Part shown: one piece after another, positions 1 through 64,000 of the stretch
Layout: the number at the start of each line of letters is the position of its first letter
Position numbering within the stretch: position 1 is the stretch's first letter
Assembly (NCBI RefSeq): GCF_000379665.1
Contig: NZ_KB903359.1
Coordinates: forward strand, 1,765,340 to 1,829,339
From: Butyricimonas synergistica DSM 23225
Lineage (GTDB): Bacteria > Bacteroidota > Bacteroidia > Bacteroidales > Marinifilaceae
Direction of reading: 5' to 3'
DNA: 64,000 nt
The notes under the pieces: generated by a model
Told to the model about the DNA's origin: nothing
Databases searched by the model: none
The model's input: the letters and a program-made list of their open reading frames with translations, nothing else
Translations under genes and position numbers: made by a program

Positions 1-1018
1 TTCTTTCATCCAGCGAGGGAGGGAAGAATCCCTCAAGTAATAATCAAAAAACTGTTTTAGCCGAATCGTCCAATCCCGCCGTGCAGCATCGTTATACAAG
101 AAATGCCTCTCTCCCTTGTAATTAAGCAGCCAAGCCGGTTTATGCAAACGCCTCATCGCCAAAAACAAGTTCAACCCCTCGGAATAAGGTACGGCATCAT
201 CCCCATCGCAATGAAATATCAACAAAGGAGTTTGTATTTTATCCGCATAAAAAATAGGAGAATTTTTAACATAGCCCTCGATATCTTCCCAAAACATCTT
301 TCCCATTCTTCCCTGCGTTTCTTCATACATGAACATACGAGGCATTCCACTTCCCTCTCGTATCCCAAAATAAGCAGAAGTCATAGCGGATACGGCAGCC
401 CCCGGACTAGCACCATTTAAATAGATTCGTATGGCAATCAACATTTCAACTCGACCAAATTCACACTTCCCCAATAATAATCCTTTTGTTGCGGATTCGC
501 CTCCGTTACCCATACAGGTTTTACAAAATTCATTTTGCTCCATCACAAATCCCTAAAACCAACATAGCTCTGTTTCGTCATAGTGTATCCTCAACGCAAA
601 TACTTTCTCCATTAATCTTTTCAATTTTCGGGAAGGCAACAACTTATATATCCCGCATTCAAGTGTTTCCGTGTTCTTGGTATACAAAAAACAGATCACT
701 GGTGAGATCAAGTAATTTTTCATCACCTTGCCCATCAATCAAACGCAATACCCGTTAATTCTTCCTTCCCCATTCCCCGGTTAAAGAAGAGAAGGGGCTA
801 TCTCCTGCCAAATCCACGACCCACATATCGTAACGATCGTACAACACGACTTTATCTCCCCGGTTAAGCCAACCGGCAATACCATACGGGGAAGCAGGCT
901 TCGGACGGTCATATTCCTCATCATACACTGGATGACCGACTTCCGAAAAAATATCAGCCAATTTACCCGTATGGAAAAGTCGGTGCGGATTGCCCACCGA
1001 CTTTTCCATCTTACTCAT
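1..1018 (-). pseudogene. Decayed S9-family (prolyl oligopeptidase-like) peptidase, left end outside the window
   Basis: The minus strand carries pieces of one S9 peptidase in the right order. At about 760-1018 there is a propeller piece with the motif VLYDRYDMWVVDLAG, running in frame through a TAA near 755 into RLIDGQGDEKLLDLTSDLF. At about 425-580 there is WSKMNF followed by VTEANPQQKDYYWGSVNLVE, preceded by a TGA where a Trp is expected. At 1-420 the hydrolase C-terminus is open and includes the aspartate loop IFHCDGDDAVPYSEG and a late histidine in GERHFLYNDAA. The propeller N-terminus and the nucleophile-serine segment between the second and third pieces are missing, apparently by deletion. 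Several frameshifts and stops make a functional product very unlikely. The family assignment rests on recognised motifs. Confidence 0.8.
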
Positions 1019-1489
1019 ATAACAATATTTTCTAGGCAAAAAGACACAATGGTTTATAATATTCCATAAATATCTCTTTGTACACACTTTTTATCAAAAC
1101 TAATCCTTTACCTGAATCCTCTATCATGATAAACGCATTCACTTCTTCCAGACAAATATACAGGACTTTTTCAAAAAAGCACTCCCCGACTCGGAAAAAT
1201 ATAGAAATCATCCCGTGAAAAAAAACAGAGGAGGCATCCCGATTCTCACGGAATGCCCCTTAAAGAAAGAAAACTCACTCGTTTCGATACTATAATTCAA
1301 AACTTTATTTTCATAAATCTACCTTTATCCATTCAATTCTCAATTTCCAACAACAAATTAGCAAATGCAATCCAGCAATAAAAACTGAAACAACATATTA
1401 TTGTCAATAGACTCTTGAATTTTCATTTTCTTACCCTCATTCAAAAAAAATCACACTAGACGTCATTATTTCTTCTTTTAGACAATTTT
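1019..1489. other. Gene-poor stretch between the S9 pseudogene and locus 1
   Basis: No convincing gene is seen. The stretch contains a minus-strand stem-loop with a T-run (1218-1258), described separately, and a minus-strand TATATTTG box at 1153-1160 that matches the Bacteroidota -7 consensus. That box could once have served the S9 gene. The rest is AT-rich and featureless. Confidence 0.5.
1218..1258 (-). terminator. Rho-independent terminator at the end of locus 1
   Basis: On the minus strand GGCATTCC pairs with GGGATGCC (8 pairs, one G-T) around a 9-base loop. A short TCCTCTG spacer and a run of eight T follow. It lies about 230 bp beyond the last locus 1 gene, in the right orientation to end that transcript. 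Confidence 0.6.
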
Positions 1490-1972
1490 TCAAATCACTA
1501 TTTCCCGAGAAGTAGTATCCTCTAATTGAACTCCATTCTCGTCAAGTACTGCAATTTTATAGGGAAAAGTAGTTGGTTTTCTTCCTCTCGTGGGCACCTT
1601 CGTTATCTGATATGTAATGATTTTTTCAGGTTTAACCACGAGAGTGTATTTCCCATTTTTAACCTCTTTCTCGGTTGGCGTGTACAAGTTTTCGAATATA
1701 ATGTTCGAAATCTCTTGAGTATTCCATTCCACGAGAATTGTAACAGAATCTCCTTTTTGAATAGGCTTGTTTTTATTCGAGAAATCCATAGTCATGTTTG
1801 TTTTTCTCGATTCTTCGACAATGGTAACGGAACTTCCTTTTTGAATGGAGTAGTTTTTATCCGAGGATTCGACATTCGTGATTCCCGATTTTTCGAAATA
1901 AACGTATACACCCAAGACTATGCAGCAAAACAAAACCATAAATATAACTCTCTTCCATTGAATTAAATTCAT
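1490..1972 (-). CDS. Small membrane-anchored or secreted protein, WN type (copy A)
   Basis: The product has 160 residues. A hydrophobic N-terminus (about residues 8-26) can act as an uncleaved signal anchor; no lipobox is visible. The rest looks like a beta-rich, probably Ig-like, domain. Its key stretch is GDSVTILVEW followed by N, then KYTLVVKPEKIITYQIT and a C-terminal IAVLDENGV strand. The same order (VEVAWNP, KYTFVVKPEKTTIYNI, ITVTDKNGV) occurs in the paralogue at 6402-6869, which has an in-frame stop; this copy is intact. It is the last gene of locus 1, 15 bp after another small secreted protein. I do not recognise a named family. A periplasmic accessory role is inferred only from context. 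Confidence 0.7.
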   Translation of the reverse strand: MNLIQWKRVIFMVLFCCIVLGVYVYFEKSGITNVESSDKNYSIQKGSSVTIVEESRKTNMTMDFSNKNKPIQKGDSVTILVEWNTQEISNIIFENLYTPTEKEVKNGKYTLVVKPEKIITYQITKVPTRGRKPTTFPYKIAVLDENGVQLEDTTSREIVI

Positions 1973-1987
1973 AAACTTACCTCATGA

Positions 1988-2431
1988 TTAAACAAATCTC
2001 AATAACTCATTTTGTCTTATCGCAAACATTAAATCAGGTAATTCGGGCTGCAAAACATTCAAAGCAGTATTGATGTCTAGTACCATAACATTTACATATA
2101 CAAATACCGTCCATCCTGCACCATATTCATCCTCTATTTCTACCTCAAATACTATTGTTGTGGTAGTACTTTCATTCCCAAAAATTTCACAAGTCCATTC
2201 TCCCGTAGTAATCTGTACAGACACATTTTGGTTGTGACTACCAACTTCCGCAGCTATTATTCTATATCCTTCTTCAGGAACCAATGAAATTTGGCGCCAT
2301 TGATTCACGAGCATCGTGACAACCGGTTCAACCGCACGTACAGATTGAGCTTGAGTCTTAAAAGTATTTACTACCAACATAGTCATAATAAATAGGCATA
2401 TTGCCATTGTTGTTCTAAAAATTTTCTTCAT
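1988..2431 (-). CDS. Small secreted Ig-like (BIG2-type) protein (copy A)
   Basis: The product has 147 residues with a clear signal peptide (basic start, hydrophobic residues about 7-22, likely cleavage after TQAQ). The mature part begins with a strand typical of bacterial Ig-like group 2 domains and contains GYRIIAAEVG and EVEIEDEYGAGWTVFVYVNV. A paralogue with the same signal peptide style and the same LEDEYG landmark is at 5907-6371, but that copy carries an in-frame TGA. Together with the WN-type gene 15 bp downstream it forms a duplicated two-gene unit inside locus 1. Function is unknown. Confidence 0.7.
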   Translation of the reverse strand: MKKIFRTTMAICLFIMTMLVVNTFKTQAQSVRAVEPVVTMLVNQWRQISLVPEEGYRIIAAEVGSHNQNVSVQITTGEWTCEIFGNESTTTTIVFEVEIEDEYGAGWTVFVYVNVMVLDINTALNVLQPELPDLMFAIRQNELLRFV

Positions 2432-2501
2432 AATTTTCCATTTAATTGTTATACATTTAAAAATAAGAAAGCCTCAATGATCTGTTTCATTTAACTTCTT
2501 T

Positions 2502-5500
2502 TCATTTGCCAGCCTTGACCTTCACCCACTTTACGGCATCAGCCACAGTCATTGTCTGAGAAGGAAAGTGAGGTTTATCCTTTTCTTTCTCTTCCTCTTT
2601 CGGGGATCTATCATTCAACACGACGAATGATTTCCCTTGTTTCAATTCAAATTGACCTAAAGAAGCCCATTCCCCTTTTTCCCAAGGAAGCATGATTTCC
2701 TTGGCTTCCAATCCCTCGCCACTTACCGTATAGTATTGTACCTCGGGAATATAAAACACTATATCGGGGCACATCACGAAAATCTCATAAATTCCATCTT
2801 CCGGAATATCAGCCGACCATTCCGCTTGAGATGATCCGTTCTCGGCTCTCTTCTGATAAACACTCCTGTACTCATTCCCGTAGTATTTTCCTGCAAACTC
2901 TTTACGCCAGGGTCCCGTCAAGATCATTCCTCCATCATTTCTGCTATATGATTTCTTTTTAAAGAATAAATCAAACCATTTAGCTTTGGGAAGGATTAAT
3001 CGGAAGCCGGGGTCTTCGTTGTCGACCACGATTTCTCCAAGCTTTGGTTCAAATACCGATGGGGATATATCCTGTATCCGTTCCATCGTGTCCCGGGTTG
3101 TTCCGGCTTCCGTGACACGCATTACCGATGGGAGATTACAAGAGATGCCAAGATCCAGTGTAAATGTGTTGGAATACCCTAGTAAATGAACTTCTTTGCA
3201 TTCACCTGGCTGAAGTAAAAGATAATTGAATTCTCTCGGGTAAAAAGAATAAACAATAAAACCAGGGTGCTTTCCCGCATTCCAAATTTGGAAATGAGCC
3301 ATCGACCCGCGACCATATCCTAGTTCGACCCGTTCAACTTTTAAATCTTGAACCCGAAAACTAGTTGCGGCTTGCGATCCCCATGTTTGTAATACTTGAT
3401 TGAAATCAAATCCCAAGCTCGATTGTATCGCATAGCACAACGTGTCAAGGGGAACTTCCCCGCAATGCGTGGTATAAAAAGAGCGCAAAAAATGATAAAA
3501 CTTCCCTTGTGAAACATAAACTGCCACCTGATCCAACAAAGTCACCATTTTCAAATCCACCATTTTCTGCAAAACGTAAGGCGATACACTCGGATCTTGT
3601 GCTGCTTCCTCCAACGTGTGATCCTGTAAATAAAAGTGAGCAGCTAAATCGCTATTATCGGTTATTATTTCTCTTTTAATTCTTGAATAAGATTTTGTGC
3701 TATAATCTTTTCCCTTGGCAATGAATTGTTTTAATATCCGGTCAATCGTCCAGTAACGGGAAGAGGTGATTGTCACCGACGGTTCTAAAAAAAGAGGCAG
3801 GCAACAATACGGGTATATTATCGCAGAACGACTCGTGTAAGCCTTGGGATTAAGCCTTTCCCAAAACGGATTACTCATATTTTTGGCACTTGTCTGGCTT
3901 AAAAAAGGAATCGTTACAAAACGGGCACCCATTATCAGACGTATCGACTCTTCTGCTTGTTTCTCATCTTTCTTCAAAAAGTAAGTATAAGCACTCATAT
4001 CCATTCCCACTCCCCGCTCACCTAACAACACCATTCCCGGTTGAATATATTCGCTCCGCCCTTTCCAAACCCGAGCATGAGAAACAAACGGGAGTGGAGT
4101 CTCCACCAACTGCAAGCGACTCCCTTCCCCCGAGTACCAATCCCGACGTACCATGAAATCTGAAATACTATCTACTTTCCCCGAGTCATAAATAGAAAAA
4201 GAGGCAATCTTTCCTAAATTCATTAGAACATCCTTTCCTATTTGCCCTAATAACTCTTTCTCATCAAATTGTTTAACGATAGGTGTTACAAAATCATGTC
4301 CTTTAAAATAATACCAATCTACCAGTATATCTTGTAAATTTATCGTCTTGTGCTCGTAATCCCCAGCACAAAGAGAGATGCCTTCCAAGGGGCGAGACGG
4401 CAAAAACTGTAAAGTGTCGCCTTGTCGACGACGCTCCCCCTGAGACAACACTACCGGTTGAACGGGAGCCACCACCTGGAGGCGATAAAACGTGTAATCA
4501 CTACCCGATAAAAACGGGAAGGAAGGATTGACGGGCGGGACGGTCACTGGATACCACATCACTTCCGGCACCAGTATCAAAGAGGCGTCACTCACCAATA
4601 CATGGCGACGCCCCAGGTGGAAGAAGTTATTACCACGTTTCGTGTCATAATACGCCGCATCCTCTAAGTCCAGATAAGCTATCCGTCCATCCGGCACACC
4701 GGAATAACGCATGAACAAATGAACACTATCCCCCGCTGCCAGGAAACGTTCGACCACGACCACCTGGGCGTCACGAGTAAAGGCAAGCGATTTACCCCGC
4801 TCTTCCAAACACTCCACCTCTAATCCCGGATTCAAGTACAACACCAAACGAGATACCGGTTTATTGTTTGGGTTACGTAACGTCAATTCACTGGCAGATA
4901 TGATTCGATCACCGGCTTGACGGAACGTGATACTATGCTGCGACACCCGACAGGACTCTTCTACGTCATGACGAACAAAAGCAGCACGATATTCGGCACG
5001 TGCAGATTTTTCCCGCACGAAGCCACTAGCGTAAATACCTCCCAATAATATCCCGATAAACAACAAGATGATACCACTGTAACTAAATCGAATTACTATT
5101 CGTCGCTCATTAGGCAATCGCTCCTGCAAACGAATTGTCCAACAGATCAAGCCGATTCCTGCTAATAAATAAGCCAATCGGTGAAGCAAATAATTCCAAC
5201 CTTCCACGTGTCCGGTCGCCACAGAGAAAACATTTGACAAAGTACTCCCGGAAAAATCAAACAGCCCGTGGAATACACCCGGTAAAATTGCGACCGAACA
5301 ATAGAGAAACACTAATAATAGTAACATCGACAATGCCCGAGAACGGGTCAACCACGTTATCCATAAGGCAAATCCCGTGAAAAACACCAGCGACGGTATT
5401 GTCAACGTCAAGAAATAATACAAATAATACAATGGATTAAAAGGTGCCTGACTACCCCAAATATTCATCCCGCAACACACGAGTAGGGAAAAAAAGCCTA

Positions 5501-5864
5501 CTGAAAGAAGAACAAAAATGATCCCAACCGTCTTGCCGAGAAGATACTCCCCGTTGCTCACCGGACGGGCATGTAACGACGCAATCGTTTCTCCCCGCCG
5601 TTCCCGAAAAAATAGGTTAGTCACCAGGAAGATGACAAAAAAAGCCTGTACAATATTGTAAAGATAAGCATTAACTAGCGGAAAAGAAAACGTTTGGTGG
5701 TGCATCAACCAACTCCAACTCGATAGGGTCACTTTCCCTTGTATCAGCCATTGCCATAAAGAAATTCCTCCCACGGCAAGTAAAAACAATATCCAAAAGT
5801 TAAACGAACGACACACCAACCTGGCTTCGTATGATGCTACCACTTTTACGTTTTTCAAATCCAT
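2502..5864 (-). CDS. ABC-2 permease fused to a zinc-less M1-peptidase-like periplasmic region
   Basis: The product has 1120 residues. Residues 1-290 hold about seven membrane segments and the GldF-like motif FFRERRGETIASLHARPVSN, as in ABC-2 permeases. The long region that follows resembles the permease/M1 aminopeptidase fusions of Bacteroidota: it ends in a helical part (VLQKMVDLKMVTLLDQVAVY, then LDTLCYAIQSSLG) like the C-terminal half of M1 enzymes. No HExxH motif is present, so zinc peptidase activity is not expected. The last 120 residues, ending in TVADAVKWVKV, look like a golvesin/Xly-type beta domain. It probably works with the ATPase at 9264-10184. The fold of the middle region is inferred from motifs only. 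Confidence 0.7.
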   Translation of the reverse strand: MDLKNVKVVASYEARLVCRSFNFWILFLLAVGGISLWQWLIQGKVTLSSWSWLMHHQTFSFPLVNAYLYNIVQAFFVIFLVTNLFFRERRGETIASLHARPVSNGEYLLGKTVGIIFVLLSVGFFSLLVCCGMNIWGSQAPFNPLYYLYYFLTLTIPSLVFFTGFALWITWLTRSRALSMLLLLVFLYCSVAILPGVFHGLFDFSGSTLSNVFSVATGHVEGWNYLLHRLAYLLAGIGLICWTIRLQERLPNERRIVIRFSYSGIILLFIGILLGGIYASGFVREKSARAEYRAAFVRHDVEESCRVSQHSITFRQAGDRIISASELTLRNPNNKPVSRLVLYLNPGLEVECLEERGKSLAFTRDAQVVVVERFLAAGDSVHLFMRYSGVPDGRIAYLDLEDAAYYDTKRGNNFFHLGRRHVLVSDASLILVPEVMWYPVTVPPVNPSFPFLSGSDYTFYRLQVVAPVQPVVLSQGERRRQGDTLQFLPSRPLEGISLCAGDYEHKTINLQDILVDWYYFKGHDFVTPIVKQFDEKELLGQIGKDVLMNLGKIASFSIYDSGKVDSISDFMVRRDWYSGEGSRLQLVETPLPFVSHARVWKGRSEYIQPGMVLLGERGVGMDMSAYTYFLKKDEKQAEESIRLIMGARFVTIPFLSQTSAKNMSNPFWERLNPKAYTSRSAIIYPYCCLPLFLEPSVTITSSRYWTIDRILKQFIAKGKDYSTKSYSRIKREIITDNSDLAAHFYLQDHTLEEAAQDPSVSPYVLQKMVDLKMVTLLDQVAVYVSQGKFYHFLRSFYTTHCGEVPLDTLCYAIQSSLGFDFNQVLQTWGSQAATSFRVQDLKVERVELGYGRGSMAHFQIWNAGKHPGFIVYSFYPREFNYLLLQPGECKEVHLLGYSNTFTLDLGISCNLPSVMRVTEAGTTRDTMERIQDISPSVFEPKLGEIVVDNEDPGFRLILPKAKWFDLFFKKKSYSRNDGGMILTGPWRKEFAGKYYGNEYRSVYQKRAENGSSQAEWSADIPEDGIYEIFVMCPDIVFYIPEVQYYTVSGEGLEAKEIMLPWEKGEWASLGQFELKQGKSFVVLNDRSPKEEEKEKDKPHFPSQTMTVADAVKWVKVKAGK

Positions 5865-5906
5865 GATATTATTGTATTTAGTAATTAAAATAAAGCCCAG
5901 AAATTA

Positions 5907-6371
5907 TCAGTTATCTTTTTTTATCGCATCACCAATCATTATATTTTTCAACGTGGATAAAACTTGTCGCCATCCAATAGGGCTTTCCATTATCCGAACA
6001 AATATATTCGACGATATGACTTGTCGCATCCCATACTCATCTTCAAGCATTACATTAGCAGTTATTACGGCAATCCCAACATTCACAGGCTTTGCCCCCA
6101 TAAATTTCAAAATTCACCCGAATATATTATTCGTTAAACTATAAAAATTGATTTCAACTACATTTACTACAAACGGATCACTTGATATATACCACCTATT
6201 TATCACTCTATATCCATTTGTATTAACAGTTAATTCTGTTTCATGTGTAGCACCTTGATACATCTCCACAGTTGTTTCGGAAGGCGTAATACTCTGTGCT
6301 ATAGAAGTATTTATTCCCCCAAAAGTCATGATAAAAAAGCACATGACTACCATTAATATTTTAATTTTCAT
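5907..6371 (-). pseudogene. Small secreted Ig-like protein (copy B), interrupted by one in-frame TGA
   Basis: The first open part (85 codons) has a signal peptide ending in SIAQ and GYRVINRW, which matches GYRIIAAE in copy A at 1988-2431. After codon 85 there is a single TGA (6114-6116); the same frame then stays open for 69 codons to 5907 and includes NVMLEDEYGMRQV, the counterpart of VEIEDEYGAGW in copy A. No frameshift is needed to join the halves. It is either a recent nonsense allele or a readthrough gene. It sits 30 bp downstream of the WN-type copy B, which has the same kind of lesion. Confidence 0.75.
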
Positions 6372-6401
6372 AATACTTATTTTGATGGTTAAAGATAAAC
6401 G

Positions 6402-6869
6402 TCACTTATTTTTTCCTTGTTGCTTGCTCTTCACTTCTTCTTTTATTTCGACTCCATTTTTATCTGTCACCGTAATTTTACGAGAAGCTAATTCTTCTTT
6501 ACCGTTTCGATAATAGTACTTAATGTTATATATCGTCGTTTTTTCCGGTTTAACCACGAACGTGTATTTTCAGTTTTTGATATCTCGAGGCGTGACTTTG
6601 TAGACCAAAGTATCAAAAACAATTTTTTCTACTAATTCCGGGTTCCAAGCCACCTCAACGGTAAGCGGGGTTCCTTTTTGAATTATAGACTCTTTAATTT
6701 TCATCATCTTACCCCCATTCAGAAAGATTATCTTAGACATCCATGTTTCTTTCGTAGAAGTTACTTCTTGAATTACTTTTTTTCGGGAAGTAGTATCCTT
6801 CGATTGAGCGTTTACTTCTGTTACCACATAGCATAATAACACTACAAATAATAAACTATACTTTTTCAT
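6402..6869 (-). pseudogene. Small secreted WN-type protein (copy B), interrupted by one in-frame TGA
   Basis: The best start is the ATG at 6869, which gives the signal peptide MKKYSLLFVVLLCYVVTEVN with cleavage near NAQ; an upstream ATG at 6923 lies inside a hairpin repeat and is unlikely. Ninety-nine codons are open, then a TGA occurs at 6570-6572. The same frame continues to the natural stop at 6402-6404, encoding KYTFVVKPEKTTIYNI and KITVTDKNGVEI. In copy A (1490-1972) the matching residues are NGKYTLVVKPEK, so the TGA replaces a glycine codon, most simply GGA to TGA. Everything else is intact. Confidence 0.8.
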
Positions 6870-6889
6870 AATACAAATTTTAAACGTGC

Positions 6890-6934
6890 AAAATGCAGAA
6901 TTGAAATTCTTTTTCATTTTCAATTCTGCATTTT
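6890..6934. repeat. Perfect 17-bp inverted repeat of the AATTGAAAAT-type intergenic element
   Basis: AAAATGCAGAATTGAAA (6890-6906) is perfectly inverted at 6918-6934 with an 11-base spacer. It lies in the gap between the ABC permease and the WN-type copy B. The same core, GAAAATGCAGAATTGAAAAT, reappears at the 3' end of the dsrK-like gene near 29080. It is probably a dispersed palindromic element; transcribed, it would make a strong hairpin. Confidence 0.75.
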
Positions 6935-6944
6935 CAATTATTTA

Positions 6945-9239
6945 TCATCTTCCTCTCCGGCGTACCCAGATAAAGATAGCGAAGAATGCCAGAATACCCG
7001 GCAGGATACCCATCAACACGATTTTCCAATAGTACATACCATCCATTCCGAGGCGTACAGCATTATCGGGAGGCGTGGGACGACGAACATCGATCGGCAC
7101 TTCCTCCTCCGAAAGCCAAAAGAATGAACCGGAGATGAGAGAGTAATTGGCTGCCGGAACATCTTTCCGACCTATACTGATCTCCCCGTTGCTCAAACAA
7201 TCAGCATCACCGAGGATAAGGATACGTTGTTCTTTATCCCCAACCTGACGGGACAATGCCAACACCGTGGGATAGGAACGTTCCACTTCTCCCACGGCAG
7301 GATTCATGCGGACAGTATCATCCAGAAAGTCGGTCGTTTCCACTTCGTTCCAACTGCCAATAGTGTCACTCACGAAAAGCGGAGTTACCTGGAATCCTTT
7401 ATCCTCCGTGTATTCCAAAGCCGTACTTCCAGGCATAGTTACCACGTATTCCCTTCGATAAAGCGTTTCGAAAACATAAGCAATGTCCTTCGCCTCCTTT
7501 GTAGGGCGGGCAATGATGAAATCCGGATCGAAATTCTCGCTCGTTTTCACCAAACGTCCCGGTAAGAATTTCACCCCAAACGACTCGACAATCGGGTTCA
7601 TGACCTCTTGGCGACGAGGTTCTCCGGCAATGACTAAATTACCTCCACGGGCAACATAAGCATCCAGATGCTCCTTTTCCCGTGCGGTCAACCCGTGACG
7701 CATATCAGCAATCACCATGATATTCACGTTCTCAGGCACGGGCTTGTCGAGGGTCAACTCCATGAAGTCGAAACCCTGATTTATCAACGAGTAGCGGTAA
7801 GGCTTATCCTGCGCGAAACGATTGTAATCCCGGTCGCCTTCCCGAATACAATCCCGTTCGCCGTGCCCTTTCACGAACCCAACCAAGGGTAACTCCATCA
7901 CCAATCGCTTGAATGCTGCCGAAATCTCCGTCTCGAAAGGGAAACGCTGTATATCATCAAATATACGCAAGAAAGTTTTCTCCCCGTTTTCCCGTTCGAG
8001 CAGACGCACGAAACGATTACCCTCGGGCTCAAGGTCAACGATTTTCTTCACGTCCTCCGGTCGCATGAACAGATTGGAATCCAAATCCCATATCTGGGCT
8101 CGTTTCAACATCCGCTCCCGGTCGGACAGATTCGGGTAAGCCCGATCCAATTCAGGATTTTTCGCCTTATCGTAATAATAAATATACTTCATCGTGATCT
8201 CCGGCTTAAAACGGGTGTACATTCTGAAACGCCGAAGATCGTCATTCACGTTCCGCGGTAACCCCGCCCAGTAATTTTCCTCCAGAATATTCACGAACGT
8301 AGTGATCGTCAGCTTTCCGTCCATCCGAGCCACGATATCCTGGCTATTAGGCGTCAGCGTGCGCATCTTCGTGTGGGTAGCATCGTAAAATGACATAAAA
8401 TGAGGACGGGACGTGATGTACCCCATGAGCATCGCCGCCATAACGACTCCGGCATATTTTCCCCACGTCACCGCCCAGGAAGTTCTCTGACGCCGTCCTT
8501 GCAGGCGGATGATGGAAAGCATCAGAAAAAGCACGATTACAATTAAAAAATACAAGACATCTTCACTACATATCAATCCCCGGATAAATTCGTCCGCACG
8601 CCCACCGATCGCCAACCAGTAGGTAATATCCCGGACGAACTCGATATCCTGCCACATCCCTTTCACATAGTTCAACACGGCAAGCATTGCCAGAGTGCCC
8701 ATCGCCGCCACGACTTGATAAGAAGTGACACTCGACATAAACAACCCGATAGCGGCGTAAGCACACAATAACAAGTAAAGCCCCAGGAGTCCCGAAAGCA
8801 TCGCCGGGAAATCGGCATTCTCCACCGCACAGGCGGCAAAAATCATGTATATAAACAATATCCCTGCCAGCACGAGCCCGTAAATCATCATAGAAAGATA
8901 TTTCCCAAGGATAATCTGCACGTTCGTCACCGGCGAGGAGTACAGCAGCTTGATGGAGCCACTGCTCAACTCCCGGCTCATTAAACTCATCGTCAACAGG
9001 GGTATGTAAAGGTAGAGATATTGTTGCATCTGAGTGAACAATCCCCGCATACCGCCGAACGTGCCCTCCGTCACGCTCCACAAGCGGTAGCCAAGTGACT
9101 GGCTACGGACGTAACTCCCGAGCATATCAGTAAACGCCATGCTCGCCTGGAAAGTAAAAATCACCAGGATAAGCCACGCCACGGGTGAATAGAACAGGGT
9201 TTGCAATTCCGTGCGGGCTATTTTATATATTGTCTTCAT
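6945..9239 (-). CDS. ABC transporter permease fused to a GldG-like domain
   Basis: The product has 764 residues. Residues 1-250 form a GldF-like ABC-2 permease with about six membrane helices and SRELSSGSIKLLYSSPVTN, the usual cytoplasmic motif of this group. Residues about 280-720 are a periplasmic GldG/ABC_transp_aux region with TLTPNSQDIV near its start and VKGHGERDCIREGDRDYNRF plus IADMRHGLTAREKEHLDAYV in the middle. A final membrane helix (about 735-758) is followed by RRRGR. Fusion of GldF- and GldG-like parts is common in Bacteroidota. It lies 24 bp after the ATPase gene, so the two form one transporter. The substrate is unknown; gliding is not implied because no other gld gene is present. 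Confidence 0.85.
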   Translation of the reverse strand: MKTIYKIARTELQTLFYSPVAWLILVIFTFQASMAFTDMLGSYVRSQSLGYRLWSVTEGTFGGMRGLFTQMQQYLYLYIPLLTMSLMSRELSSGSIKLLYSSPVTNVQIILGKYLSMMIYGLVLAGILFIYMIFAACAVENADFPAMLSGLLGLYLLLCAYAAIGLFMSSVTSYQVVAAMGTLAMLAVLNYVKGMWQDIEFVRDITYWLAIGGRADEFIRGLICSEDVLYFLIVIVLFLMLSIIRLQGRRQRTSWAVTWGKYAGVVMAAMLMGYITSRPHFMSFYDATHTKMRTLTPNSQDIVARMDGKLTITTFVNILEENYWAGLPRNVNDDLRRFRMYTRFKPEITMKYIYYYDKAKNPELDRAYPNLSDRERMLKRAQIWDLDSNLFMRPEDVKKIVDLEPEGNRFVRLLERENGEKTFLRIFDDIQRFPFETEISAAFKRLVMELPLVGFVKGHGERDCIREGDRDYNRFAQDKPYRYSLINQGFDFMELTLDKPVPENVNIMVIADMRHGLTAREKEHLDAYVARGGNLVIAGEPRRQEVMNPIVESFGVKFLPGRLVKTSENFDPDFIIARPTKEAKDIAYVFETLYRREYVVTMPGSTALEYTEDKGFQVTPLFVSDTIGSWNEVETTDFLDDTVRMNPAVGEVERSYPTVLALSRQVGDKEQRILILGDADCLSNGEISIGRKDVPAANYSLISGSFFWLSEEEVPIDVRRPTPPDNAVRLGMDGMYYWKIVLMGILPGILAFFAIFIWVRRRGR

Positions 9240-9263
9240 TTTCTTGTCTGTTTATTAAGTGAT

Positions 9264-10184
9264 TTACTTCTTTGATAACTCGGCAAAAACAGAGTCCATC
9301 GAACTCTTCTCTACCTGGATACCCGTCAACCTCCACCCCCGCGCCACGCTGGTTTCCACGATACGTTCCGTAACCTCGGTAGCATCAGTAAAACGCACCC
9401 GATAATTCTTGCCGCCCAGCTCCTCGACGCCCAGCACCCCATCCAACGCTTTCAATTCTTCCGGCGCCGGTGCATTGACAAGGGAAACGATAAGAGTGTC
9501 AGGCACTATATAGTTATCGAAGTCATCCACCGTTCCGGCAAACACGAGTTGCCCTTCCTCAATCATCCGGATATAGTCGCACGTGACCTGTACCTCAGAC
9601 AGGATATGTGTAGACAAGATCACCGTACGTTCTTCCGCGATTTCCTTGATCAAGTGGCGAATTTCCACGATCTGGTTCGGGTCGAGCCCGTTCGTCGGTT
9701 CATCCAGCACGACAAAATCGGGGTTATGGATAATCGCTTGCGCGATACCCAGCCGCTGTTGGTATCCTCCGGAAAGATTACGTATCAGGCGATGGCTAAA
9801 ATGCGATATTCCGCAACGCACCATAACATCCCGAACTGCCCTGGGAATCTCTTTCCCCGGCATCAAGCGCATATTCGCGCAATGGATAAGGTACTCCTCA
9901 ACGGTTAAGTCGGTATGCAAAGGTGGCTTTTGGGGGAGAAACCCAAGGTGCTTTTTCGCTTCCACCGGGTTCTCCCGCAAATTGATTCCCTTGATCCAAA
10001 CATCTCCTTGCGTTTGCTTCAACACCCCGCAAATAATATTCATCGTGGTCGATTTCCCGGCGCCGTTAGAGCCGAGCAGGCCGTAAATACCATTCCTGGT
10101 GATCTCGAAGTTTATATCCCGTATCGCCCACTGGATGCTGTAACGATGGGATAAGTTTTCCACTCTAATAATTGGTTCTTCCAT
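9264..10184 (-). CDS. ABC transporter ATP-binding protein (GldA-like)
   Basis: The product has 306 residues. It has a full nucleotide-binding domain: Walker A GLLGSNGAGKSTTMN (about residues 34-48), Q-loop LPQKPPL, signature LSGGYQQRLGIAQ, Walker B FVVLDEPTNGLDP and the switch histidine in STHILSE. The C-terminal 80 residues form the extension seen in GldA/CcmA-type subunits. It drives the permeases encoded downstream (6945-9239 and possibly 2502-5864). It starts 27 bp after the inactive metallopeptidase gene, which ties the transporter to locus 1. Confidence 0.92.
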   Translation of the reverse strand: MEEPIIRVENLSHRYSIQWAIRDINFEITRNGIYGLLGSNGAGKSTTMNIICGVLKQTQGDVWIKGINLRENPVEAKKHLGFLPQKPPLHTDLTVEEYLIHCANMRLMPGKEIPRAVRDVMVRCGISHFSHRLIRNLSGGYQQRLGIAQAIIHNPDFVVLDEPTNGLDPNQIVEIRHLIKEIAEERTVILSTHILSEVQVTCDYIRMIEEGQLVFAGTVDDFDNYIVPDTLIVSLVNAPAPEELKALDGVLGVEELGGKNYRVRFTDATEVTERIVETSVARGWRLTGIQVEKSSMDSVFAELSKK

Positions 10185-10211
10185 ACGTAATTTAATTATT
10201 CATACAATACA

Positions 10212-12806
10212 TTATTTGTTATCTAGCATCTTCTTGATCTTGTAGAGCAGATACTCGTAGTGCAGGCGGGTATCCCCGCTACTCTTTGCCACGGCGGTGT
10301 TCAGCAAATCCCGTACACGGAACAGCATATTGAAATAGTGGTCGACAGGCACGCAATTACCCGGCATGATTACCCGCGTATTGGGCGAGAACCCATTTCT
10401 CTCGCCTGTCAGCACTTTCTCCGGGAACCAGTAAGAATTTCGCATCATTCGTTCCACCTCTCGGCGGTCGATGCCCGGTAATTCCGAGAGTTCGCTCTCC
10501 ACCAATCCCTTGCGAGGCGTAAAATTCCCCGCCGTGGTGGTTATCGTTGACGAGGCGACCACGCTTCCCAAGAAATCCCGCTGCAAATCCATCTCGTACT
10601 TTTTCAAGGGACGGTTTTTGATCGTACCTTCCCACACGGCATTATAAATATCGTCCATGTATTCCTTCACGGAATAATCCCCGCCTTTCTCTGCCCCTAG
10701 AGCTACGTACTTTATCCTGAAAGTCAACGTACCCAGGATAAAGCCGCGAATCTGGTCTTCCATCGAGTTCCGGATTTCCAATTTGCGCTCCACGTCCTTG
10801 TTATCGAGCCACGAAAGGTCTTTCGCCAATTCCACCATGTATTTCAATGCCGCTTTCTGAGTGGCACGGGGTACCACGACGTAAGCGGGTACATTCTCGT
10901 CAGAGAAAGCCTCCTGCTGGTAGAATCCCCCGAGGTTAACAGAAAGATCATTAATCCGTTTCCGCAACTGGTAACCCAAGGCATTATACATCAGTGCACG
11001 CTTCCGTGTATCCGTATCCTCATCGGCATACCACTCGAAGAAATACCGAAGGGATAATTTCAGGTTATTGACGGCATACTGCAAGGACTTCAGGTGATCG
11101 TCACCCAAGTCCCCGGCAAACGAAGTGGGATCGTAATAATAATAAGGCATTTTCCCGTAGCGGAGATTCGGGTTACCCCGTCCCGCCTTGATCCAACTAT
11201 CCAGCGTCACGAGTTCATCCCACGGGGTATTCGCCTGGAAGATCGGCTTATACAGCCAACCGATGGCATAATAATCATACTCTCCCAACCCCTTGGGTGT
11301 CATGCGTACCCCTCGTTCCGGGTCACCTGGCTGGGCAATATAATTGCAAGGCACGTTGTCCATGATCGATGGGCTCAAGCCATATTCCCGCGTAAAAGCG
11401 GGAGAACGTAAAGAATCAACCGGGTAAGCACCGGAAGCTCCCGCGTTATAAAGGAGCCCAAGGTTGATCCCCGTCTCCCGCATCACGGTAGTCCGAATCA
11501 GATCGCCTACCATTTCTTCCGGTAAAAAAGCCCGCCTCACACCCGGATCTGCAGCCATTGTAGTTAATTTCCGGTCGTTTTGCAAACCAGACACCATCCC
11601 GTCGTAGAGATAAAGGGAAGCATTCAGTATCTCGCCTGTCCTCGGGTCTATATGCATGGAACTCTGCATATCCAACCACAGGGGCGCATAGCGAATGGTT
11701 GAATACTTTATATTGTTGGCGTCAAAATCGGGGTCATCAGACGGAAAGTCAACGACACGCACTACATTCTTGAAACCGATAGCCTCAAACGCCTCGTTCC
11801 ACGCCTCGACACCTTCTTTCACATACTTTTTCCATGCCCCCGGCATCAACGAATCCATGTAGAAGACAATCGGTTTCCGGGGTTCAACAGATTCTCCCCG
11901 GTTATAAGCCGCCACATCTGTCGGTTCCAGACGCCAGCGTTTCGTGTAATGGGTCTGCTCCAAAGGTTTCTTCTCGTCCGGGAAATGGGACACCCGTGTA
12001 AAAGCAACCCCTAGACGGGGATCGGCAAAACGGGGCTTCATCGGCTTCTCGGGCAATTGCAAAAGAATTTTATTAACCGTTACCGACACTTTCACGTCAC
12101 CAGGTGTAATCTTAAAAGCCCCAAACAAGTATTGGTTCTCCACGAAACCCAATTCGCACTGCACGGCGATGTTATTGTCAAAGGCTTTCACGTCTTTCAG
12201 GAAGGAACACTCCTTCTTGAAATTGTGCTCACGGGCTATATACCCGTAGAATGAATTGGCAGCGTAAGGAGCAAAGGGAGTCGTATACGGGGAATACTCC
12301 ATAAATAGAGAGGTCATGTCTACGACGATTGCACTGCTATCCGGTGTAAAAGCTAAAACTTTGAACATGGCGTAAATTCCACCGGCATTCGCCTGTTCAA
12401 TCGCTTCGTCGATATTCCGCCGAGTGCTGTTGTTCAGAGGTTTATCGATTAACGAGATTCGAGCATGCAAAAACGAATCCAAACGGGTAAAACGAAGCGG
12501 TAAAGAATAACCGGCAAACTGCCCGACTACCCCTTCTCCATTATCGCTAATATCTTCGATAGAAGAAACAAGCATCATATCCTTTCCTAACAGGTTGACA
12601 GGAAATTCAACGTATACCTTATCCTTCCACTTATGCACAGTCATTATCCCCCGGGCGGTCTTCATCGTCTTGCCCTTGAAGAGCTTGTCGTAAGGGGTTT
12701 GTTGTTCTACTTTCCGGGATTCCTGTTTCTTCTTCCTTGCCATTAACTGATTGCAAAAACCGAACAAGAAAAGGGATACCCACACGAGATATATGATTCT
12801 TTTCAT
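10212..12806 (-). CDS. Catalytically degenerate zinc-metallopeptidase homologue (DUF5117/DUF4953 family)
   Basis: The product has 864 residues with an N-terminal signal peptide. It is colinear with the active enzyme just upstream: TPYDKLFKGK, LLPEKPMKPRFADPRLG-type segment, RWRLEPTD, KPIVFYMDSLMP, DPRTGEILNASLYLYD and YIAQPGDPERGV. At the active site (about residues 443-453) the expected HExxHxxxxxH reads RETGINLGLLY: the glutamate stays but all three zinc histidines are lost. The Met-turn region is SIMDN instead of SIMDY. The frame is open throughout and other family blocks are conserved, so this looks like a maintained pseudoenzyme, perhaps a partner or substrate-binding subunit of its neighbour. 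That role is inferred. Confidence 0.88.
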   Translation of the reverse strand: MKRIIYLVWVSLFLFGFCNQLMARKKKQESRKVEQQTPYDKLFKGKTMKTARGIMTVHKWKDKVYVEFPVNLLGKDMMLVSSIEDISDNGEGVVGQFAGYSLPLRFTRLDSFLHARISLIDKPLNNSTRRNIDEAIEQANAGGIYAMFKVLAFTPDSSAIVVDMTSLFMEYSPYTTPFAPYAANSFYGYIAREHNFKKECSFLKDVKAFDNNIAVQCELGFVENQYLFGAFKITPGDVKVSVTVNKILLQLPEKPMKPRFADPRLGVAFTRVSHFPDEKKPLEQTHYTKRWRLEPTDVAAYNRGESVEPRKPIVFYMDSLMPGAWKKYVKEGVEAWNEAFEAIGFKNVVRVVDFPSDDPDFDANNIKYSTIRYAPLWLDMQSSMHIDPRTGEILNASLYLYDGMVSGLQNDRKLTTMAADPGVRRAFLPEEMVGDLIRTTVMRETGINLGLLYNAGASGAYPVDSLRSPAFTREYGLSPSIMDNVPCNYIAQPGDPERGVRMTPKGLGEYDYYAIGWLYKPIFQANTPWDELVTLDSWIKAGRGNPNLRYGKMPYYYYDPTSFAGDLGDDHLKSLQYAVNNLKLSLRYFFEWYADEDTDTRKRALMYNALGYQLRKRINDLSVNLGGFYQQEAFSDENVPAYVVVPRATQKAALKYMVELAKDLSWLDNKDVERKLEIRNSMEDQIRGFILGTLTFRIKYVALGAEKGGDYSVKEYMDDIYNAVWEGTIKNRPLKKYEMDLQRDFLGSVVASSTITTTAGNFTPRKGLVESELSELPGIDRREVERMMRNSYWFPEKVLTGERNGFSPNTRVIMPGNCVPVDHYFNMLFRVRDLLNTAVAKSSGDTRLHYEYLLYKIKKMLDNK

Positions 12807-12838
12807 ACTATTCTTTTTTAATATTCTCTGATGGCAGA

Positions 12839-15496
12839 TTATTTAAACGCTTGTTCCAATTTGTATAGTAACAGGCGATAGTGTTGGCGAGTATCCTCTG
12901 ACCCCGTGTTCACCTTGCCCTTGATCAAAGACTGTATCTTCCTCAACATATCGAAATACAAATGATCCAAAGGTTCGACTACTATGTTAGTATTGACATT
13001 CACCCAGTAGCCGAATCCCTGCCGTTCGATATTTCCGGGCAAAGTTGTCACCGGAACCGCCTCCCGGCAAACAGCAACGGCTTCCCGGTTCGAGAACACT
13101 CCCATCCATTCAGCAGGCAGTATGCCATAACGTTCCCGGCTATAAGCTTTCACGGGTTCGGGCACCTCGATCATCCGGCTAGCGGACACCACGGAGAACG
13201 GATCTCCAGACATTCCTTTCTTCGCCACGCCGGAGAACAACATCACGTTAGATAATAGTTTCATTTGCAAGTTCTTCTCGGATACCGTCAACGTCCTTCC
13301 TTTCCGGGTTGGGGCAAACACAAAATCCTGCACGTCAGCCAAAAACTCCCGAGGTGTATATGTTTCCGCATTCTCGTCCTTTACGGCACTCAATGCAACC
13401 GATCCCAGGCGGGACATTACTGCCCCAAATATTTTATCTTCCAACTCGGTAGATATATTGCTCATCAATCCCCATTGAGCCTGCATTCCGGGAGCATTCA
13501 ACCAATCCATATTCCCGAGCTGCCCCAGCAAAAAACGAAGAGCCCTTTGCTGTTTCTCTTTCGGCACGACGGCGTAACTCGGCAGAGCATCCCCGTCATA
13601 GCGTTCGTTGAGATAAAGCCCGCCGATGTTCAGCAACACGTGGTTCACGTAACGCACGTACTGGTACACGATTTCATTATACATCCCCTGGCGGAAAGTG
13701 TAATCCGAGTCATCCTTCTCTACCCAATCACTCATATTGGCAAGCACGTACTGCAAATTTTTCACCCCGTAGGTAGACGACTTGATAGCATCATCGCCCA
13801 AATCCTCCTCCACGGAACTCGGATCGAAACGAGAGAATATCTGTTGTTTCCCGTAACGATACACCGGGTCACCCGATTTCTCGGCAATCCATCGATTTAA
13901 CGTAGGCACCTCCTCTTTGGCATTTCGTGCGTCCAACAAAGGAGTATACAGCCATTTGATAGCGTACAGGTCGTACACGCCCAAATCCGGCGGTGTCAGC
14001 TTTACGCCCCGTTCCTTATCACCGGGCTGTGCCACGTAATTGTTTCGGGCATAATCCATGATCGAATAGGTCGTCCCGTATTTTCGTGTGAACGACGGGG
14101 AACGCAAGGAATCCGTCGGGATAGCTGCCGAACCGGACATATTGTGCATCAATGCTAGACAGTGCCCTACCTCGTGAGCTACCACGTAGCGGATACAACT
14201 TCCCAAGGTTTCCTCGTCAAACATCACTTTGCGCACGTCGGGGTCAGCAGGAGAAGTTTGCAAGAAACGCCAGTCCTGTACCAACTTCACCAGATTATGG
14301 TACAGGTAAACAGAAGCATTTAATATTTCACCTGTCCGGGGATCAGTCCACGAGGGACCCATGGCATTCTGCACGGGAGAAGGCGAATAGCGCACACACG
14401 AATATTTCAAGTTATCGGGATCAAACTCGGGATCATCCGCGGGAAAATCTCTTGCCAAGATGGCATCCTTGAACCCAATCGCCTCGAAAGCCTTCTGCCA
14501 TTCCTCTACACCGGCTTTAATATACTTTCTCCAACTTTCAGGGAAAGCGTTGTCCACGTAAAACACGATCGGCTGTTTCGGCTCAACCAATTTTCCTTGC
14601 CTGTAAGCCGCCTCATCGACAGGTTCCAAACGCCAGCGATTCGCGTAATACCTCGTTTCCACGCCCTTGTTCTCGTGGCTGAAAGCAGACCTGTTGCTGT
14701 AAAATATTCCGATACGGGGATCTGCAAAACGAGGACGCATGGGCTTCTCCGGCAACAGGACAAAACTACGCGTCAGCACTGCCGTGAACGGCAATTTATA
14801 TATATAATAATACCTCCCGTCACGCACGTTCACCTCGTAACTCAAAGAAGATTGTACGCTCACGTTGTCCGCGAAAGCCTTGACTTTTCCTAGCTGGGAC
14901 TTATCTTTCTTAAATTCCTTCACGATCCAGCGTCCTTGTCCCAAAATCGGGGCATAAGGTGAGAACGGGGTCATCAGTTCATTATCTGCCAAAAAGAATT
15001 CGCTCACGTCAATCACGACAGCCGTACTATCGGGATTGTAAGCCAAGATACCGAAATTATGCATCACAGCAGGGCGGGTACTCTCGGCAATACGCTGCCG
15101 AAGACTTTCCACCTCTGTTTCGTACGGGATATTTACCTGCCGCAGGCTAATAATAGAGTCTGTCCGGGTAAATACCACGTGTAACGGATCGGTCGGTTTC
15201 TCCCCGACACTCCCGAACCAATTGCTCGTGGTCTCCGAAATCGTGGAGCCTAACAGCATATCCCGATTCAATAATTCGAGAGGAATCTCGAAATACACTT
15301 TATTGTCTGTCTTGTGAATCGTCATCAATCCCTTTACCGTTTCACATTTCCCTTTAAATAACTTCTCGTAAGGAGTTTCCTTCTTTATCTCTTTGCCTTT
15401 GTCGGCAGTTTTCTTTTTTCTTGCTAACGCATCATTCCCACCCCCAAGAACACACAACACAACCAGCAAGAAAGAAATCCGAATTGATTTACTCAT
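12839..15496 (-). CDS. Zinc-dependent metallopeptidase, metzincin type (DUF5117/DUF4953 family), active site intact
   Basis: The product has 885 residues; a signal peptide (about 1-25) sends it to the periplasm or outer membrane. Residues 441-451 read HEVGHCLALMH, the HExxHxxxxxH zinc site of metzincins, followed by a Met-turn region YSIMDYA near residue 480. Family blocks LLPEKPMRPRFADPRIG, RWRLEPVDEAAY, DPRTGEILNASVYLYH and NYVAQPGDKERGV are present. It probably cuts extracellular or periplasmic proteins or peptides. It lies 32 bp before an inactive homologue and 223 bp after the PKD-like gene, with a REP-like element between. Confidence 0.9.
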   Translation of the reverse strand: MSKSIRISFLLVVLCVLGGGNDALARKKKTADKGKEIKKETPYEKLFKGKCETVKGLMTIHKTDNKVYFEIPLELLNRDMLLGSTISETTSNWFGSVGEKPTDPLHVVFTRTDSIISLRQVNIPYETEVESLRQRIAESTRPAVMHNFGILAYNPDSTAVVIDVSEFFLADNELMTPFSPYAPILGQGRWIVKEFKKDKSQLGKVKAFADNVSVQSSLSYEVNVRDGRYYYIYKLPFTAVLTRSFVLLPEKPMRPRFADPRIGIFYSNRSAFSHENKGVETRYYANRWRLEPVDEAAYRQGKLVEPKQPIVFYVDNAFPESWRKYIKAGVEEWQKAFEAIGFKDAILARDFPADDPEFDPDNLKYSCVRYSPSPVQNAMGPSWTDPRTGEILNASVYLYHNLVKLVQDWRFLQTSPADPDVRKVMFDEETLGSCIRYVVAHEVGHCLALMHNMSGSAAIPTDSLRSPSFTRKYGTTYSIMDYARNNYVAQPGDKERGVKLTPPDLGVYDLYAIKWLYTPLLDARNAKEEVPTLNRWIAEKSGDPVYRYGKQQIFSRFDPSSVEEDLGDDAIKSSTYGVKNLQYVLANMSDWVEKDDSDYTFRQGMYNEIVYQYVRYVNHVLLNIGGLYLNERYDGDALPSYAVVPKEKQQRALRFLLGQLGNMDWLNAPGMQAQWGLMSNISTELEDKIFGAVMSRLGSVALSAVKDENAETYTPREFLADVQDFVFAPTRKGRTLTVSEKNLQMKLLSNVMLFSGVAKKGMSGDPFSVVSASRMIEVPEPVKAYSRERYGILPAEWMGVFSNREAVAVCREAVPVTTLPGNIERQGFGYWVNVNTNIVVEPLDHLYFDMLRKIQSLIKGKVNTGSEDTRQHYRLLLYKLEQAFK

Positions 15497-15586
15497 AATT
15501 CTTTCGTTTAAATTTCACACGTGATATTAATTTTAAAACACACAACACCCCTTAACTTGTTTTTATGACAAGTCAAGAACAAAAGT

Positions 15587-15705
15587 TGCCCGAAAAGCGT
15601 CTTTAACTCGTTTATCATTCTGAATGCGGTAACATCTCCTGCTCAAAGCCTTGCGACAAGAGATGCTTCGCAGTGCTTAGCATGACAAACGATACTTTTC
15701 GGACA
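15587..15705. repeat. REP-like palindromic intergenic element
   Basis: The outer arms CCGAAAAG (15590-15597) and CTTTTCGG (15695-15702) are inverted. Inside lies an ATCATTCTGAATGC ... GAGATGCTTCGCAG ... GCATGACA arrangement. This resembles a degenerate copy of an intergenic palindrome common in Bacteroidota genomes (recognised from memory, not searched). A smaller hairpin, ACTTGT/ACAAGT, lies just before it at about 15555-15573. The element separates the lipoprotein genes from the peptidase genes and may cause partial termination. Confidence 0.5.
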
Positions 15706-15719
15706 GCCTCATTTCTAAA

Positions 15720-17294
15720 TTATTGATAACGATCAAACACTAGATTATAATAACCACCCCACTTCCAACTAACACTCTTTATATCCCCAAGACCGTGTAC
15801 CCGATGCAATATTCCCGTTTCTCCCGGATGTGCAGCTCCTAATATTTCAGGATTAATCGCATCACAGATATAAAATCTTCCGTCATTCAATGCCACTCCC
15901 ACTCTTGTACAATCGGCATCTTGCATAATATGGGTAATTCTGGCTCCATTGCCGAAATCCGTGTATTCTTTCACAACTTTCGTATTCACATCGTAGAAAT
16001 ACAATTTACTACCTTCTCCAAAATACAGATAACCAGACAAACGAAGCCTCCAGTACACGGTATTATCAGAAACTAAACTGTTCCCGGCAAATACTTCCTG
16101 CGTAGCATCGATTATAGTACGCGTCTCGTAATTTCCATTTAACATAAATGACTGATATATATATTCTCCTGTACTTGCATTTTTGACTATCGTCACGAAA
16201 TTCTTGCCATCAGTGTGGTCACCGCAATAAATCAATTTATTGTCTCCCAAATTCAACAAATCCATGAATGTATTCGGATCATTCGTGTTTATTATATCCA
16301 ATTTGGCACCTAAATAACTATTCCCGGAACTATAACTGGTATAACACCCCACAAGCCGATTATTCAATTCATCATGCAACAAAATACAATTAGATTTATT
16401 TGTGCTCACATCAAAAACCTTTGATATTTTAGAACCTCCACCCGGGAAATACACCGGTATATCCATAAAATACGCCTCGTGATGCATTGCTGAAGAATTC
16501 TGATTCCGCCTCCAGTAAATATTTCCGTTCAATCCTATGGCAAAATCGCAATATCCCCCGCGACAAAAAGCCATGGGTTCAAACCCGGTAGGATAAGCAG
16601 CTCCCTGGAATTCATCCCGCAATTCAAGCACCTTTCCCAAATTATCTCCATTCAACACGGTAGCATATCCTCCCTCCTGTATGACAACAACCTCATCCTC
16701 GGTATTATCCATCGTGTACGCCGTAACGGATAATAAATTGGCATTGGGCAAAGGAGAGCCCGGTTGCAAATCCGAATACAAGTCTGGAAAATCCGACCAG
16801 AAATAATGTGTTTTATTATCATCATCTTTCCAAGAATCTCTCCGGATATAATTAATTGCCGGTTTACCGTCTTTCATACTACCAATTATCCAACCGACCA
16901 TATAAGGCGATTTTATCGTAACATTAGCAGAATAACGACTTACCACCCCCGTTGCCTTTTCCGTAACAAAAAGATAATAATTGAATGTCCCACATTCGTC
17001 CGGTACATATATCAAATTTCTTTCCCTGGAAATAGTATCTCCCGACCAAGTCTGTTTCCACACAAATTCAAAAGCTGCATCCGAAGTATCCCGATCAGGA
17101 TATTTCCACGTAAAATCCATAACAAGTTTCAACGTATCTCCCAAGATTATTGAAGATTTGGACAATGAACTCACCAATGCCATCTTTTCTATTTGGTTAT
17201 AATCAACCAAATCGTAATTCCCTTTATCTTCATAGCAGGCCATTAACAAGCATATAAATGCCCATAATGAAATAATTATTACTTTCAATTTCAT
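15720..17294 (-). CDS. PKD-like family surface lipoprotein
   Basis: The product has 524 residues. A lipoprotein signal ends in LLMACYEDKGNYD; this CYEDKGNY start is typical of the Bacteroidota PKD-like family. An Ig/PKD-type fold follows (FEFVWKQTWSG, then TFNYYLFVTEKATGV), then a beta-rich, propeller-like remainder. It is the third lipoprotein after SusC, 15 bp downstream of the DUF4843 gene. The counterpart in locus 2 is at 38819-40324. It is probably a cell-surface ligand-binding component of the SusCD complex; the ligand is unknown. Confidence 0.82.
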   Translation of the reverse strand: MKLKVIIISLWAFICLLMACYEDKGNYDLVDYNQIEKMALVSSLSKSSIILGDTLKLVMDFTWKYPDRDTSDAAFEFVWKQTWSGDTISRERNLIYVPDECGTFNYYLFVTEKATGVVSRYSANVTIKSPYMVGWIIGSMKDGKPAINYIRRDSWKDDDNKTHYFWSDFPDLYSDLQPGSPLPNANLLSVTAYTMDNTEDEVVVIQEGGYATVLNGDNLGKVLELRDEFQGAAYPTGFEPMAFCRGGYCDFAIGLNGNIYWRRNQNSSAMHHEAYFMDIPVYFPGGGSKISKVFDVSTNKSNCILLHDELNNRLVGCYTSYSSGNSYLGAKLDIINTNDPNTFMDLLNLGDNKLIYCGDHTDGKNFVTIVKNASTGEYIYQSFMLNGNYETRTIIDATQEVFAGNSLVSDNTVYWRLRLSGYLYFGEGSKLYFYDVNTKVVKEYTDFGNGARITHIMQDADCTRVGVALNDGRFYICDAINPEILGAAHPGETGILHRVHGLGDIKSVSWKWGGYYNLVFDRYQ

Positions 17295-17309
17295 AACAAA
17301 CGTTTTTAA

Positions 17310-18005
17310 TTATCCACCAATTAATTTGACTTGCATCTCTGTCCCATCATCTTCCAGTACCGGAGTTTTATTATCTTTCTCCTTCAACAAATAATTCTTG
17401 AAGATAATCGTGTAATAGCGTAGTTCATTGGCATCACTCGGGTCAAGATCGGCTTTTCCAGTTTCCTGAATAAATAAACGATATTTCTTATCCGAGTAAT
17501 CTCCCAAATAACTACTAGTCACAGTTGAATTCCACCAATCCGGCTTTGCAATCACGTTCGATGTATAAATAATATTTCCCAAACAATTGGATTGCCCCAA
17601 CATAAAATCATCGGTTTCAGCCAATCGTATAGTAAGCTTCTTCGCTTGTTGACTAATATCCGGTGTTTTGATAAAAGTGATCCAACAAGTATCAATCACT
17701 GTCCCCGCTTTCATAATAAAATTTGTCGGTAAAATATACGAATCATCATTCGCATTTGTGAATTCCTCTGCCACAACGATCTTGTATGCACGATCTTGTT
17801 GTGAAGGTAACCCGATAACTTCCACTAAAACAGGAAAATCCAATTGATTATCATTTGGGTAAGCAAGAAAAGAACAAGTAGAAGAATCCACGAGATTTTT
17901 CACAAACTGTACGTAGTTGCCATCCCGATAAACCATAATATCATCCCGCTGGCATGACAATAGAATCAGGAATAAAGCAATCGCTAATAAATATACTTTT
18001 TTCAT
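17310..18005 (-). CDS. DUF4843 domain lipoprotein
   Basis: The product has 231 residues with a lipobox ILLSCQRD. The body shows the DUF4843 pattern: NYVQFVKN near the start, then FPVLVEVIGLPSQQDRAYKIVV, and a C-terminal part with LGDYSDKKYRLFIQETG and ELRYYTIIFKNYL. Members of this family usually sit directly after SusD in FecI/FecR-controlled loci. It is 10 bp downstream of the susD-like gene. The homologue in locus 2 is at 40340-41125. Its molecular role is unknown; a surface accessory lipoprotein is likely. Confidence 0.8.
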   Translation of the reverse strand: MKKVYLLAIALFLILLSCQRDDIMVYRDGNYVQFVKNLVDSSTCSFLAYPNDNQLDFPVLVEVIGLPSQQDRAYKIVVAEEFTNANDDSYILPTNFIMKAGTVIDTCWITFIKTPDISQQAKKLTIRLAETDDFMLGQSNCLGNIIYTSNVIAKPDWWNSTVTSSYLGDYSDKKYRLFIQETGKADLDPSDANELRYYTIIFKNYLLKEKDNKTPVLEDDGTEMQVKLIGG

Positions 18006-18015
18006 AATGTCCTAA

Positions 18016-19509
18016 TTAAAATTGATAATCAGTTTCACTCTGTGGCAATGGCATTGTCCAATTCTTCGGCTCCATCGTGATATTAGAACTCCCGTTGTAA
18101 ATATTCCGATTCAATCGTTTGAACATGAAGAATGTCTGACCGGAAGTCAAGGTTTCCCGAATAATATCATAGACCAATTTCTCTTTCAAATCCTCCGGAT
18201 AGATGGTCTCAGGAAGTGCGGCTTTAGCCCCGCGATTACGTCGCAACGTGTTAAACAATGTCACCGCTTCCGGAATACGATTCTTGTCGATCAAATACTC
18301 TATCATAATATGATACATCTCCGGAAAACTGATCACCGGCAATAACGGTCCTTGATTCGTCGCAAGATTCGTCGCATTATAACTCGAGCCTACCGGTCTG
18401 ATCCATGTCAGGTAACGCTGGAACCCATACCGGTTATACCACCCCACTTTCCGGTAATCATCCTCATCTCCGGCAAATAAATGATCGATATTTTTCATCC
18501 TGAACATATAGTTACTAGTTCCGATTCGTGCTTCCCACTGATCATAGTTATTGTTATTTGAAAAACACAACAGAATCTCTTCCGGTCTCTTGGTATGAAT
18601 ATATTCCACACTTGAAATCGAACCTTGATAAGAGGCACTTGTCCACCGAAACCAATTTCTGGTATGGAAACTATAAATAATCCGGGCATTCTCGTACGCC
18701 ATATCTTCATCCCCGTTATACATATACATACGTGCCAATAATGCCGTAGCACCCCAGAAATTCATGCGACATCCCCGGTAACTCATAAACTCATTTGGCG
18801 GGGCAGACGACCACGAATTGCTTTGCCGAATCCGGCTTGTCATAGAACTACACCAGGAACGGCAAAAAACAGTATCCACTTCCGCCAGCATCGTCTTCGC
18901 CTTTTCCATATCCCGAATAATAAGCGACATGACTTCACTTGCCTCCCTATGCTTCGGCTGATAATCCGGGTACATTTCCACATAAGGCATTTTCCCGGAT
19001 AATCCCGTAATGGGTGCCGGACAATAGAATCGGAACATCTCGAAATGCAATAAAGCGCGTACGCCGTACATCTCCCCTAGAATCATATCCCGTTCCGTCT
19101 TCCCGACCTCAAAAAAACTCGTGTCTTTGGCTTCAACCTGTTGAATGATGTTATTACACGTTGAAATCACGTTAAAAGCCTTCTTCCACATCGTCTCGGA
19201 AATCTCTTCCACGGAGGAATTCTCCCAGTTAAACTGGGCGCCATAATACAAACCCGTAGGTAGATAACTGGTTGATGAGGTCTGATAATTATGCCCCAAA
19301 GCACTGGCAAATCCCCACATCAAATTATACCCATATAATCCGCTACCGGATAACTCCCGATAGACTCCGTTCACAGCCATCCTCACCCCCTTATAATCCG
19401 CGAACAACTCGTCTTCAACAACAACATTATCGGAGGTAACGTCCAAGAAGTCATCACAGGCACTCAACAGTCCCATTGACAATAACAATATAATCCATAT
19501 CTTTCTCAT
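18016..19509 (-). CDS. RagB/SusD-family nutrient-binding outer-membrane lipoprotein
   Basis: The product has 497 residues. The lipobox is LLSACDDFLDV, the usual SusD start, followed by MAVNGVYREL and the TPR-type helices of the family (GEMYGVRALLHFEMFRFY at about 150-170). The C-terminal SusD block includes PVISFPEMYHIMIEYL and ends with TMPLPQSETDYQF. It caps the SusC-like transporter encoded immediately upstream (18 bp gap) and captures the substrate at the surface. It resembles protein/peptide-type RagB more than starch SusD, but the substrate cannot be read from sequence. Confidence 0.93.
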   Translation of the reverse strand: MRKIWIILLLSMGLLSACDDFLDVTSDNVVVEDELFADYKGVRMAVNGVYRELSGSGLYGYNLMWGFASALGHNYQTSSTSYLPTGLYYGAQFNWENSSVEEISETMWKKAFNVISTCNNIIQQVEAKDTSFFEVGKTERDMILGEMYGVRALLHFEMFRFYCPAPITGLSGKMPYVEMYPDYQPKHREASEVMSLIIRDMEKAKTMLAEVDTVFCRSWCSSMTSRIRQSNSWSSAPPNEFMSYRGCRMNFWGATALLARMYMYNGDEDMAYENARIIYSFHTRNWFRWTSASYQGSISSVEYIHTKRPEEILLCFSNNNNYDQWEARIGTSNYMFRMKNIDHLFAGDEDDYRKVGWYNRYGFQRYLTWIRPVGSSYNATNLATNQGPLLPVISFPEMYHIMIEYLIDKNRIPEAVTLFNTLRRNRGAKAALPETIYPEDLKEKLVYDIIRETLTSGQTFFMFKRLNRNIYNGSSNITMEPKNWTMPLPQSETDYQF

Positions 19510-19527
19510 AATATTCCTTTCATTATT

Positions 19528-22500
19528 TTAGAAACCGGCACTCAGTGAAAAATTAAAGGTACGCGCAAACGGATAGGACAAGCCCATCTCTCGTTTAATC
19601 GTCGAAAAAGTAGCCACATCCTTCATGTTGAATTGCAATCTCAAAGAAGTGAACCCGATCTTATCGAGTAACTCGCGATTGAAATCGTATGACAAAGTCA
19701 AAGAATTAAAGGTCACGTAGTTATTTTTCTGCACGAACCGGGAAGTCGAACGGGTAATATAATACCTATCCTTCAATGCTTTCAAGGGGGTCACGTCACC
19801 TACATTCTGCCAACGTTCCGTCCACACTCGTTTATCAGCATTATAATTGTTCAAGTTTGCATTCTCCACGTTATCCAGCAACGTTTTATTATATTTATCT
19901 CCTCCGAAAGAATACAAAAACGTCGTGTATAAAGAAATGTTCTTGTAACGGAAATTCAAACCGAACGCACCCTCTCCCCATGGATCTTCATTCCCGATCT
20001 TCTGCTGTTCGTCCGAAGACCATGTATAGGTAATCGTTCCATCCCGTTTTTGGAAAACTTCCCTACCATTCGCCGGATTAATACCTAAAGATTTCATCCC
20101 ATAAATCGTGTTGGTAGAATTTCCCTCCTCGTACTTCATAATCGGCGTGGCATACACTTTATTCGATTCGGCATAAATCAACAAGAATTGATTGGTAACC
20201 AGACTCTGGTCCCTGTACCCTTCATAAAACTCATCGATACGAGAATTGTACTCTTTCAATGATTCCGATATTTTCAATAGTTTATTGACATTATGGGACA
20301 TATTTCCAAAAAGAATCACGTCAACATCTTTATCACTGTACACGCGTACACTCTTCAAAGCTATTTCAAACCCGCGATTCATTACCTCCCCGACATTATC
20401 CTTATACTTGGAATATCCTGATGACGACGGAATAGACACATCGTTGATCAACGACTTCGTCTTTTCATTATACACGTTAAATTCTATAACACCTCTATTC
20501 CCTACTACTCCTATTTCTGCCCCGATATTCCACGAAAACTTCTTTTGCCAAGTCAAATTAGGATTACCCAACGCCTTCGGTTTTACCCCGATACCCGTGG
20601 GATACCAGTCATCCAACATAATCTCGAAAGTATTCCTCGCCATATAAGGTTCAAAATTTGCGCTTCCGGTCTCTCCGATATTGCCCTTAATCTTAAGCAT
20701 GGGAATCCAATAGAATCCATTCATAAATTCGTAATTGTGCAAGTTGATACCTGTACCGAGCGACCAGAAAGGAGCCCATTTTTTATCCGTACCGAATTGA
20801 GAAGACCCGTCGTACCGGTAAGAAGCATCGAACAAATAGATATCCTTAAAACTATAATTCAGCATCAAGAACATCCCGACCAAACGCGTTTTATTATCCG
20901 TGAATGTCGGTTTCTCCACGATTTCATAAGCATAAGCGGGTGAATCTCTTTTCGCATCCGGGAATCCGCGATATTTTGACTTCGTGTAATCATCTTTCGT
21001 CGCTTTAACGTTAAATCCCGCAGAAAAATTAAAATTATGCAGTCCCAGCGTGCGATTGTACGCCCCGAACACATTCATATTCCAATTCATTTCCTCTTTT
21101 CGTTCCTTCGCCAGATCACCTTTCTTGAACAAATCGATCCGACCGTACGTACCGGATTCCGGGTCCGTGAATTTATCCGTGTGCGAATCTTTATAACTAA
21201 CTGCAAATTGTCCTTTAATCAACAGGTAATCATTGATATACCAATTCAAGGCCAAATTGTTCGTTAACTCCGAATACCCATTCTTACTGTAATTACCGAT
21301 TACCGCCTCGTATAGCGGATTGTCCGACGAGCCGCCATAATTACCCCATTGTGTCGTCGTTTGCAACAATTCTCCAGTATCCGGATCCCGCCAATAGTCA
21401 TATGGCTGTTTGGAAGTGTAATCTCCAAAATCTCCATAAGGAGAATCTTTAGCTTTCACGACATCATATGAAACCTGATTACGAATCTGCACTCCTTTAA
21501 ATCAATAGTCTAAAGTTACTCCGGCACCCATTCTATCCCGATAAGATTTTTTCATGACTCCGTTCTCATTGTCGTAGCGTAACTCGATCCCGAAACGGAT
21601 ATGTTCTGCCCCTCCCTCGATATACACGCTATGCCGATGATTAATTTCCGTTCTCAAGGGCTGGGAAAGCCAATAATTATCCACGCCAATTAATACGCGA
21701 TTCCGTTTTTGAAGATAATTCCACATCAACGAATTCAATTCATCTTCTGCCGAATACAATCCTTCAAATCTCCACGGCTCGAATAACCCGGCAGCCACTT
21801 CCGCTTCCAGTTTCTCTTTCGAATGCATCAAATTATAACTACTTAAATCCGGGGCTGTGATTCCCAGGTTTCCGCTGTACGAGATTCTTAATTCCCCGGG
21901 TTGCGGGGCCAAAGTTTCAACCACGATCACACCGTTTGACGCACGCGAACCATAGATAGCCGTGGCTGCAGCATCTTTCAGTATCGTAATATCCTTTACT
22001 CGTTGCACATCAAAGTCAAAAATTTTCTCGATAGATACCTCAAAACCATCCAGGATAAACACGGGCAAATTCGGGTTATTAGTTAATGCGAATTCCGATA
22101 CATCGGTAGATTCCATCATATCCAACTCCTTCACGGACGGTAGTCCCGAACGTCCCCGGATATATAGTTCAGGCAATGCGTTCGGATCCGAACCCAACTC
22201 GTTATTCTTGATAATACGTAATGAAGGATCAAACACCTGCAAAGCATCCAATAAACTACGACTCGAAACTTTTAATATCTCTTCCCGGGAAACTTGTGTC
22301 GCCGATCCGGTAAAACTCGATTTCCGAATATTCGCGTAGCCCGTCACCACGACATCCTGCAGTGCAATCTTGTCCTCTTTCATCACAACTCTCAAATCTT
22401 TACGAGTTCCCCCCTTCTTTAAAGCGGCTATTTTCACGTATTCCGTTTCCATTCCCACGAATGTAAATATCAAAGTAGCCGTATCCACCGGCAACGTTAT

Positions 22501-23016
22501 ACTGAAAACCCCGTCTACATTAGTGGCAACCCCGACACTTGTCCCCTTGATCACTACCGTCACTCCCGCTAACGGTCTCTTTTTCTCATCTACCACCGTA
22601 CCTTTTATCAAACGAGCCTCCCCTTTGACCACCATCGTGTCTCGGGAATGCATTTCATTTGCTTTCCGAATAATAATCAATTTGTCCTCTACGGAATAAG
22701 TCAGCCCTGTTCCCTTTAAACACTCGCGGAGAATCTCGTCGATGTCCACTGCCTTAAACCGTTTGTTCAACTTGTTGATACCCGCCACTTCGCTGTCTTT
22801 GTAGATAAAATAATAATCGCTGTGCTGGCGAATCTCTTTCATTAAATCCTCAAACGTTGCATTCTTCAAGTTAAAACTGAACACAACATGTTGCGAATGT
22901 ACTGCTGCAGATAAATGCATTGCCGTACAAAAAAAGAAAAGAGTTAAAAAACGCATAGTTAATAAAATTTTTCGTACCCCCGGCGAACGGAGATAGCATT
23001 CTCGATTTTTTTTCAT
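19528..23016 (-). pseudogene. SusC/RagA-type TonB-dependent transporter with STN domain, interrupted by one in-frame TGA
   Basis: The first half (504 codons) has a signal peptide, an STN domain (about residues 45-115, with DEILRECLKGTGLTYSV), a carboxypeptidase-regulatory-like domain (LAGVTVVIKGTSVGVATN) and the plug (ILKDAAATAIYGSRASNGVIVVE). TGA at 21502-21504 follows VTLDY. The same frame then continues without a gap (FKG, then VQIRNQVSYDV) for more than 650 codons of barrel, ending in FARTFNFSLSAGF. Read through, it would be 1162 residues, close to the intact 1150-residue homologue in locus 2. CGA to TGA is the simplest origin. The STN domain shows that it should signal to FecR. Confidence 0.85.
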
Positions 23017-23118
23017 ACATTTGTACCATTATATGATTAAACAATACCCACCCGGTTTCACCCGGTTTGGATTCATCATAAGCGGTTAGAAGTTGCACCT
23101 TCTTTCCGCTTATTTACT

Positions 23119-24282
23119 TTACTCTGCCTCTACCACGACGATTTTCCCTTGCACCGTAAACCGCACCCCACCCAAACTCTCAAACACGTTCAGCAAGGTT
23201 TCCGCATTCTCGTAACGTTTCAATCTTCCGGAGAATATAATATCCTTTACCCCCTCATTCTGGTAAAATACCTTGACATCATACCACTTGGATATTAGCC
23301 TCATGACATTCTCCAAACGCTGGGACTCAAATAAATATACCCCGTCTTTCCAAGACACGAACAACTCGACATCCACCTTCCGCACGTCGTTCTTCCCGCT
23401 TGCCTTATTGTAAACCAACTGCTCCGACGGATTCAACACCGTAACTTTCCCAGAAAGATCATCCACTTGCACACGCCCTTCTACCAGCGTAGTCATAATA
23501 CAATTCTCTTCCCGGTATGCCCGGATATTGAATTTTGTACCCAGCGCCTTGACATCAAGCTTTCCGGCATCCACGATAAACGGACGTCTGGAATCTTTGG
23601 CCACATCAATGAAGACTTCCCCACCTACTTGTATCCTGCGTTCTTCACCTAAAAAAGTAACCGGGAAACGGATATAACTCTCTGAATTCAGCCACACTTT
23701 TGTTCCGTCATCCAAGGTGACATTATACTCCGCTCCGCGGGGAACCTGAATCGTGTTGAATACTTCTTCCGCCACAAAAATCGTATCCTCTACATTATAA
23801 GCTAAACCTCCCCCACTGTTCACGATCCGCTTGCTCCCGTCCACCAAAGCAAAGTTCTCTTGATTCAACGGCTTCGTACTCCCGTCCGACAACGTCAGGG
23901 TTGCCATCGATTTCCCCGGCAATAAAGACATTTCATTCGGATATTTCCCGAGGGAAGGATCAATCCGCCATTCCAGCAACAAGAAAGCCACCAACAAAGG
24001 CAAGATAACCACTGCCGCTACAGCAGCTGCGTATCTCCATTCGATTCGTCTTTGTTCCCGAAGGCGTCCTTTCAATTGGTCAAAATCATAATATTGCTCA
24101 AATCGACGGTAAACAGCTTCTTTATCCCGAAATGAATCCGTTCGTGTCAACTGTTGAAATACCACCCGGTGTTTCTCGGAGGTATCCAGCCATACCTTCA
24201 ACTCCTCGAGTTGCTTTCCCGTGATTGAACCCTCGATATAAGCAAAAATAATATCCGCAATTTTTAAATTCTCTTCCGACAT
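23119..24282 (-). CDS. FecR-family anti-sigma factor
   Basis: The product has 387 residues. A cytoplasmic N-terminus (about 1-75) that holds the sigma factor precedes one membrane helix at about 82-103 (AAAVAAVVILPLLVAFLL). The periplasmic FecR domain has VPRGAEYNVTLDDGTKVWLNSES and VDAGKLDVKALGTKFNIRAY, and the DUF4974 secretin-like C-terminus ends with FTVQGKIVVVEAE. It keeps the ECF factor at 24407-24988 silent until the STN domain of the SusC partner reports substrate. Its SusC partner is the interrupted gene downstream. Confidence 0.93.
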   Translation of the reverse strand: MSEENLKIADIIFAYIEGSITGKQLEELKVWLDTSEKHRVVFQQLTRTDSFRDKEAVYRRFEQYYDFDQLKGRLREQRRIEWRYAAAVAAVVILPLLVAFLLLEWRIDPSLGKYPNEMSLLPGKSMATLTLSDGSTKPLNQENFALVDGSKRIVNSGGGLAYNVEDTIFVAEEVFNTIQVPRGAEYNVTLDDGTKVWLNSESYIRFPVTFLGEERRIQVGGEVFIDVAKDSRRPFIVDAGKLDVKALGTKFNIRAYREENCIMTTLVEGRVQVDDLSGKVTVLNPSEQLVYNKASGKNDVRKVDVELFVSWKDGVYLFESQRLENVMRLISKWYDVKVFYQNEGVKDIIFSGRLKRYENAETLLNVFESLGGVRFTVQGKIVVVEAE

Positions 24283-24406
24283 CTTTTACGATCTTTTTAT
24301 CCCTATAACACGAAAAAGTATATGCCATACTATTCCCTTCCCATTTTTTTTTGAAAAAATGAATCAGATCATAAATAAATCTACCGGAAAACAATAAAAA
24401 ACCAAA

Positions 24407-24988
24407 TTAATCGGGAGAATTCACATCGACAAAATAAAAAAGAAACAACAGGAATATCTTGTCTTTCAATTTTCCCCGGAGAATTTCACGGGCACGGGCG
24501 CGTTGGTTGCGAACCGTGTTCTCCGATACATCCAAAGCCTCGGCTATCTCCGTGATCGACATATCCAACAAAGTAAGGTTGAAAACTTTCCGCATCGCCT
24601 CGGGCAATCGCTCCACCTCATTCCGAATCCGGCGATGAAGCTCTTCCTCAATCACGAAACACTCCTCCTCCTCGACAAAAGTCTCCGATACCGTGTCATT
24701 CAAGGAAACCTTCTTCACCCGGGAACGGTCACGGTTATAATTCAAACAAGCGTTTCGAACGGACAGATACATGAACGAACGCAGGGAATAAATCGCCTCG
24801 AACTTTTCCCGCCGAGTCCATACTTTTATAAATACTTCCTGCACAATATCGGCAACGGCAGCATCATCCTTAACAAACCGACTTCCAAAAGCACATAAAG
24901 CATGAAAAAACAAGCGATAAATTTCTTTTAACGCACCCTCTTTCCCTTTATTTAAATCTCGAAGTATACTCGTTTCAATATCTACCAT
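24407..24988 (-). CDS. ECF RNA polymerase sigma factor, FecI-like
   Basis: The product has 193 residues. Region 2 includes DIVQEVFIKVWTRREKF and SLRSFMYLSVRNACLNYNR; region 4 has LPEAMRKVFNLTLLDMSITE with EIAEALDVSENTVRNQRARA as the DNA-reading helix-turn-helix. It is the first gene of locus 1 and co-directional with fecR (124 bp gap). It is expected to turn on the SusC-to-ABC gene train. A -7 type box is present just upstream (25009-25016). Confidence 0.93.
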   Translation of the reverse strand: MVDIETSILRDLNKGKEGALKEIYRLFFHALCAFGSRFVKDDAAVADIVQEVFIKVWTRREKFEAIYSLRSFMYLSVRNACLNYNRDRSRVKKVSLNDTVSETFVEEEECFVIEEELHRRIRNEVERLPEAMRKVFNLTLLDMSITEIAEALDVSENTVRNQRARAREILRGKLKDKIFLLFLFYFVDVNSPD

Positions 24989-25008
24989 TAGTTCCTTTCT
25001 AAGTCACA

Positions 25009-25016
25009 CAAATATA
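25009..25016 (-). promoter_or_regulatory. Candidate -7 box for the locus 1 sigma gene
   Basis: The minus strand reads TATATTTG, an exact TAnnTTTG match, about 20 bp before the start codon at 24988. No good -33 TTTG is seen at the usual distance, so the call is tentative. Confidence 0.35.
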
Positions 25017-25160
25017 TAAAAAACCTAACACTTTTAATAGAATCAAAATAAAATACATTTGTATTCATATTTTTATAAATTCTATTTCTTTGATTTCTAA
25101 ACACCTGCCAAACGGACAAAAATATTTTCAATTTTCTGGTAAATTTTCATCGAAATTATT

Positions 25161-25191
25161 TTGCACAATAGCACAAAACCCCTATATTTGC
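25161..25191 (+). promoter_or_regulatory. Consensus Bacteroidota housekeeping promoter of tRNA-Asn
   Basis: TTTG at 25161-25164 and TATATTTG at 25184-25191 are separated by exactly 19 bases. This is a full match to the TTTG-N19-TAnnTTTG promoter of Bacteroidota. The tRNA starts 17 bases downstream. Confidence 0.85.
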
Positions 25192-25208
25192 ATCGCTTTT
25201 GAAAAAAT

Positions 25209-25285
25209 TCCTTAGTAGCTCAGTTGGTTAGAGCGGCGGACTGTTAATCCGTAGGTCGTAGGTTCAAGTCCTACCTGAGGAGCCA
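25209..25285 (+). tRNA. tRNA-Asn (anticodon GTT)
   Basis: The gene has 77 bases including an encoded CCA. The acceptor stem pairs TCCTTAG with CTGAGGA (one G-T). The anticodon arm GCGGA-CTGTTAA-TCCGT presents GTT, and the T arm is GTAGG-TTCAAGT-CCTAC. The D arm GCTCAGTTGGTTAGAGC is standard. A consensus promoter precedes it and a terminator follows. Confidence 0.97.
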
Positions 25286-25295
25286 AGCAAGAGAA

Positions 25296-25318
25296 GCCAG
25301 CAGAATGCTGGCTTTTTT
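25296..25318 (+). terminator. Rho-independent terminator after tRNA-Asn
   Basis: GCCAGCA pairs perfectly with TGCTGGC around a GAA loop, followed by six T. It starts 11 bases after the tRNA. Confidence 0.9.
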
Positions 25319-25511
25319 CATTCCTGAGGAAAAGCAGGTGTAAACACGGTGAAATAAAGAAGAAAACAGGGAATAACTTTGCTGCAACTTCGGATCATCT
25401 TCGGTACAACTTCGCTCACGAGCGTCCATGATGCATAAATGCAACAAGAATAAAAGGCATATAATGACTTATTTGCACAGTTATACACCCTAAAATATTT
25501 GGGATTCCTCC

Positions 25512-26782
25512 TTATTCCGGTTTTCTATAAGGTATTCTAAAATAAACAGTCGTGCCCTTGTTTAATTCCGAAGTCAAACGAATATCTCCGCCCAGCAGTT
25601 CGACAATTGCCTTGCATATAGGCAAACCAAGTCCTGTTCCCTGTACAAATTCATTTACTTTAAAGAACCTGTCAAAAACACGCCCGAGTGATTCTTTAGA
25701 CATTCCAAGTCCTGTATCTTCCACGAAACACTCGATCCAATTTCCATCATCCGATACAATTGCACCAACAATGATGCATCCCCGGGTAGTAAACTTTTTG
25801 GCATTTCTGATTAATTCAAAAATATCTTCGTCAGTTTCACTTCGTCCGTTATAACGAGTAATTCATTTTGTGGTCCTCTTTCAATAAATTCAACTCCTTC
25901 CACGGCATTCAAATGCCCAATATCCAACACCGAATGTACCAGAAAACGCATATCGTATACTCCCGAGTAAAATATTTCCTGACCTGCCTCCAAACGCGAC
26001 AAATCTAACACATCATCCAACAAAACCAGTAAATCCCGACTATTATTCGATATGGTATCCTTGAACATTTTTTTCTCCTCGTTCGAGTATCCTTCTTCGA
26101 CCATCAAATTAGTGAAACCAACTATACTATTCAATGGGGTTCTGATCTCATGCGAAATATTCGCCACGAAAGCGGATTTCAATTTATCCGACTCTTCAGC
26201 TCTTTGCAAAGCACGAGCCAATTCCTCCTCCGCCTGCTTATGTTGATGTATGTTTATTGCCATCCCATAGAAATACCGCGTCACGTTCCCGTCTGCCATT
26301 TCCACGATCTCCATAATACCCCGGCTTTCCCACCAGCGGAAAACACCTGTTCCCAAGAAATCAATTCTACATTCAAACGCAAATTCCGTCATCGCCTCTT
26401 TCGATAATTGCTTAAAAACGGACACGAATTTTTCCCGGTCATCCGGATGAATATGTGTTACGAATTTTTCAAAGGTATTCAGACTTTCTTCTACCTCCTT
26501 GCTTTCCGTGAAGCCTTCGCCAAAAATCAAAGAATCATTCTCCACGTCATAAAACCAGGAGTACGCTTGCAAGACATTGACCGATATCCGCAAAAATTTT
26601 TGTTGTTGCCATTCCCTTGTAATATCCCGAAACATAATTACCGCACCACAAATCTCGTTATCAGCATTCAACAAAGGCGAAAAACAACCGATACTGTAAT
26701 CTTTCAATTCACATTTAACCCTATATTGCGGAAAACTCTCATCAAAATCATTGTTGTTTTTCAAATATTTATTATATTGCAA
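25512..26782 (-). pseudogene. PAS-domain sensor histidine kinase remnant (5'-truncated and frameshifted)
   Basis: The frame begins in the middle of a PAS domain (VIMFRDITREWQQQ near its end), directly after an in-frame TAG, so the normal N-terminus is missing. A second PAS/PAC follows (HIHPDDREKF), then HisKA with the phospho-acceptor in NISHEIRTPLNS. The frame breaks at about 25811: KIFLN runs into a stop, while LIRNAKKFTTRG continues in another frame with G1 EDTGLGM, F-box FDRFFKV and G2 GTGLGL down to 25512. Restoring one T (GAATTAATC to GAATTTAATC) would rebuild the usual N-box. Both defects suggest a dead gene lying against the dsrC start. Confidence 0.8.
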
Positions 26783-26806
26783 GACAATCTAAAACCAAAA
26801 AACATT

Positions 26807-27124
26807 ATGACAACACTAGAAATTCAAGGAAAGACATTTGAAGTCGATGGTGACGGTTTTCTCACCGATCCTTCAATCTGGAACGAAGACGTGGCAAAAT
26901 TGTTTGCCGAGGCGGACGGAATCGCTAATTTAACAGACAATCATTGGGCAGTTATAAAAATCATTCGTAATAACTTCGAGGAAAAGGGGAATGCCCCGAT
27001 GGTACGGACGATCTGCAAGGAAACCGGATTGAAATTGAAGGATATTTATGAATTATTTCCGTTAGGACCCGCCCGGGGTGCGTGTCGGGTGGCAGGTTTA
27101 CCGAAACCGGACGGTTGCGTTTAG
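26807..27124 (+). CDS. dsrC: DsrC-type sulfur carrier protein (TusE/DsrC/DsvC family)
   Basis: The product has 105 residues, the normal length. The start ATG at 26807 gives MTTLEIQGKTFEVDGDGFLT, the family N-terminus. The C-terminal arm has both redox cysteines, C93 and the penultimate C104, ten residues apart (GACRVAGLPK then PDGCV). TusE proteins for tRNA thiolation keep only the last one, so this is a true DsrC. DsrC carries sulfur as a persulfide or internal trisulfide and is reduced by DsrMK-type membrane complexes. Here it opens a four-gene operon, 11 bp before the dsrM-like gene. Confidence 0.9.
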   Translation: MTTLEIQGKTFEVDGDGFLTDPSIWNEDVAKLFAEADGIANLTDNHWAVIKIIRNNFEEKGNAPMVRTICKETGLKLKDIYELFPLGPARGACRVAGLPKPDGCV

Positions 27125-27135
27125 AACACACGATT

Positions 27136-27789
27136 ATGTCTTGGTATATTTGGACCTCGTTAGCTGCACTTCTCTTTTGTGTAGTACTACTGGGGAAATA
27201 TTTTGTACGACTTTTAAAAAAGGGTCCTCCTAAAGACCTTTCGCAAAAATCGGGAAATATTGCCCAAGCAGTCTGTTACTCTTGTATTGGAGCTATGTCA
27301 CCTATGCAAAAAGAATCAGCTTATTTACACCTGCCCACCTATTCGGCAGGTATTATTTTTCATATAGGAAACTTCCTGGCAATCCTTGTGTACGTGATTA
27401 TCGCACTCTCGGCGATCTTCAGCTTCCGGATTCCTATTGAAAGTGTAACGAACCTCGTCATCATCATACTGGCAGCCATCACGTTTGTTGCCAGTGTCTG
27501 CGGACTATCCTTATTTATTAAACGTATCGTGAAAAAAGAACTCCGGGAGTTGTCCTGCACGGATGATTATATTTCCAATCTTCTCTGCACGGTCATGCTT
27601 TTCGTGACGACATATTCCCTGTGGATGTTCCAGTTCGGGGCGGTATATTACATCACGATGGCACTCCTGTTCGTATGGATGCCTATCGGCAAGATCAAGC
27701 ACGTACTTTATTTTTTCTTTGCGAGGTATCACTTGGGCTTTTTCTACGGCTGGCGTGGAACATGGCCTCCTAAAAAAGCTACGGTATGA
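27136..27789 (+). CDS. DsrM/HdrE-like membrane cytochrome b subunit
   Basis: The product has 217 residues with about five to six membrane helices (hydrophobic blocks near 5-20, 74-95, 100-120, 155-175 and 178-198). Histidines in LHLPTY, IIFHIGN, KIKHVLYF and ARYHLGFF lie at helix ends and could bind heme b, as in the NarI/DsrM/HdrE group. The final helix motif HVLYFFFARYHLGFFYG fits this group. Its partner is the Fe-S protein that overlaps it by 4 bp. It is predicted to pass electrons from menaquinol. The family call is based on context as much as on sequence. Confidence 0.68.
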   Translation: MSWYIWTSLAALLFCVVLLGKYFVRLLKKGPPKDLSQKSGNIAQAVCYSCIGAMSPMQKESAYLHLPTYSAGIIFHIGNFLAILVYVIIALSAIFSFRIPIESVTNLVIIILAAITFVASVCGLSLFIKRIVKKELRELSCTDDYISNLLCTVMLFVTTYSLWMFQFGAVYYITMALLFVWMPIGKIKHVLYFFFARYHLGFFYGWRGTWPPKKATV

Positions 27790-29105
27790 CAAATATCACG
27801 AAAGAACAAAGAAACAAAGCCCTTGCCATCATCAGCCAAACGAGCGACAGCAAGCTGGAAACCCATCTGAACGCTTGCGTGCGGTGTGGCTTATGCGCAG
27901 ACAGCTGTATGTACTACCTCACGATGAAAGAAGCCAAATTCATTCCCGCGAGAAAAGTCGATCTGGTCAGTTCGATATACAGGCGTTACAAGACATGGCA
28001 AGGCGCCATGTTCCCGAAATTATTCCACGCCCGGGAACTGGATGACAAAACGTGTGAAGAAATGGTGGATTCCCTGTTTGGCGCTTGCACCATGTGCGGG
28101 CGTTGCGTGAAACATTGCTCTATCGGGGTAGACATCCCCTTTCTCGTGAAGAAAGGCAGGGAGATGCTCGCGGCTATGGATATGGTGCCGAAGACCCTTC
28201 AAGCCACGGTAGATGCAGCCATCAACACGGGTAACAACATGGGTATCCCCACAGACGAATTCGTCGACACGATTCAATGGATGGAAGAAGAACTTCAGGA
28301 TGAAATGGAAGACCCGAATGCCGGATTGTTTCTGGACAAAACCGACAAGAACGTGTTCTACACGGTAAATCCCCGGGAACCGAAATTCTTCCCTCTCTCG
28401 ATCTCTGCCATGGGTAAAATATTCTATGCGGCAGGAGAAGACTGGACGCTCTCGTCCAAATATTACGATGTCACGAATTACGGTTATTTCAACGGTAATA
28501 ACACGGAGGCTACACAGATTGCCCGAAATCTCTATGACGAGATACACAAGCTCAACTGCAAACGCCTCATTCTCGGGGAATGCGGCCATGGCTCACGAGC
28601 CATGCGCTGGGAAGGTCCCAATTACCTCAAAACAAAATATGACTTTGACACGCTGACCGTCGTGGAGCTTATCGGTGAATACATCCGTAACGGGAGAATC
28701 AAACTGGACAAGAACTTGAACGATAAAGTGGTAACAATCCATGACCCTTGTAATCTAGTACGAAACGGCGGACTTCTCAATGAAATCCGTTTCGTGGTTA
28801 ATGCTGCCGCGGCAAACGTAGTCGAAATGACCCCTCACGGGACAGATAATTTCTGTTGCGGGGGAGGCGGGGGAGCTTTAGCCATGAGCGAATACAACGA
28901 ACGCCGTCTTAAAATCGATAAAATCAAAGCTGATCAAATCACGGCTACCGAGGCACAGGTCGTGGTTACTCCATGCCACAATTGCGTGGATCAACTTACC
29001 CAAATAAACCATACTTACAAATTAGGCATCATCATAAAGACGGTGGCGGAATTGGTTGCGGATGCACTAATAATTGAAAATGCAGAATTGAAAATTAAAA
29101 ATTAA
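27786..29105 (+). CDS. DsrK/HdrD-like iron-sulfur reductase subunit
   Basis: The product has 439 residues. Two ferredoxin motifs CxxCxxCxxxC lie at residues 31-41 (CVRCGLCADSC) and 101-111 (CTMCGRCVKHC). The C-terminal CCG domain has HDPCNL, then FCCGGGGGA and PCHNC, giving C-x34-CC-x38-CxxC, the ligand set of the special [4Fe-4S] centre that reduces disulfides in HdrB/D and DsrK. It overlaps the cytochrome gene and follows dsrC, so it probably reduces oxidised or sulfur-loaded DsrC. The last 12 residues (from LIIENAELKIKN) are encoded by an AT-rich intergenic repeat and look like a recent C-terminal extension. Confidence 0.85.
   Translation: MTNITKEQRNKALAIISQTSDSKLETHLNACVRCGLCADSCMYYLTMKEAKFIPARKVDLVSSIYRRYKTWQGAMFPKLFHARELDDKTCEEMVDSLFGACTMCGRCVKHCSIGVDIPFLVKKGREMLAAMDMVPKTLQATVDAAINTGNNMGIPTDEFVDTIQWMEEELQDEMEDPNAGLFLDKTDKNVFYTVNPREPKFFPLSISAMGKIFYAAGEDWTLSSKYYDVTNYGYFNGNNTEATQIARNLYDEIHKLNCKRLILGECGHGSRAMRWEGPNYLKTKYDFDTLTVVELIGEYIRNGRIKLDKNLNDKVVTIHDPCNLVRNGGLLNEIRFVVNAAAANVVEMTPHGTDNFCCGGGGGALAMSEYNERRLKIDKIKADQITATEAQVVVTPCHNCVDQLTQINHTYKLGIIIKTVAELVADALIIENAELKIKN
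29075..29105. repeat. AATTGAAAATTAAAAAT-type element forming the end of the dsrK-like gene
   Basis: ATTGAAAATGCAGAATTGAA, continuing as AATTAAAAATTAA, repeats the core of the hairpin at 6890-6934. It supplies the final codons and stop of the upstream gene. Confidence 0.65.
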
Positions 29106-29115
29106 TACAAGCATT

Positions 29116-30279
29116 ATGAGCAAATTAATCTACCTAGACAATTCAGCCACCAGCTTCCCGAAGCCGGATGTAGTTTATGATTTCATGAACGATTTCTATC
29201 GTAAACATGGAGTAAACCCGGGACGTTCCGGGTTTGACGCCGCCGTTGAAACCGAGGAAGTAGTGAACTCTACCCGCAAAATGTTGACTAAACTCTTTAA
29301 CGGGGGTACAGATCACAATCGTTTGACGTTCAGCTACAACGCCACAGACTCTTTAAACTTGATTATCAACGGTCTGGTTGAAAAAGGTATTCACGTGGTA
29401 TCCACGATGTTGGAACACAACTCCGTGTTGCGTCCTCTCAATATGCACCACCAAAATGGTACTATTGACGTGACTTACGTGCCCTTTGACGAGAACGGTT
29501 ACGTGCATCCCGACGATATTAAAAAGGCGATCCGCCCGAACACCAAATTTATAGTTATTACCCACTGTTCCAACGTATTGGGAACGATCCAGCCATTGGC
29601 TGAAATCGGGAAAGTCTGTAAAGAAAAAGGCGTAATCTTCGTGGTTGACGGTAGTCAGGGAGCCGGAGCCGTCGATTTGGATATGCAAGCTTCTGGCATA
29701 GACGTGTATTGCTTCACGGGACACAAATGCCTCATGGGTCCGACGGGAATCGGGGGTTCATACGTGCGTGAAGGCATCGAGATCAAACATACCCGTGCCG
29801 GGGGCACCGGAGTCCGTTCCGCGTATCCCGTGCATCTGGACGAATATCCTTATCGTTTGGAGTACGGGACATTGAACCTGTTGGGTGTAGCCGGATTGAA
29901 CGCCGGGGTGAAATGGATTCAAGAACAAGGCATCATGAATATCCATCACCGGGAAATACAATTATGGGACAAATTGCGCAAGGCTCTGCAAGACGTGGAA
30001 GGAGTCACCACCTATTGTGCCAACAGCCCGGAAAACAAAAACCCGGTACTTAGCTTCAACATCAACGGATTCGATTCAGCCGACGTGGGCACCATGCTCG
30101 ACGTGGATTACAATATTGCCGTTCGTACCGGATTGCAGTGTGCCCCGAAAGTACACGAGGTAATCGGTACATTCGATATGCACGGAACTGTCCGCATGAG
30201 TATCGGGGCTTTCACCACGGAAGAAGATGTGAATACAGCCATCGAAGCCGTGAAAGAAATTGCCGCGATAAGAAACTAA
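29116..30279 (+). CDS. Cysteine desulfurase family protein (class V aminotransferase)
   Basis: The product has 387 residues. Motifs are LIYLDNSATSFPKP at the start, VDGSQGAGAVDLD (PLP aspartate region), CFTGHKCLMGPTGIGG with the PLP lysine, and RTGLQCAPKVHEVIGT with the candidate catalytic cysteine. These fit the SufS-like/TIGR01977 branch that makes a persulfide from cysteine. It lies 10 bp after the dsrK-like gene in the same operon and is the likely sulfur donor to DsrC (inference). Selenocysteine lyase activity is an alternative. Confidence 0.85.
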   Translation: MSKLIYLDNSATSFPKPDVVYDFMNDFYRKHGVNPGRSGFDAAVETEEVVNSTRKMLTKLFNGGTDHNRLTFSYNATDSLNLIINGLVEKGIHVVSTMLEHNSVLRPLNMHHQNGTIDVTYVPFDENGYVHPDDIKKAIRPNTKFIVITHCSNVLGTIQPLAEIGKVCKEKGVIFVVDGSQGAGAVDLDMQASGIDVYCFTGHKCLMGPTGIGGSYVREGIEIKHTRAGGTGVRSAYPVHLDEYPYRLEYGTLNLLGVAGLNAGVKWIQEQGIMNIHHREIQLWDKLRKALQDVEGVTTYCANSPENKNPVLSFNINGFDSADVGTMLDVDYNIAVRTGLQCAPKVHEVIGTFDMHGTVRMSIGAFTTEEDVNTAIEAVKEIAAIRN

Positions 30280-30295
30280 AAATTACACCCCATTT

Positions 30296-30332
30296 AACAG
30301 GCTCCACGTTTTTCTCGCATGGAGCCTGTTTT
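30296..30332 (+). terminator. Terminator of the dsrC operon
   Basis: AACAGGCTCCA (30296-30306) pairs perfectly with TGGAGCCTGTT (30320-30330), an 11-bp stem ending in TTTT. It starts 17 bases after the cysteine desulfurase stop. Confidence 0.75.
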
Positions 30333-30434
30333 GCTACAGATTTTTACTCCGATCAAAAAATGATATCTCAAAACATATTTCTCAAATAAAATACGATATT
30401 ATCATTTTCGGATACGTTGTAAGTAAAAATTCAT

Positions 30435-30442
30435 TACTTTTG
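30435..30442 (+). promoter_or_regulatory. Candidate -7 box of kbl
   Basis: TACTTTTG is an exact TAnnTTTG match, 32 bp before the kbl ATG. A TTG at 30417-30419 could be the -33 element, though the spacer is short (15). Confidence 0.5.
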
Positions 30443-30474
30443 AGCCCATTAAAACAAACAAAAAAATTAGCTAT

Positions 30475-31665
30475 ATGTACGGAAAATTTCAAGACTTTTT
30501 AAAGGCTGAATTACAGTCAATAAAAGACGCCGGCTTATACAAAAGCGAAAGAATCATCGTTACCCCGCAAGATGCAGAAATCAAACTTGCCACGGGAGAA
30601 ACTGTATTGAACTTTTGTGCAAACAACTATTTAGGACTTTCTTCAAACCCAACCGTTATCGAAGGAGCAAAGAAAGCATTAGACAGCCACGGTTACGGTA
30701 TGTCTTCTGTACGTTTCATCTGCGGTACCCAAGATATTCACAAAGAACTGGAAGCTAAAATCTCTCAATTCTTTGGGACAGAAGATACCATCCTTTATGC
30801 CGCTTGCTTCGACGCTAACGGTGGTGTATTCGAACCGTTGTTCGGACAGGAAGATGCCATCATCTCCGACGAATTGAACCACGCTTCCATCATCGACGGT
30901 GTTCGTCTTTGCAAAGCCGTACGTTACAGATACAAACACGCCAACATGGCTGACCTCGAAGAACAATTGAAGATTTCTCAAGCTCAACGCTATCGCATCA
31001 TCGTTACCGACGGCGTATTCTCCATGGACGGGGATATTGCCAAGATGAACGAGATCTGCGACTTGGCTGAAAAATACAACGCCATGGTGATGGTTGACGA
31101 CAGCCACGCTGCCGGGTTCATCGGCGAAACGGGGCGCGGTTCAGCAGAACACCACCACTGCATGGAACGTGTCGACATCTTCACCGGAACCCTTGGTAAA
31201 GCCTTAGGCGGCGCCATGGGAGGTTACACTACCGGTAAAAAAGAAGTGATCGATATGTTGCGTCAACGTTCAAGACCTTACTTGTTCTCCAACTCCTTGT
31301 CCCCGGCAATCTGCGGTGCTTCCATCGCCGTGTTCGATATGCTGACAAAGAGCACCGAACTGAGAGACCGCGTGATGGACAATGCCAACTATTTCCGTGC
31401 TAAATTGACGGAAGCCGGATTCGACCTGAAACCATCTGAGTCTGCCATCTGCGCCTTGATGCTTTACGATGCAGTACTTTCTCAACAATTCGCTGCCGAA
31501 TTACAGAAAGAAAACATCTACGTAACCGGATTCTACTACCCGGTTGTACCGAAAGGACAAGCCCGTATCCGTATCCAATTGTCTGCCGCACACACCCGCG
31601 AGCAACTGGATCGCGCCTTGGCCGCCTTCATCAAGATTGGTAAGAAACTTGGCGTTATCAAGTAA
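30475..31665 (+). CDS. kbl: Glycine C-acetyltransferase (2-amino-3-ketobutyrate CoA ligase)
   Basis: The product has 396 residues, the standard length for this alpha-oxoamine synthase. It has NFCANNYLGLSS and GYGMSSVRFICGTQDIHKEL near the N-terminus, the PLP block VDDSHAAGFIGETGRG, and the PLP lysine in TGTLGKALGGAMGGYTTG. It splits 2-amino-3-ketobutyrate with CoA into glycine and acetyl-CoA in threonine breakdown. No threonine dehydrogenase gene lies beside it. It is monocistronic, with its own -7 box and a shared terminator downstream. Confidence 0.93.
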   Translation: MYGKFQDFLKAELQSIKDAGLYKSERIIVTPQDAEIKLATGETVLNFCANNYLGLSSNPTVIEGAKKALDSHGYGMSSVRFICGTQDIHKELEAKISQFFGTEDTILYAACFDANGGVFEPLFGQEDAIISDELNHASIIDGVRLCKAVRYRYKHANMADLEEQLKISQAQRYRIIVTDGVFSMDGDIAKMNEICDLAEKYNAMVMVDDSHAAGFIGETGRGSAEHHHCMERVDIFTGTLGKALGGAMGGYTTGKKEVIDMLRQRSRPYLFSNSLSPAICGASIAVFDMLTKSTELRDRVMDNANYFRAKLTEAGFDLKPSESAICALMLYDAVLSQQFAAELQKENIYVTGFYYPVVPKGQARIRIQLSAAHTREQLDRALAAFIKIGKKLGVIK

Positions 31666-31683
31666 TATAGACAACCATTCAAT

Positions 31684-31720
31684 AATAAAAATAGTCGCTT
31701 TTTCGGGCGACTATTTTTTT
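31684..31720. terminator. Bidirectional terminator between kbl and locus 2
   Basis: AAAATAGTCGC and GCGACTATTTTTTT form a perfect stem with an 8-base loop; A-runs and T-runs flank it on both sides. It serves the convergent kbl (+) and thioredoxin (-) transcripts. Confidence 0.88.
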
Positions 31721-31743
31721 ATTTATAGAACCATTAACATCAA

Positions 31744-32988
31744 TTACTTCGCATATTTCTCGTTAATTCTTTTCACCTCCGTGTAGACAAACGCCCCTTC
31801 ACCCATCGTCTTCATGGACAAATCTATATATTTCTTTCCTTCTTTCTTTTGCCCGGACAAGAAAAGTATCTCCGCATAATAAGCCATTCCCACGGCATCC
31901 TTTCCATCTTGCATCTTTTTCAACCAATACAAGGCGATATCCCTTTGCTCTTGATTTTTAGCATTTACCCCCAAGTTATGCGCACATGATCTAGTTAACA
32001 TTGCATTCCCATTCTCTCCATATAGCGGAACAAGTTCCAAAAGAGCCTCCAAATAAAGCTCGTCTTTATGATTTCTTTGGGCATAACGTACCTTCTGATT
32101 TGCGACAAGTAATTTAAATTCATCCTTCAACTGGGGATACTTCACGCACAAATTTCTATAAATTCTTTCCCAATCCGGTATATTCACGGTATCTTTCACG
32201 TGAGGCACAACCATTTCCCGTTCAATCAAGTTCAACACTTTTTGTTCTGCACTCCTTTCACCGAGTACGGCATTCACCTCGCCCGGATGCTCCAGAAAAA
32301 ATTTAAACGTTTCATCATTCGTGCTGAAAATGAAATCCGAAGCATATCGTATTCCTTTCTCAGACACCCGTTCTTCCGGGGTGATTGTCTGCCAGAACAC
32401 GTTAGCCACTTTCATGGCGAACTCTCTCTCTTGTCGTCGGGCAAAATCAACCGACAAATCAAACAAGAAATCTACATCCCGTTCCCCAGCTTCAAACTTC
32501 CTCCAACGAGTGTACAACTGTTGCCTCTCATCTAATGCCGTCTTCCCCAACTCAATAAAAACTTTCGTATTAGTTGTCGCCCCCGGCATCGAATGCACGA
32601 GCTCTCCTTTCGGGTTGAAAAAGAGCAAAACTGGTACTGTCCTTATATTAACAAGCCTTTGCACCCTATCAACTTCTTTATACCAAGCCTTCGTACGCTC
32701 ATCATCTTGAGCCGTTTTATTAATCTGCAATTTCACACAGATAAAATGCTCGTTAAAAAATTTCCCGACTTCTTCATTGGGAAACACGACTTCTGTCATA
32801 TTCCGACAAGGTCCGCACCAAGTTGCCATGACATCCATAAAAATATACTTATTCTCCCCGGTAGCCTTTTTTACCACCTCATCCCAGCTCATGCTCTGGT
32901 CGAACTGGATTCCTTTATTATCTTGAGCTATTATTCCGACGGGAAACAACAAGATCAACCCGATGACGATTCTATACATTGTATTCAT
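31744..32988 (-). CDS. Secreted thioredoxin-fold protein, CGPC (copy 2)
   Basis: The product has 414 residues. A signal peptide ends near GIIAQ. The thioredoxin domain covers about 25-150, with active site WCGPC at C58 and C61, GIQFDQSMSWDEVV before it and RTVPVLLFFNPKGELV after it. The remaining 260 residues look helical and repeat-like. It is the last gene of locus 2, a paralogue of the gene 11 bp upstream. It probably acts on disulfides in the periplasm, perhaps on the imported substrate or on the cysteine-containing peptidases (inference). Confidence 0.85.
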   Translation of the reverse strand: MNTMYRIVIGLILLFPVGIIAQDNKGIQFDQSMSWDEVVKKATGENKYIFMDVMATWCGPCRNMTEVVFPNEEVGKFFNEHFICVKLQINKTAQDDERTKAWYKEVDRVQRLVNIRTVPVLLFFNPKGELVHSMPGATTNTKVFIELGKTALDERQQLYTRWRKFEAGERDVDFLFDLSVDFARRQEREFAMKVANVFWQTITPEERVSEKGIRYASDFIFSTNDETFKFFLEHPGEVNAVLGERSAEQKVLNLIEREMVVPHVKDTVNIPDWERIYRNLCVKYPQLKDEFKLLVANQKVRYAQRNHKDELYLEALLELVPLYGENGNAMLTRSCAHNLGVNAKNQEQRDIALYWLKKMQDGKDAVGMAYYAEILFLSGQKKEGKKYIDLSMKTMGEGAFVYTEVKRINEKYAK

Positions 32989-32999
32989 AACTCCGGCTT

Positions 33000-34289
33000 T
33001 TAATTTATTTCATTGACAATCTGTTTCAACAACTTCATTTCTCTGGCATTTTTCTTCTTCATCTCCATCGCCCGTTCGTAAGTTTTACTTCCCTCTTTAG
33101 TCAACTTCAAAGCGGAATTCACACATTTCAATCCTTTCCCTTTTTGCTTGTTCAAGAAAAGCACTTCGGCATAATTCAACAATTGATATGCATCTTTTTC
33201 ATCCAACGTTTTTTCCAGCCATTCCAAAGCGACCTTACGGTCCTCTTTATCCCGTGCTTTCAATCCTAACTCGTGAGCGTAACTACGAACCAACATATCA
33301 TTTCCTTCCTCATCGCACATCGGAACTAATTCTCTTAAAACCGAAGCACAAAGCGCATCATTATGATACTTCTTGGAATACACCAATTTGCGATCCAGAA
33401 GCATCTTTTTAATTTCTACTTCTTTCCGGGGATATTTCACGCTCAAATCTTGGCAAATCCCGTCCCAATCCGGCATATTCACGGAGTCATTCATCAATGG
33501 CAAAATATACTTCGCCTCGATTGCCCGCATGACTTTCTGATTTGCCGCTCCTTTTCCAAGCACGGCATCCACCTTTTCCGGATAATCATAAAAGAGACTG
33601 AACATGGCATCATCCACACTGCCAAAGAAATCGCTTGCGTAACGGATTCCCTTGTCCAACAAACGTTCTTCGGGAGTTATCGTCTGCCAGAAAGTATTCC
33701 CCACCTCTCTCGCCATGACCTTATCCCCCAACATCAGGAAATCAACCGATAAATCGTACAGAAACTCCACGTCCCGTTCTCCCGCCTCGTACTTTTTCAG
33801 GCGAGTAAAAATCTGCTGATTCTCATCCAAAGCCTTCCGCCCACATTCGATAAATTCATTCACGTTCGGAATTCCCCCCGGAACAATATGCACCAACTCT
33901 CCTTTCGGGTTATAATAAAGTGCCGTCGGGAGTACCTGAATCTTCGCCTCCGTACAAATCTTGTTCACTTCTTTATACCAGGCTTTCACGTACTCATCGT
34001 CTTTAGCCGTCTTATCCGTCTGCAATTTGATACAAATAAAATGCTGGTTATAAAAATCACCCGCTTCCTTCTGCGTGAAAACATTTTTCACCATTGCCTG
34101 ACAAGGCGGACACCAGGTAGACATAACATCCACGTAAATATACTTGTTTTCCCGAGTAGCTTTCTCCACCACCTCGTTCCAGCTCATACTCTTGTCAAAC
34201 TGGATTCCTTGTTCTTGTGCCACCATCGTAACAGGCATCCACAATAACAAAATAAACACAAACCTAAAAATCGATTTCATACGTTTCAT
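33000..34289 (-). CDS. Secreted thioredoxin-fold protein, CPPC (copy 1)
   Basis: About 429 residues from the ATG at 34289, chosen because it gives the signal peptide MKRMKSIFRFVFILLLW and leaves 10 bp after the upstream gene; an earlier ATG at 34319 would overlap that gene. The active site is WCPPC (C60/C63), with PTALYYNPKGELVHIVPGG as the cis-proline side. The rest aligns along its length with the neighbouring paralogue. The CPPC versus CGPC difference suggests that the pair have different redox potentials and perhaps opposite roles. Confidence 0.83.
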   Translation of the reverse strand: MKRMKSIFRFVFILLLWMPVTMVAQEQGIQFDKSMSWNEVVEKATRENKYIYVDVMSTWCPPCQAMVKNVFTQKEAGDFYNQHFICIKLQTDKTAKDDEYVKAWYKEVNKICTEAKIQVLPTALYYNPKGELVHIVPGGIPNVNEFIECGRKALDENQQIFTRLKKYEAGERDVEFLYDLSVDFLMLGDKVMAREVGNTFWQTITPEERLLDKGIRYASDFFGSVDDAMFSLFYDYPEKVDAVLGKGAANQKVMRAIEAKYILPLMNDSVNMPDWDGICQDLSVKYPRKEVEIKKMLLDRKLVYSKKYHNDALCASVLRELVPMCDEEGNDMLVRSYAHELGLKARDKEDRKVALEWLEKTLDEKDAYQLLNYAEVLFLNKQKGKGLKCVNSALKLTKEGSKTYERAMEMKKKNAREMKLLKQIVNEIN

Positions 34290-34299
34290 TTTTAATTTA

Positions 34300-36555
34300 C
34301 TACAAATTCTTAATAACATCCTCTATTTTATTCTTGCAATGAACCAAACTCTTCCTTCTCTCCCTCGACAAGGACATTCCAAGCGCTTGTTCCATCACTA
34401 CATACAATTTATTCAAATGCACTTGCAAAGCAACGGATTCACCCCGACCGGGATTCCTTCTCAATGCCTTCTCCACACATTCCAAATACTTCATTTGCAA
34501 AGCTTCCCGATACACATCCGCCTTTCCCGCCTCTGACCATACCGCCCGGTATAAATCATCCAGGAATTCATCCAATGTGTAGAAAGCCGTCGTTCCGGAC
34601 ATCACTTGATTCAATGCGAACCGGGACATCCCTTTCTCGAATAAATATTCCAACACTGCATTCTGCCAAGCCGCAATCACCTCCGAGGGAGCCAATCCGG
34701 CTTTCTTGACCAACGGGGATAGAACAAGCCAGTACGGAGTTGTGAAAATCTCCCGACTCAAAAACGCCAAAGCCTCTTTCTGTTCTTCCCGTCCCACGGG
34801 ATTAGGTTTTGCAATACAACTTTCCCCTTCCGGGCAAATCTCAATTCCCCCGAACTGTTGAAGCACAAGTAACACGATCGAGTATAAAACCCCATCCTTT
34901 CCTCCGGCACGGCGAACCCAAATTCCCCACCCTGTCGTATCCCGTCCATTCCGGATCAAATCAGCCCTTCTAAATACTTGCTTCACATTTGCCAGCGCAC
35001 ACGAAGCCCCTGCAACCGGATCACGTCCTAAAGTTCCCAGATTAGCCATCGCTTCTATCGCCGTGGGTGAATCTGAAGAATAATACCATGTGTGTTCCGG
35101 CTTGTTTAAATTCCTCCGCAACAATGCCTGCAATCCTTCAACAGCTTCCCCCTCTTCTCCCCAATAACGATAGCCCCAGTTGATCGCCCAACAATCATAA
35201 CTACCCACAACGGGGAACAAATTCTCCGTCGCCACCCGATCCTCCGGCTGTGCCACCGTATTCACAAAATGATCTCCCATGATTGACGAGGACATTCCAT
35301 TTTCCGACAACCAATCATTATCCCTCAATTCTTTATCAAGTATCCACGCCGATGCCAATTTATTCGGCAATAATCCCAAAGCCTGCCCGATGCGCTGTCC
35401 TAAAGTTACACGAATCAAATGCCCTTCAATCTCTTCTGCCTCGGTTTTCAAATCAAATACCTTCTGCCACAAAGCGCTTCTCGTAATCCACTCATATTTC
35501 AATGAATCCAACACTCCGGGAGCCCAATGCACACGAGCCTGTATGATCTGCCCGCTCCGGGGGTCGACATTCACGTCCACCTCCTCGTTTTGCAAAGAAT
35601 CTTGGTAAAGAATCAATCCTCTCAACGACACCAAAGACTGCCCCGTTTCTTCCGGTATATCCCTGGCAACAATAGCATTCCGGAAACCGGCAACCTCAAA
35701 AGCCCGCTGCCAATCTTCCACCGCCCGCACAAAATAGGGTTTCCACCGTTCCGGGATCTTCGGATCAAGATAAAACACGATCGGCTCTTGCGGTTCCGTC
35801 AATTTACCCGTCAAATAAGCTTCTACATCCTTGGGTTCCAACGCCCACCGTCGGATCACGTGGCGAGTCCGAATCCCCGTACATTCATCTTTGAAATAAT
35901 CGTACGAAACCGAAGAAAAACCGATTCTTCGATCCCTCACACGTCCTTCTCGGGGAGTCTCCGGCAACAAGAAAAACGTGGTAGTCACCGGCATTTCTGT
36001 CAACTCATCATCAGCCCGCTTCCACTGACGACGGACAACGGGCAATTCCCTCATCACAGTACACGCGAAAAATCCATCTTCCGCATGAAAACGAACCACA
36101 CGTTTACCCGGCGCATTAAAAAGCGGCTCTTCTCTCATTATCAGTTCCGTGATATCAATCAAGAGTTTCTCTTGATCCTCCCGTTGAACAGGGCAAATCA
36201 TAAAGGGCATCTCCACCTGGTTACGAGCCACGAGTTTCTTCATTTCAGGAGAAGTTTCTTTCTCACCGATCCGAAAATCCGGCAAAAACACGCCTACCTC
36301 TCCGGCTCTCTCCTGTTTAAAAGACACAACGATCTCTTTCCCCAGCCTACTCCCCGGTTGATACGTCCGGTTTTCACGCACAGAATCCAGACGGCTTACA
36401 ACCAAAAACGCACGCGCCAACTCGGTACGGGAAATGTCCAACAGACATCTTCCCTCGGACGGATACACGCGGAAAGTCGACGCGCAACCATCATGCGACC
36501 ATATCACTTGAATAAGTAATAGAATACAAAATATTTTCTGATACATACAATACAT
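34300..36555 (-). CDS. Catalytically degenerate zinc-metallopeptidase homologue (DUF5117/DUF4953 family)
   Basis: The product has 751 residues with a signal peptide (about 1-25). Family blocks are present: RRWALEPKDVEAYLTG, EPIVFYLDPKIPERWKPYF, DPRSGQIIQARVHW and VNTVAQPEDR. The zinc site is gone: the window aligned to HExxHxxxxxH reads QRIGQALGLLP (about 387-397), with no histidine left, and the Met-turn is SIMGD. It lies 6 bp after the active homologue, the same order as in locus 1. The frame is intact over 2.2 kb. A non-catalytic partner role is inferred. Confidence 0.88.
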   Translation of the reverse strand: MYCMYQKIFCILLLIQVIWSHDGCASTFRVYPSEGRCLLDISRTELARAFLVVSRLDSVRENRTYQPGSRLGKEIVVSFKQERAGEVGVFLPDFRIGEKETSPEMKKLVARNQVEMPFMICPVQREDQEKLLIDITELIMREEPLFNAPGKRVVRFHAEDGFFACTVMRELPVVRRQWKRADDELTEMPVTTTFFLLPETPREGRVRDRRIGFSSVSYDYFKDECTGIRTRHVIRRWALEPKDVEAYLTGKLTEPQEPIVFYLDPKIPERWKPYFVRAVEDWQRAFEVAGFRNAIVARDIPEETGQSLVSLRGLILYQDSLQNEEVDVNVDPRSGQIIQARVHWAPGVLDSLKYEWITRSALWQKVFDLKTEAEEIEGHLIRVTLGQRIGQALGLLPNKLASAWILDKELRDNDWLSENGMSSSIMGDHFVNTVAQPEDRVATENLFPVVGSYDCWAINWGYRYWGEEGEAVEGLQALLRRNLNKPEHTWYYSSDSPTAIEAMANLGTLGRDPVAGASCALANVKQVFRRADLIRNGRDTTGWGIWVRRAGGKDGVLYSIVLLVLQQFGGIEICPEGESCIAKPNPVGREEQKEALAFLSREIFTTPYWLVLSPLVKKAGLAPSEVIAAWQNAVLEYLFEKGMSRFALNQVMSGTTAFYTLDEFLDDLYRAVWSEAGKADVYREALQMKYLECVEKALRRNPGRGESVALQVHLNKLYVVMEQALGMSLSRERRKSLVHCKNKIEDVIKNL

Positions 36556-36561
36556 CCATTT

Positions 36562-38814
36562 TTATTTTAAAAACTTATTCATCGTCCGAATCAAATCCCG
36601 GCAATAGATACCGAAATATTCCTCGTTATTCTTCGCCAGAGCCTGTTCCACTCTCTTCTTCAAGTCACCCACGTACTGCTTGTACAACCGGACTCCCTGC
36701 GGTCCGGTACTCGAACAATAAGCGCTGACCCGCTGGAAGAAAAGCCTTTGTAAATTTTGCCTGTAAATACCCGGCATCTTCCCGTCCAACACATCCTGCC
36801 AAACCACTCGGTGCAAATCCTCAAAAAAATCATTCAACGCGTAAACCCCGACAGAATCCTTTACTGGCAAAGAACCCGCTTTGGGCAATAACCAAGCTAA
36901 TGCCCCCGTATGAATCACTTCCATGAACTGAATCGGATCATTCTCGATTTTTCCTGCACACATGGGACTCACCAACCATTCGGGAGCGGTAAACACGTAT
37001 TTCCCCAAAAACATCATCGCCCGGTGTTGATAGTCTGGTTCCACCAAAGTCTTCACGAGTTGCTCTTTCTCATCATAATCCCAATAACATCCTCCCACGA
37101 TGTTTATAACCTGTTTCATATAATAATGGTATTGTCCCAAAGGCACATTTCGCTCTCCTATAGAAACAATCCGGTCATAGATTCCCCGATAAGTCGTATA
37201 ACTACCATCTTGATCCGGCTCCCACTGATCCATCCGTGCCAAAACCCATTTCAAATTTTCCATCCCGTAGGTATTTGCAACCACCAGGTCATCACCCACA
37301 TCCTCCGATTGCGACCGGGGGTCGCTCACGTTGGATTGAGCCCCGTACCACTGTCCCCACTTCTTCTGCTCCTCCCCGACCCAAGCCGACACATGGGCAC
37401 GTTCCTCCTCCAAGGTCTTTATTTCCGGAAATAAACGATAGCCCCATTCAATAGCCCAACGGTCATATAGGTTTATCCTCGGAATCAGATTCAACCGATC
37501 GACACCATCCCCGGGTTGTGCCACGTAATTAAAACGCGAATAATCCATGATCGAAGTGGAAATCCCGTTTCGTGTCAACCATTCGTTATCCCTCAATTTC
37601 TCGACCGGAACGACGGAACTTGCCCCCATATTATGCGTCAATCCCAGCGTGTGTCCCACCTCGTGCGAGATAATCACCGACAACAATTGCCCCAACCACT
37701 CGTCCGATATTCCCTTGGAAAATATCTCCGGATCACTTGGTCCTGCCTGTACCAGATAATTCCCTTTCAACCATTCCACCAGACTATGCCCCCACATAAT
37801 ACGGGCATGGTAAATCTGTCCGCTTCTCGGATCGGCATACCGCTCCCCGAAAGCGTTCTCTTCCGTGGTCGGTCGATACACGATTGCCGCCCGACAAGAC
37901 TCCAGCGTCCAAGTCGAATCGGCAGGCGAAGCCACCCTTGCTTGAATCGCATTCCGGAACCCTGCCTGTTCGAAAGCGGAATTCCAATTATTGATTGCCA
38001 CTTCAATATAAGGGATCCATTTCCTCGGGGTCAACGGATCAATATAAAACACGATCGGCTGCCGAGGTTTTACCAAAATACCCTTCCGGTACTTTTTCAT
38101 ATCCTCCGGCCGAGGCTCCAACCGCCACCGGGAAATACAATAGAAATCGTCTTCCCTGACCATTGTATCCCCACAAACCAAATGCTTGCTTCTGAAGTAC
38201 CCCACCCGTTGATCCTCATGCCTCAACCGCATCAATTCCTCGTCCATCAACAACAGACAACTACTTACCCGTACATTCCCGTCCCTCTTTTCCCGCCAAC
38301 CGACCAACTCTTGGCAATCCGGATGAGAAATCGCCTTCAACGTCGACATTTGTAATTTTCCATTCACCACACCCGTGTCACAAACCACCCACGAGGTAAT
38401 ATCCAAACATACGTTTCCTTTTCTACCCCGTTCCTTCGAGAAACTAGCTATCTCAAAAGGTGGTTTCGGGGGACCGATCATATTAGAACCCGCATTCTTA
38501 CTGATCGATGCTTTTTGCATCAAAGCCATCTGTCCGTTTTCCCGTTCCCGTAATTGCAAAACTTGCAATTCTCCCACCATATCTCCCGCCTGAGCAGTAC
38601 ACCCACTCCCCACGGCTGCCAGCTGATTCACCAACAACCATTCCCGCCCGATCAACGCCTCTGACAATTCCCAAATCACCTTATCCCCTTCCCGATAAAT
38701 CCGAAAATATGCTTTACCTTTTCCCTTGCCTTCCGAAAAAAAAGGCAAAACAAGGAGGAAGAGGAAGGAAAACAATGTTTTCCTTCCCATTACTCGAAAT
38801 CTCAATACATTCAT
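36562..38814 (-). CDS. Zinc-dependent metallopeptidase, metzincin type (DUF5117/DUF4953 family), active site intact
   Basis: The product has 750 residues with a signal peptide ending near FFSEGKG. The zinc site HEVGHTLGLTH lies at residues 384-394, followed by NMGASS and the Met-turn TSIMDYSRFNYVAQPGDG. Other family blocks are SRWRLEPRPEDM, RQPIVFYIDPLTPRKWIPYI and ADPRSGQIYHARIMWGH. It is about 135 residues shorter than the locus 1 enzyme. It starts 4 bp after the PKD-like gene and is translated just before its inactive paralogue. It probably degrades protein or peptide substrate outside the inner membrane. Confidence 0.92.
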   Translation of the reverse strand: MNVLRFRVMGRKTLFSFLFLLVLPFFSEGKGKGKAYFRIYREGDKVIWELSEALIGREWLLVNQLAAVGSGCTAQAGDMVGELQVLQLRERENGQMALMQKASISKNAGSNMIGPPKPPFEIASFSKERGRKGNVCLDITSWVVCDTGVVNGKLQMSTLKAISHPDCQELVGWREKRDGNVRVSSCLLLMDEELMRLRHEDQRVGYFRSKHLVCGDTMVREDDFYCISRWRLEPRPEDMKKYRKGILVKPRQPIVFYIDPLTPRKWIPYIEVAINNWNSAFEQAGFRNAIQARVASPADSTWTLESCRAAIVYRPTTEENAFGERYADPRSGQIYHARIMWGHSLVEWLKGNYLVQAGPSDPEIFSKGISDEWLGQLLSVIISHEVGHTLGLTHNMGASSVVPVEKLRDNEWLTRNGISTSIMDYSRFNYVAQPGDGVDRLNLIPRINLYDRWAIEWGYRLFPEIKTLEEERAHVSAWVGEEQKKWGQWYGAQSNVSDPRSQSEDVGDDLVVANTYGMENLKWVLARMDQWEPDQDGSYTTYRGIYDRIVSIGERNVPLGQYHYYMKQVINIVGGCYWDYDEKEQLVKTLVEPDYQHRAMMFLGKYVFTAPEWLVSPMCAGKIENDPIQFMEVIHTGALAWLLPKAGSLPVKDSVGVYALNDFFEDLHRVVWQDVLDGKMPGIYRQNLQRLFFQRVSAYCSSTGPQGVRLYKQYVGDLKKRVEQALAKNNEEYFGIYCRDLIRTMNKFLK

Positions 38815-38818
38815 TAAA

Positions 38819-40324
38819 CTACTTTTTGTACACGATTTTCTTTATCTTACCGAAATCAGTAGCCAACAGCCGAGGCGCCGCATCTTTCAAGTCCCCGGTA
38901 TTCACCAACGTGAAAGCATAGAGCGATCCCTTGCTCCCATTATACGTGGCTGCCGTCAGGCTTAGTCCATCGTTCGTCGGCAAGACAATTGATACCACCT
39001 CTTCTCCCGACGGGAAAGCATACAGCAACCGGGAGGTATTCGCATCCGCATCATACAGGCGGATCTCGTTCCCATTTGCATAGTATATTTGCTGCCTGCC
39101 ATACGGGGAAACAAACACCGGACTATCCTTCATGCCGGGACACTCCTCTTCGCTAACTACATGAAAAGGTCCGCTGCTAAATCCTACTCCCGCCATCGTA
39201 TAACGTATAACGTAAACATTGTCCGCATCCCGGAACACTATATTGTAATAGTAATTTCCCGCACCTCCGGTTGGCATTCCAATCAGTTCCCAGTCTTCAT
39301 CCACCTTTGCCGCATCGAACAATGTCACTCCCCCTGAAACATAAGAACCGGTCACATCTTGAAGCACCACGTTAGTTGCCTGATACCGGGAATAAAAACG
39401 ATGATTCGCTTCGTCAAAATACAAGATCCCCATCAACTGTCCCCTATAATTCATCCCCGAACCGATAAAGGAAGCACAACCGGTTTCCAAACCATCGGAT
39501 GCGACCATCGGTTCGCCAAATAAAGTTTGCCCTTGATCCTGATGCATCCGGTAAATCTTTCCATCATTTATCAAAACAAATGTAGAATTCTTCTCGATAT
39601 AATTTGCCAAAACTTGCGGACGAATAACCGCCGGACGCGTAGCAAACATCTGCTCGATATCGGCAAGCACCCGGCAAGAACGATAATCTATCACGTACCC
39701 CCAGTCTTCCCCGAAAATCATCGTCATATTACCCGCGGCGACCTTCCCGTCCGGAGATGAATACCCGCTAAAATCTACCGTAAACAAATCCGTTACATTC
39801 GGCTTTAACACAACATCCGGGTTTACCTCCGAGAATATACCATGAAACACGGTGGACGTGGACGTGTTATAAAAACTGATATCCGAATAATTGTCATATT
39901 GCTCCACGACAAAATAACCGGGCTGATAGTTTGTCCGCACTTCCAGTTTCATTCCTTTACGATAAGTAACTCCCGTGCTATTATCCGTTACTTTAAAATT
40001 AAACGGGTAAGAATTACCGGAAGCATAATCAATCTGCTCGGCAAAGTTCCGCTCCGTGGATAATACGACATTCACGGAATCCGAGGAGGTCGGAATAGAA
40101 ACCACCCACTCGTAACTCAAGTTTTCTTCATTCTCTTCCAAGGCAAAAGAGAGTTTGGGCGATACTTCCAGTACCATTCCCTGTTGCACGGACACGACAT
40201 CCGGTAAATCAATCGAAATCTCGTTCAAATCCCGATAGGAATAATTCCCCTTATCCCGGTAACACGACGCCAAAAGCAATACGCCCAGCATCCCGATAAG
40301 ACTATATCTAAACCAATTTTTCAT
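38819..40324 (-). CDS. PKD-like family surface lipoprotein
   Basis: The product has 501 residues. The lipobox LLLASCYRDKGNYSYRDLNE parallels CYEDKGNYD in locus 1. An Ig-type domain comes first (LSYEWVVSIPTSSDSV, then FKVTDNSTGVTYRKGMKLEV), then a beta-rich region. It lies 15 bp after the DUF4843 gene and 4 bp before the active peptidase, in a tightly packed operon. It is a likely surface component of the locus 2 uptake complex; its ligand is unknown. Confidence 0.82.
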   Translation of the reverse strand: MKNWFRYSLIGMLGVLLLASCYRDKGNYSYRDLNEISIDLPDVVSVQQGMVLEVSPKLSFALEENEENLSYEWVVSIPTSSDSVNVVLSTERNFAEQIDYASGNSYPFNFKVTDNSTGVTYRKGMKLEVRTNYQPGYFVVEQYDNYSDISFYNTSTSTVFHGIFSEVNPDVVLKPNVTDLFTVDFSGYSSPDGKVAAGNMTMIFGEDWGYVIDYRSCRVLADIEQMFATRPAVIRPQVLANYIEKNSTFVLINDGKIYRMHQDQGQTLFGEPMVASDGLETGCASFIGSGMNYRGQLMGILYFDEANHRFYSRYQATNVVLQDVTGSYVSGGVTLFDAAKVDEDWELIGMPTGGAGNYYYNIVFRDADNVYVIRYTMAGVGFSSGPFHVVSEEECPGMKDSPVFVSPYGRQQIYYANGNEIRLYDADANTSRLLYAFPSGEEVVSIVLPTNDGLSLTAATYNGSKGSLYAFTLVNTGDLKDAAPRLLATDFGKIKKIVYKK

Positions 40325-40339
40325 ACTTTCGTGTTTAAA

Positions 40340-41125
40340 TTAAAAAGAAACTTGTTTTCCATTTTCATCCAGCATCTTTTCACCGGGATGTTCTGTTTGC
40401 CACAATTGCAACTCACGACGCATCCGCAACAAGTCATCATACATATAATTCCTGTCTGCGGGGGACACCGGTTCCACTCCCCAGTATTTTCCCAACTTCT
40501 CGTACATGAAATCAAATTTAACCCGGCTCCAATCACCAAAAATACCACACTGCGACCAATAAGGCGGCTCTGACACCAAGTTTGAAAACTTCAACTCGTA
40601 ACGCAGAGATATTAAAAACGTCTTGTCGTCTGATACCGTATCCCCGAACACCTGTGCCGGAAATTCTTCGAAAGGTTCAAGCACGAACTTGACCATTTTC
40701 TCTTCATCACCCAAGTTCTTTTTAAGTAACAACACCTTTGGAGTAAATGAAACTGCATTAGCAGGCAACACATTATCCTCGATTACAAAATGCACTCCCT
40801 CCACGGCAGTACTTCCCTCTCCCGCAACTAGATTTACTTTACGGTCATAATCCACGGGCTTCCCCATCAAACGAATTTCCGGAAGTTCAAAAATATGTTC
40901 TTCCACCCCCGGGTAAAAATAGAAGGAATAAAAGCCACTGAATATCTTGTTGTACTCGTCCATGTCAAATTTACCCTGAACAATCACATCACCTGTACCA
41001 TAGAACCACACCCCTGCGTCATAAGAGGCTCCGGGAATCTTATCATCATCTTCACAAGCGGCAACAATCCCCAACAACATCACCGCCAACATAATTCTTA
41101 TATTATATAACGTTTTCATCTTCAT
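40340..41125 (-). CDS. DUF4843 domain lipoprotein
   Basis: The product has 261 residues. The lipobox is IVAACEDDDK. An early YSFYFYPG strand and LPEIRLMGKPVDYDRKVNLV lead to EGVHFVIEDNVLPANAV, a DUF4843 hallmark. The C-terminus has QCGIFGDWSRVKFDFMYEKL. It sits 15 bp from both susD and the PKD-like gene, as in locus 1. Accessory surface lipoprotein of unknown function. Confidence 0.8.
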   Translation of the reverse strand: MKMKTLYNIRIMLAVMLLGIVAACEDDDKIPGASYDAGVWFYGTGDVIVQGKFDMDEYNKIFSGFYSFYFYPGVEEHIFELPEIRLMGKPVDYDRKVNLVAGEGSTAVEGVHFVIEDNVLPANAVSFTPKVLLLKKNLGDEEKMVKFVLEPFEEFPAQVFGDTVSDDKTFLISLRYELKFSNLVSEPPYWSQCGIFGDWSRVKFDFMYEKLGKYWGVEPVSPADRNYMYDDLLRMRRELQLWQTEHPGEKMLDENGKQVSF

Positions 41126-41140
41126 AACTATTCTCGTTAA

Positions 41141-42580
41141 TTACTCTGTAATTCCACGTCTTAATTCAAGCTCATTCTCCGGTACAGGGAAGACATAACC
41201 GGGAGTCGATACATCCACGTATGTTTCCTGATCGTGATCCAAAACCTTCGTTATATTCAACCGTTTATAATAATAAAACAAGTGTCCTTCGCAAAAAAAT
41301 TCTTTCTTGTATTCATTCAGGATCTCATTCTGGAACTCCTCGTCCGATATGGAATCTTCCACCTTCTTCAATCCCCTGTTCACCAACACCTCATTCAAAT
41401 AAGCACGTCCCTCCGCTGTATTACCACAACATTCGGCAGCGATATAATACATCTCTGACCAACGCATCAAAGTAACCAAATCCCCTCTACTGGCAACACT
41501 TCCATTATACCGGTAAAACATATACCTTTGCCCACCGACTTGGTCGGTTGCAGCAAGATACCACAAATAGATAAACCTGTAATCCGTCCCTCCTCCTGAC
41601 GTCGTTCCATAAAGCTTCTCTATATCCGTCACGTCGTTACGCAAACCATGTACATCAAATCCCATTCTTTTGTCATACACGTCTTTCAAATTGGTTTTAT
41701 TCAAGGTAAAAATACACTCCGTGTAGAAAGCAATATCTCTACTTTGCAAATCACGACAATCCACTAACGGATCCATAAACCTGAATTGTTCAGACTCGAT
41801 CACTTTTTGGGCATACAGCAAAGCGTTTTCCGTATCCCCCTTCCAGTGATAAATTCGAGCCATCGTCGCGTATACCGCCCAACGATTAAAATGAGAGCGG
41901 CGACTGTTCAACCAACTGTTCTCTACGGAAGACGAGTACATATTATCTACCGACAACAAACTATCCGCCTCCTGTAAATCCTGAAGAGCCAACCCGATCA
42001 CCTCCTCCTCCGTGTTAAACAAAGGCCATTCCCGCCCGGACAATTTCGTCACGTAAGGAATCGTCAATTCATCCCCGGCCAAAGCATACGGCTTCCCGAA
42101 CAAACGCATCAGATCGAAATGCATAAAAGCACGCACACCTAACGCCTCTCCCTTTATCATCCGGTAATTATCATAAGTAAATACCGATTTGTAATCTTCA
42201 ATCTGTTCCAACAAGCTATTCACGTTGGCGATGACATTATAACCTTTGCTCCAAATTTTATCAATCGCACCGACAACTTCAGAACCTTGATAATAATTGG
42301 TTGCATCCAGATCTTTTCCCAAACCACTGACATTATAAGTATCGAATATTTTAAAACGTCGAGCTAACACATCCAGATAAGTCACACTCAGTATATCCCC
42401 GTACAAAGCATTGTCCGCCATCAGGTAATACACCCCCGCCATGCCATCCATAAATCCCTGCTCCGTTTCAAACATCTCGTAATCGATCACTTCCGTCTTC
42501 GAAGGTACATCCAACCAATCGTTGCATGCCCCCAAGGAAAGCCCGAAAACCAACACGATATAAAAAATATATTTCTTCAT
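41141..42580 (-). CDS. RagB/SusD-family nutrient-binding outer-membrane lipoprotein
   Basis: The product has 479 residues. Its start is LSLGACNDWLDVPSKTEV, then GFMDGMAGVYYLMADNALYG. The family helix is IKGEALGVRAFMHFDLMRLFG, and the C-terminal block is LVTLMRWSEMYYIAAECCGN, ending with YVFPVPENELELRRGITE. It pairs with the SusC-like transporter 27 bp upstream. Length and order match the locus 1 homologue, although sequence identity is clearly low, which suggests different ligands. Confidence 0.93.
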   Translation of the reverse strand: MKKYIFYIVLVFGLSLGACNDWLDVPSKTEVIDYEMFETEQGFMDGMAGVYYLMADNALYGDILSVTYLDVLARRFKIFDTYNVSGLGKDLDATNYYQGSEVVGAIDKIWSKGYNVIANVNSLLEQIEDYKSVFTYDNYRMIKGEALGVRAFMHFDLMRLFGKPYALAGDELTIPYVTKLSGREWPLFNTEEEVIGLALQDLQEADSLLSVDNMYSSSVENSWLNSRRSHFNRWAVYATMARIYHWKGDTENALLYAQKVIESEQFRFMDPLVDCRDLQSRDIAFYTECIFTLNKTNLKDVYDKRMGFDVHGLRNDVTDIEKLYGTTSGGGTDYRFIYLWYLAATDQVGGQRYMFYRYNGSVASRGDLVTLMRWSEMYYIAAECCGNTAEGRAYLNEVLVNRGLKKVEDSISDEEFQNEILNEYKKEFFCEGHLFYYYKRLNITKVLDHDQETYVDVSTPGYVFPVPENELELRRGITE

Positions 42581-42607
42581 AATCTATCTTTTTATTCTAT
42601 ATAAATA

Positions 42608-45600
42608 CTACAACCTAGCCGACAGCGTAAACAGGAAACTTCGATTGAATGGATAAGACGTACCGGACTCACGCTTCATACTTGAAATACGCAACACATT
42701 CTGCATCGAGAAACTCACGCTGAAACGATCGCTGTTAATCGCCTCTTTGGAAGCGTCATTCACTTTCTGAACGGCTTTGGTCACAAATCGGTTTAACCAA
42801 CGCTCCACCAGAATACCCGGGTCTATTGTCAATCCCGTTATCTCGAACGAATTTGCCTTTTGCACGAAACGGGAAGTCACTTTCGTCGATTTTTCCGTCC
42901 GCGTGTAACCTTCCAAATCCACCAATCCTTTGTAATCGGCAGGCTTACCCGGTGTTGTCCAACGATCTTTCAGCACCCGTTTATCCATGTTTTGTTGCAA
43001 ATTAAAATTCTCCACCTTGCTTGCCAACGTACTATTATACAACACACCTCCCGTGCGGAATGTCAACCCGAAATTCAAACGAATCCACTTGTACTGGAAA
43101 TTATTGTAAATCGTAAAATTCAATTTCGGTTGCATATCCCCCATGTACACCATATCCTCCTGCCTCCAGACATAAGTCTGCCGGCCGTCTTTCGTCAGGA
43201 ATACCTCATAACCGTTACTCGCGTCAATTCCCAAAGAGCGTACGGCATACAAACCGCTGACACTGGCTCCTTCCACGTATTGGAGCACCGGAGTCGTGGC
43301 ACCGTTTGTTATCTGCTGGTTCAAGGCTGCCTGATTCTGAGCCTTCAAATTATCCGTGATCTCCAATAACTTATTCTCGTTATGATAAAATGAAGTGGCT
43401 ACCGACCAGTACAACTCTCTTTTAGGCGCCTGCAACAACACGACCCGAACCCCAAGGTCAAAGCCCACGTTTTGGCTTTTGCCCAAATTATCATGATAAG
43501 AATCAAAACCATTGGAAGGAACCGTGGAAGTCGACATGATTAAATCATCCGTCGTTTCCCGGTAATAATTAAAGTTTGCCGTTACTCGTCCCTTGAACAA
43601 TCCAAAATCCACACCATAATTCCATTTTTGCGTTTGCTGCCACTTCAATGCCGTATTTCCCAACCCCATCAATGTAGCCGGGATAAAATCAAGATACCGT
43701 CCGTCCGTTTGATACTTGTACGTTGTGGCTCCCGCGTAAGCCGGGAAATTCACGCTCCCGGTAAATCCCCATGAAACCCGAAACTTCAGCTGGCTGATAA
43801 CGTTCTGCCCCAGCATAAACTTCTCGTTATGGAAATTCCAACCGATACCGACAGAACCCAAATCCCCGAATCTCTTTTTTCTCCCGAACACGGACGAACC
43901 GTCCGCCCGGATAGAACCATCCAGCAAATAACGGTTGCCGTACGCATAACTCAAGTTCCCGTAAAAACCAGCCGTTCGTTTCATACTATAACTCCCGGAC
44001 GGTTTCGTGTTACTGTATTGCAACCCAAACAACAAATCATCCAAACGGTCATTCGGGAATCCCTTAACCACCAACCCGAAAGAATTCGACTCCTCGTGAT
44101 TCAACTGCGCACCCGCAGAAATATAAATCGTATGGTTCCCAAAGTTCCGTCCGTAATTCAACGTGGAGGTCAACTGCCACTTTTTCGTCTTTCCGTTATT
44201 CTTGGTGTACGACCCCCTTTCGGAAAAAGCCGACGTGAAAAATTCGGACGCCGTCCCCGGCACGAAATTATCCCGTTCCGTCGTCCCGTGCGTGTAAGTA
44301 AACGTTGTATTCAACTTCAGCCCTTTCACGAAAGTCACTTCCGACCAAAGCTCGTTAGCAATGGAAAGACTGGAATTTGTATTTACCATATTCAAATGGG
44401 CATTCCAAAGCGGATTCTTCTCGGAAGGAGTATGGGACGAGGATATCAAACCATTGCTCCCTTCCGTGGGATAAATATCCACGTATTTCGTAACATTACC
44501 ATTTTCATCTTTCGGCAACCAGTAAGGATTCATCCGGGCATACTGCCCGAAATCCCCGTAAGGTGATTCCGACCCCTTGGAAGAATTAATCTTCACGGCA
44601 TATTGGAAACTCAACTTCTTGTTCAACGTCGTGTATTTTACTCGTACGTCACCACCGAGCACATCCCGGTAAGAACCTTTCATAATACCGCCGTTATTGG
44701 AATAATTCACCGTCCCCTGTAACAACACTTTTTTGGTACCGTAAGAAACCCGTGCCGTATGGGAATGAGTGAATTCCGTACGCAAAGGTTGAGACAACCA
44801 ATACGTATTAATTCCCCGGGCTACATTATGCTTCACCAAATTGTGCAAATCGTCCAACCGTTTTTGTTCCGTGAAATCACGGCTACGGTAATACCCCCCT
44901 AACTCCTCGACCTCCAGTTTCTGACGGGCATTCATCAAATTAAAACTGGACAAATCCGGTATATTCACCCCGTAAGTGCCCGTGTAAAAAACCTGGGTAG
45001 CCCCCTCTTCTGGCTGGATCGTTTCCACAACCAAAACCCCATTCGCAGACTTGGAACCGTAAATAGCCGTTGCGGCGGCATCCTTCAACAAGGTGACAGA
45101 CTTCACGATATTGGGGCTCATGTCAAACAATGTCTGCAAATCGGACTCGAAACCGTCGATAATAATCAACGGCGGGTTGCTGATATACCCGTACTCGCTC
45201 TCCATATCCGTCTGCATAATACTGTTCGTTCCCCGCAACTGCACCTTCGGCAACACGTTGGGGTTCGAACCGTTCACCACGTCGTCCGGCATCTGGAATG
45301 AAGCGTCCAACACTTTCAAGGCACTCAAGATACTTGTTTTACTGATCGCTCGAATATCCTCGCCCGTGTACTGGGTTGCGGCTCCCGTAAAATTCTCTTT
45401 CGGACGGGTAAAAATACCATTATTAATCACCGTCACCTCCTCGATGGCATAAGCCAAAGAATCCAAGATCACCGTGCCCATATCCGATTTTGCCGTCAAT
45501 GTCTTTTTCTCGTAACCGATAAAGCTAAATTCTATTTTACTCCCCTCGAACACATCCTTCAACACAAAATGCCCGCTGGTATCCGATGTCGTGCCCCGGT

Positions 45601-46060
45601 ATTCGCCAAGCACCTGTACTGTCACCCCGGGGATCGACACGTTCTTGGCATCCACGACCCGACCGCGTACTCTTTGAATCACCTTTCTAGCTACCGGGGT
45701 TTCTTTCGCCTTGCTCACCACGATAGCACCACTCTGAAACTTCCACTGCAATTTCGTTCCTTTCAACAACTCGTCCATCACCTCGCTAATCGAAGCATCC
45801 TTGAACTCGTAATCCTTCCGGGGAGAATTAGGCAAATCCTCCTTCAGATAAGTAAACCGATAGCGAGTCGTCTCCTGCAAGCGCTTGAACACCTGTTCTA
45901 CTAACACCTGCTTCATGCTCAGCGTGACACGCTGTTCCGTTTGGGCGGAAAGCATTCCCGAAGACCCGAAACTACTCGCGAAAACGTAAAAGACCAGAAA
46001 AAGGCTCTTCCAAACCATCTTTTTTCGTCCTTTCCCTCTCGTAAAATGATTTTTTTTCAT
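42608..46060 (-). CDS. SusC/RagA-type TonB-dependent transporter with STN domain
   Basis: About 1150 residues from the ATG at 46060 (MKKNHFTRGKGRKKM, basic signal peptide start); an ATG at 46111 would add 17 unlikely residues. Domains are: STN (about 45-110), carboxypeptidase-regulatory-like (PGVTVQVLGEYRGTTSDTSG), plug with SVTLLKDAAATAIYGSKSAN, then a large barrel ending in the typical NRSFLFTLSARL. The frame is intact, unlike in locus 1. The STN domain and the fecR gene 94 bp upstream imply surface signalling. It imports an unknown ligand with its SusD lid. Confidence 0.93.
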   Translation of the reverse strand: MKKNHFTRGKGRKKMVWKSLFLVFYVFASSFGSSGMLSAQTEQRVTLSMKQVLVEQVFKRLQETTRYRFTYLKEDLPNSPRKDYEFKDASISEVMDELLKGTKLQWKFQSGAIVVSKAKETPVARKVIQRVRGRVVDAKNVSIPGVTVQVLGEYRGTTSDTSGHFVLKDVFEGSKIEFSFIGYEKKTLTAKSDMGTVILDSLAYAIEEVTVINNGIFTRPKENFTGAATQYTGEDIRAISKTSILSALKVLDASFQMPDDVVNGSNPNVLPKVQLRGTNSIMQTDMESEYGYISNPPLIIIDGFESDLQTLFDMSPNIVKSVTLLKDAAATAIYGSKSANGVLVVETIQPEEGATQVFYTGTYGVNIPDLSSFNLMNARQKLEVEELGGYYRSRDFTEQKRLDDLHNLVKHNVARGINTYWLSQPLRTEFTHSHTARVSYGTKKVLLQGTVNYSNNGGIMKGSYRDVLGGDVRVKYTTLNKKLSFQYAVKINSSKGSESPYGDFGQYARMNPYWLPKDENGNVTKYVDIYPTEGSNGLISSSHTPSEKNPLWNAHLNMVNTNSSLSIANELWSEVTFVKGLKLNTTFTYTHGTTERDNFVPGTASEFFTSAFSERGSYTKNNGKTKKWQLTSTLNYGRNFGNHTIYISAGAQLNHEESNSFGLVVKGFPNDRLDDLLFGLQYSNTKPSGSYSMKRTAGFYGNLSYAYGNRYLLDGSIRADGSSVFGRKKRFGDLGSVGIGWNFHNEKFMLGQNVISQLKFRVSWGFTGSVNFPAYAGATTYKYQTDGRYLDFIPATLMGLGNTALKWQQTQKWNYGVDFGLFKGRVTANFNYYRETTDDLIMSTSTVPSNGFDSYHDNLGKSQNVGFDLGVRVVLLQAPKRELYWSVATSFYHNENKLLEITDNLKAQNQAALNQQITNGATTPVLQYVEGASVSGLYAVRSLGIDASNGYEVFLTKDGRQTYVWRQEDMVYMGDMQPKLNFTIYNNFQYKWIRLNFGLTFRTGGVLYNSTLASKVENFNLQQNMDKRVLKDRWTTPGKPADYKGLVDLEGYTRTEKSTKVTSRFVQKANSFEITGLTIDPGILVERWLNRFVTKAVQKVNDASKEAINSDRFSVSFSMQNVLRISSMKRESGTSYPFNRSFLFTLSARL

Positions 46061-46154
46061 ACCTTTGTTTTTAAGGTTATTAAATAACGATACACAAATA
46101 ATCTTGAACATAAGGAAGAGTGTGCAAGACTCTTCCTTGTTTTTGATTATATCT

Positions 46155-47297
46155 TTAGAAACGGATATATATTTTCTTTCCTTCTATTCTATATTTAAAA
46201 TCAATTAAACTTTGCAACACTCCTAATAACTCTTCCACCCTCTCGTCACGCATGGCGTGGAAAGTCACACTACCACCAGGCATGCCAACCTTATTCTCGA
46301 TAACAAATTCTACATCATACCATTGTGCCATAGCGGAAAAAATAACCTCTATCGGCTCTCCTTCAAAGGCAAACATTCCTTCCCGCCAAGCGACACAGGT
46401 CGACGGGTCTTCAAGTTCCACCACTTTCATATCTCCCGTTCCCCGGTCAAACACAGCTTGCTCACGAGGAGATAATATCCTGTATACCGAATCATTCCCC
46501 ACGTGCACGACGCCTTTCAGCAAGGTCACCTTCAAAAATTGCTCATCGGCATAATCCCGTACATTCAATTCCGTTCCCGTCACCCATATCTGCAAACTCC
46601 CGTTCGTATGCACTTCAAAAGGTCGGGTAGGATTCGTCTTCACTTTAAAAAAAGCCTCCCCGCATAATCTAACCTCCCGTTTATCTTCCGCGAAACGATC
46701 CGGGTACATCAATACCGTTTCCGAATTCAACCATACCTCGGTACTATCATTCAGCCGTAACCAGTACTCGCTTCCCCTCGGAACCTCTACACGAATCATC
46801 TGCACCTTTTCTTTTGCAACCACGTTCTCGGCAACCTTTTCCTTCACGTGTTCTTTCCACTCCGTACCCGTGTTATTCTCTTTCAACACCACCTTGCGCC
46901 CGTCATCCACGGATAGAAATGCATAATATTTGCCTTGGACTTCGGGCAAAGGCACCCCTTCCCTTTTTTCCGTCCGAAGCGAAAAGATGACGACCGTACT
47001 TAAAACTGCCACCAACAATACTGCCGCCACCGAAGAAATCCTCATGTACAACCTACGACGTACCTTTCGATGAATCTTTTCATGGATTGCCTTTATCGTC
47101 TTCTCGTAGTTCAGATGACCGAAATTCTTTTTGCGCTCCGCTAAACTTCTCCCGGAAACAAACGCCTCATACATTTCCCGATTCTCCGGCGAAGCATCAA
47201 GCCAACGCTGCAAGCGTTCCTCTTCCCCCGGGGAAATATCCCCTACCACCTTCTTCACCATAATCTCGGCTATATCTATTCCATCCAAATAGTCCAT
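46155..47297 (-). CDS. FecR-family anti-sigma factor
   Basis: The product has 380 residues. The cytoplasmic N-terminus has the helix LQRWLDASPENREMYEAF; a membrane segment lies at about 86-107 (SSVAAVLLVAVLSTVVIF). The FecR domain has VPRGSEYWLRLNDSTEVWLN and a DUF4974 C-terminus with FRYRIEGKKIYIRF-like strands (the actual residues are FKYRIEGKKIYIRF). It controls the sigma factor encoded divergently at 47401 and receives the signal from the locus 2 SusC. Confidence 0.93.
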   Translation of the reverse strand: MDYLDGIDIAEIMVKKVVGDISPGEEERLQRWLDASPENREMYEAFVSGRSLAERKKNFGHLNYEKTIKAIHEKIHRKVRRRLYMRISSVAAVLLVAVLSTVVIFSLRTEKREGVPLPEVQGKYYAFLSVDDGRKVVLKENNTGTEWKEHVKEKVAENVVAKEKVQMIRVEVPRGSEYWLRLNDSTEVWLNSETVLMYPDRFAEDKREVRLCGEAFFKVKTNPTRPFEVHTNGSLQIWVTGTELNVRDYADEQFLKVTLLKGVVHVGNDSVYRILSPREQAVFDRGTGDMKVVELEDPSTCVAWREGMFAFEGEPIEVIFSAMAQWYDVEFVIENKVGMPGGSVTFHAMRDERVEELLGVLQSLIDFKYRIEGKKIYIRF

Positions 47298-47363
47298 ATC
47301 TTATTTTTTTATCACTAGAACACCACCACGACAAAAAAGTATACATCGAATAAAAAAAAATTA

Positions 47364-47371
47364 TACATTTG
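47364..47371 (+). promoter_or_regulatory. Candidate -7 box of the locus 2 sigma gene
   Basis: TACATTTG is an exact TAnnTTTG match, 29 bp before the sigma ATG, in the 103-bp gap between the divergent fecR and sigma genes. No clear -33 element is seen. Confidence 0.45.
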
Positions 47372-47400
47372 TATTGTGATATTTACAATCCCCTCGTGCT

Positions 47401-47955
47401 ATGGAGTTGGATACCCTCTTACAAGAAATACAAAAGGATAACCGAGAAGCCTTTAACGAGCTCGTTTTGCGATACAACGAATCGTTGAATGCTTTCGCTT
47501 TCAATATCCTAAAAGACAAAGAGGCGGCAGAAGACATCGTACAAGATGTATTTGTCAATCTATGGCTGAACCGGAAAAAGATCACCTTCGGGGAGTCCAT
47601 GAAAAGCCTGCTCTACGTATCCACCCGAAACCTGGTATACAACTATATCCGTTCCGCGAAAAGAGAAAACGAACGCTATAAACACCTTGCGGCAGAAAAC
47701 GAAACCTCCACTTTAAATTATATCATACAGGAAGAAGCTCTACGTCTTCTGAACGAATCAATCGAACAACTTCCGCCCCGTATGGCAGAGGTCATCCGCC
47801 TCAGCTTGGAAGGACTGAAACAAGAGGAAATCGCCGAACAAATGGAGGTTACCGTCGCCAACGTGAAAAGATTGAAAGCACTCGGTATCGAAAAATTAAA
47901 AAAATCACTCGGGGCACTATCCTACTTCGTGTTTACCACTACCGGGCTGATCTGA
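47401..47955 (+). CDS. ECF RNA polymerase sigma factor, FecI-like
   Basis: The product has 184 residues. Region 2 has AAEDIVQDVFVNLWLNRKKI and MKSLLYVSTRNLVYNYIRSA; region 4 has LPPRMAEVIRLSLEGLKQEE and IAEQMEVTVANVKRLKALG. Unlike in locus 1 it is divergent from its fecR. Its 3' end overlaps the convergent mutY-like gene by 39 bp. It is expected to drive the operon 46060-31744. Confidence 0.93.
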   Translation: MELDTLLQEIQKDNREAFNELVLRYNESLNAFAFNILKDKEAAEDIVQDVFVNLWLNRKKITFGESMKSLLYVSTRNLVYNYIRSAKRENERYKHLAAENETSTLNYIIQEEALRLLNESIEQLPPRMAEVIRLSLEGLKQEEIAEQMEVTVANVKRLKALGIEKLKKSLGALSYFVFTTTGLI

Positions 47956-48612
47956 CTTCTCCCGGTTCTGCGCGTAATACTTGCAAAACTTGTTCAACAC
48001 GCACTCCCCGCACAACGGGTTTCTTTTCCGGCACACCATAGCGGCATAGTCCAAGATTGCCCAATTCAATTCCTTGCAACGCCGCACCTCGATAATATCA
48101 TTTGCCAATTCCTGTACTTCCTTGTCAAAACGCACATCGATAAAATCGCCCAGTTCAAAATAGCGTTTCAGCAAACGGGACATATTCACGTCCAGCAACG
48201 GCTTACGGTTCTTCAAAATAAATAGTTCAAAAGCATTCGTCACGTACAACCCGATAAAACCGGAATCACGCAACTCGTTGGAATCACCCGGCAACTGCCC
48301 TCCCCGACGACGCAAGTCTTCCCCCAGCTTATACAGCCGTCGGGCCCGATGCCGGTACAACCCCAAGGGTTTCATCGCCTCCTCCAACTCCTCCAGCGAA
48401 GCGTTGCAAAGCGCATCCCAGTCCGGGAACCTCGAGAAAAAAGTATCGAAATACTTCGCCACTGTTTCCGCTTTCGTCCTCTGCAACAGAATCTCGGACA
48501 CGATCTGCTGGTACTTCGTCGCCCGATCCTCCCGCCACGGGAACACCCGCTGGTTCTCATCGAACCATCGCAACAAACTGTGCTGCAGATATTGAACCAT
48601 TACTTCCCGCAT
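47917..48612 (-). CDS. HhH-GPD DNA glycosylase, MutY-like, with [4Fe-4S] cluster
   Basis: The product has 231 residues. The family start VFPWREDRATKYQQIVSEIL has the MutY-type PWR and the QQ/IL helix, then LLQRTKAETV. The helix-hairpin-helix is GFIGLYVTNAFELF, with tyrosine where endonuclease III has its catalytic lysine, followed by LLDVNMSRLL with the catalytic aspartate. The cluster ligands are C-x6-C-x2-C-x5-C in CRKRNPLCGECVLNKFC. The NUDIX-like C-terminal domain of full MutY is absent, so it may be a restriction-associated or TDG-type mismatch glycosylase. Base excision repair is the likely role. Confidence 0.8.
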   Translation of the reverse strand: MREVMVQYLQHSLLRWFDENQRVFPWREDRATKYQQIVSEILLQRTKAETVAKYFDTFFSRFPDWDALCNASLEELEEAMKPLGLYRHRARRLYKLGEDLRRRGGQLPGDSNELRDSGFIGLYVTNAFELFILKNRKPLLDVNMSRLLKRYFELGDFIDVRFDKEVQELANDIIEVRRCKELNWAILDYAAMVCRKRNPLCGECVLNKFCKYYAQNREKSDQPGSGKHEVG

Positions 48613-48622
48613 ACAATGGATA

Positions 48623-49507
48623 TCATCCGGCCAGCGCCGCCCTATACTCGTTAGGAGAACAACCGACCACTTTCTTGAACAAGCGGCTCAAATGATGGGG
48701 ATACTTGAATCCCATCTCGTAAGCAACTTCGCTGACAGACTTATCCAGATCGGCAAAACGCTCTTTGACTTGATTGATTACCGTCAATTGAATACACTCC
48801 TGAGCCGATTTCCCGGTTTCCTTCTTTATCAAATCACCGAAATAATTAGCAGAAAAGTGCAGTTTATCCGCACAATAGGCGACGGAAGGCAACCCGTAGA
48901 TTTCGGGGGCTTCCGAATCAAAATAATTGACCAATAAATCTTCAAACCGGGTAAGAATATCCTTATTGACATCCTTGCGCGTAATAAACTGGCGGTCATA
49001 AAAACGGACGCAATGATTCAGGAAAACCTCGATATTAGCGGTTATAATGGAACGGCTATGCTTGTCTATCGCATGCTCCAATTCCTCCCGAATACCAAGA
49101 AAACAATTAATAACGATCTCCCGTTCCCGGTCCGACATGTGGAGAGCCTCGTTCGCCTCGTAAGAAAAAAACGTGTACTCCTTCATCTTCTTTCCCAGCA
49201 GCGTGCCATGCAGCAAATCGGGATGAAAAAGCAAAGCCCACCCTTTCCCCTGAACCCGGGTCCCGTCATCATCAACCCCGACGACTTGCCCGGGAGCAAT
49301 AAACACCAGCGTACCTTCCTGATAATCGTAAACCCCGCGCCCGTAGCGCAAATCCCCACAATTGATATCCTTCAGGAAAATGGTATAAAAACCGAAATTG
49401 ATGCGACTATGCCTTATCGGCGGTATTTTTGAAAAATCGAGAACACTCACGAGCGGATTCAATGTTTCCACCTCCAGGAATTCATGATAATCATGAATCG
49501 TATTCAT
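48623..49507 (-). CDS. AraC-family transcriptional regulator
   Basis: About 294 residues from the ATG at 49507 (MNTIHDYHEFLEVETLNPLV); 49525 is also possible, while 49597 is upstream of the -7 box. A cupin-like N-terminus contains GTLVFIAPGQVVGVDDDGT. A complete double helix-turn-helix lies at the C-terminus: YCADKLHFSANYFGDLIKKE, then VSEVAYEMGFKYPHHLSRLF and KKVVGCSPNEYR. A close paralogue at 57903-58664 lacks the second half of this domain. The target is unknown; the RND operon and the redox genes nearby are candidates. Confidence 0.88.
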   Translation of the reverse strand: MNTIHDYHEFLEVETLNPLVSVLDFSKIPPIRHSRINFGFYTIFLKDINCGDLRYGRGVYDYQEGTLVFIAPGQVVGVDDDGTRVQGKGWALLFHPDLLHGTLLGKKMKEYTFFSYEANEALHMSDREREIVINCFLGIREELEHAIDKHSRSIITANIEVFLNHCVRFYDRQFITRKDVNKDILTRFEDLLVNYFDSEAPEIYGLPSVAYCADKLHFSANYFGDLIKKETGKSAQECIQLTVINQVKERFADLDKSVSEVAYEMGFKYPHHLSRLFKKVVGCSPNEYRAALAG

Positions 49508-49549
49508 TTTTAATATCTCACCCATAACGTTCGGAACTTTTGTTTGATA

Positions 49550-49557
49550 CAAAAATA
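49550..49557 (-). promoter_or_regulatory. Candidate -7 box of the AraC-type gene at 48623-49507
   Basis: The minus strand reads TATTTTTG (TAnnTTTG). Its position makes the farthest upstream ATG (49597) untranscribed, which supports a start at 49525 or 49507. Confidence 0.35.
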
Positions 49558-49656
49558 ACAATTCTAATTTAAAAACGCCACTATTTTGAATCCGCATTTG
49601 TTAACATAGAAGTGGAGATTCCGTTTCTCGAAACAAAAGGCAAGCAAACGCCAGAC

Positions 49657-50973
49657 TTATTGACCTCCACCCAACGCGTGATACAGGCTTATGATGCCCT
49701 GTATCTCATCGAATTTGTCCTGTGCCAATGATTTCTGGACATCCAATAGGGACTGTTGCGCGGTAAGCACCTCCAGGTAGTTCACCGAGGAATGACGCAT
49801 CAACAGCTCCGTCTTTCGGACTGCCTCCTGTAAAGAGACGACACTCTTAGAATTTATCGCCAGCCTCTCCCGTGCAGTCTGCAAAGATACCAGCACGTTA
49901 TTTACCTCACTGCCAGCCTCAAGCAATTTCTGTTGAAATGCCAACGCTGCTATCTCCTGTTCCGCCTTGGCTATTTTCAGGTTAGCGATGTTCGTTCCGC
50001 GATTGAACAACGGTTGCGTCAGCGAACCGATGGCATTAAGCAGCCATTGTCCGGGATTGAGCACAACGCCACCTCCGTTGTTCGTCCATCCCGCACTCCC
50101 CGATAGATTAATAGAGGGATAGAAAGCTGCCCTTGCCACATTTGTGGCATAAAAAGCCTTTGCCAACGACATTTCAGCCTCCCGGACATCGGGACGATTT
50201 GCCAATAGCTGAACGGGGATCCCCATTGACATGGAATCGGGAAAAATCTGATCGGCAAATTTTCCCCGCTCTATGCCTTCAGGAGTTTGCGCCAACAACA
50301 GGCACATCGCATTTTCAGTCTCTTTCAAACTCTTACGCATGGACAACAAGGAGGCTTCGAGTGCCGCCCTGTTCGCTTCGGCTTGAAGAACTGCCGCGTC
50401 ATTGGCACTTCCCGCCCGCATCAATGCCCGCAACGTCGAAACCGTCCGCTGCCAGTTCCGCGATATCTGTTCTGCAATCGCTATCTGCTCATCCAACATC
50501 AGCAACGTGTAATAAGTTGAAGCGACCGATGCCACGAGCGAGGTCTGCACCGCCTGCCGATAGGCATAAGACTTCTCCAATGAAGCACGGGCTTCACGCT
50601 TGGCGGCTGTAACTTTGCCGAATATATCCATTTCCCAACTCGCGGCACCGCTTATATTGTACGTTTTAGCCGTCGAACCGTCCCAACTGTTCAGTCCGCC
50701 TTCCGCACCGAGATTCACGGACGGCAGATAAGCCAGACGGGCAGCAAGCAATGCAACTTCGGCTTGCTCTGCACGTAAGCGTGCTGTCCTTAAATTCGTA
50801 TTACGCGTCAACGCCGTATCTATCAACTGTTGCAAGTATGCATCTTGAAACAACTCCTTCCACGAAAATGTCGCTATATTACTATCGACTTCTACCGTTT
50901 GCGAAAATTTCTTGTAAACACTACAACCTGACAACACGGTCAATATCAATATACTTATAATTATTTGTTTCAT
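49657..50973 (-). CDS. Outer-membrane efflux channel, TolC/OprM (NodT) type lipoprotein
   Basis: The product has 438 residues. Its lipobox is TVLSGCSVYKKF. It has two long helical repeats of the outer-membrane efflux family, with LIDTALTRNTNLRTARLRAE at the first helix and YPSINLSGSAGWTN midway, and FNRGTNIANLKIAKAEQE in the second repeat. It ends with IISLYHALGGGQ, the usual terminus. Its ATG overlaps the stop of the RND pump gene by 4 bp, so channel and pump are translationally coupled. Confidence 0.93.
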   Translation of the reverse strand: MKQIIISILILTVLSGCSVYKKFSQTVEVDSNIATFSWKELFQDAYLQQLIDTALTRNTNLRTARLRAEQAEVALLAARLAYLPSVNLGAEGGLNSWDGSTAKTYNISGAASWEMDIFGKVTAAKREARASLEKSYAYRQAVQTSLVASVASTYYTLLMLDEQIAIAEQISRNWQRTVSTLRALMRAGSANDAAVLQAEANRAALEASLLSMRKSLKETENAMCLLLAQTPEGIERGKFADQIFPDSMSMGIPVQLLANRPDVREAEMSLAKAFYATNVARAAFYPSINLSGSAGWTNNGGGVVLNPGQWLLNAIGSLTQPLFNRGTNIANLKIAKAEQEIAALAFQQKLLEAGSEVNNVLVSLQTARERLAINSKSVVSLQEAVRKTELLMRHSSVNYLEVLTAQQSLLDVQKSLAQDKFDEIQGIISLYHALGGGQ

Positions 50974-53900
50974 TGTTCCTCCTTTTGATCCATTTCTTTC
51001 AAATGCTTCAACAAAGCCACTTTTTCCTTCTCTCCCGTTATAACCGGGTCTGCTTGTTTGAACTCTATCGGCTTAACGCGTTCCTCCATGGATTGGAAAA
51101 ACATCCACAGGGCGGGCACGATAAACAATAGCACCAACGTTCCCACCAACATACCCCCCACGGCACCGGTACCGAGCGTGGAATTACCATTGGCACCCAC
51201 ACCCGAAGCGAACATCAACGGAAGCATACCGAATATCATCGTCAACGCGGTCATCAGAATAGGACGCAGACGATTCTTCGCCGCTCCCACGGCAGCCTGC
51301 TTCAAAGACATTCCGCCGCGTCGGCGTTCACCCGCGTAATCTGTAATGAGGATGGCAGTCTTTGCCAACAAACCGATAAGCATGATCAGTCCCGTCTGTA
51401 AATAGATGTTATTCTCCAGCCCGAACAACTTGGCAAACAAAAAACTTCCCATCAAACCACAAGGTACGGAGAGAATAACCGTAAGAGGGAGTATCAAACT
51501 CTCGTACATACCGCTCAGGATGAGATAAACGAGCACGATACAAACGGCAAAGATAATGATCACATTGTTGCCCGTGGTCGCTTGTTCCCGTGAAATACCT
51601 CCAAGTTCGTAGCCGTAATCTTTGGGCAACACTTCATCGGCAGCCTCCCTTATGGCTTTGAGTGCATCGCCCGAACTATACCCGGCAGCAGCGTTACCGT
51701 TAATTGCTATGGAGTTATAGAGGTTAAAGCGAGAGAGGGATTGAGGACCGTAAGTCTTGGTGAGTTTCACGAATTGCGATAACGGAGCCATCTCACCACC
51801 CACACGCACGTAGAAATGATTAAGCGACTCTTGCGTGACACGCTTTGCCGGATCGGCCTGAATCATCACACGGTACAGTTTGGAGAAACGGTTGAAATTC
51901 GAGGCATAACTACCACCGTAATATCCTGACAGTGCGTCCAAGACCTCCGCTGTCGTGATTCCTGCGCGTTCGCACTGCGCGGCGTCAATATCCACCCAGT
52001 ATTGCGGGTAATTATTTGCAAACGACGAGTACGCCGCCTCTATTTCAGGACGCCCGTTCAAAGCCTCCACGAATCGGTCGCATACATTCTTGAACTCGGA
52101 CAAATCGCCACCAACCTTATCCTGCAAATAGAGTTCGAAACCTCCTCCCATGCCGTAACCCGGAATCATCGGAGGCGCCATCACGAACATGTTGGCGTCC
52201 GGTACATCGGCAGCAATACCGTAAAGCCTTTCCGACAGTTCCATTGCCGATTGTCCCACGCCTTTACGCTCGTCCCAATCGGTCAGTTTGATAAAGTACA
52301 TACCCATCGACGGACCAGCACCGTTAAATGAATACCCCGATATTCCGCTCGAATACTCGATTTCAGGAAACTCCGCCAGCTTCTCGTCAATCCTTTGCAT
52401 GATACGGTTGGTCTCTTTCAGAGAACTTCCCGGCTTCGTGTCGAGGCTAATCATCAGAGTGGCAACATCCTCGTCCGGGACAAGCCCCGTGGGGGTGGAG
52501 TTCATCAAGAACACCAACGCCGCCAGACCCGCCGCAAGCGTTACCCACACGGCCCACCCGCGACGAACAAAAAAGAGAACACCGTTTTTATAGTAATGAA
52601 GCAAGGTATTAAAAGCAAGGTTATATACCCCGCGGAAACGGGCTGCAAAATTGTCCCTGGCTTCACCGTTCTCATCCACGTAAGGATTCAGCATCAACGC
52701 GCACAAAGCCGGAGACAAAGTAAGAGCGTTGATGACCGACAATCCGACCGCAACGGCCATGGTAATACCAAACTGCGTGTAAAACGTACCCGAAGTTCCG
52801 CCCATGAATGACGTAGGGATAAATACCGCCATAAAAATCATGGTAGAGACAATGATGGCCGACGATATTCCGCCCATCGCATCGGTCGTCGCCCGATAAG
52901 CCGACCGGTACCCCGCATCGAAACGGCTTTGTACCGCTTCCACCACGATAATGGCATTGTCCACCACCGTTCCGATGGCAAGTACAAGCGCGAAAAGCGT
53001 AAGCAAATTGATGGAGAAACCTGCCACTGCCATAAAAGCAAATGTCGCGATAATCGAAACGAATATGGATATGGCGGGAATCAAGGTAGAGCGTATATCC
53101 TGCAAAAACAGATACACGACGAGCACGACCAACACGATAGCCAATAACAACGTCACAATCACCTCTTTAATAGAGGCATAAAGAAAACGATTGGTATCAC
53201 TTAAAGACACAAATTCAAGCCCCTCGGGAAGATCCTTGCCCATATCTTCGAGAACCGCATCGATTTCATTGATGACTGCCGAAGCATTGGAACCTGCAGT
53301 CTGATAGGTCAGGGCTAAAGCGCAAGGCTTACCGTTAATGGTTGAATGGAAATTATAGGCTTCGCTGCCCAGTTCGACATCCGCCACTTCTTTCAAGCGG
53401 AGTACGTCGCCGTCAGGCAGTGAACGAACGACGAGGTTTTCAAACTCTTCGGGTGTCGACAGCCTGCCCCTGTACTTCATCGTGTATTGAAACACGTTAT
53501 CGTTATTCTCCCCGAAAGAACCGGTTGCCGCCTCTATATTCTGCGTGGCAAGAACCGCGGATATGTCCGACGGCACCAGTTTATACTGAGCCATCTTATC
53601 GGGTTTCAGCCATACACGCATACTGTAATTGGCCCCGAACAACATGAACTTACCCACCCCGCTGATACGCTTGACGCGAGGCTCTACGTTGATCTTCATG
53701 TAATTGTCGAGGAATTTGTTATCATAGCGACCTTCAGGGTCATATATGCCGAAAGTTTTCAGCTCAGCATTCTGCTGTTTTTCGGTAGTTACACCCACTT
53801 GCACCACCTCGGAAGGCAACAAACCTTGGGCGGTAGCCACCCGGTTCTGCACGTTGACAGCCGCCATATCGGGATTCGTCCCTTGCTTGAAATAAACAAG

Positions 53901-54173
53901 CAGTTCGACATCACCGCTGTTGGACGCAGTCGATGTGATATAAGTCATGCCTTCCACGCCATTGATAGCTTCTTCCAAGGGTATGACAACCGCTTTTTGC
54001 ACGGTTTCCGCGTTGGCACCGGGATAATTGGTGTAAACAGCCACGGTCGGAGGCGCGATATCCGGATATTGCTCGATAGGCAACGAGAACAAAGCCAACA
54101 CTCCCATCAATACCATTCCCACGGAAATCACGGCAGAGAGAATGGGACGGTCTATAAAATATTTCAGATTCAT
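50970..54173 (-). CDS. RND multidrug efflux pump, inner-membrane HAE1 type
   Basis: The product has 1067 residues, full length. The start YFIDRPILSAVISVGMVLMG and twelve membrane segments fit AcrB/MexB-type pumps. The TM10 lysine is in GLLAKTAILITDYA. In TM4 the usual DD proton pair reads DN (D405, N406, in GTVVDNAIIVVEAV), codons GAC AAT: the second aspartate is replaced by asparagine. In AcrB this site is essential, so the pump may be impaired or work differently. The partners are the adaptor (54192-55292) and channel (49657-50973). Substrates are unknown. Confidence 0.93.
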   Translation of the reverse strand: MNLKYFIDRPILSAVISVGMVLMGVLALFSLPIEQYPDIAPPTVAVYTNYPGANAETVQKAVVIPLEEAINGVEGMTYITSTASNSGDVELLVYFKQGTNPDMAAVNVQNRVATAQGLLPSEVVQVGVTTEKQQNAELKTFGIYDPEGRYDNKFLDNYMKINVEPRVKRISGVGKFMLFGANYSMRVWLKPDKMAQYKLVPSDISAVLATQNIEAATGSFGENNDNVFQYTMKYRGRLSTPEEFENLVVRSLPDGDVLRLKEVADVELGSEAYNFHSTINGKPCALALTYQTAGSNASAVINEIDAVLEDMGKDLPEGLEFVSLSDTNRFLYASIKEVIVTLLLAIVLVVLVVYLFLQDIRSTLIPAISIFVSIIATFAFMAVAGFSINLLTLFALVLAIGTVVDNAIIVVEAVQSRFDAGYRSAYRATTDAMGGISSAIIVSTMIFMAVFIPTSFMGGTSGTFYTQFGITMAVAVGLSVINALTLSPALCALMLNPYVDENGEARDNFAARFRGVYNLAFNTLLHYYKNGVLFFVRRGWAVWVTLAAGLAALVFLMNSTPTGLVPDEDVATLMISLDTKPGSSLKETNRIMQRIDEKLAEFPEIEYSSGISGYSFNGAGPSMGMYFIKLTDWDERKGVGQSAMELSERLYGIAADVPDANMFVMAPPMIPGYGMGGGFELYLQDKVGGDLSEFKNVCDRFVEALNGRPEIEAAYSSFANNYPQYWVDIDAAQCERAGITTAEVLDALSGYYGGSYASNFNRFSKLYRVMIQADPAKRVTQESLNHFYVRVGGEMAPLSQFVKLTKTYGPQSLSRFNLYNSIAINGNAAAGYSSGDALKAIREAADEVLPKDYGYELGGISREQATTGNNVIIIFAVCIVLVYLILSGMYESLILPLTVILSVPCGLMGSFLFAKLFGLENNIYLQTGLIMLIGLLAKTAILITDYAGERRRGGMSLKQAAVGAAKNRLRPILMTALTMIFGMLPLMFASGVGANGNSTLGTGAVGGMLVGTLVLLFIVPALWMFFQSMEERVKPIEFKQADPVITGEKEKVALLKHLKEMDQKEEQ

Positions 54174-54191
54174 AACTTGTTCCTTTATACT

Positions 54192-55292
54192 TTAATCATT
54201 TTTTATGGATACGGGGGCACCGTCTTTCAACATAGCCACACCTTCACGAACCAAAACATCTCCCTCTTGTAAACCGCCGCGGACAAGGTATGTTTTACCG
54301 TTATTAAGTTTATCCACGCTGATCTCGGTGGACTTTGCCATACCGTCAACGACCTTATATACATATATCTTGTCCTGAATCTCGTAAGTTGTTCCTTGAG
54401 GGATGACTATCACGCCCCGTTCTTCATGGGGCAGAATCACGCTTCCCACTCCACCGCTGAACAACAGGCGTTTTTCATTCGGGAACACGCAGCGGACAGA
54501 CGCCGTACCCGTCTGGGAATTGATGATCCCACTAATCGTTTCAATCCGACCTTTGCTTTCGTAAATGGACCCGTCGTTGAGTCGCAGCTCTACATCCGGC
54601 ATTTTGCGGATCATTTCATCAGGCGATCCGTATTGACGGATAAGGTTGCGGATCTGATTCTCGCTCATGGAAAAATAGACATACATCTGTCTCGTGTCCG
54701 ACACCGTTGTCAGCGGTTTGGATATGGACGGGCCAACCAATGCACCTGCCCGGAAAGGAAGTGTTCCAACCACCCCATCGACGGGGGAATGCACCTCGGT
54801 ATATGACAGATCGTTTTTCGCGTTGGTTTCCCGCGCTCGAGCTTGTTCCAGGTTCGCTTCGGCAATGGTCAAAGCATTCTTTGCCATGGAAAGGTCGTAC
54901 TCGGAGATGACCTTCTCGTCGAATAGAATCCGCTTGCTGTCATACTCAAGCTTCGCGGTCTCTACCTGAGCCTCGGCAACGTGGACACTGGCCGTCGCTG
55001 TCCTTAACGCCGCCCGATAGGACACTTGATCGATAACGAAGAGAGACTGCCCCCTCTTCACTTTTTCACCCTCTTTTACCATCAAACTCGAAATCGTTCC
55101 CGACACCTGCGGATAAATCTCCACGTCCTGACAGCCCTCGATCGTGGCCGAGTAGGACTCTACAATATCGACCGACGTGGTCGTAACCTTAAATACCGGA
55201 TAAACCCGCTCTCTCCCCGGGGCGGGACGCTCGTTTCCGCACGCCGTCAGGAGTGCCAGGCAAGCCGATAAAACAACTGTTCTGAATCGCAT
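54192..55292 (-). CDS. RND efflux periplasmic adaptor (HlyD/AcrA family) lipoprotein
   Basis: The product has 366 residues. The lipobox is LLTACGNERPAPG. The lipoyl half-motifs are VEIYPQVSGTISSLMVKEGE-like (DVEIYPQVSGTISSL) and SPVDGVVGTLPFRAGALVGP, bracketing a coiled-coil hairpin of about 60 residues (VAEAQVETAKLEYDSKRILF). Beta-barrel and membrane-proximal domains follow. It is the first gene of the efflux operon, 18 bp before the pump. The AraC regulator at 55441 is transcribed divergently. Confidence 0.93.
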   Translation of the reverse strand: MRFRTVVLSACLALLTACGNERPAPGRERVYPVFKVTTTSVDIVESYSATIEGCQDVEIYPQVSGTISSLMVKEGEKVKRGQSLFVIDQVSYRAALRTATASVHVAEAQVETAKLEYDSKRILFDEKVISEYDLSMAKNALTIAEANLEQARARETNAKNDLSYTEVHSPVDGVVGTLPFRAGALVGPSISKPLTTVSDTRQMYVYFSMSENQIRNLIRQYGSPDEMIRKMPDVELRLNDGSIYESKGRIETISGIINSQTGTASVRCVFPNEKRLLFSGGVGSVILPHEERGVIVIPQGTTYEIQDKIYVYKVVDGMAKSTEISVDKLNNGKTYLVRGGLQEGDVLVREGVAMLKDGAPVSIKND

Positions 55293-55320
55293 ATATCTAA
55301 CTTTAATTTGTAATCGAAAT

Positions 55321-55382
55321 CACGGTCGCGAAATTACCGTGTTCCTCCATGCAACAATATACTTTTATCCCGACAAGTCGGG
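55321..55382. promoter_or_regulatory. Palindromes between the efflux operon and its divergent AraC regulator
   Basis: CCCGACAAGTCGGG (55369-55382) is a perfect 6-bp inverted repeat with a 2-base centre. CACGGT (55321-55326) and ACCGTG (55336-55341) form a second one. Both lie in the 148-bp divergent gap and are candidate regulator sites. The compact first one is also compatible with a small hairpin. Confidence 0.45.
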
Positions 55383-55440
55383 TACTTTTTCGGACAACAA
55401 GAGATTCGTTTGAAAAGAAAGTAATAATTTTGCAGAAGAT

Positions 55441-56289
55441 ATGAATAAAGCTAAATACAAACTATGGGAAATAACCCGATACGGCATATCGGGAGAAACG
55501 GACCTGAAAGAAGGAATAGGTAAAATTGTCGACATCAACGGCTGCACGCTGCTCCGGTGCACCCAAGGACATGGAGTGGTCAGCATCGACTTCCGCGAGA
55601 TGAAAGTATCCGCCGGCTGCCTGGTCGTTCTCACGGGGGATTTACCATTCATCCCCATCGAACTGTCAAGAGATTTCCACGCGTATTACATTTCCGTTCC
55701 CAAGGCACTTGCCGACGAAACGTTTTACAAAGTGGCCTCCTCTTTCTGGGACCTGCTCTACAAGCATCCCGTGCTTCCCACGACCCCCGAACAGGACCGA
55801 CTACTAAAACATTGGTTCATACAAACCGATTGGATTATCAACCATTGCGATACAGAACAAGCGAAAGATGTCGTGAGAAACAACTTTTACAACCTGTTCG
55901 TCGCCATCGACAATGAAATGAGAAGAACGGGAATCGAGGAAGTCAGCAATTTCTCGAAGAACAGAAGCTGGAAACTGTACAATGATTTCTACACCCTGCT
56001 GAGCAGGCACCACACGAAACACCACGACGTGAAATACTATGCCGACAAACTGCACATAACACCGGATTACCTGTATAAATTATTCCACCGGATTGAAAAT
56101 ATCTCTCCCAAAGAGATGATCGACCGGTTTGTTATAGTTTCCATAAAAATTCTTCTCCAAAATACAGACCTATCCATCAAGAATATCGCGGCAGAGTTGC
56201 ATTTTGATGACCCGCCCTACATGTGCCGTTTTTTTCGAAGAATGACAGGGATGTCCCCGTTGGAATACAGAGATAGCGTGAAAAAATAA
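55441..56289 (+). CDS. AraC-family transcriptional regulator, divergent from the efflux operon
   Basis: The product has 282 residues. The N-terminal half is a cupin-like sensor without recognisable ligand residues. The C-terminal domain is complete: YYADKLHITPDYLYKLFHRI, then IKNIAAELHFDDPPYMCRFF and RRMTGMSPLEYRDSV. A TAATTTTG box (55425-55432) ends only 8 bases before the ATG, so the transcript may be almost leaderless, or translation may start later. Position suggests control of the adaptor-pump-channel operon and perhaps the aldo/keto reductase downstream. Confidence 0.9.
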   Translation: MNKAKYKLWEITRYGISGETDLKEGIGKIVDINGCTLLRCTQGHGVVSIDFREMKVSAGCLVVLTGDLPFIPIELSRDFHAYYISVPKALADETFYKVASSFWDLLYKHPVLPTTPEQDRLLKHWFIQTDWIINHCDTEQAKDVVRNNFYNLFVAIDNEMRRTGIEEVSNFSKNRSWKLYNDFYTLLSRHHTKHHDVKYYADKLHITPDYLYKLFHRIENISPKEMIDRFVIVSIKILLQNTDLSIKNIAAELHFDDPPYMCRFFRRMTGMSPLEYRDSVKK

Positions 56290-56384
56290 TTAAGTTATTC
56301 GAACCAATATCCCGGAATAGATAAATCAGTAATATTGGTAAGCATATCCGTAATTCGTATTCCACGCTTCCCGCTTTCTGTCCG

Positions 56385-56392
56385 TAATTTTG
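56385..56392 (+). promoter_or_regulatory. Candidate -7 box of the aldo/keto reductase-flavodoxin genes
   Basis: TAATTTTG is an exact TAnnTTTG match, 30 bp before the ATG at 56423. There is no -33 match, as expected if an activator is needed. Confidence 0.4.
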
Positions 56393-56422
56393 TAATACAA
56401 AAACAAATAAAACAACACGGAC

Positions 56423-57274
56423 ATGGAAAAAGCAGTATTAAATAATGGTATAGAGATGCCGATTCTGGGATTCGGCGTTTACCAGATCAGCGACGTGAAT
56501 GAATGCGAGCGCAGTGTTTTTGATGCCATACAGGCGGGCTACCGCCTGATCGACACGGCAGCAGCCTACGTGAATGAAGAAGCCGTCGGCAAGGCGGTCA
56601 AACGTAGCGGGGTACCCCGCGAGGAGCTCTTTATCACGACAAAACTATGGGTACAGGACGCGAGTTACGAGGGTGCAAAGGCTGCTTTCCAAAAATCCCT
56701 CGACCGCCTGGGAATGGATTATCTCGACTTGTACCTAATCCACCAGCCTTTTGGCGATTACTACGGGGCATGGCGTGCCATGGAAGAATTGTACGCGGCA
56801 GGAAAAATTAAGGCTATCGGGGTCTGCAATTTCTATCCGGACCGCCTGGTAGACTTGATTCTTCACAACAAAATTGTCCCCGCCGTCAACCAAATAGAAA
56901 CTCACGTATTCTTCCAGCGCACGAAAGACCAAGTATTGATGGATGAGTACGGGGTACGCATCGAGTCATGGGGACCCTTCGCGGAAGGACGCAACGATAT
57001 GTTCCGGAATCCCACGCTTGTTTCCATCGCCGCAAAACACAACAAGTCCGTGGCGCAAGTCATACTTCGCTGGCTGACACAAAGGGGCGTTGTCGCCATC
57101 CCGAAATCCGTGCACAAAGAAAGAATCATCGAGAATTTCCGGATTTTTGATTTCCAACTGGACGCGGCTGATGTAGAGGCAATAGCATCACTTGATATGA
57201 ATAAAAGTCTATTCCTCGACCATTATGACCCGGAAATTGCCAAATGGCTGGGAACGACGAAATTCGAGATTTAA
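56423..57274 (+). CDS. Aldo/keto reductase
   Basis: The product has 283 residues. The catalytic tetrad is visible: D and Y in [16 protein letters not shown] in [10 protein letters not shown] and H in [12 protein letters not shown]. The start [18 protein letters not shown] and the NADPH-binding end [19 protein letters not shown] are typical of 2,5-diketogluconate reductase-like (AKR5-type) enzymes. It reduces aldehydes or ketones with NADPH in the cytoplasm. A secreted flavodoxin follows after 32 bp; such pairs are common in Bacteroidota redox or quinone-response clusters. Confidence 0.92.
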
Positions 57275-57306
57275 AAACAAAGTAACAAACATAATACCCT
57301 ATTAAA

Positions 57307-57870
57307 ATGACAACAAAGTATTTTTTTATAATCGCGACAATGATGATGACACTCAACATGAACGTAGAAGCACAGAAAACCACTAGCGGCAAAAAAGTTT
57401 TGGTCGCTTATTTTTCCCGGAGCGGGAACACAAAAGCCGTGGCAAACCACATCAAAGAATTGACAGGCGGTGATTTGTTTGAAATCGAGGTCGCCAAACC
57501 TTACCCGTCAGACTACCATACCTGCACGGAAGTCGCCAAGAAAGAAAAAGAAACAAACGCCCGACCGGAGTTAAAAACGAAGGTTAAAAACATGGAAGAA
57601 TACGATATAATATTCGTGGGATTCCCGAACTGGTGGGGGACAATGCCGATGCCGATCCTGACATTCCTCGAAAGTTATAAACTGGAAGGCAAAATCGTCA
57701 TTCCTTTCTGCACTCACGGCGGAGGAGGCGAGCAGAATTGCTTCAAAGATTTCGTGAAAAACACAAGCAAAGCTACAAACAAGAAAGGATTTCTTACTGG
57801 CGGCGGAATGGCAAGTTCAGCCCGTCCTCAAGTAGAGAAGTGGTTACGGGAAATCGACATCATTAAATAA
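57307..57870 (+). CDS. Flavodoxin with signal peptide
   Basis: The product has 187 residues. Residues 1-21 form a signal peptide ending MNVEAQ, unusual for a flavodoxin but common in Bacteroidota homologues. The FMN phosphate loop is VAYFSRSGNTKAVA; the ring-binding loops are GFPNWWGTMPMPILTFLES and CTHGGGGEQNCFKDF. It is probably a periplasmic FMN protein that carries electrons or reduces quinones. It is likely co-transcribed with the aldo/keto reductase. Confidence 0.88.
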   Translation: MTTKYFFIIATMMMTLNMNVEAQKTTSGKKVLVAYFSRSGNTKAVANHIKELTGGDLFEIEVAKPYPSDYHTCTEVAKKEKETNARPELKTKVKNMEEYDIIFVGFPNWWGTMPMPILTFLESYKLEGKIVIPFCTHGGGGEQNCFKDFVKNTSKATNKKGFLTGGGMASSARPQVEKWLREIDIIK

Positions 57871-57902
57871 GAGGAATCATACCCGTGTGCCGGAAGGAAG
57901 TT

Positions 57903-58664
57903 ATGAGCACCATGACAGAACGTACGCTAAAAATAGAAACGCTGAATCAATACAACAAGCTGATCGGGCAAAAAACATTACACCCGCTAATAAGTGTAAT
58001 TGATCCGTCCGGGACGCAACAATTCAAACGCCTCCCCGTCAGCGGCAATTTTTATGCGCTGTTTTTCAAACAAGTGGAATGCGGGGATTTCAGATACGGT
58101 CGGCGCAGCCATGACTTCCAATCCGGGACGCTGGTATTCAAAGCACCCGGAACACTTGTCGACATAGATGCCCTCCCGGGACACCCCGGTATCCTGTTTC
58201 ACCCGGACTTATTGAATAACACGCTACTCGCCTATAAAAAAGCAGAATATACCTTTTTCTCGTACCGGGAAAATGAATCCCTCCACCTGTCCGAACAAGA
58301 AAAACAGACCGTACTGGAATGCCTGGGAAACATCCGACAAGAGTTACAACGGGATATCGACAAGTTCAGCCTAAGGTTAACGACCATATATCTTGAATTG
58401 CTCCTGGATTATTGCCTGCGTTTTTACGAACGCCAATTCATTACCCGCGCTAACCTCAACACGGACACGCTAGAATTACTCGACCAATTCCTGGAAGAAT
58501 ATTTCCAATCAGGACAAGAACTCAAAACAGAATCGCGATCCATCAAGTACATTCATGAAAAAATGCCTCAATCACCCGCTTATCTAAACGACTTGACCCG
58601 GATCGAATCCGGGAAAACACTTCGTGAATATGTCTGCTTCAAAAGGAGCAATATCGCCAAATAG
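57903..58664 (+). pseudogene. AraC-type regulator truncated inside its DNA-binding domain
   Basis: About 253 residues from the ATG at 57903 (MSTMTERTLKIETLNQYNKL). It parallels the regulator at 48623-49507 through the sensor half (HPLISVID, then GTLVFKAPGTLVDID, FHPDLLNNTLLAYKKAEYTF) and the linker (LDYCLRFYERQFITRANLNT). It reaches only the first helix-turn-helix (YIHEKMPQSPAYLNDLTRIE), then ends REYVCFKRSNIAK. The second helix-turn-helix, present in the paralogue, is missing, and the DNA beyond belongs to the convergent DUF6266 gene. It is either dead or a DNA-binding-defective sensor. It lies 32 bp after the flavodoxin gene. Confidence 0.75.
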
Positions 58665-59315
58665 TCATAACACGAAATGCACGCTCCTCGAGTAAGCGGA
58701 ATCGTCCGCGGCACCGAAGAAACAATACGCGTGCAGGAACTCCTTCTCTCTCGCGAACGGCAACGAGAACGTGCCCGAGCCTTCGCTTCGCTTTCCCGTC
58801 ACGTCCTTCGCCCACTTGAACCCGAAGGTCAATGGCTCTCCATCTTTCTCCTCCCACAAAACGAGCACCATCAGGCGGTCATTCCCCCCTCGGGTGCGGC
58901 ATCCCCCTTCCGCCACCCACGTCACGCGGAACTGCCCATCACCCATCGCCTCCACCGCCATGCCATCAGGATTCAACAATTCCCCCTCCGTCAACACGAA
59001 TTGCCCGTAATCGCGCATCATCCCGTCATCATTCAAAATCCCCCTGTTCACGCTCGTGAAATAATTGTTCGCCATCTTCCCGTACTTCGCCCCCGCCAAT
59101 TTCCACACGGGTATTCCCAGTGTCCTTTTCACGTAAGGGTACAACCCGTTCATCAGCGAAAAAACGTTCATGGACTTTTCCTGTTTATCACTGCTTTTTT
59201 TCCGTTTTCCCGGCGACCTTCTCAGTATTATTTTCCCCATTCTATTATAAGCGAACACGCCGCGTCCCAACCTTCCGCTCATTCTTCCAAACAAACCATC
59301 TTTGACAACTGCCAT
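58665..59315 (-). CDS. DUF6266-family protein
   Basis: The product has 216 residues. The start MAVVKDGLFGRMSGRLGRG, then VFAYNRMGKIILRRSP, is the DUF6266 signature. There is no signal peptide or membrane segment. The C-terminal half contains DRLMVLVLWEEKDG and LPFAREKEFLHAYCFF, likely beta strands. The gene ends right beside the truncated AraC gene. It stands alone with its own -7 box and 11-bp repeats upstream. Function is unknown. Confidence 0.8.
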   Translation of the reverse strand: MAVVKDGLFGRMSGRLGRGVFAYNRMGKIILRRSPGKRKKSSDKQEKSMNVFSLMNGLYPYVKRTLGIPVWKLAGAKYGKMANNYFTSVNRGILNDDGMMRDYGQFVLTEGELLNPDGMAVEAMGDGQFRVTWVAEGGCRTRGGNDRLMVLVLWEEKDGEPLTFGFKWAKDVTGKRSEGSGTFSLPFAREKEFLHAYCFFGAADDSAYSRSVHFVL

Positions 59316-59407
59316 ATGATAATCTTTATTTACAATAGTTTAACTTCTATTCTTCTCCCTATCTTCCCGTAGTTTGACAGAGGTTCTAAGGTATATAAAT
59401 TTTTTTA

Positions 59408-59415
59408 CAAAACTA
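59408..59415 (-). promoter_or_regulatory. Candidate -7 box of the DUF6266 gene
   Basis: The minus strand reads TAGTTTTG, an exact TAnnTTTG match, about 93 bp before the DUF6266 start. The 11-bp direct repeats begin 24 bp further upstream. Confidence 0.4.
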
Positions 59416-59439
59416 CCATTATTCTATTTAAATAATATA

Positions 59440-59472
59440 ACAATAGAATAGCAATAGAATGACAATAGTATA
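59440..59472. repeat. Three tandem 11-bp direct repeats, operator-like
   Basis: The units are ACAATAGAATA, GCAATAGAATG and ACAATAGTATA, back to back. An inverted ATTCTATT half lies at 59421-59428. A period of one helical turn puts all units on one face of the DNA. Confidence 0.6.
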
Positions 59473-59691
59473 ACGCATTGATTAACATCGGTAAAGAGTA
59501 CCATCAAAATACTTGCAATAAAGGAGAAAACACGGCAAAGGCATGGGTATTTAAAATAAATTTCTTAATTTTAAAGCCGTGAAACAGGATGAAATGACAA
59601 AAGATATTTTTCAACTACGTAAAATGATTCTCAATAAAGAATTTTTTCCGTTTTTATGTTGAAAATATTTCATTTATTGCCCGAAATGATA

Positions 59692-59699
59692 TAAATTTG
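59692..59699 (+). promoter_or_regulatory. Candidate -7 box of the lysine fermentation operon
   Basis: TAAATTTG matches TAnnTTTG, about 58 bp before the first ATG at 59757. No -33 TTTG is seen at 19 bp. Confidence 0.42.
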
Positions 59700-59756
59700 A
59701 CAAATCAATGCGAATGTGTTAAATATTTAACTGAATCAATATAAAAATGCTTCCTT

Positions 59757-60401
59757 ATGAGTAAATTTATTTCTATCGAAGAGGCTATATCAAAAGTAAA
59801 AGATGGTATGACCATTATGGTAGGCGGATTCCTGGCGAACGGAACCCCTAACAAGATCGTGGACGCTTTGGCAAAATCAGGCGTGAAGAACCTCACATTG
59901 ATCTGCAACGACACGGCATTCCCGGACAGAGGTGTAGGTCAGTTGATCGCTAACAAGCAAGTAAAAAAACTTTTCGTGTCACACATCGGCACGAATCCTT
60001 GCACGAGTGAGCAAATGAATAGCGGAGAACTGGAAATCGAGTTCTGCCCGCAAGGTTCTTTAGCCGAACGCGTGCGTGCGGGCGGTTGCGGATTGGGCGG
60101 AATCCTGACTCAAACCGGAATGGGCACGATCGTTGCCGAGGGAAAACAAATCATCAACGTGGACGGTAAAGACTATTTGCTGGAAAAACCGTTAAGAGCT
60201 GACGTTGCTCTCGTGGGTGCAAGCCTTGGAGATAAAGCAGGGAACTTGGTTTACCGGGGGACATCACAAAATTTCAACCCGCTAATGGCTGCCGCAGCCG
60301 ACCTGGTGATCGCAGAAGTGAACGAACTCGTGGAAGTAGGCGAAATCGCTGCCGAGAACGTGAAGACACCGTCTATTATGGTAGACTATATCATTAAGTG
60401 A
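59757..60401 (+). CDS. atoD: CoA-transferase subunit A (butyryl-CoA/acetoacetate type)
   Basis: The product has 214 residues. The start is ISIEEAISKVKDGMTIMVGG, then FLANGTPNKIVDAL, with the oxoacid CoA-transferase alpha pattern FCPQGSLAERVRAGGCGLGG and KPLRADVALVGASLGDKAGN. It moves CoA between acyl acids; in lysine fermentation the pair AtoDA transfers CoA from butyryl-CoA to acetoacetate. The catalytic glutamate lies in the beta subunit, which is not in this window and may lie downstream. It is the first gene of the operon. Confidence 0.88.
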   Translation: MSKFISIEEAISKVKDGMTIMVGGFLANGTPNKIVDALAKSGVKNLTLICNDTAFPDRGVGQLIANKQVKKLFVSHIGTNPCTSEQMNSGELEIEFCPQGSLAERVRAGGCGLGGILTQTGMGTIVAEGKQIINVDGKDYLLEKPLRADVALVGASLGDKAGNLVYRGTSQNFNPLMAAAADLVIAEVNELVEVGEIAAENVKTPSIMVDYIIK

Positions 60402-60440
60402 TTTACGATTTACGATTGAAGAATAAAATTAAAAATTAAA
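60399..60440. repeat. ATTTACGATTTACGATT and AATTAAAAATTAAA intergenic element
   Basis: TGATTTACGATTTACGATTG (60399-60418) repeats ATTTACG twice and is followed by AAATTAAAAATTAAAAG. Related copies lie at 62764-62818 and 63940-63979. Confidence 0.6.
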
Positions 60441-60446
60441 AGCAAG

Positions 60447-60833
60447 ATGGAAAAATCAATGATACGTTTAAGGATGAGCGCGAAGGATGCTCATTATGGT
60501 GGGAATTTAGTAGACGGCGCACACATGGTACACTTGTTTGGTGACGTTGCCACGGAATTGTTAATCATGCACGACGGGGATGAAGGGCTGTTCGTTGCTT
60601 ACGACAATATCGAATTTCTTGCACCCGTTTACGCCGGGGACTATATCGAGGCAACCGGGGAGATCGTGAAAGTAGGGAACACTTCCCGCAAGATGGTTTT
60701 CGAAGCGAAGAAAGTGGTAGTTTCCAGACCGGACATCTCTCCTTCTGCCGCCGACGTGTTGGAAGAACCCATCGTGGTTTGCCGTGCCAGCGGGACTTGT
60801 GTTGTCAAAAAGGAAGACCAGAGAAAAAATTAA
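60447..60833 (+). CDS. kal: 3-aminobutyryl-CoA ammonia-lyase
   Basis: The product has 128 residues, normal for Kal. It is a hotdog-fold protein: [20 protein letters not shown], then [20 protein letters not shown] and [20 protein letters not shown]. It removes ammonia from L-3-aminobutyryl-CoA to give crotonyl-CoA, the step after Kce. Placement between atoD and kce confirms the call. Cytoplasmic. Confidence 0.92.
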
Positions 60834-60845
60834 AAAATTATCATT

Positions 60846-61673
60846 ATGGAGAAATTAATTATCACAGCAGCCATTTGCGGGGCTGAAGTTACCAAAGAAC
60901 AAAACCCCGCCGTTCCTTATACAGTAGAAGAAATCGTGAGAGAAGCCAAATCTGCTGTAGATGCGGGTGCTGCCATTGTTCACCTTCACGTTCGTGAAGA
61001 TGATGGTACTCCGACCCAAAGCAAAGCTCGTTTCAAAGAGTGTCTTGACGCCATTTATAAAGTATGTCCCGATGTGATTATTATTCCCTCAACCGGAGGT
61101 GCCGTGGGTATGACCGCGGAAGAACGTCTGCAACCGACAGAGCTTTTCCCCGAGATGGCAACCCTCGATTGCGGTACTTGTAACTTCGGTGATGACGTGT
61201 TTGAAAACACCATGCCCATGATGAGAGATTTCGGCAAAAGAATGCTGGAAAACAACATCAAACCGGAATACGAGTGCTTTGAAATGGGACATCTTGATAC
61301 CATATTAAATATGGCCAGAAAAGGACAAGTTCCGGGGGTTCCCATGCAATTCAATTTCGTTCTTGGCGTTCCCGGATGTACTCCCGCCACGGTTCAAAAT
61401 CTTAGCTGGATGGTAAACGCCATTCCCGCAGGTTCCACATGGACCGCAACGGGTATCGGTCGCCATGCCTTCCCCCTTGCAGCCGCCGCTATCGTCATGG
61501 GCGGTAACGTGAGAGTAGGTTTTGAAGATAATCTTTATCTCGAAAGAGGCGTGCTGGCGAAGTCAAACGGAGAATTAGTTGAGAAAGTAGTCCGTCTGGC
61601 AAAAGAGCTGGGACGCGAAGTTGCAACTTCGGCTGAAGCAAGAGTAATTCTAGGATTAAAACCATTAAAATAA
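60846..61673 (+). CDS. kce: 3-keto-5-aminohexanoate cleavage enzyme
   Basis: The product has 275 residues. It is a BKACE-family TIM barrel with zinc ligands in IVHLHVRED (HxH) and a later glutamate/histidine region (YECFEMGHLDTILNM). Substrate residues are in PSTGGAVGMTAEERLQP. It condenses 3-keto-5-aminohexanoate with acetyl-CoA to give acetoacetate and 3-aminobutyryl-CoA. It lies 12 bp after kal and is followed by kdd, the previous enzyme of the pathway. Confidence 0.94.
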   Translation: MEKLIITAAICGAEVTKEQNPAVPYTVEEIVREAKSAVDAGAAIVHLHVREDDGTPTQSKARFKECLDAIYKVCPDVIIIPSTGGAVGMTAEERLQPTELFPEMATLDCGTCNFGDDVFENTMPMMRDFGKRMLENNIKPEYECFEMGHLDTILNMARKGQVPGVPMQFNFVLGVPGCTPATVQNLSWMVNAIPAGSTWTATGIGRHAFPLAAAAIVMGGNVRVGFEDNLYLERGVLAKSNGELVEKVVRLAKELGREVATSAEARVILGLKPLK

Positions 61674-61707
61674 CATCGATTTCTTAAATTTCTAAATCCA
61701 AAATATT

Positions 61708-62751
61708 ATGCAAAAGAAAGGAAACAAATACGGAACTCACCGTGTAATCGAACCGAAGGGCGTATTGCCACAACCCGCTAACAAGATTGACAACAACATG
61801 GACGAGATCTATGACAACGAGATCTTGATTGACGTTCAAACCTTGAATATCGACTCAGCCAGCTTTACCCAAATCGAGCAACAAGCCGGAGGCGACAAAG
61901 CTAAGATTGCCGAGATCATGATGGGTATCGTGGAAAAACAAGGTAAACACCGCAACCCGGTAACCGGATCAGGTGGTATGTTGTTAGGTACGGTTGAGAA
62001 AATCGGTGATGCACTGAAAGGCAAAATCGATTTGAAAGAAGGTGACAAAATCGCTACTTTGGTTTCTCTTTCTTTGACCCCGCTTCGTATCGACAAGATC
62101 AAAGATATCCGTCCGGACATCGACCAAGTGGACATCGACGGTAAGGCTATCCTTTTCGAGAGCGGTATCTACGCTAAGATCCCGGCCGACCTTCCGGAGA
62201 ACCTTGCCTTGTCCGCGTTGGACGTTGCCGGAGCTCCCGCACAAACAGCCAAACTTGTAAAACCGGGCGATACCGTATTGATCATCGGTGCAGGTGGAAA
62301 ATCCGGAATGTTGTGCTGCTACGAGGCTAAAAAACGTGCAGGCGTTACCGGTAAAGTAATCGGTTTGTGCCACAGCCAGAAGAGTACGGAACGTTTACAG
62401 AAACTTGGTTTCTGCGACTATGTATTCTCTGCCGATGCAACTCAACCTGTTCCGGTAATGGAAAAAATCTCTGAATTGACGAATGGTGAGATGTGTGACG
62501 TAACGATCAACAACGTGAACATCACTGACACGGAAATGACCTCTATCCTTTGCACAAAGAACACGGGTATCGTTTACTTCTTCTCTATGGCAACCAGCTT
62601 CACGAAAGCCGCTCTTGGCGCCGAAGGTGTAGGAAGCGACGTGACGATGATCGTGGGTAACGGTTACACGAAAGGTCATGCAGAGATCACTCTTCAAGAA
62701 CTGAGAGAATCAGAAGCCTTAAGAAAGATCTTTACAGAACTTTACGCTTAA
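61708..62751 (+). CDS. kdd: L-erythro-3,5-diaminohexanoate dehydrogenase (copy 1)
   Basis: The product has 347 residues. The start is GNKYGTHRVIEPKGVLPQPA. The Rossmann glycine motif is VLIIGAGGKSGMLCCYEAKK. The family-specific blocks are QTLNIDSASFTQI, NPVTGSGGMLLGTV and TNGEMCDVTINNVNITDTEM. It oxidatively deaminates 3,5-diaminohexanoate to 3-keto-5-aminohexanoate with NAD(P). A second full-length copy follows 95 bp later. Confidence 0.94.
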   Translation: MQKKGNKYGTHRVIEPKGVLPQPANKIDNNMDEIYDNEILIDVQTLNIDSASFTQIEQQAGGDKAKIAEIMMGIVEKQGKHRNPVTGSGGMLLGTVEKIGDALKGKIDLKEGDKIATLVSLSLTPLRIDKIKDIRPDIDQVDIDGKAILFESGIYAKIPADLPENLALSALDVAGAPAQTAKLVKPGDTVLIIGAGGKSGMLCCYEAKKRAGVTGKVIGLCHSQKSTERLQKLGFCDYVFSADATQPVPVMEKISELTNGEMCDVTINNVNITDTEMTSILCTKNTGIVYFFSMATSFTKAALGAEGVGSDVTMIVGNGYTKGHAEITLQELRESEALRKIFTELYA

Positions 62752-62763
62752 TTAATTTACGAC

Positions 62764-62818
62764 TTATGATTTACGATTTATGATTGCTTACACGGTAATT
62801 GTCAATCGTAAATCATAA
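62764..62818. repeat. Perfect 15-bp inverted repeat between the two kdd genes
   Basis: TTATGATTTACGATT (62764-62778) is exactly inverted at 62804-62818 with a 25-base spacer. It is built of the same ATTTACGATT words as the element at 60399. It would form a hairpin in the operon mRNA and may set the ratio of the two kdd copies. Confidence 0.75.
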
Positions 62819-62846
62819 ACTAAAATCTAAAATTTAAAATTATTCG

Positions 62847-63884
62847 ATGGACAAAGGTTGTAGATACGGTACACATAGGGTTATCACCCCGGAAGGAACA
62901 CTTCCCCAACCGGCACTGAAGCTGGATAACACGATGAGCATTTACGACAACGAGTTGTTGATAGACGTGCAAACACTGAATATTGACTCTGCCAGTTACA
63001 CGCAGATCAAGGGTGCTTGCGGCGGGGACGCGTCAAAAATGAAAGAGATGATTCTCTCGATCGTGGAGGAACGGGGCAAGATGCAAAATCCGGTGACCGG
63101 TTCGGGGGGTATGCTGATTGGTACGGTAAAAGAAATAGGTCCGGCATTCCCGGATAAATCATTGAAAGTGGGTGACAAGATCGCGACGCTGGTATCCCTT
63201 TCCCTGACACCTTTGAAAATCAATAAAATCAAGAATCTCGACCCCGTATCCGATCAGGTTGACGTGGATGCGCAAGCGATTCTTTTCGAAAGCGGCTTAT
63301 ATGCCGTACTGCCGGATGACATACCGGAGAAATTGGCATTGGCAGTGTTGGACGTGGCAGGAGCACCGGCTCAAGTGGCACGTCTGGTAAAAGAAGGTGA
63401 TACGGTTTGTATCATCGGGGGAGGCGGAAAGTCCGGAGTACTTTGCTGCTACCAGGCAATGAAAAACGTAGGACCTTACGGAAAGGTTATCGTGGTAGAA
63501 TACTCGGAAGAGAATGCCCGAAGGATAAAAGACATGAATCTCGCCACTCACGTGATTGTTGCCGACGCGACAAAAGTGATGGACGTGTACAAGAAAGTGA
63601 CCGCTATCGCGGGAGAAAGAGGTTGCGAGGTGACAATCAATAACGTGAATGTTCCCTCGACCGAAATGACCTCTATTCTAGTCACAAAAGGACAAGGATG
63701 TGTTTACTTCTTCTCTATGGCTACCAGCTTCACGAAAGCAGCACTGGGAGCCGAGGGAGTAGGAAAAGATATAAATTTAATCGTGGGAAACGGTTACGCG
63801 AAAGGACACGCGGAATTAACCCTGAATATTATTCGGGAATCTGCCGAGATCCGGGAGTTGTTTGAAAAATTGTATGTGAAATAA
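62847..63884 (+). CDS. kdd: L-erythro-3,5-diaminohexanoate dehydrogenase (copy 2)
   Basis: The product has 345 residues, a close paralogue of copy 1 along its whole length: CRYGTHRVITPEGTLPQPAL, QTLNIDSASYTQI, NPVTGSGGMLIGTV and VYFFSMATSFTKAALGAEGV. The Rossmann motif is VCIIGGGGKSGVLCCYQAMK, one GAGG to GGGG change from copy 1. The two differ most around the cofactor-ribose region (CHSQKSTERL versus EYSEENARRI). That suggests a possible NAD/NADP or partner split, but this is inference. No sign of decay. Confidence 0.92.
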   Translation: MDKGCRYGTHRVITPEGTLPQPALKLDNTMSIYDNELLIDVQTLNIDSASYTQIKGACGGDASKMKEMILSIVEERGKMQNPVTGSGGMLIGTVKEIGPAFPDKSLKVGDKIATLVSLSLTPLKINKIKNLDPVSDQVDVDAQAILFESGLYAVLPDDIPEKLALAVLDVAGAPAQVARLVKEGDTVCIIGGGGKSGVLCCYQAMKNVGPYGKVIVVEYSEENARRIKDMNLATHVIVADATKVMDVYKKVTAIAGERGCEVTINNVNVPSTEMTSILVTKGQGCVYFFSMATSFTKAALGAEGVGKDINLIVGNGYAKGHAELTLNIIRESAEIRELFEKLYVK

Positions 63885-63939
63885 ATTGATAACCTCTAAC
63901 AAATTTAATACTCAACAAAAAGGCGGATTTGCGCGAGGC

Positions 63940-63979
63940 AATCTAAAATCTAAAATTCAAAATCTAAAATCTAAAATAT
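63940..63979. repeat. Tandem AATCTAAA repeat before the next operon gene
   Basis: AATCTAAAATCTAAAATTCA then AAATCTAAAATCTAAAAT. It is the same AT-rich word family found in other gaps of this operon. Confidence 0.55.
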
Positions 63980-63987
63980 TACAAGTG

Positions 63988-64000
63988 ATGTCAGAAAGCA
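63988..64000 (+). CDS. Start of the next lysine-operon gene (cut by the window edge)
   Basis: ATG TCA GAA AGC begins an open frame (MSES) 103 bp after kdd copy 2. Only four residues are visible. In related operons the next genes are lysine aminomutases or the CoA-transferase beta subunit; nothing here allows a choice. Confidence 0.3.

Follow-up and report, generated by a model that had tools for sequence, protein, structure and literature searches.

The window is a stretch of 64,000 nucleotides from Butyricimonas synergistica DSM 23225. Ten genes lie at positions 31744-47955 (locus 2), and all ten open reading frames were found in the order given by the original prediction, with matches to the expected families:

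47401..47955, + strand: ECF sigma factor (FecI-like), divergent; Sigma70_r2/r4_2, TIGR02937 at 89.6 bits, above the cut-off
46155..47297, − strand: FecR-type anti-sigma factor; PF04773 (FecR), PF16344 (FecR_C); G304 orthologue with 87% identity
42608..46111, − strand: SusC/RagA TonB-linked receptor with borderline STN domain; TIGR04056 at 512 bits against a cut-off of 368
41141..42580, − strand: SusD-like lipoprotein (SusD-like_3); PF14322, PF07980; lipobox
40340..41125, − strand: DUF4843 lipoprotein; PF16132; lipobox, then CEDDDK
38819..40324, − strand: PKD_2 lipoprotein, PKD-like domain plus predicted beta-propeller; PF16407, structure model
36562..38814, − strand: active metzincin (DUF5117/DUF4953), exported, without lipobox; PF16313 at 284 bits, HExxHxxGxxHN, Met-turn
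34300..36555, − strand: dead metzincin (DUF5117/DUF4953), full length; PF16313 at 171 bits, motif lost
33000..34319, − strand: exported thioredoxin-like protein (WCPPC), without lipobox; PF13098, CxxC
31744..32988, − strand: exported thioredoxin-like protein (WCGPC), without lipobox; PF13098, PF00085, CxxC
38819..47955, no single strand: receptor block (sigma, FecR, SusC, SusD, DUF4843, PKD_2), from comparison with G304
31744..38814, − strand: processing block (active metzincin, dead metzincin, two thioredoxins)

The gaps from SusC on, given earlier as 4-27 bp, measure 27, 15, 15, 4, 6, −20 and 11 bp; the stated range holds except at the dead metzincin gene, which shares 20 bp with the first thioredoxin gene. 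An ECF sigma factor and a FecR with FecR_C adjoin the receptor, as is typical of FecI/FecR systems, and a SusC above its curated cut-off adjoins a SusD-family lipoprotein, as in SusCD/RagAB importers. The STN domain of SusC (PF07660; E 1.8e-6) scores 28.1 bits, just below the Pfam cut-off of 28.4, and the sigma factor scores 122.8 bits for TIGR02985, below the cut-off of 126.4 (NCBIfam). The sigma orthologue in G304 has 95% identity. The sigma gene also shares 39 bp with a helix-hairpin-helix glycosylase-like ORF (named by eye), at the latter's 3′ end. As predicted, Pfam and NCBIfam detect no carbohydrate-active enzyme among the ten proteins, so that locus 2 does not qualify as a polysaccharide utilisation locus.

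The first eight genes recur in the same order at 10212-24988 (locus 1), again as predicted; here the sigma gene is co-directional, whereas it is divergent in locus 2:

24407..24988, − strand: sigma factor
23119..24282, − strand: FecR
19528..23016, − strand: SusC, with an in-frame TGA at 21502-21504 (ORFs of 504 + 654 aa)
18016..19509, − strand: SusD
17310..18005, − strand: DUF4843
15720..17294, − strand: PKD_2
12839..15496, − strand: active metzincin (DUF5118-DUF5117-DUF4953), HEVGHCLALMH
10212..12806, − strand: dead metzincin, by motif check

The counterparts of the locus 1 SusC in L175 and L076 are uninterrupted ORFs.

Predicted structure and location of the products

Among the nine PDB entries matched by the locus 2 SusC, the SusC homologues 8aa4 and 5t3r come first, RagA (6sli) third and BT2264 (5fq6) last. 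Since 8aa4 (E 1e-51) is far closer than RagA (E 2e-35), this search gives no pointer to peptides. PKD_2 and DUF4843 have no PDB sequence relatives below E 0.1. The structure model of PKD_2 (pLDDT 72.7) matches 4r5o (BT1487) in Foldseek with E 2e-14; against the B12-binding lipoproteins 8okv (BT2095) and 8bai (BtuG2), TMt values are 0.59-0.66, with an rmsd of 5.5 or worse. With middling confidence, the model gives PKD_2 a beta-propeller fold similar to that of surface lipoproteins that capture B12; a role as a surface capture protein is proposed.

By a strict pattern, 23/33 SusD, 9/11 DUF4843 and 9/10 PKD_2 proteins have a signal peptide with a Cys at its end; in the remainder the Cys was recognised by eye. 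There is no lipobox match in 51 of the 53 full-length metzincins of the genome, nor in any of eight thioredoxins, which makes the periplasm likelier than the surface. Judged by signal peptides, cutting and reduction are probably periplasmic; the cell-surface location originally suggested for both is thus disfavoured.

Tandem metzincins and the fate of the second copy

The first metzincin of locus 2 carries HEVGHTLGLTHN together with a SIMD Met-turn, and hence both the HExxHxxGxxH motif and the Met-turn that define metzincins. In the second, the H, E, H and H of the motif are replaced by Q, R, Q and P; all three zinc ligands are gone, as is the catalytic Glu, but the motif still has its Gly and the Met-turn its Met. 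By sequence, this copy is a pseudo-metzincin: its profile match (171 bits) assigns it to the family, and zinc ligands and Glu are absent. In the active copy of locus 1 (HEVGHCLALMH), Gly is replaced by Ala and all zinc ligands are retained, and the protein is classed as active; it has no PDB sequence relatives below E 0.1. The model of the locus 2 active metzincin has a pLDDT of 86.6. Searched whole with Foldseek, it returned no matches at E≤0.001, and metzincin catalytic domains rank first among structural matches only in a second look.

The genome contains 34 tandem groups of DUF5117/DUF4953 metzincins, comprising 53 full-length genes. The zinc motif is intact in 34/34 first-in-tandem copies and lost in 13 of 19 followers (11 without HExxH, two with only the third His replaced); the other six followers are active. 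The difference between leaders and followers is significant (Fisher p=3.2e-8), in a test that counts every copy as independent although duplicates are not. Across 40 further loci from other genomes, 20 of them chosen mostly as tandem-pair loci, leaders are active in 41/41 cases and followers dead or half-dead in 21/33. Metzincin ORFs shorter than 600 aa or cut at an end (pieces in L020, L030 and L033) were dropped before counting, and the split dead copy of L069 was excluded. The active-first, dead-second order, recorded in the original prediction without interpretation, is thus a regularity. In L074 the order is active-dead-active-dead-active, a repetition of the whole pair.

Purifying selection appears to act on the dead copies. 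Where dN/dS can be estimated, values are 0.05-0.16 for dead and 0.02-0.14 for active copies, many with dS near saturation; the locus 2 dead copy gives 0.16 against its G304 orthologue, a rough value at a dS of 1.9. Two comparisons with dS below 1 yield 0.05 and 0.07 for dead, and 0.02 and 0.04 for active copies. In all seven comparisons having both ratios, the dead copies evolve faster. Fragments of metzincin-profile ORFs number only three in the genome, all at region or contig ends, and one dead copy in G306 (L069) is split by a stop. That evolution has kept the dead twin intact suggests a two-part protease.

A single common origin of the dead copies is ruled out by an AU test on 25 of them (delta lnL 184, p=0.0002), and the tree, from which the long rows of L028 and L080 were left out, places dead clades beside their active partners. 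The tree also draws a third separate origin, with the locus 2 pair apart from other short-type pairs. This is unneeded: uniting the 14 short-type dead rows costs only 1.6 lnL (p=0.495), and the claim is therefore limited to at least two origins. On this phylogenetic evidence, dead copies appear to have arisen independently at least twice.

Distribution and block-wise history

FecR matches number 106 in this genome and 79-136 per genome in six species of the genus. The original prediction described two copies of the module; both are present, but the genome holds 34 metzincin groups. In two of the scans, which scored up to 7 and up to 32 candidates per genome, copy numbers may be lower bounds. 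Another species of the genus has the same ten genes, and the order FecR-SusC-SusD-DUF4843-PKD_2-thioredoxin (WCGPC)-metzincin occurs in Chitinophaga arvensicola, a Niastella MAG and Pedobacter hiemivivus (3/80 named loci; Pfam-checked in L083, partly in L146). The predicted conservation of gene order beyond this genome is thereby borne out. Chance, or local duplication of two loci, was rejected as an explanation, since metzincin groups beside SusCD recur genome-wide, in sister species and in these three genera.

Among the named loci, those with a full-length metzincin number 79, each with a single, active copy; left out of this count are L123, whose only metzincin is cut, and L132, where an 86-aa fragment is labelled dead. 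The scan of named genomes may omit near relatives. Compared with these loci, dead copies were found only in the window's family, and the dead partner is therefore unneeded for the core module.

Sister units bear S9, BSP-type, S8 and S46 peptidases and TlpA/redoxins, and thioredoxin/TlpA-like proteins occur in other units as well as in Chitinophaga, Niastella and Pedobacter. Gene content thus supports the proteinaceous ligand, the reductive step, and the sensing and import by FecI/FecR-SusCD that had been predicted. GH92 is present in one unit (L023), and glycopeptides may therefore be among the ligands; this is the only unit with a glycoside hydrolase in a scan that covered a minority of cargo genes. 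Type-B third genes were considered as active zinc lipoproteins and rejected: in an alignment of 20 of the 21 picked genes (L025 omitted), Peptidase_Mx1 matches 3/20 and HExxH occurs in 0/20.

Nucleotide identity between locus 2 and G304 is 0.55-0.80 in the processing block, as against 0.80-0.94 for the receptor block and 0.86-0.89 in the sequence flanking the processing block on its other side; pS is 0.62-0.83 within the processing block and 0.36-0.53 outside it. The processing block diverges from its G304 orthologue as a single piece, with breakpoints where PKD_2 meets the metzincin and where the last thioredoxin gene ends. L068 is a mosaic, and locus 2 shows the reverse pattern. Over 20 loci, distances correlate at 0.98 for SusC-SusD, 0.96 for active-dead and 0.80-0.86 between blocks. 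The active-dead correlation is partly expected from linkage; for the long type it is 0.58 in five loci of this set and 0.94 for all 12 pairs, and active and dead copies share their nearest-neighbour locus in only 7/12 and 11/15 pairs. The module thus comprises two blocks, receptor (sigma-FecR-SusCD-DUF4843-PKD_2) and processing (active-dead metzincin-thioredoxins), with partly separate histories; block-wise history is seen in three units. Because the halves are replaceable separately, one processing pair can serve changing receptors, and a reshuffling of the repertoire by recombination is suggested. Such reshuffling would separate ligand specificity (receptor) from chemistry (processing) as questions.

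Proposed mechanism and relation to known systems

Locus 2, one of 34 metzincin groups, may be a FecI/FecR-controlled SusCD importer of (poly)peptides or small proteins with a two-subunit metzincin, a reading given an even chance. The surface lipoproteins SusD, DUF4843 and PKD_2 would capture the ligand, and the TonB-linked SusC would move it inward. The STN domain of SusC would report occupancy to FecR, freeing the ECF sigma factor and inducing the operon, if signalling runs in this direction. In the periplasm, the active metzincin would cut the ligand together with its dead paralogue. The two would probably form a heteromeric enzyme, the dead subunit either binding or positioning substrate or else stabilising its partner; periplasmic thioredoxins would reduce ligand disulfides.

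In principle, the dead metzincin could also be a surplus tandem duplicate in the course of being lost, the module otherwise being an ordinary SusCD-plus-protease locus. Motif loss falls on followers, as expected of a freely decaying copy, dead copies change faster, and the one in L069 is stop-split; yet metzincin-profile ORFs in the genome are unfragmented save at region or contig ends, dead copies remain constrained between species, L074 repeats active and dead copy together, and the same outcome was reached at least twice independently, so that decay seems quite improbable. A dead metzincin that is no enzyme subunit, acting as a stand-alone substrate-binding or sensing protein (a periplasmic binding protein or FecR input) or as a built-in inhibitor or chaperone of the active copy, has a modest chance. 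The conserved positions it has in common with active copies are kept while catalysis is lost, and passages of PMC11266112 describe scaffolding or regulatory pseudopeptidases; against this, it is always placed after an active copy, and its history is closer to that of the active copy than to that of SusC/SusD.

The ligand, too, could be other than a nutrient peptide, namely a glycan, glycopeptide, cofactor or siderophore, with proteases and thioredoxins maturing or repairing the cell's own envelope proteins. B12 uptake by propeller lipoproteins (described in passages of PMC10404256), a closest PDB relative of SusC that is not a RagA, and the GH92 of L023 are in line with this; it is nevertheless unlikely, as the cargo repeatedly consists of peptidases of several unrelated families and thioredoxins, carbohydrate enzymes are absent from locus 2 (Pfam/NCBIfam), and one unit only, among the minority of cargo genes scanned, has a glycoside hydrolase. 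If the importer reading is extended to the genus, metzincins may at least twice independently have become an obligate two-subunit protease, active plus dead. This unit, sometimes with thioredoxins, would be a processing cassette that can be swapped among FecR-linked units, of which genomes of one genus have 79-136 each, and would serve dozens of them: a combinatorial protein-acquisition repertoire paralleling polysaccharide utilisation loci. This wider proposal is tentative.

Protein feeding by Bacteroidota is less known than glycan feeding. Searches of open-licence PMC papers (supplements outside the search) returned none on DUF4953 or DUF5117, only papers unrelated by title for DUF4843 and five Pfam accessions, none linking SusC, SusD and 'zinc metallohydrolase lipoprotein', none linking Butyricimonas, sigma factor and TonB-dependent, and, for SusC, SusD, anti-sigma factor and peptidase in Bacteroidetes, no such module by title. 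New here are the pattern of active leaders and often dead followers among the metzincins, with the constraint on the dead copies and their repeated origin, the two-block history and the PKD_2 propeller model. The module offers a tangible and repeatedly occurring unit in which the proposed acquisition of peptides can be tested; with a downstream twin repeatedly inactivated and then kept, it is also a natural replicate experiment in pseudo-enzyme evolution.

FecI/FecR cell-surface signalling works with STN-bearing receptors. Locus 2 resembles it in its adjacent ECF sigma factor, FecR with C-terminal domain, and TonB-linked receptor with borderline N-terminal STN; it differs in that the receptor is of SusCD type, and genomes of six species of the genus each have 79-136 FecR matches. 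According to passages of PMC10404256, the seven-bladed propeller BtuG2 forms a stable complex with the BtuB2 barrel. The PKD_2 model resembles such B12-capturing lipoproteins, but has an extra PKD-like domain and is encoded with SusCD, not BtuB. In the mucin locus BT4240-50 of B. thetaiotaomicron, as covered in passages of PMC11992087, SusCD, a surface lipoprotein and the M60-like metallopeptidase BT4244 are encoded together, and the metallopeptidase attacks protein; there, however, the M60-like protein is a surface lipoprotein with a carbohydrate-binding domain and the locus includes glycosidases, and these passages mention no metzincin, dead twin or thioredoxin. An active subunit with a catalytically dead, essential paralogue is found in the M16 mitochondrial MPP alpha/beta (passages of PMC11266112; bacterial M16B by reference title only). 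M16 is a different peptidase family (HxxEH), whereas the present pairs are metzincins whose pattern is known from genomes alone. RagAB of Porphyromonas gingivalis is an oligopeptide SusCD for peptide uptake (passages of PMC11817032). It has the SusC/RagA barrel and lipoprotein lid in common with locus 2, and RagA is among the nine PDB matches, though not the closest relative. Locus 2 differs in its FecI/FecR control, its additional DUF4843 and PKD_2 lipoproteins, its operon-encoded metzincin pair and thioredoxins, and its membership of a set of tens of parallel units.

The ten-gene module and its relatives in the genome

The original prediction of a ten-gene module holds, and locus 2 proves to be one instance of a large repertoire. 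All ten genes were found, the family matches claimed for them were borne out, and the first eight recur in locus 1. The features concerned are:

31744–47955: locus 2, comprising a receptor block (sigma factor, FecR, SusC, SusD, DUF4843, PKD_2) and a processing block (active metzincin, dead metzincin that has lost its zinc motif, two thioredoxins)
10212–24988: locus 1, the repeat of the first eight genes
21502–21504: in-frame TGA in the locus 1 SusC gene
6945–10184: two ABC transporter genes trailing locus 1
47917–47955: overlap of the locus 2 sigma gene with its convergent neighbour

Starting at SusC and ending at the second thioredoxin gene, the intergenic gaps in locus 2 are 27, 15, 15, 4, 6, −20 and 11 bp; FecR is separated from SusC by 43 bp and from the divergent sigma gene by 103 bp. 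At the other end, 39 bp are shared between the sigma gene and the 3′ end of a gene named by eye as helix-hairpin-helix glycosylase-like, and this overlap is also present in L062, a locus of G304, another species of the genus. In locus 1, the TGA splits SusC into ORFs of 504 and 654 aa; the ORF is unbroken in the counterparts L175 and L076. The genes trailing locus 1 encode a 306-aa ABC ATPase and a large ABC2 permease/ABC_transp_aux protein of 764 aa; ORF pairs of similar size trail L076, L175, L183, L197 and L198.

In this genome of 4.77 Mb on 16 contigs, the metzincin family PF16313 is matched 54 times and FecR 106 times, and there are at least 56 SusC proteins (145 candidates, 56 scored). 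All its metzincin neighbourhoods, 33 stretches in addition to the window, were mapped with profiles seeded from window genes. They hold 53 full-length metzincins in 34 tandem groups, and the units have three layouts:

Layout 1: sigma–FecR–SusC–SusD–DUF4843–PKD_2–metzincin
Layout 2 (type-B): as layout 1, with a lipoprotein of about 300 aa instead of DUF4843/PKD_2
Layout 3: FecR–metzincin–SusC–SusD

The type-B lipoproteins following SusD (L010, L013, L022, L041 and others) show similarity to Peptidase_Mx1 in 3 of 20 cases (best E 7e-8) and HExxH in none of the 20; possibly, they represent a second pseudopeptidase family within the same systems.

The metzincin expansion is lineage-specific. With up to 32 candidates scored per genome, 43 of the family's 56 genomes have matches; the counts are at least 13 in each of six species of the genus, 10–17 in four genomes from three other genera, and 0–5 in the remainder. 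Across the phylum, 159 of 296 genomes have a match (up to seven candidates scored per genome), and first-look candidates number 60 in this genome versus at most 20 among the phylum genomes listed. FecR matches number 79–136 in five other species of the genus, against 8–56 in nine genomes from other genera of the family.

Conserved order and recurring cargo

The predicted order is also kept outside this genome: L062 has all ten locus 2 genes in the same order and orientation. Further afield, a scan of species genomes confirmed 589 relatives, the best 80 of which were examined as named loci. Most of these metzincins have no SusC beside them; it lies on the same strand within the flanks (up to 10 kb) in 23 and is absent there in 57. 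Three of the best 80 have the order FecR–SusC–SusD–DUF4843–PKD_2–thioredoxin–metzincin, namely L083 (Chitinophaga arvensicola; DUF4843, PKD_2, thioredoxin-like and metzincin proteins confirmed by Pfam), L141 (a Niastella MAG) and L146 (Pedobacter hiemivivus; PKD_2 and thioredoxin-like proteins confirmed). The core is therefore common to distant members of the phylum, with the thioredoxin included there.

Pfam scans of ten neighbours in metzincin units identified three S9 peptidases, a BSP-type peptidase, a redoxin/TlpA-like protein, a protein with DsbD_N, a propeller and one GH92; two of the ten had no match. Among 20 FecR units without metzincin, hand-picked roughly by E-value order, at least ten carry a thioredoxin or redoxin (nine by profile, L191 by Pfam) and at least three a peptidase (S8, S46, S9); these counts are lower bounds because only ten proteins went to Pfam. 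Judged by predicted family, the recurring cargo themes are proteolysis and thiol chemistry. In L023 (1340–4443), a unit with PKD_2 and a metzincin pair is followed by the GH92 glycosidase and BSP-type peptidase, hinting that its ligand may be a glycoprotein. L011, L075 and L077 have three S9-sized genes (770–800 aa) after PKD_2, or after the position it would hold, and before the metzincin pair, with another of 900 aa beyond the pair; S9 was confirmed for two L011 genes.

The dead metzincin

Loss of the zinc motif tracks position in the tandem. All 34 leaders (first copies) in the genome keep HExxHxx[GSA]xxH, whereas among the 19 followers HExxH is gone from 11, two lack only the third His, and six remain active (Fisher p=3.2e-8, taking the copies as independent). 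In 40 loci of other genomes (20 chosen mostly as pair loci, 20 being further G304 metzincin loci), every one of the 41 leaders is active, and 21 of the 33 followers are dead or half-dead. Of the 80 named loci (the best of 589), 79 contain a full-length metzincin, in each case just one and active. The 13 non-active copies of the genome all retain the motif glycine, and eight the Met of the Met-turn. L074 (G311) has five tandem metzincins behind SusCD–DUF4843–PKD_2, strictly alternating active and dead, beginning and ending with an active copy. In L069 (G306), the dead copy is split into ORFs of 492 and 308 aa by a TAG within the match, and may be decaying or misread.

Between species, dN/dS, where estimable, is 0.05–0.16 for dead and 0.02–0.14 for active copies, with dS often above 1; only L010/L068 and L022/L070 have dS below 1 for both genes, and there the ratio is 0.05 and 0.07 for dead and 0.02 and 0.04 for active copies. 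In a tree of 96 metzincins, the dead copies fall in three clades. A second tree gained 12 outside sequences and omitted four long rows; in it, the locus 2 dead clade and the other short-type dead clade are each sister to their own active partners (SH-aLRT 98 and 93, respectively), and for the long-type dead clade, its active partners and one L014 copy, the fork they share (94) is unresolved. A single dead clade is rejected by the AU test (delta lnL 184.2, p=0.00024); between the locus 2 pair and the other short-type pairs the test finds no such division (p=0.495). There were therefore at least two rounds of tandem duplication and downstream loss of catalysis, with the product retained.

Block histories and proposed function

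Over 20 complete pair loci, distances correlate at 0.98 for SusC–SusD, 0.96 for active–dead metzincin and 0.80–0.86 for receptor–protease. The active–dead value is 0.58 in the five long-type loci of this set, and 0.94 and 0.96 over all pairs of the two metzincin types; active and dead copy have the same closest locus in 7 of 12 pairs of the one type and 11 of 15 of the other.

In L068 (G304), the stretch from SusC to the receptor lipoprotein (13200–8001) has identities of 0.89–0.94 to L067 of G303 and 0.64–0.77 to L010 of B. synergistica, while the metzincin pair (8000–3201) has 0.86–0.94 to B. synergistica and 0.65–0.79 to G303. On these identities, L068 is a mosaic of a G303-like receptor cassette and a B. 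synergistica-like protease pair, pointing to exchange between species. Locus 2 shows the reverse pattern: identity to G304 is 0.80–0.94 from the sigma gene through PKD_2, 0.55–0.80 from the first metzincin through the last thioredoxin, and 0.86–0.89 in the neighbouring gene beyond, which we take to be 2-amino-3-ketobutyrate ligase-like. The flank past the glycosylase-like gene is unlike (0.31–0.50). Merely faster protein change could lower identity in the processing block, but pS follows the same pattern (0.36–0.53 in the receptor block and two flanking genes, 0.62–0.83 inside the processing block), and this therefore looks like a different history.

Thirteen units of the genome have a clear counterpart among 24 G304 loci; about 20 lack a close one there. 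With L018 and L027 left out, a complete receptor missing on one side, 11 could be judged by eye from identity and pS. Three are discordant (locus 2, L010, L009), and the dead partner goes with the active copy in both discordant units that have one.

The function we propose stands an equal chance of being right or wrong. FecI/FecR would control SusCD import of peptides or polypeptides, surface lipoproteins would capture the ligand, the active-plus-dead metzincin would cut it in the periplasm, and the thioredoxins would carry out reduction. Such a module would act like RagAB with a processing unit added; its protease pair resembles the active/dead pairs of M16 in design, but lies outside that family.
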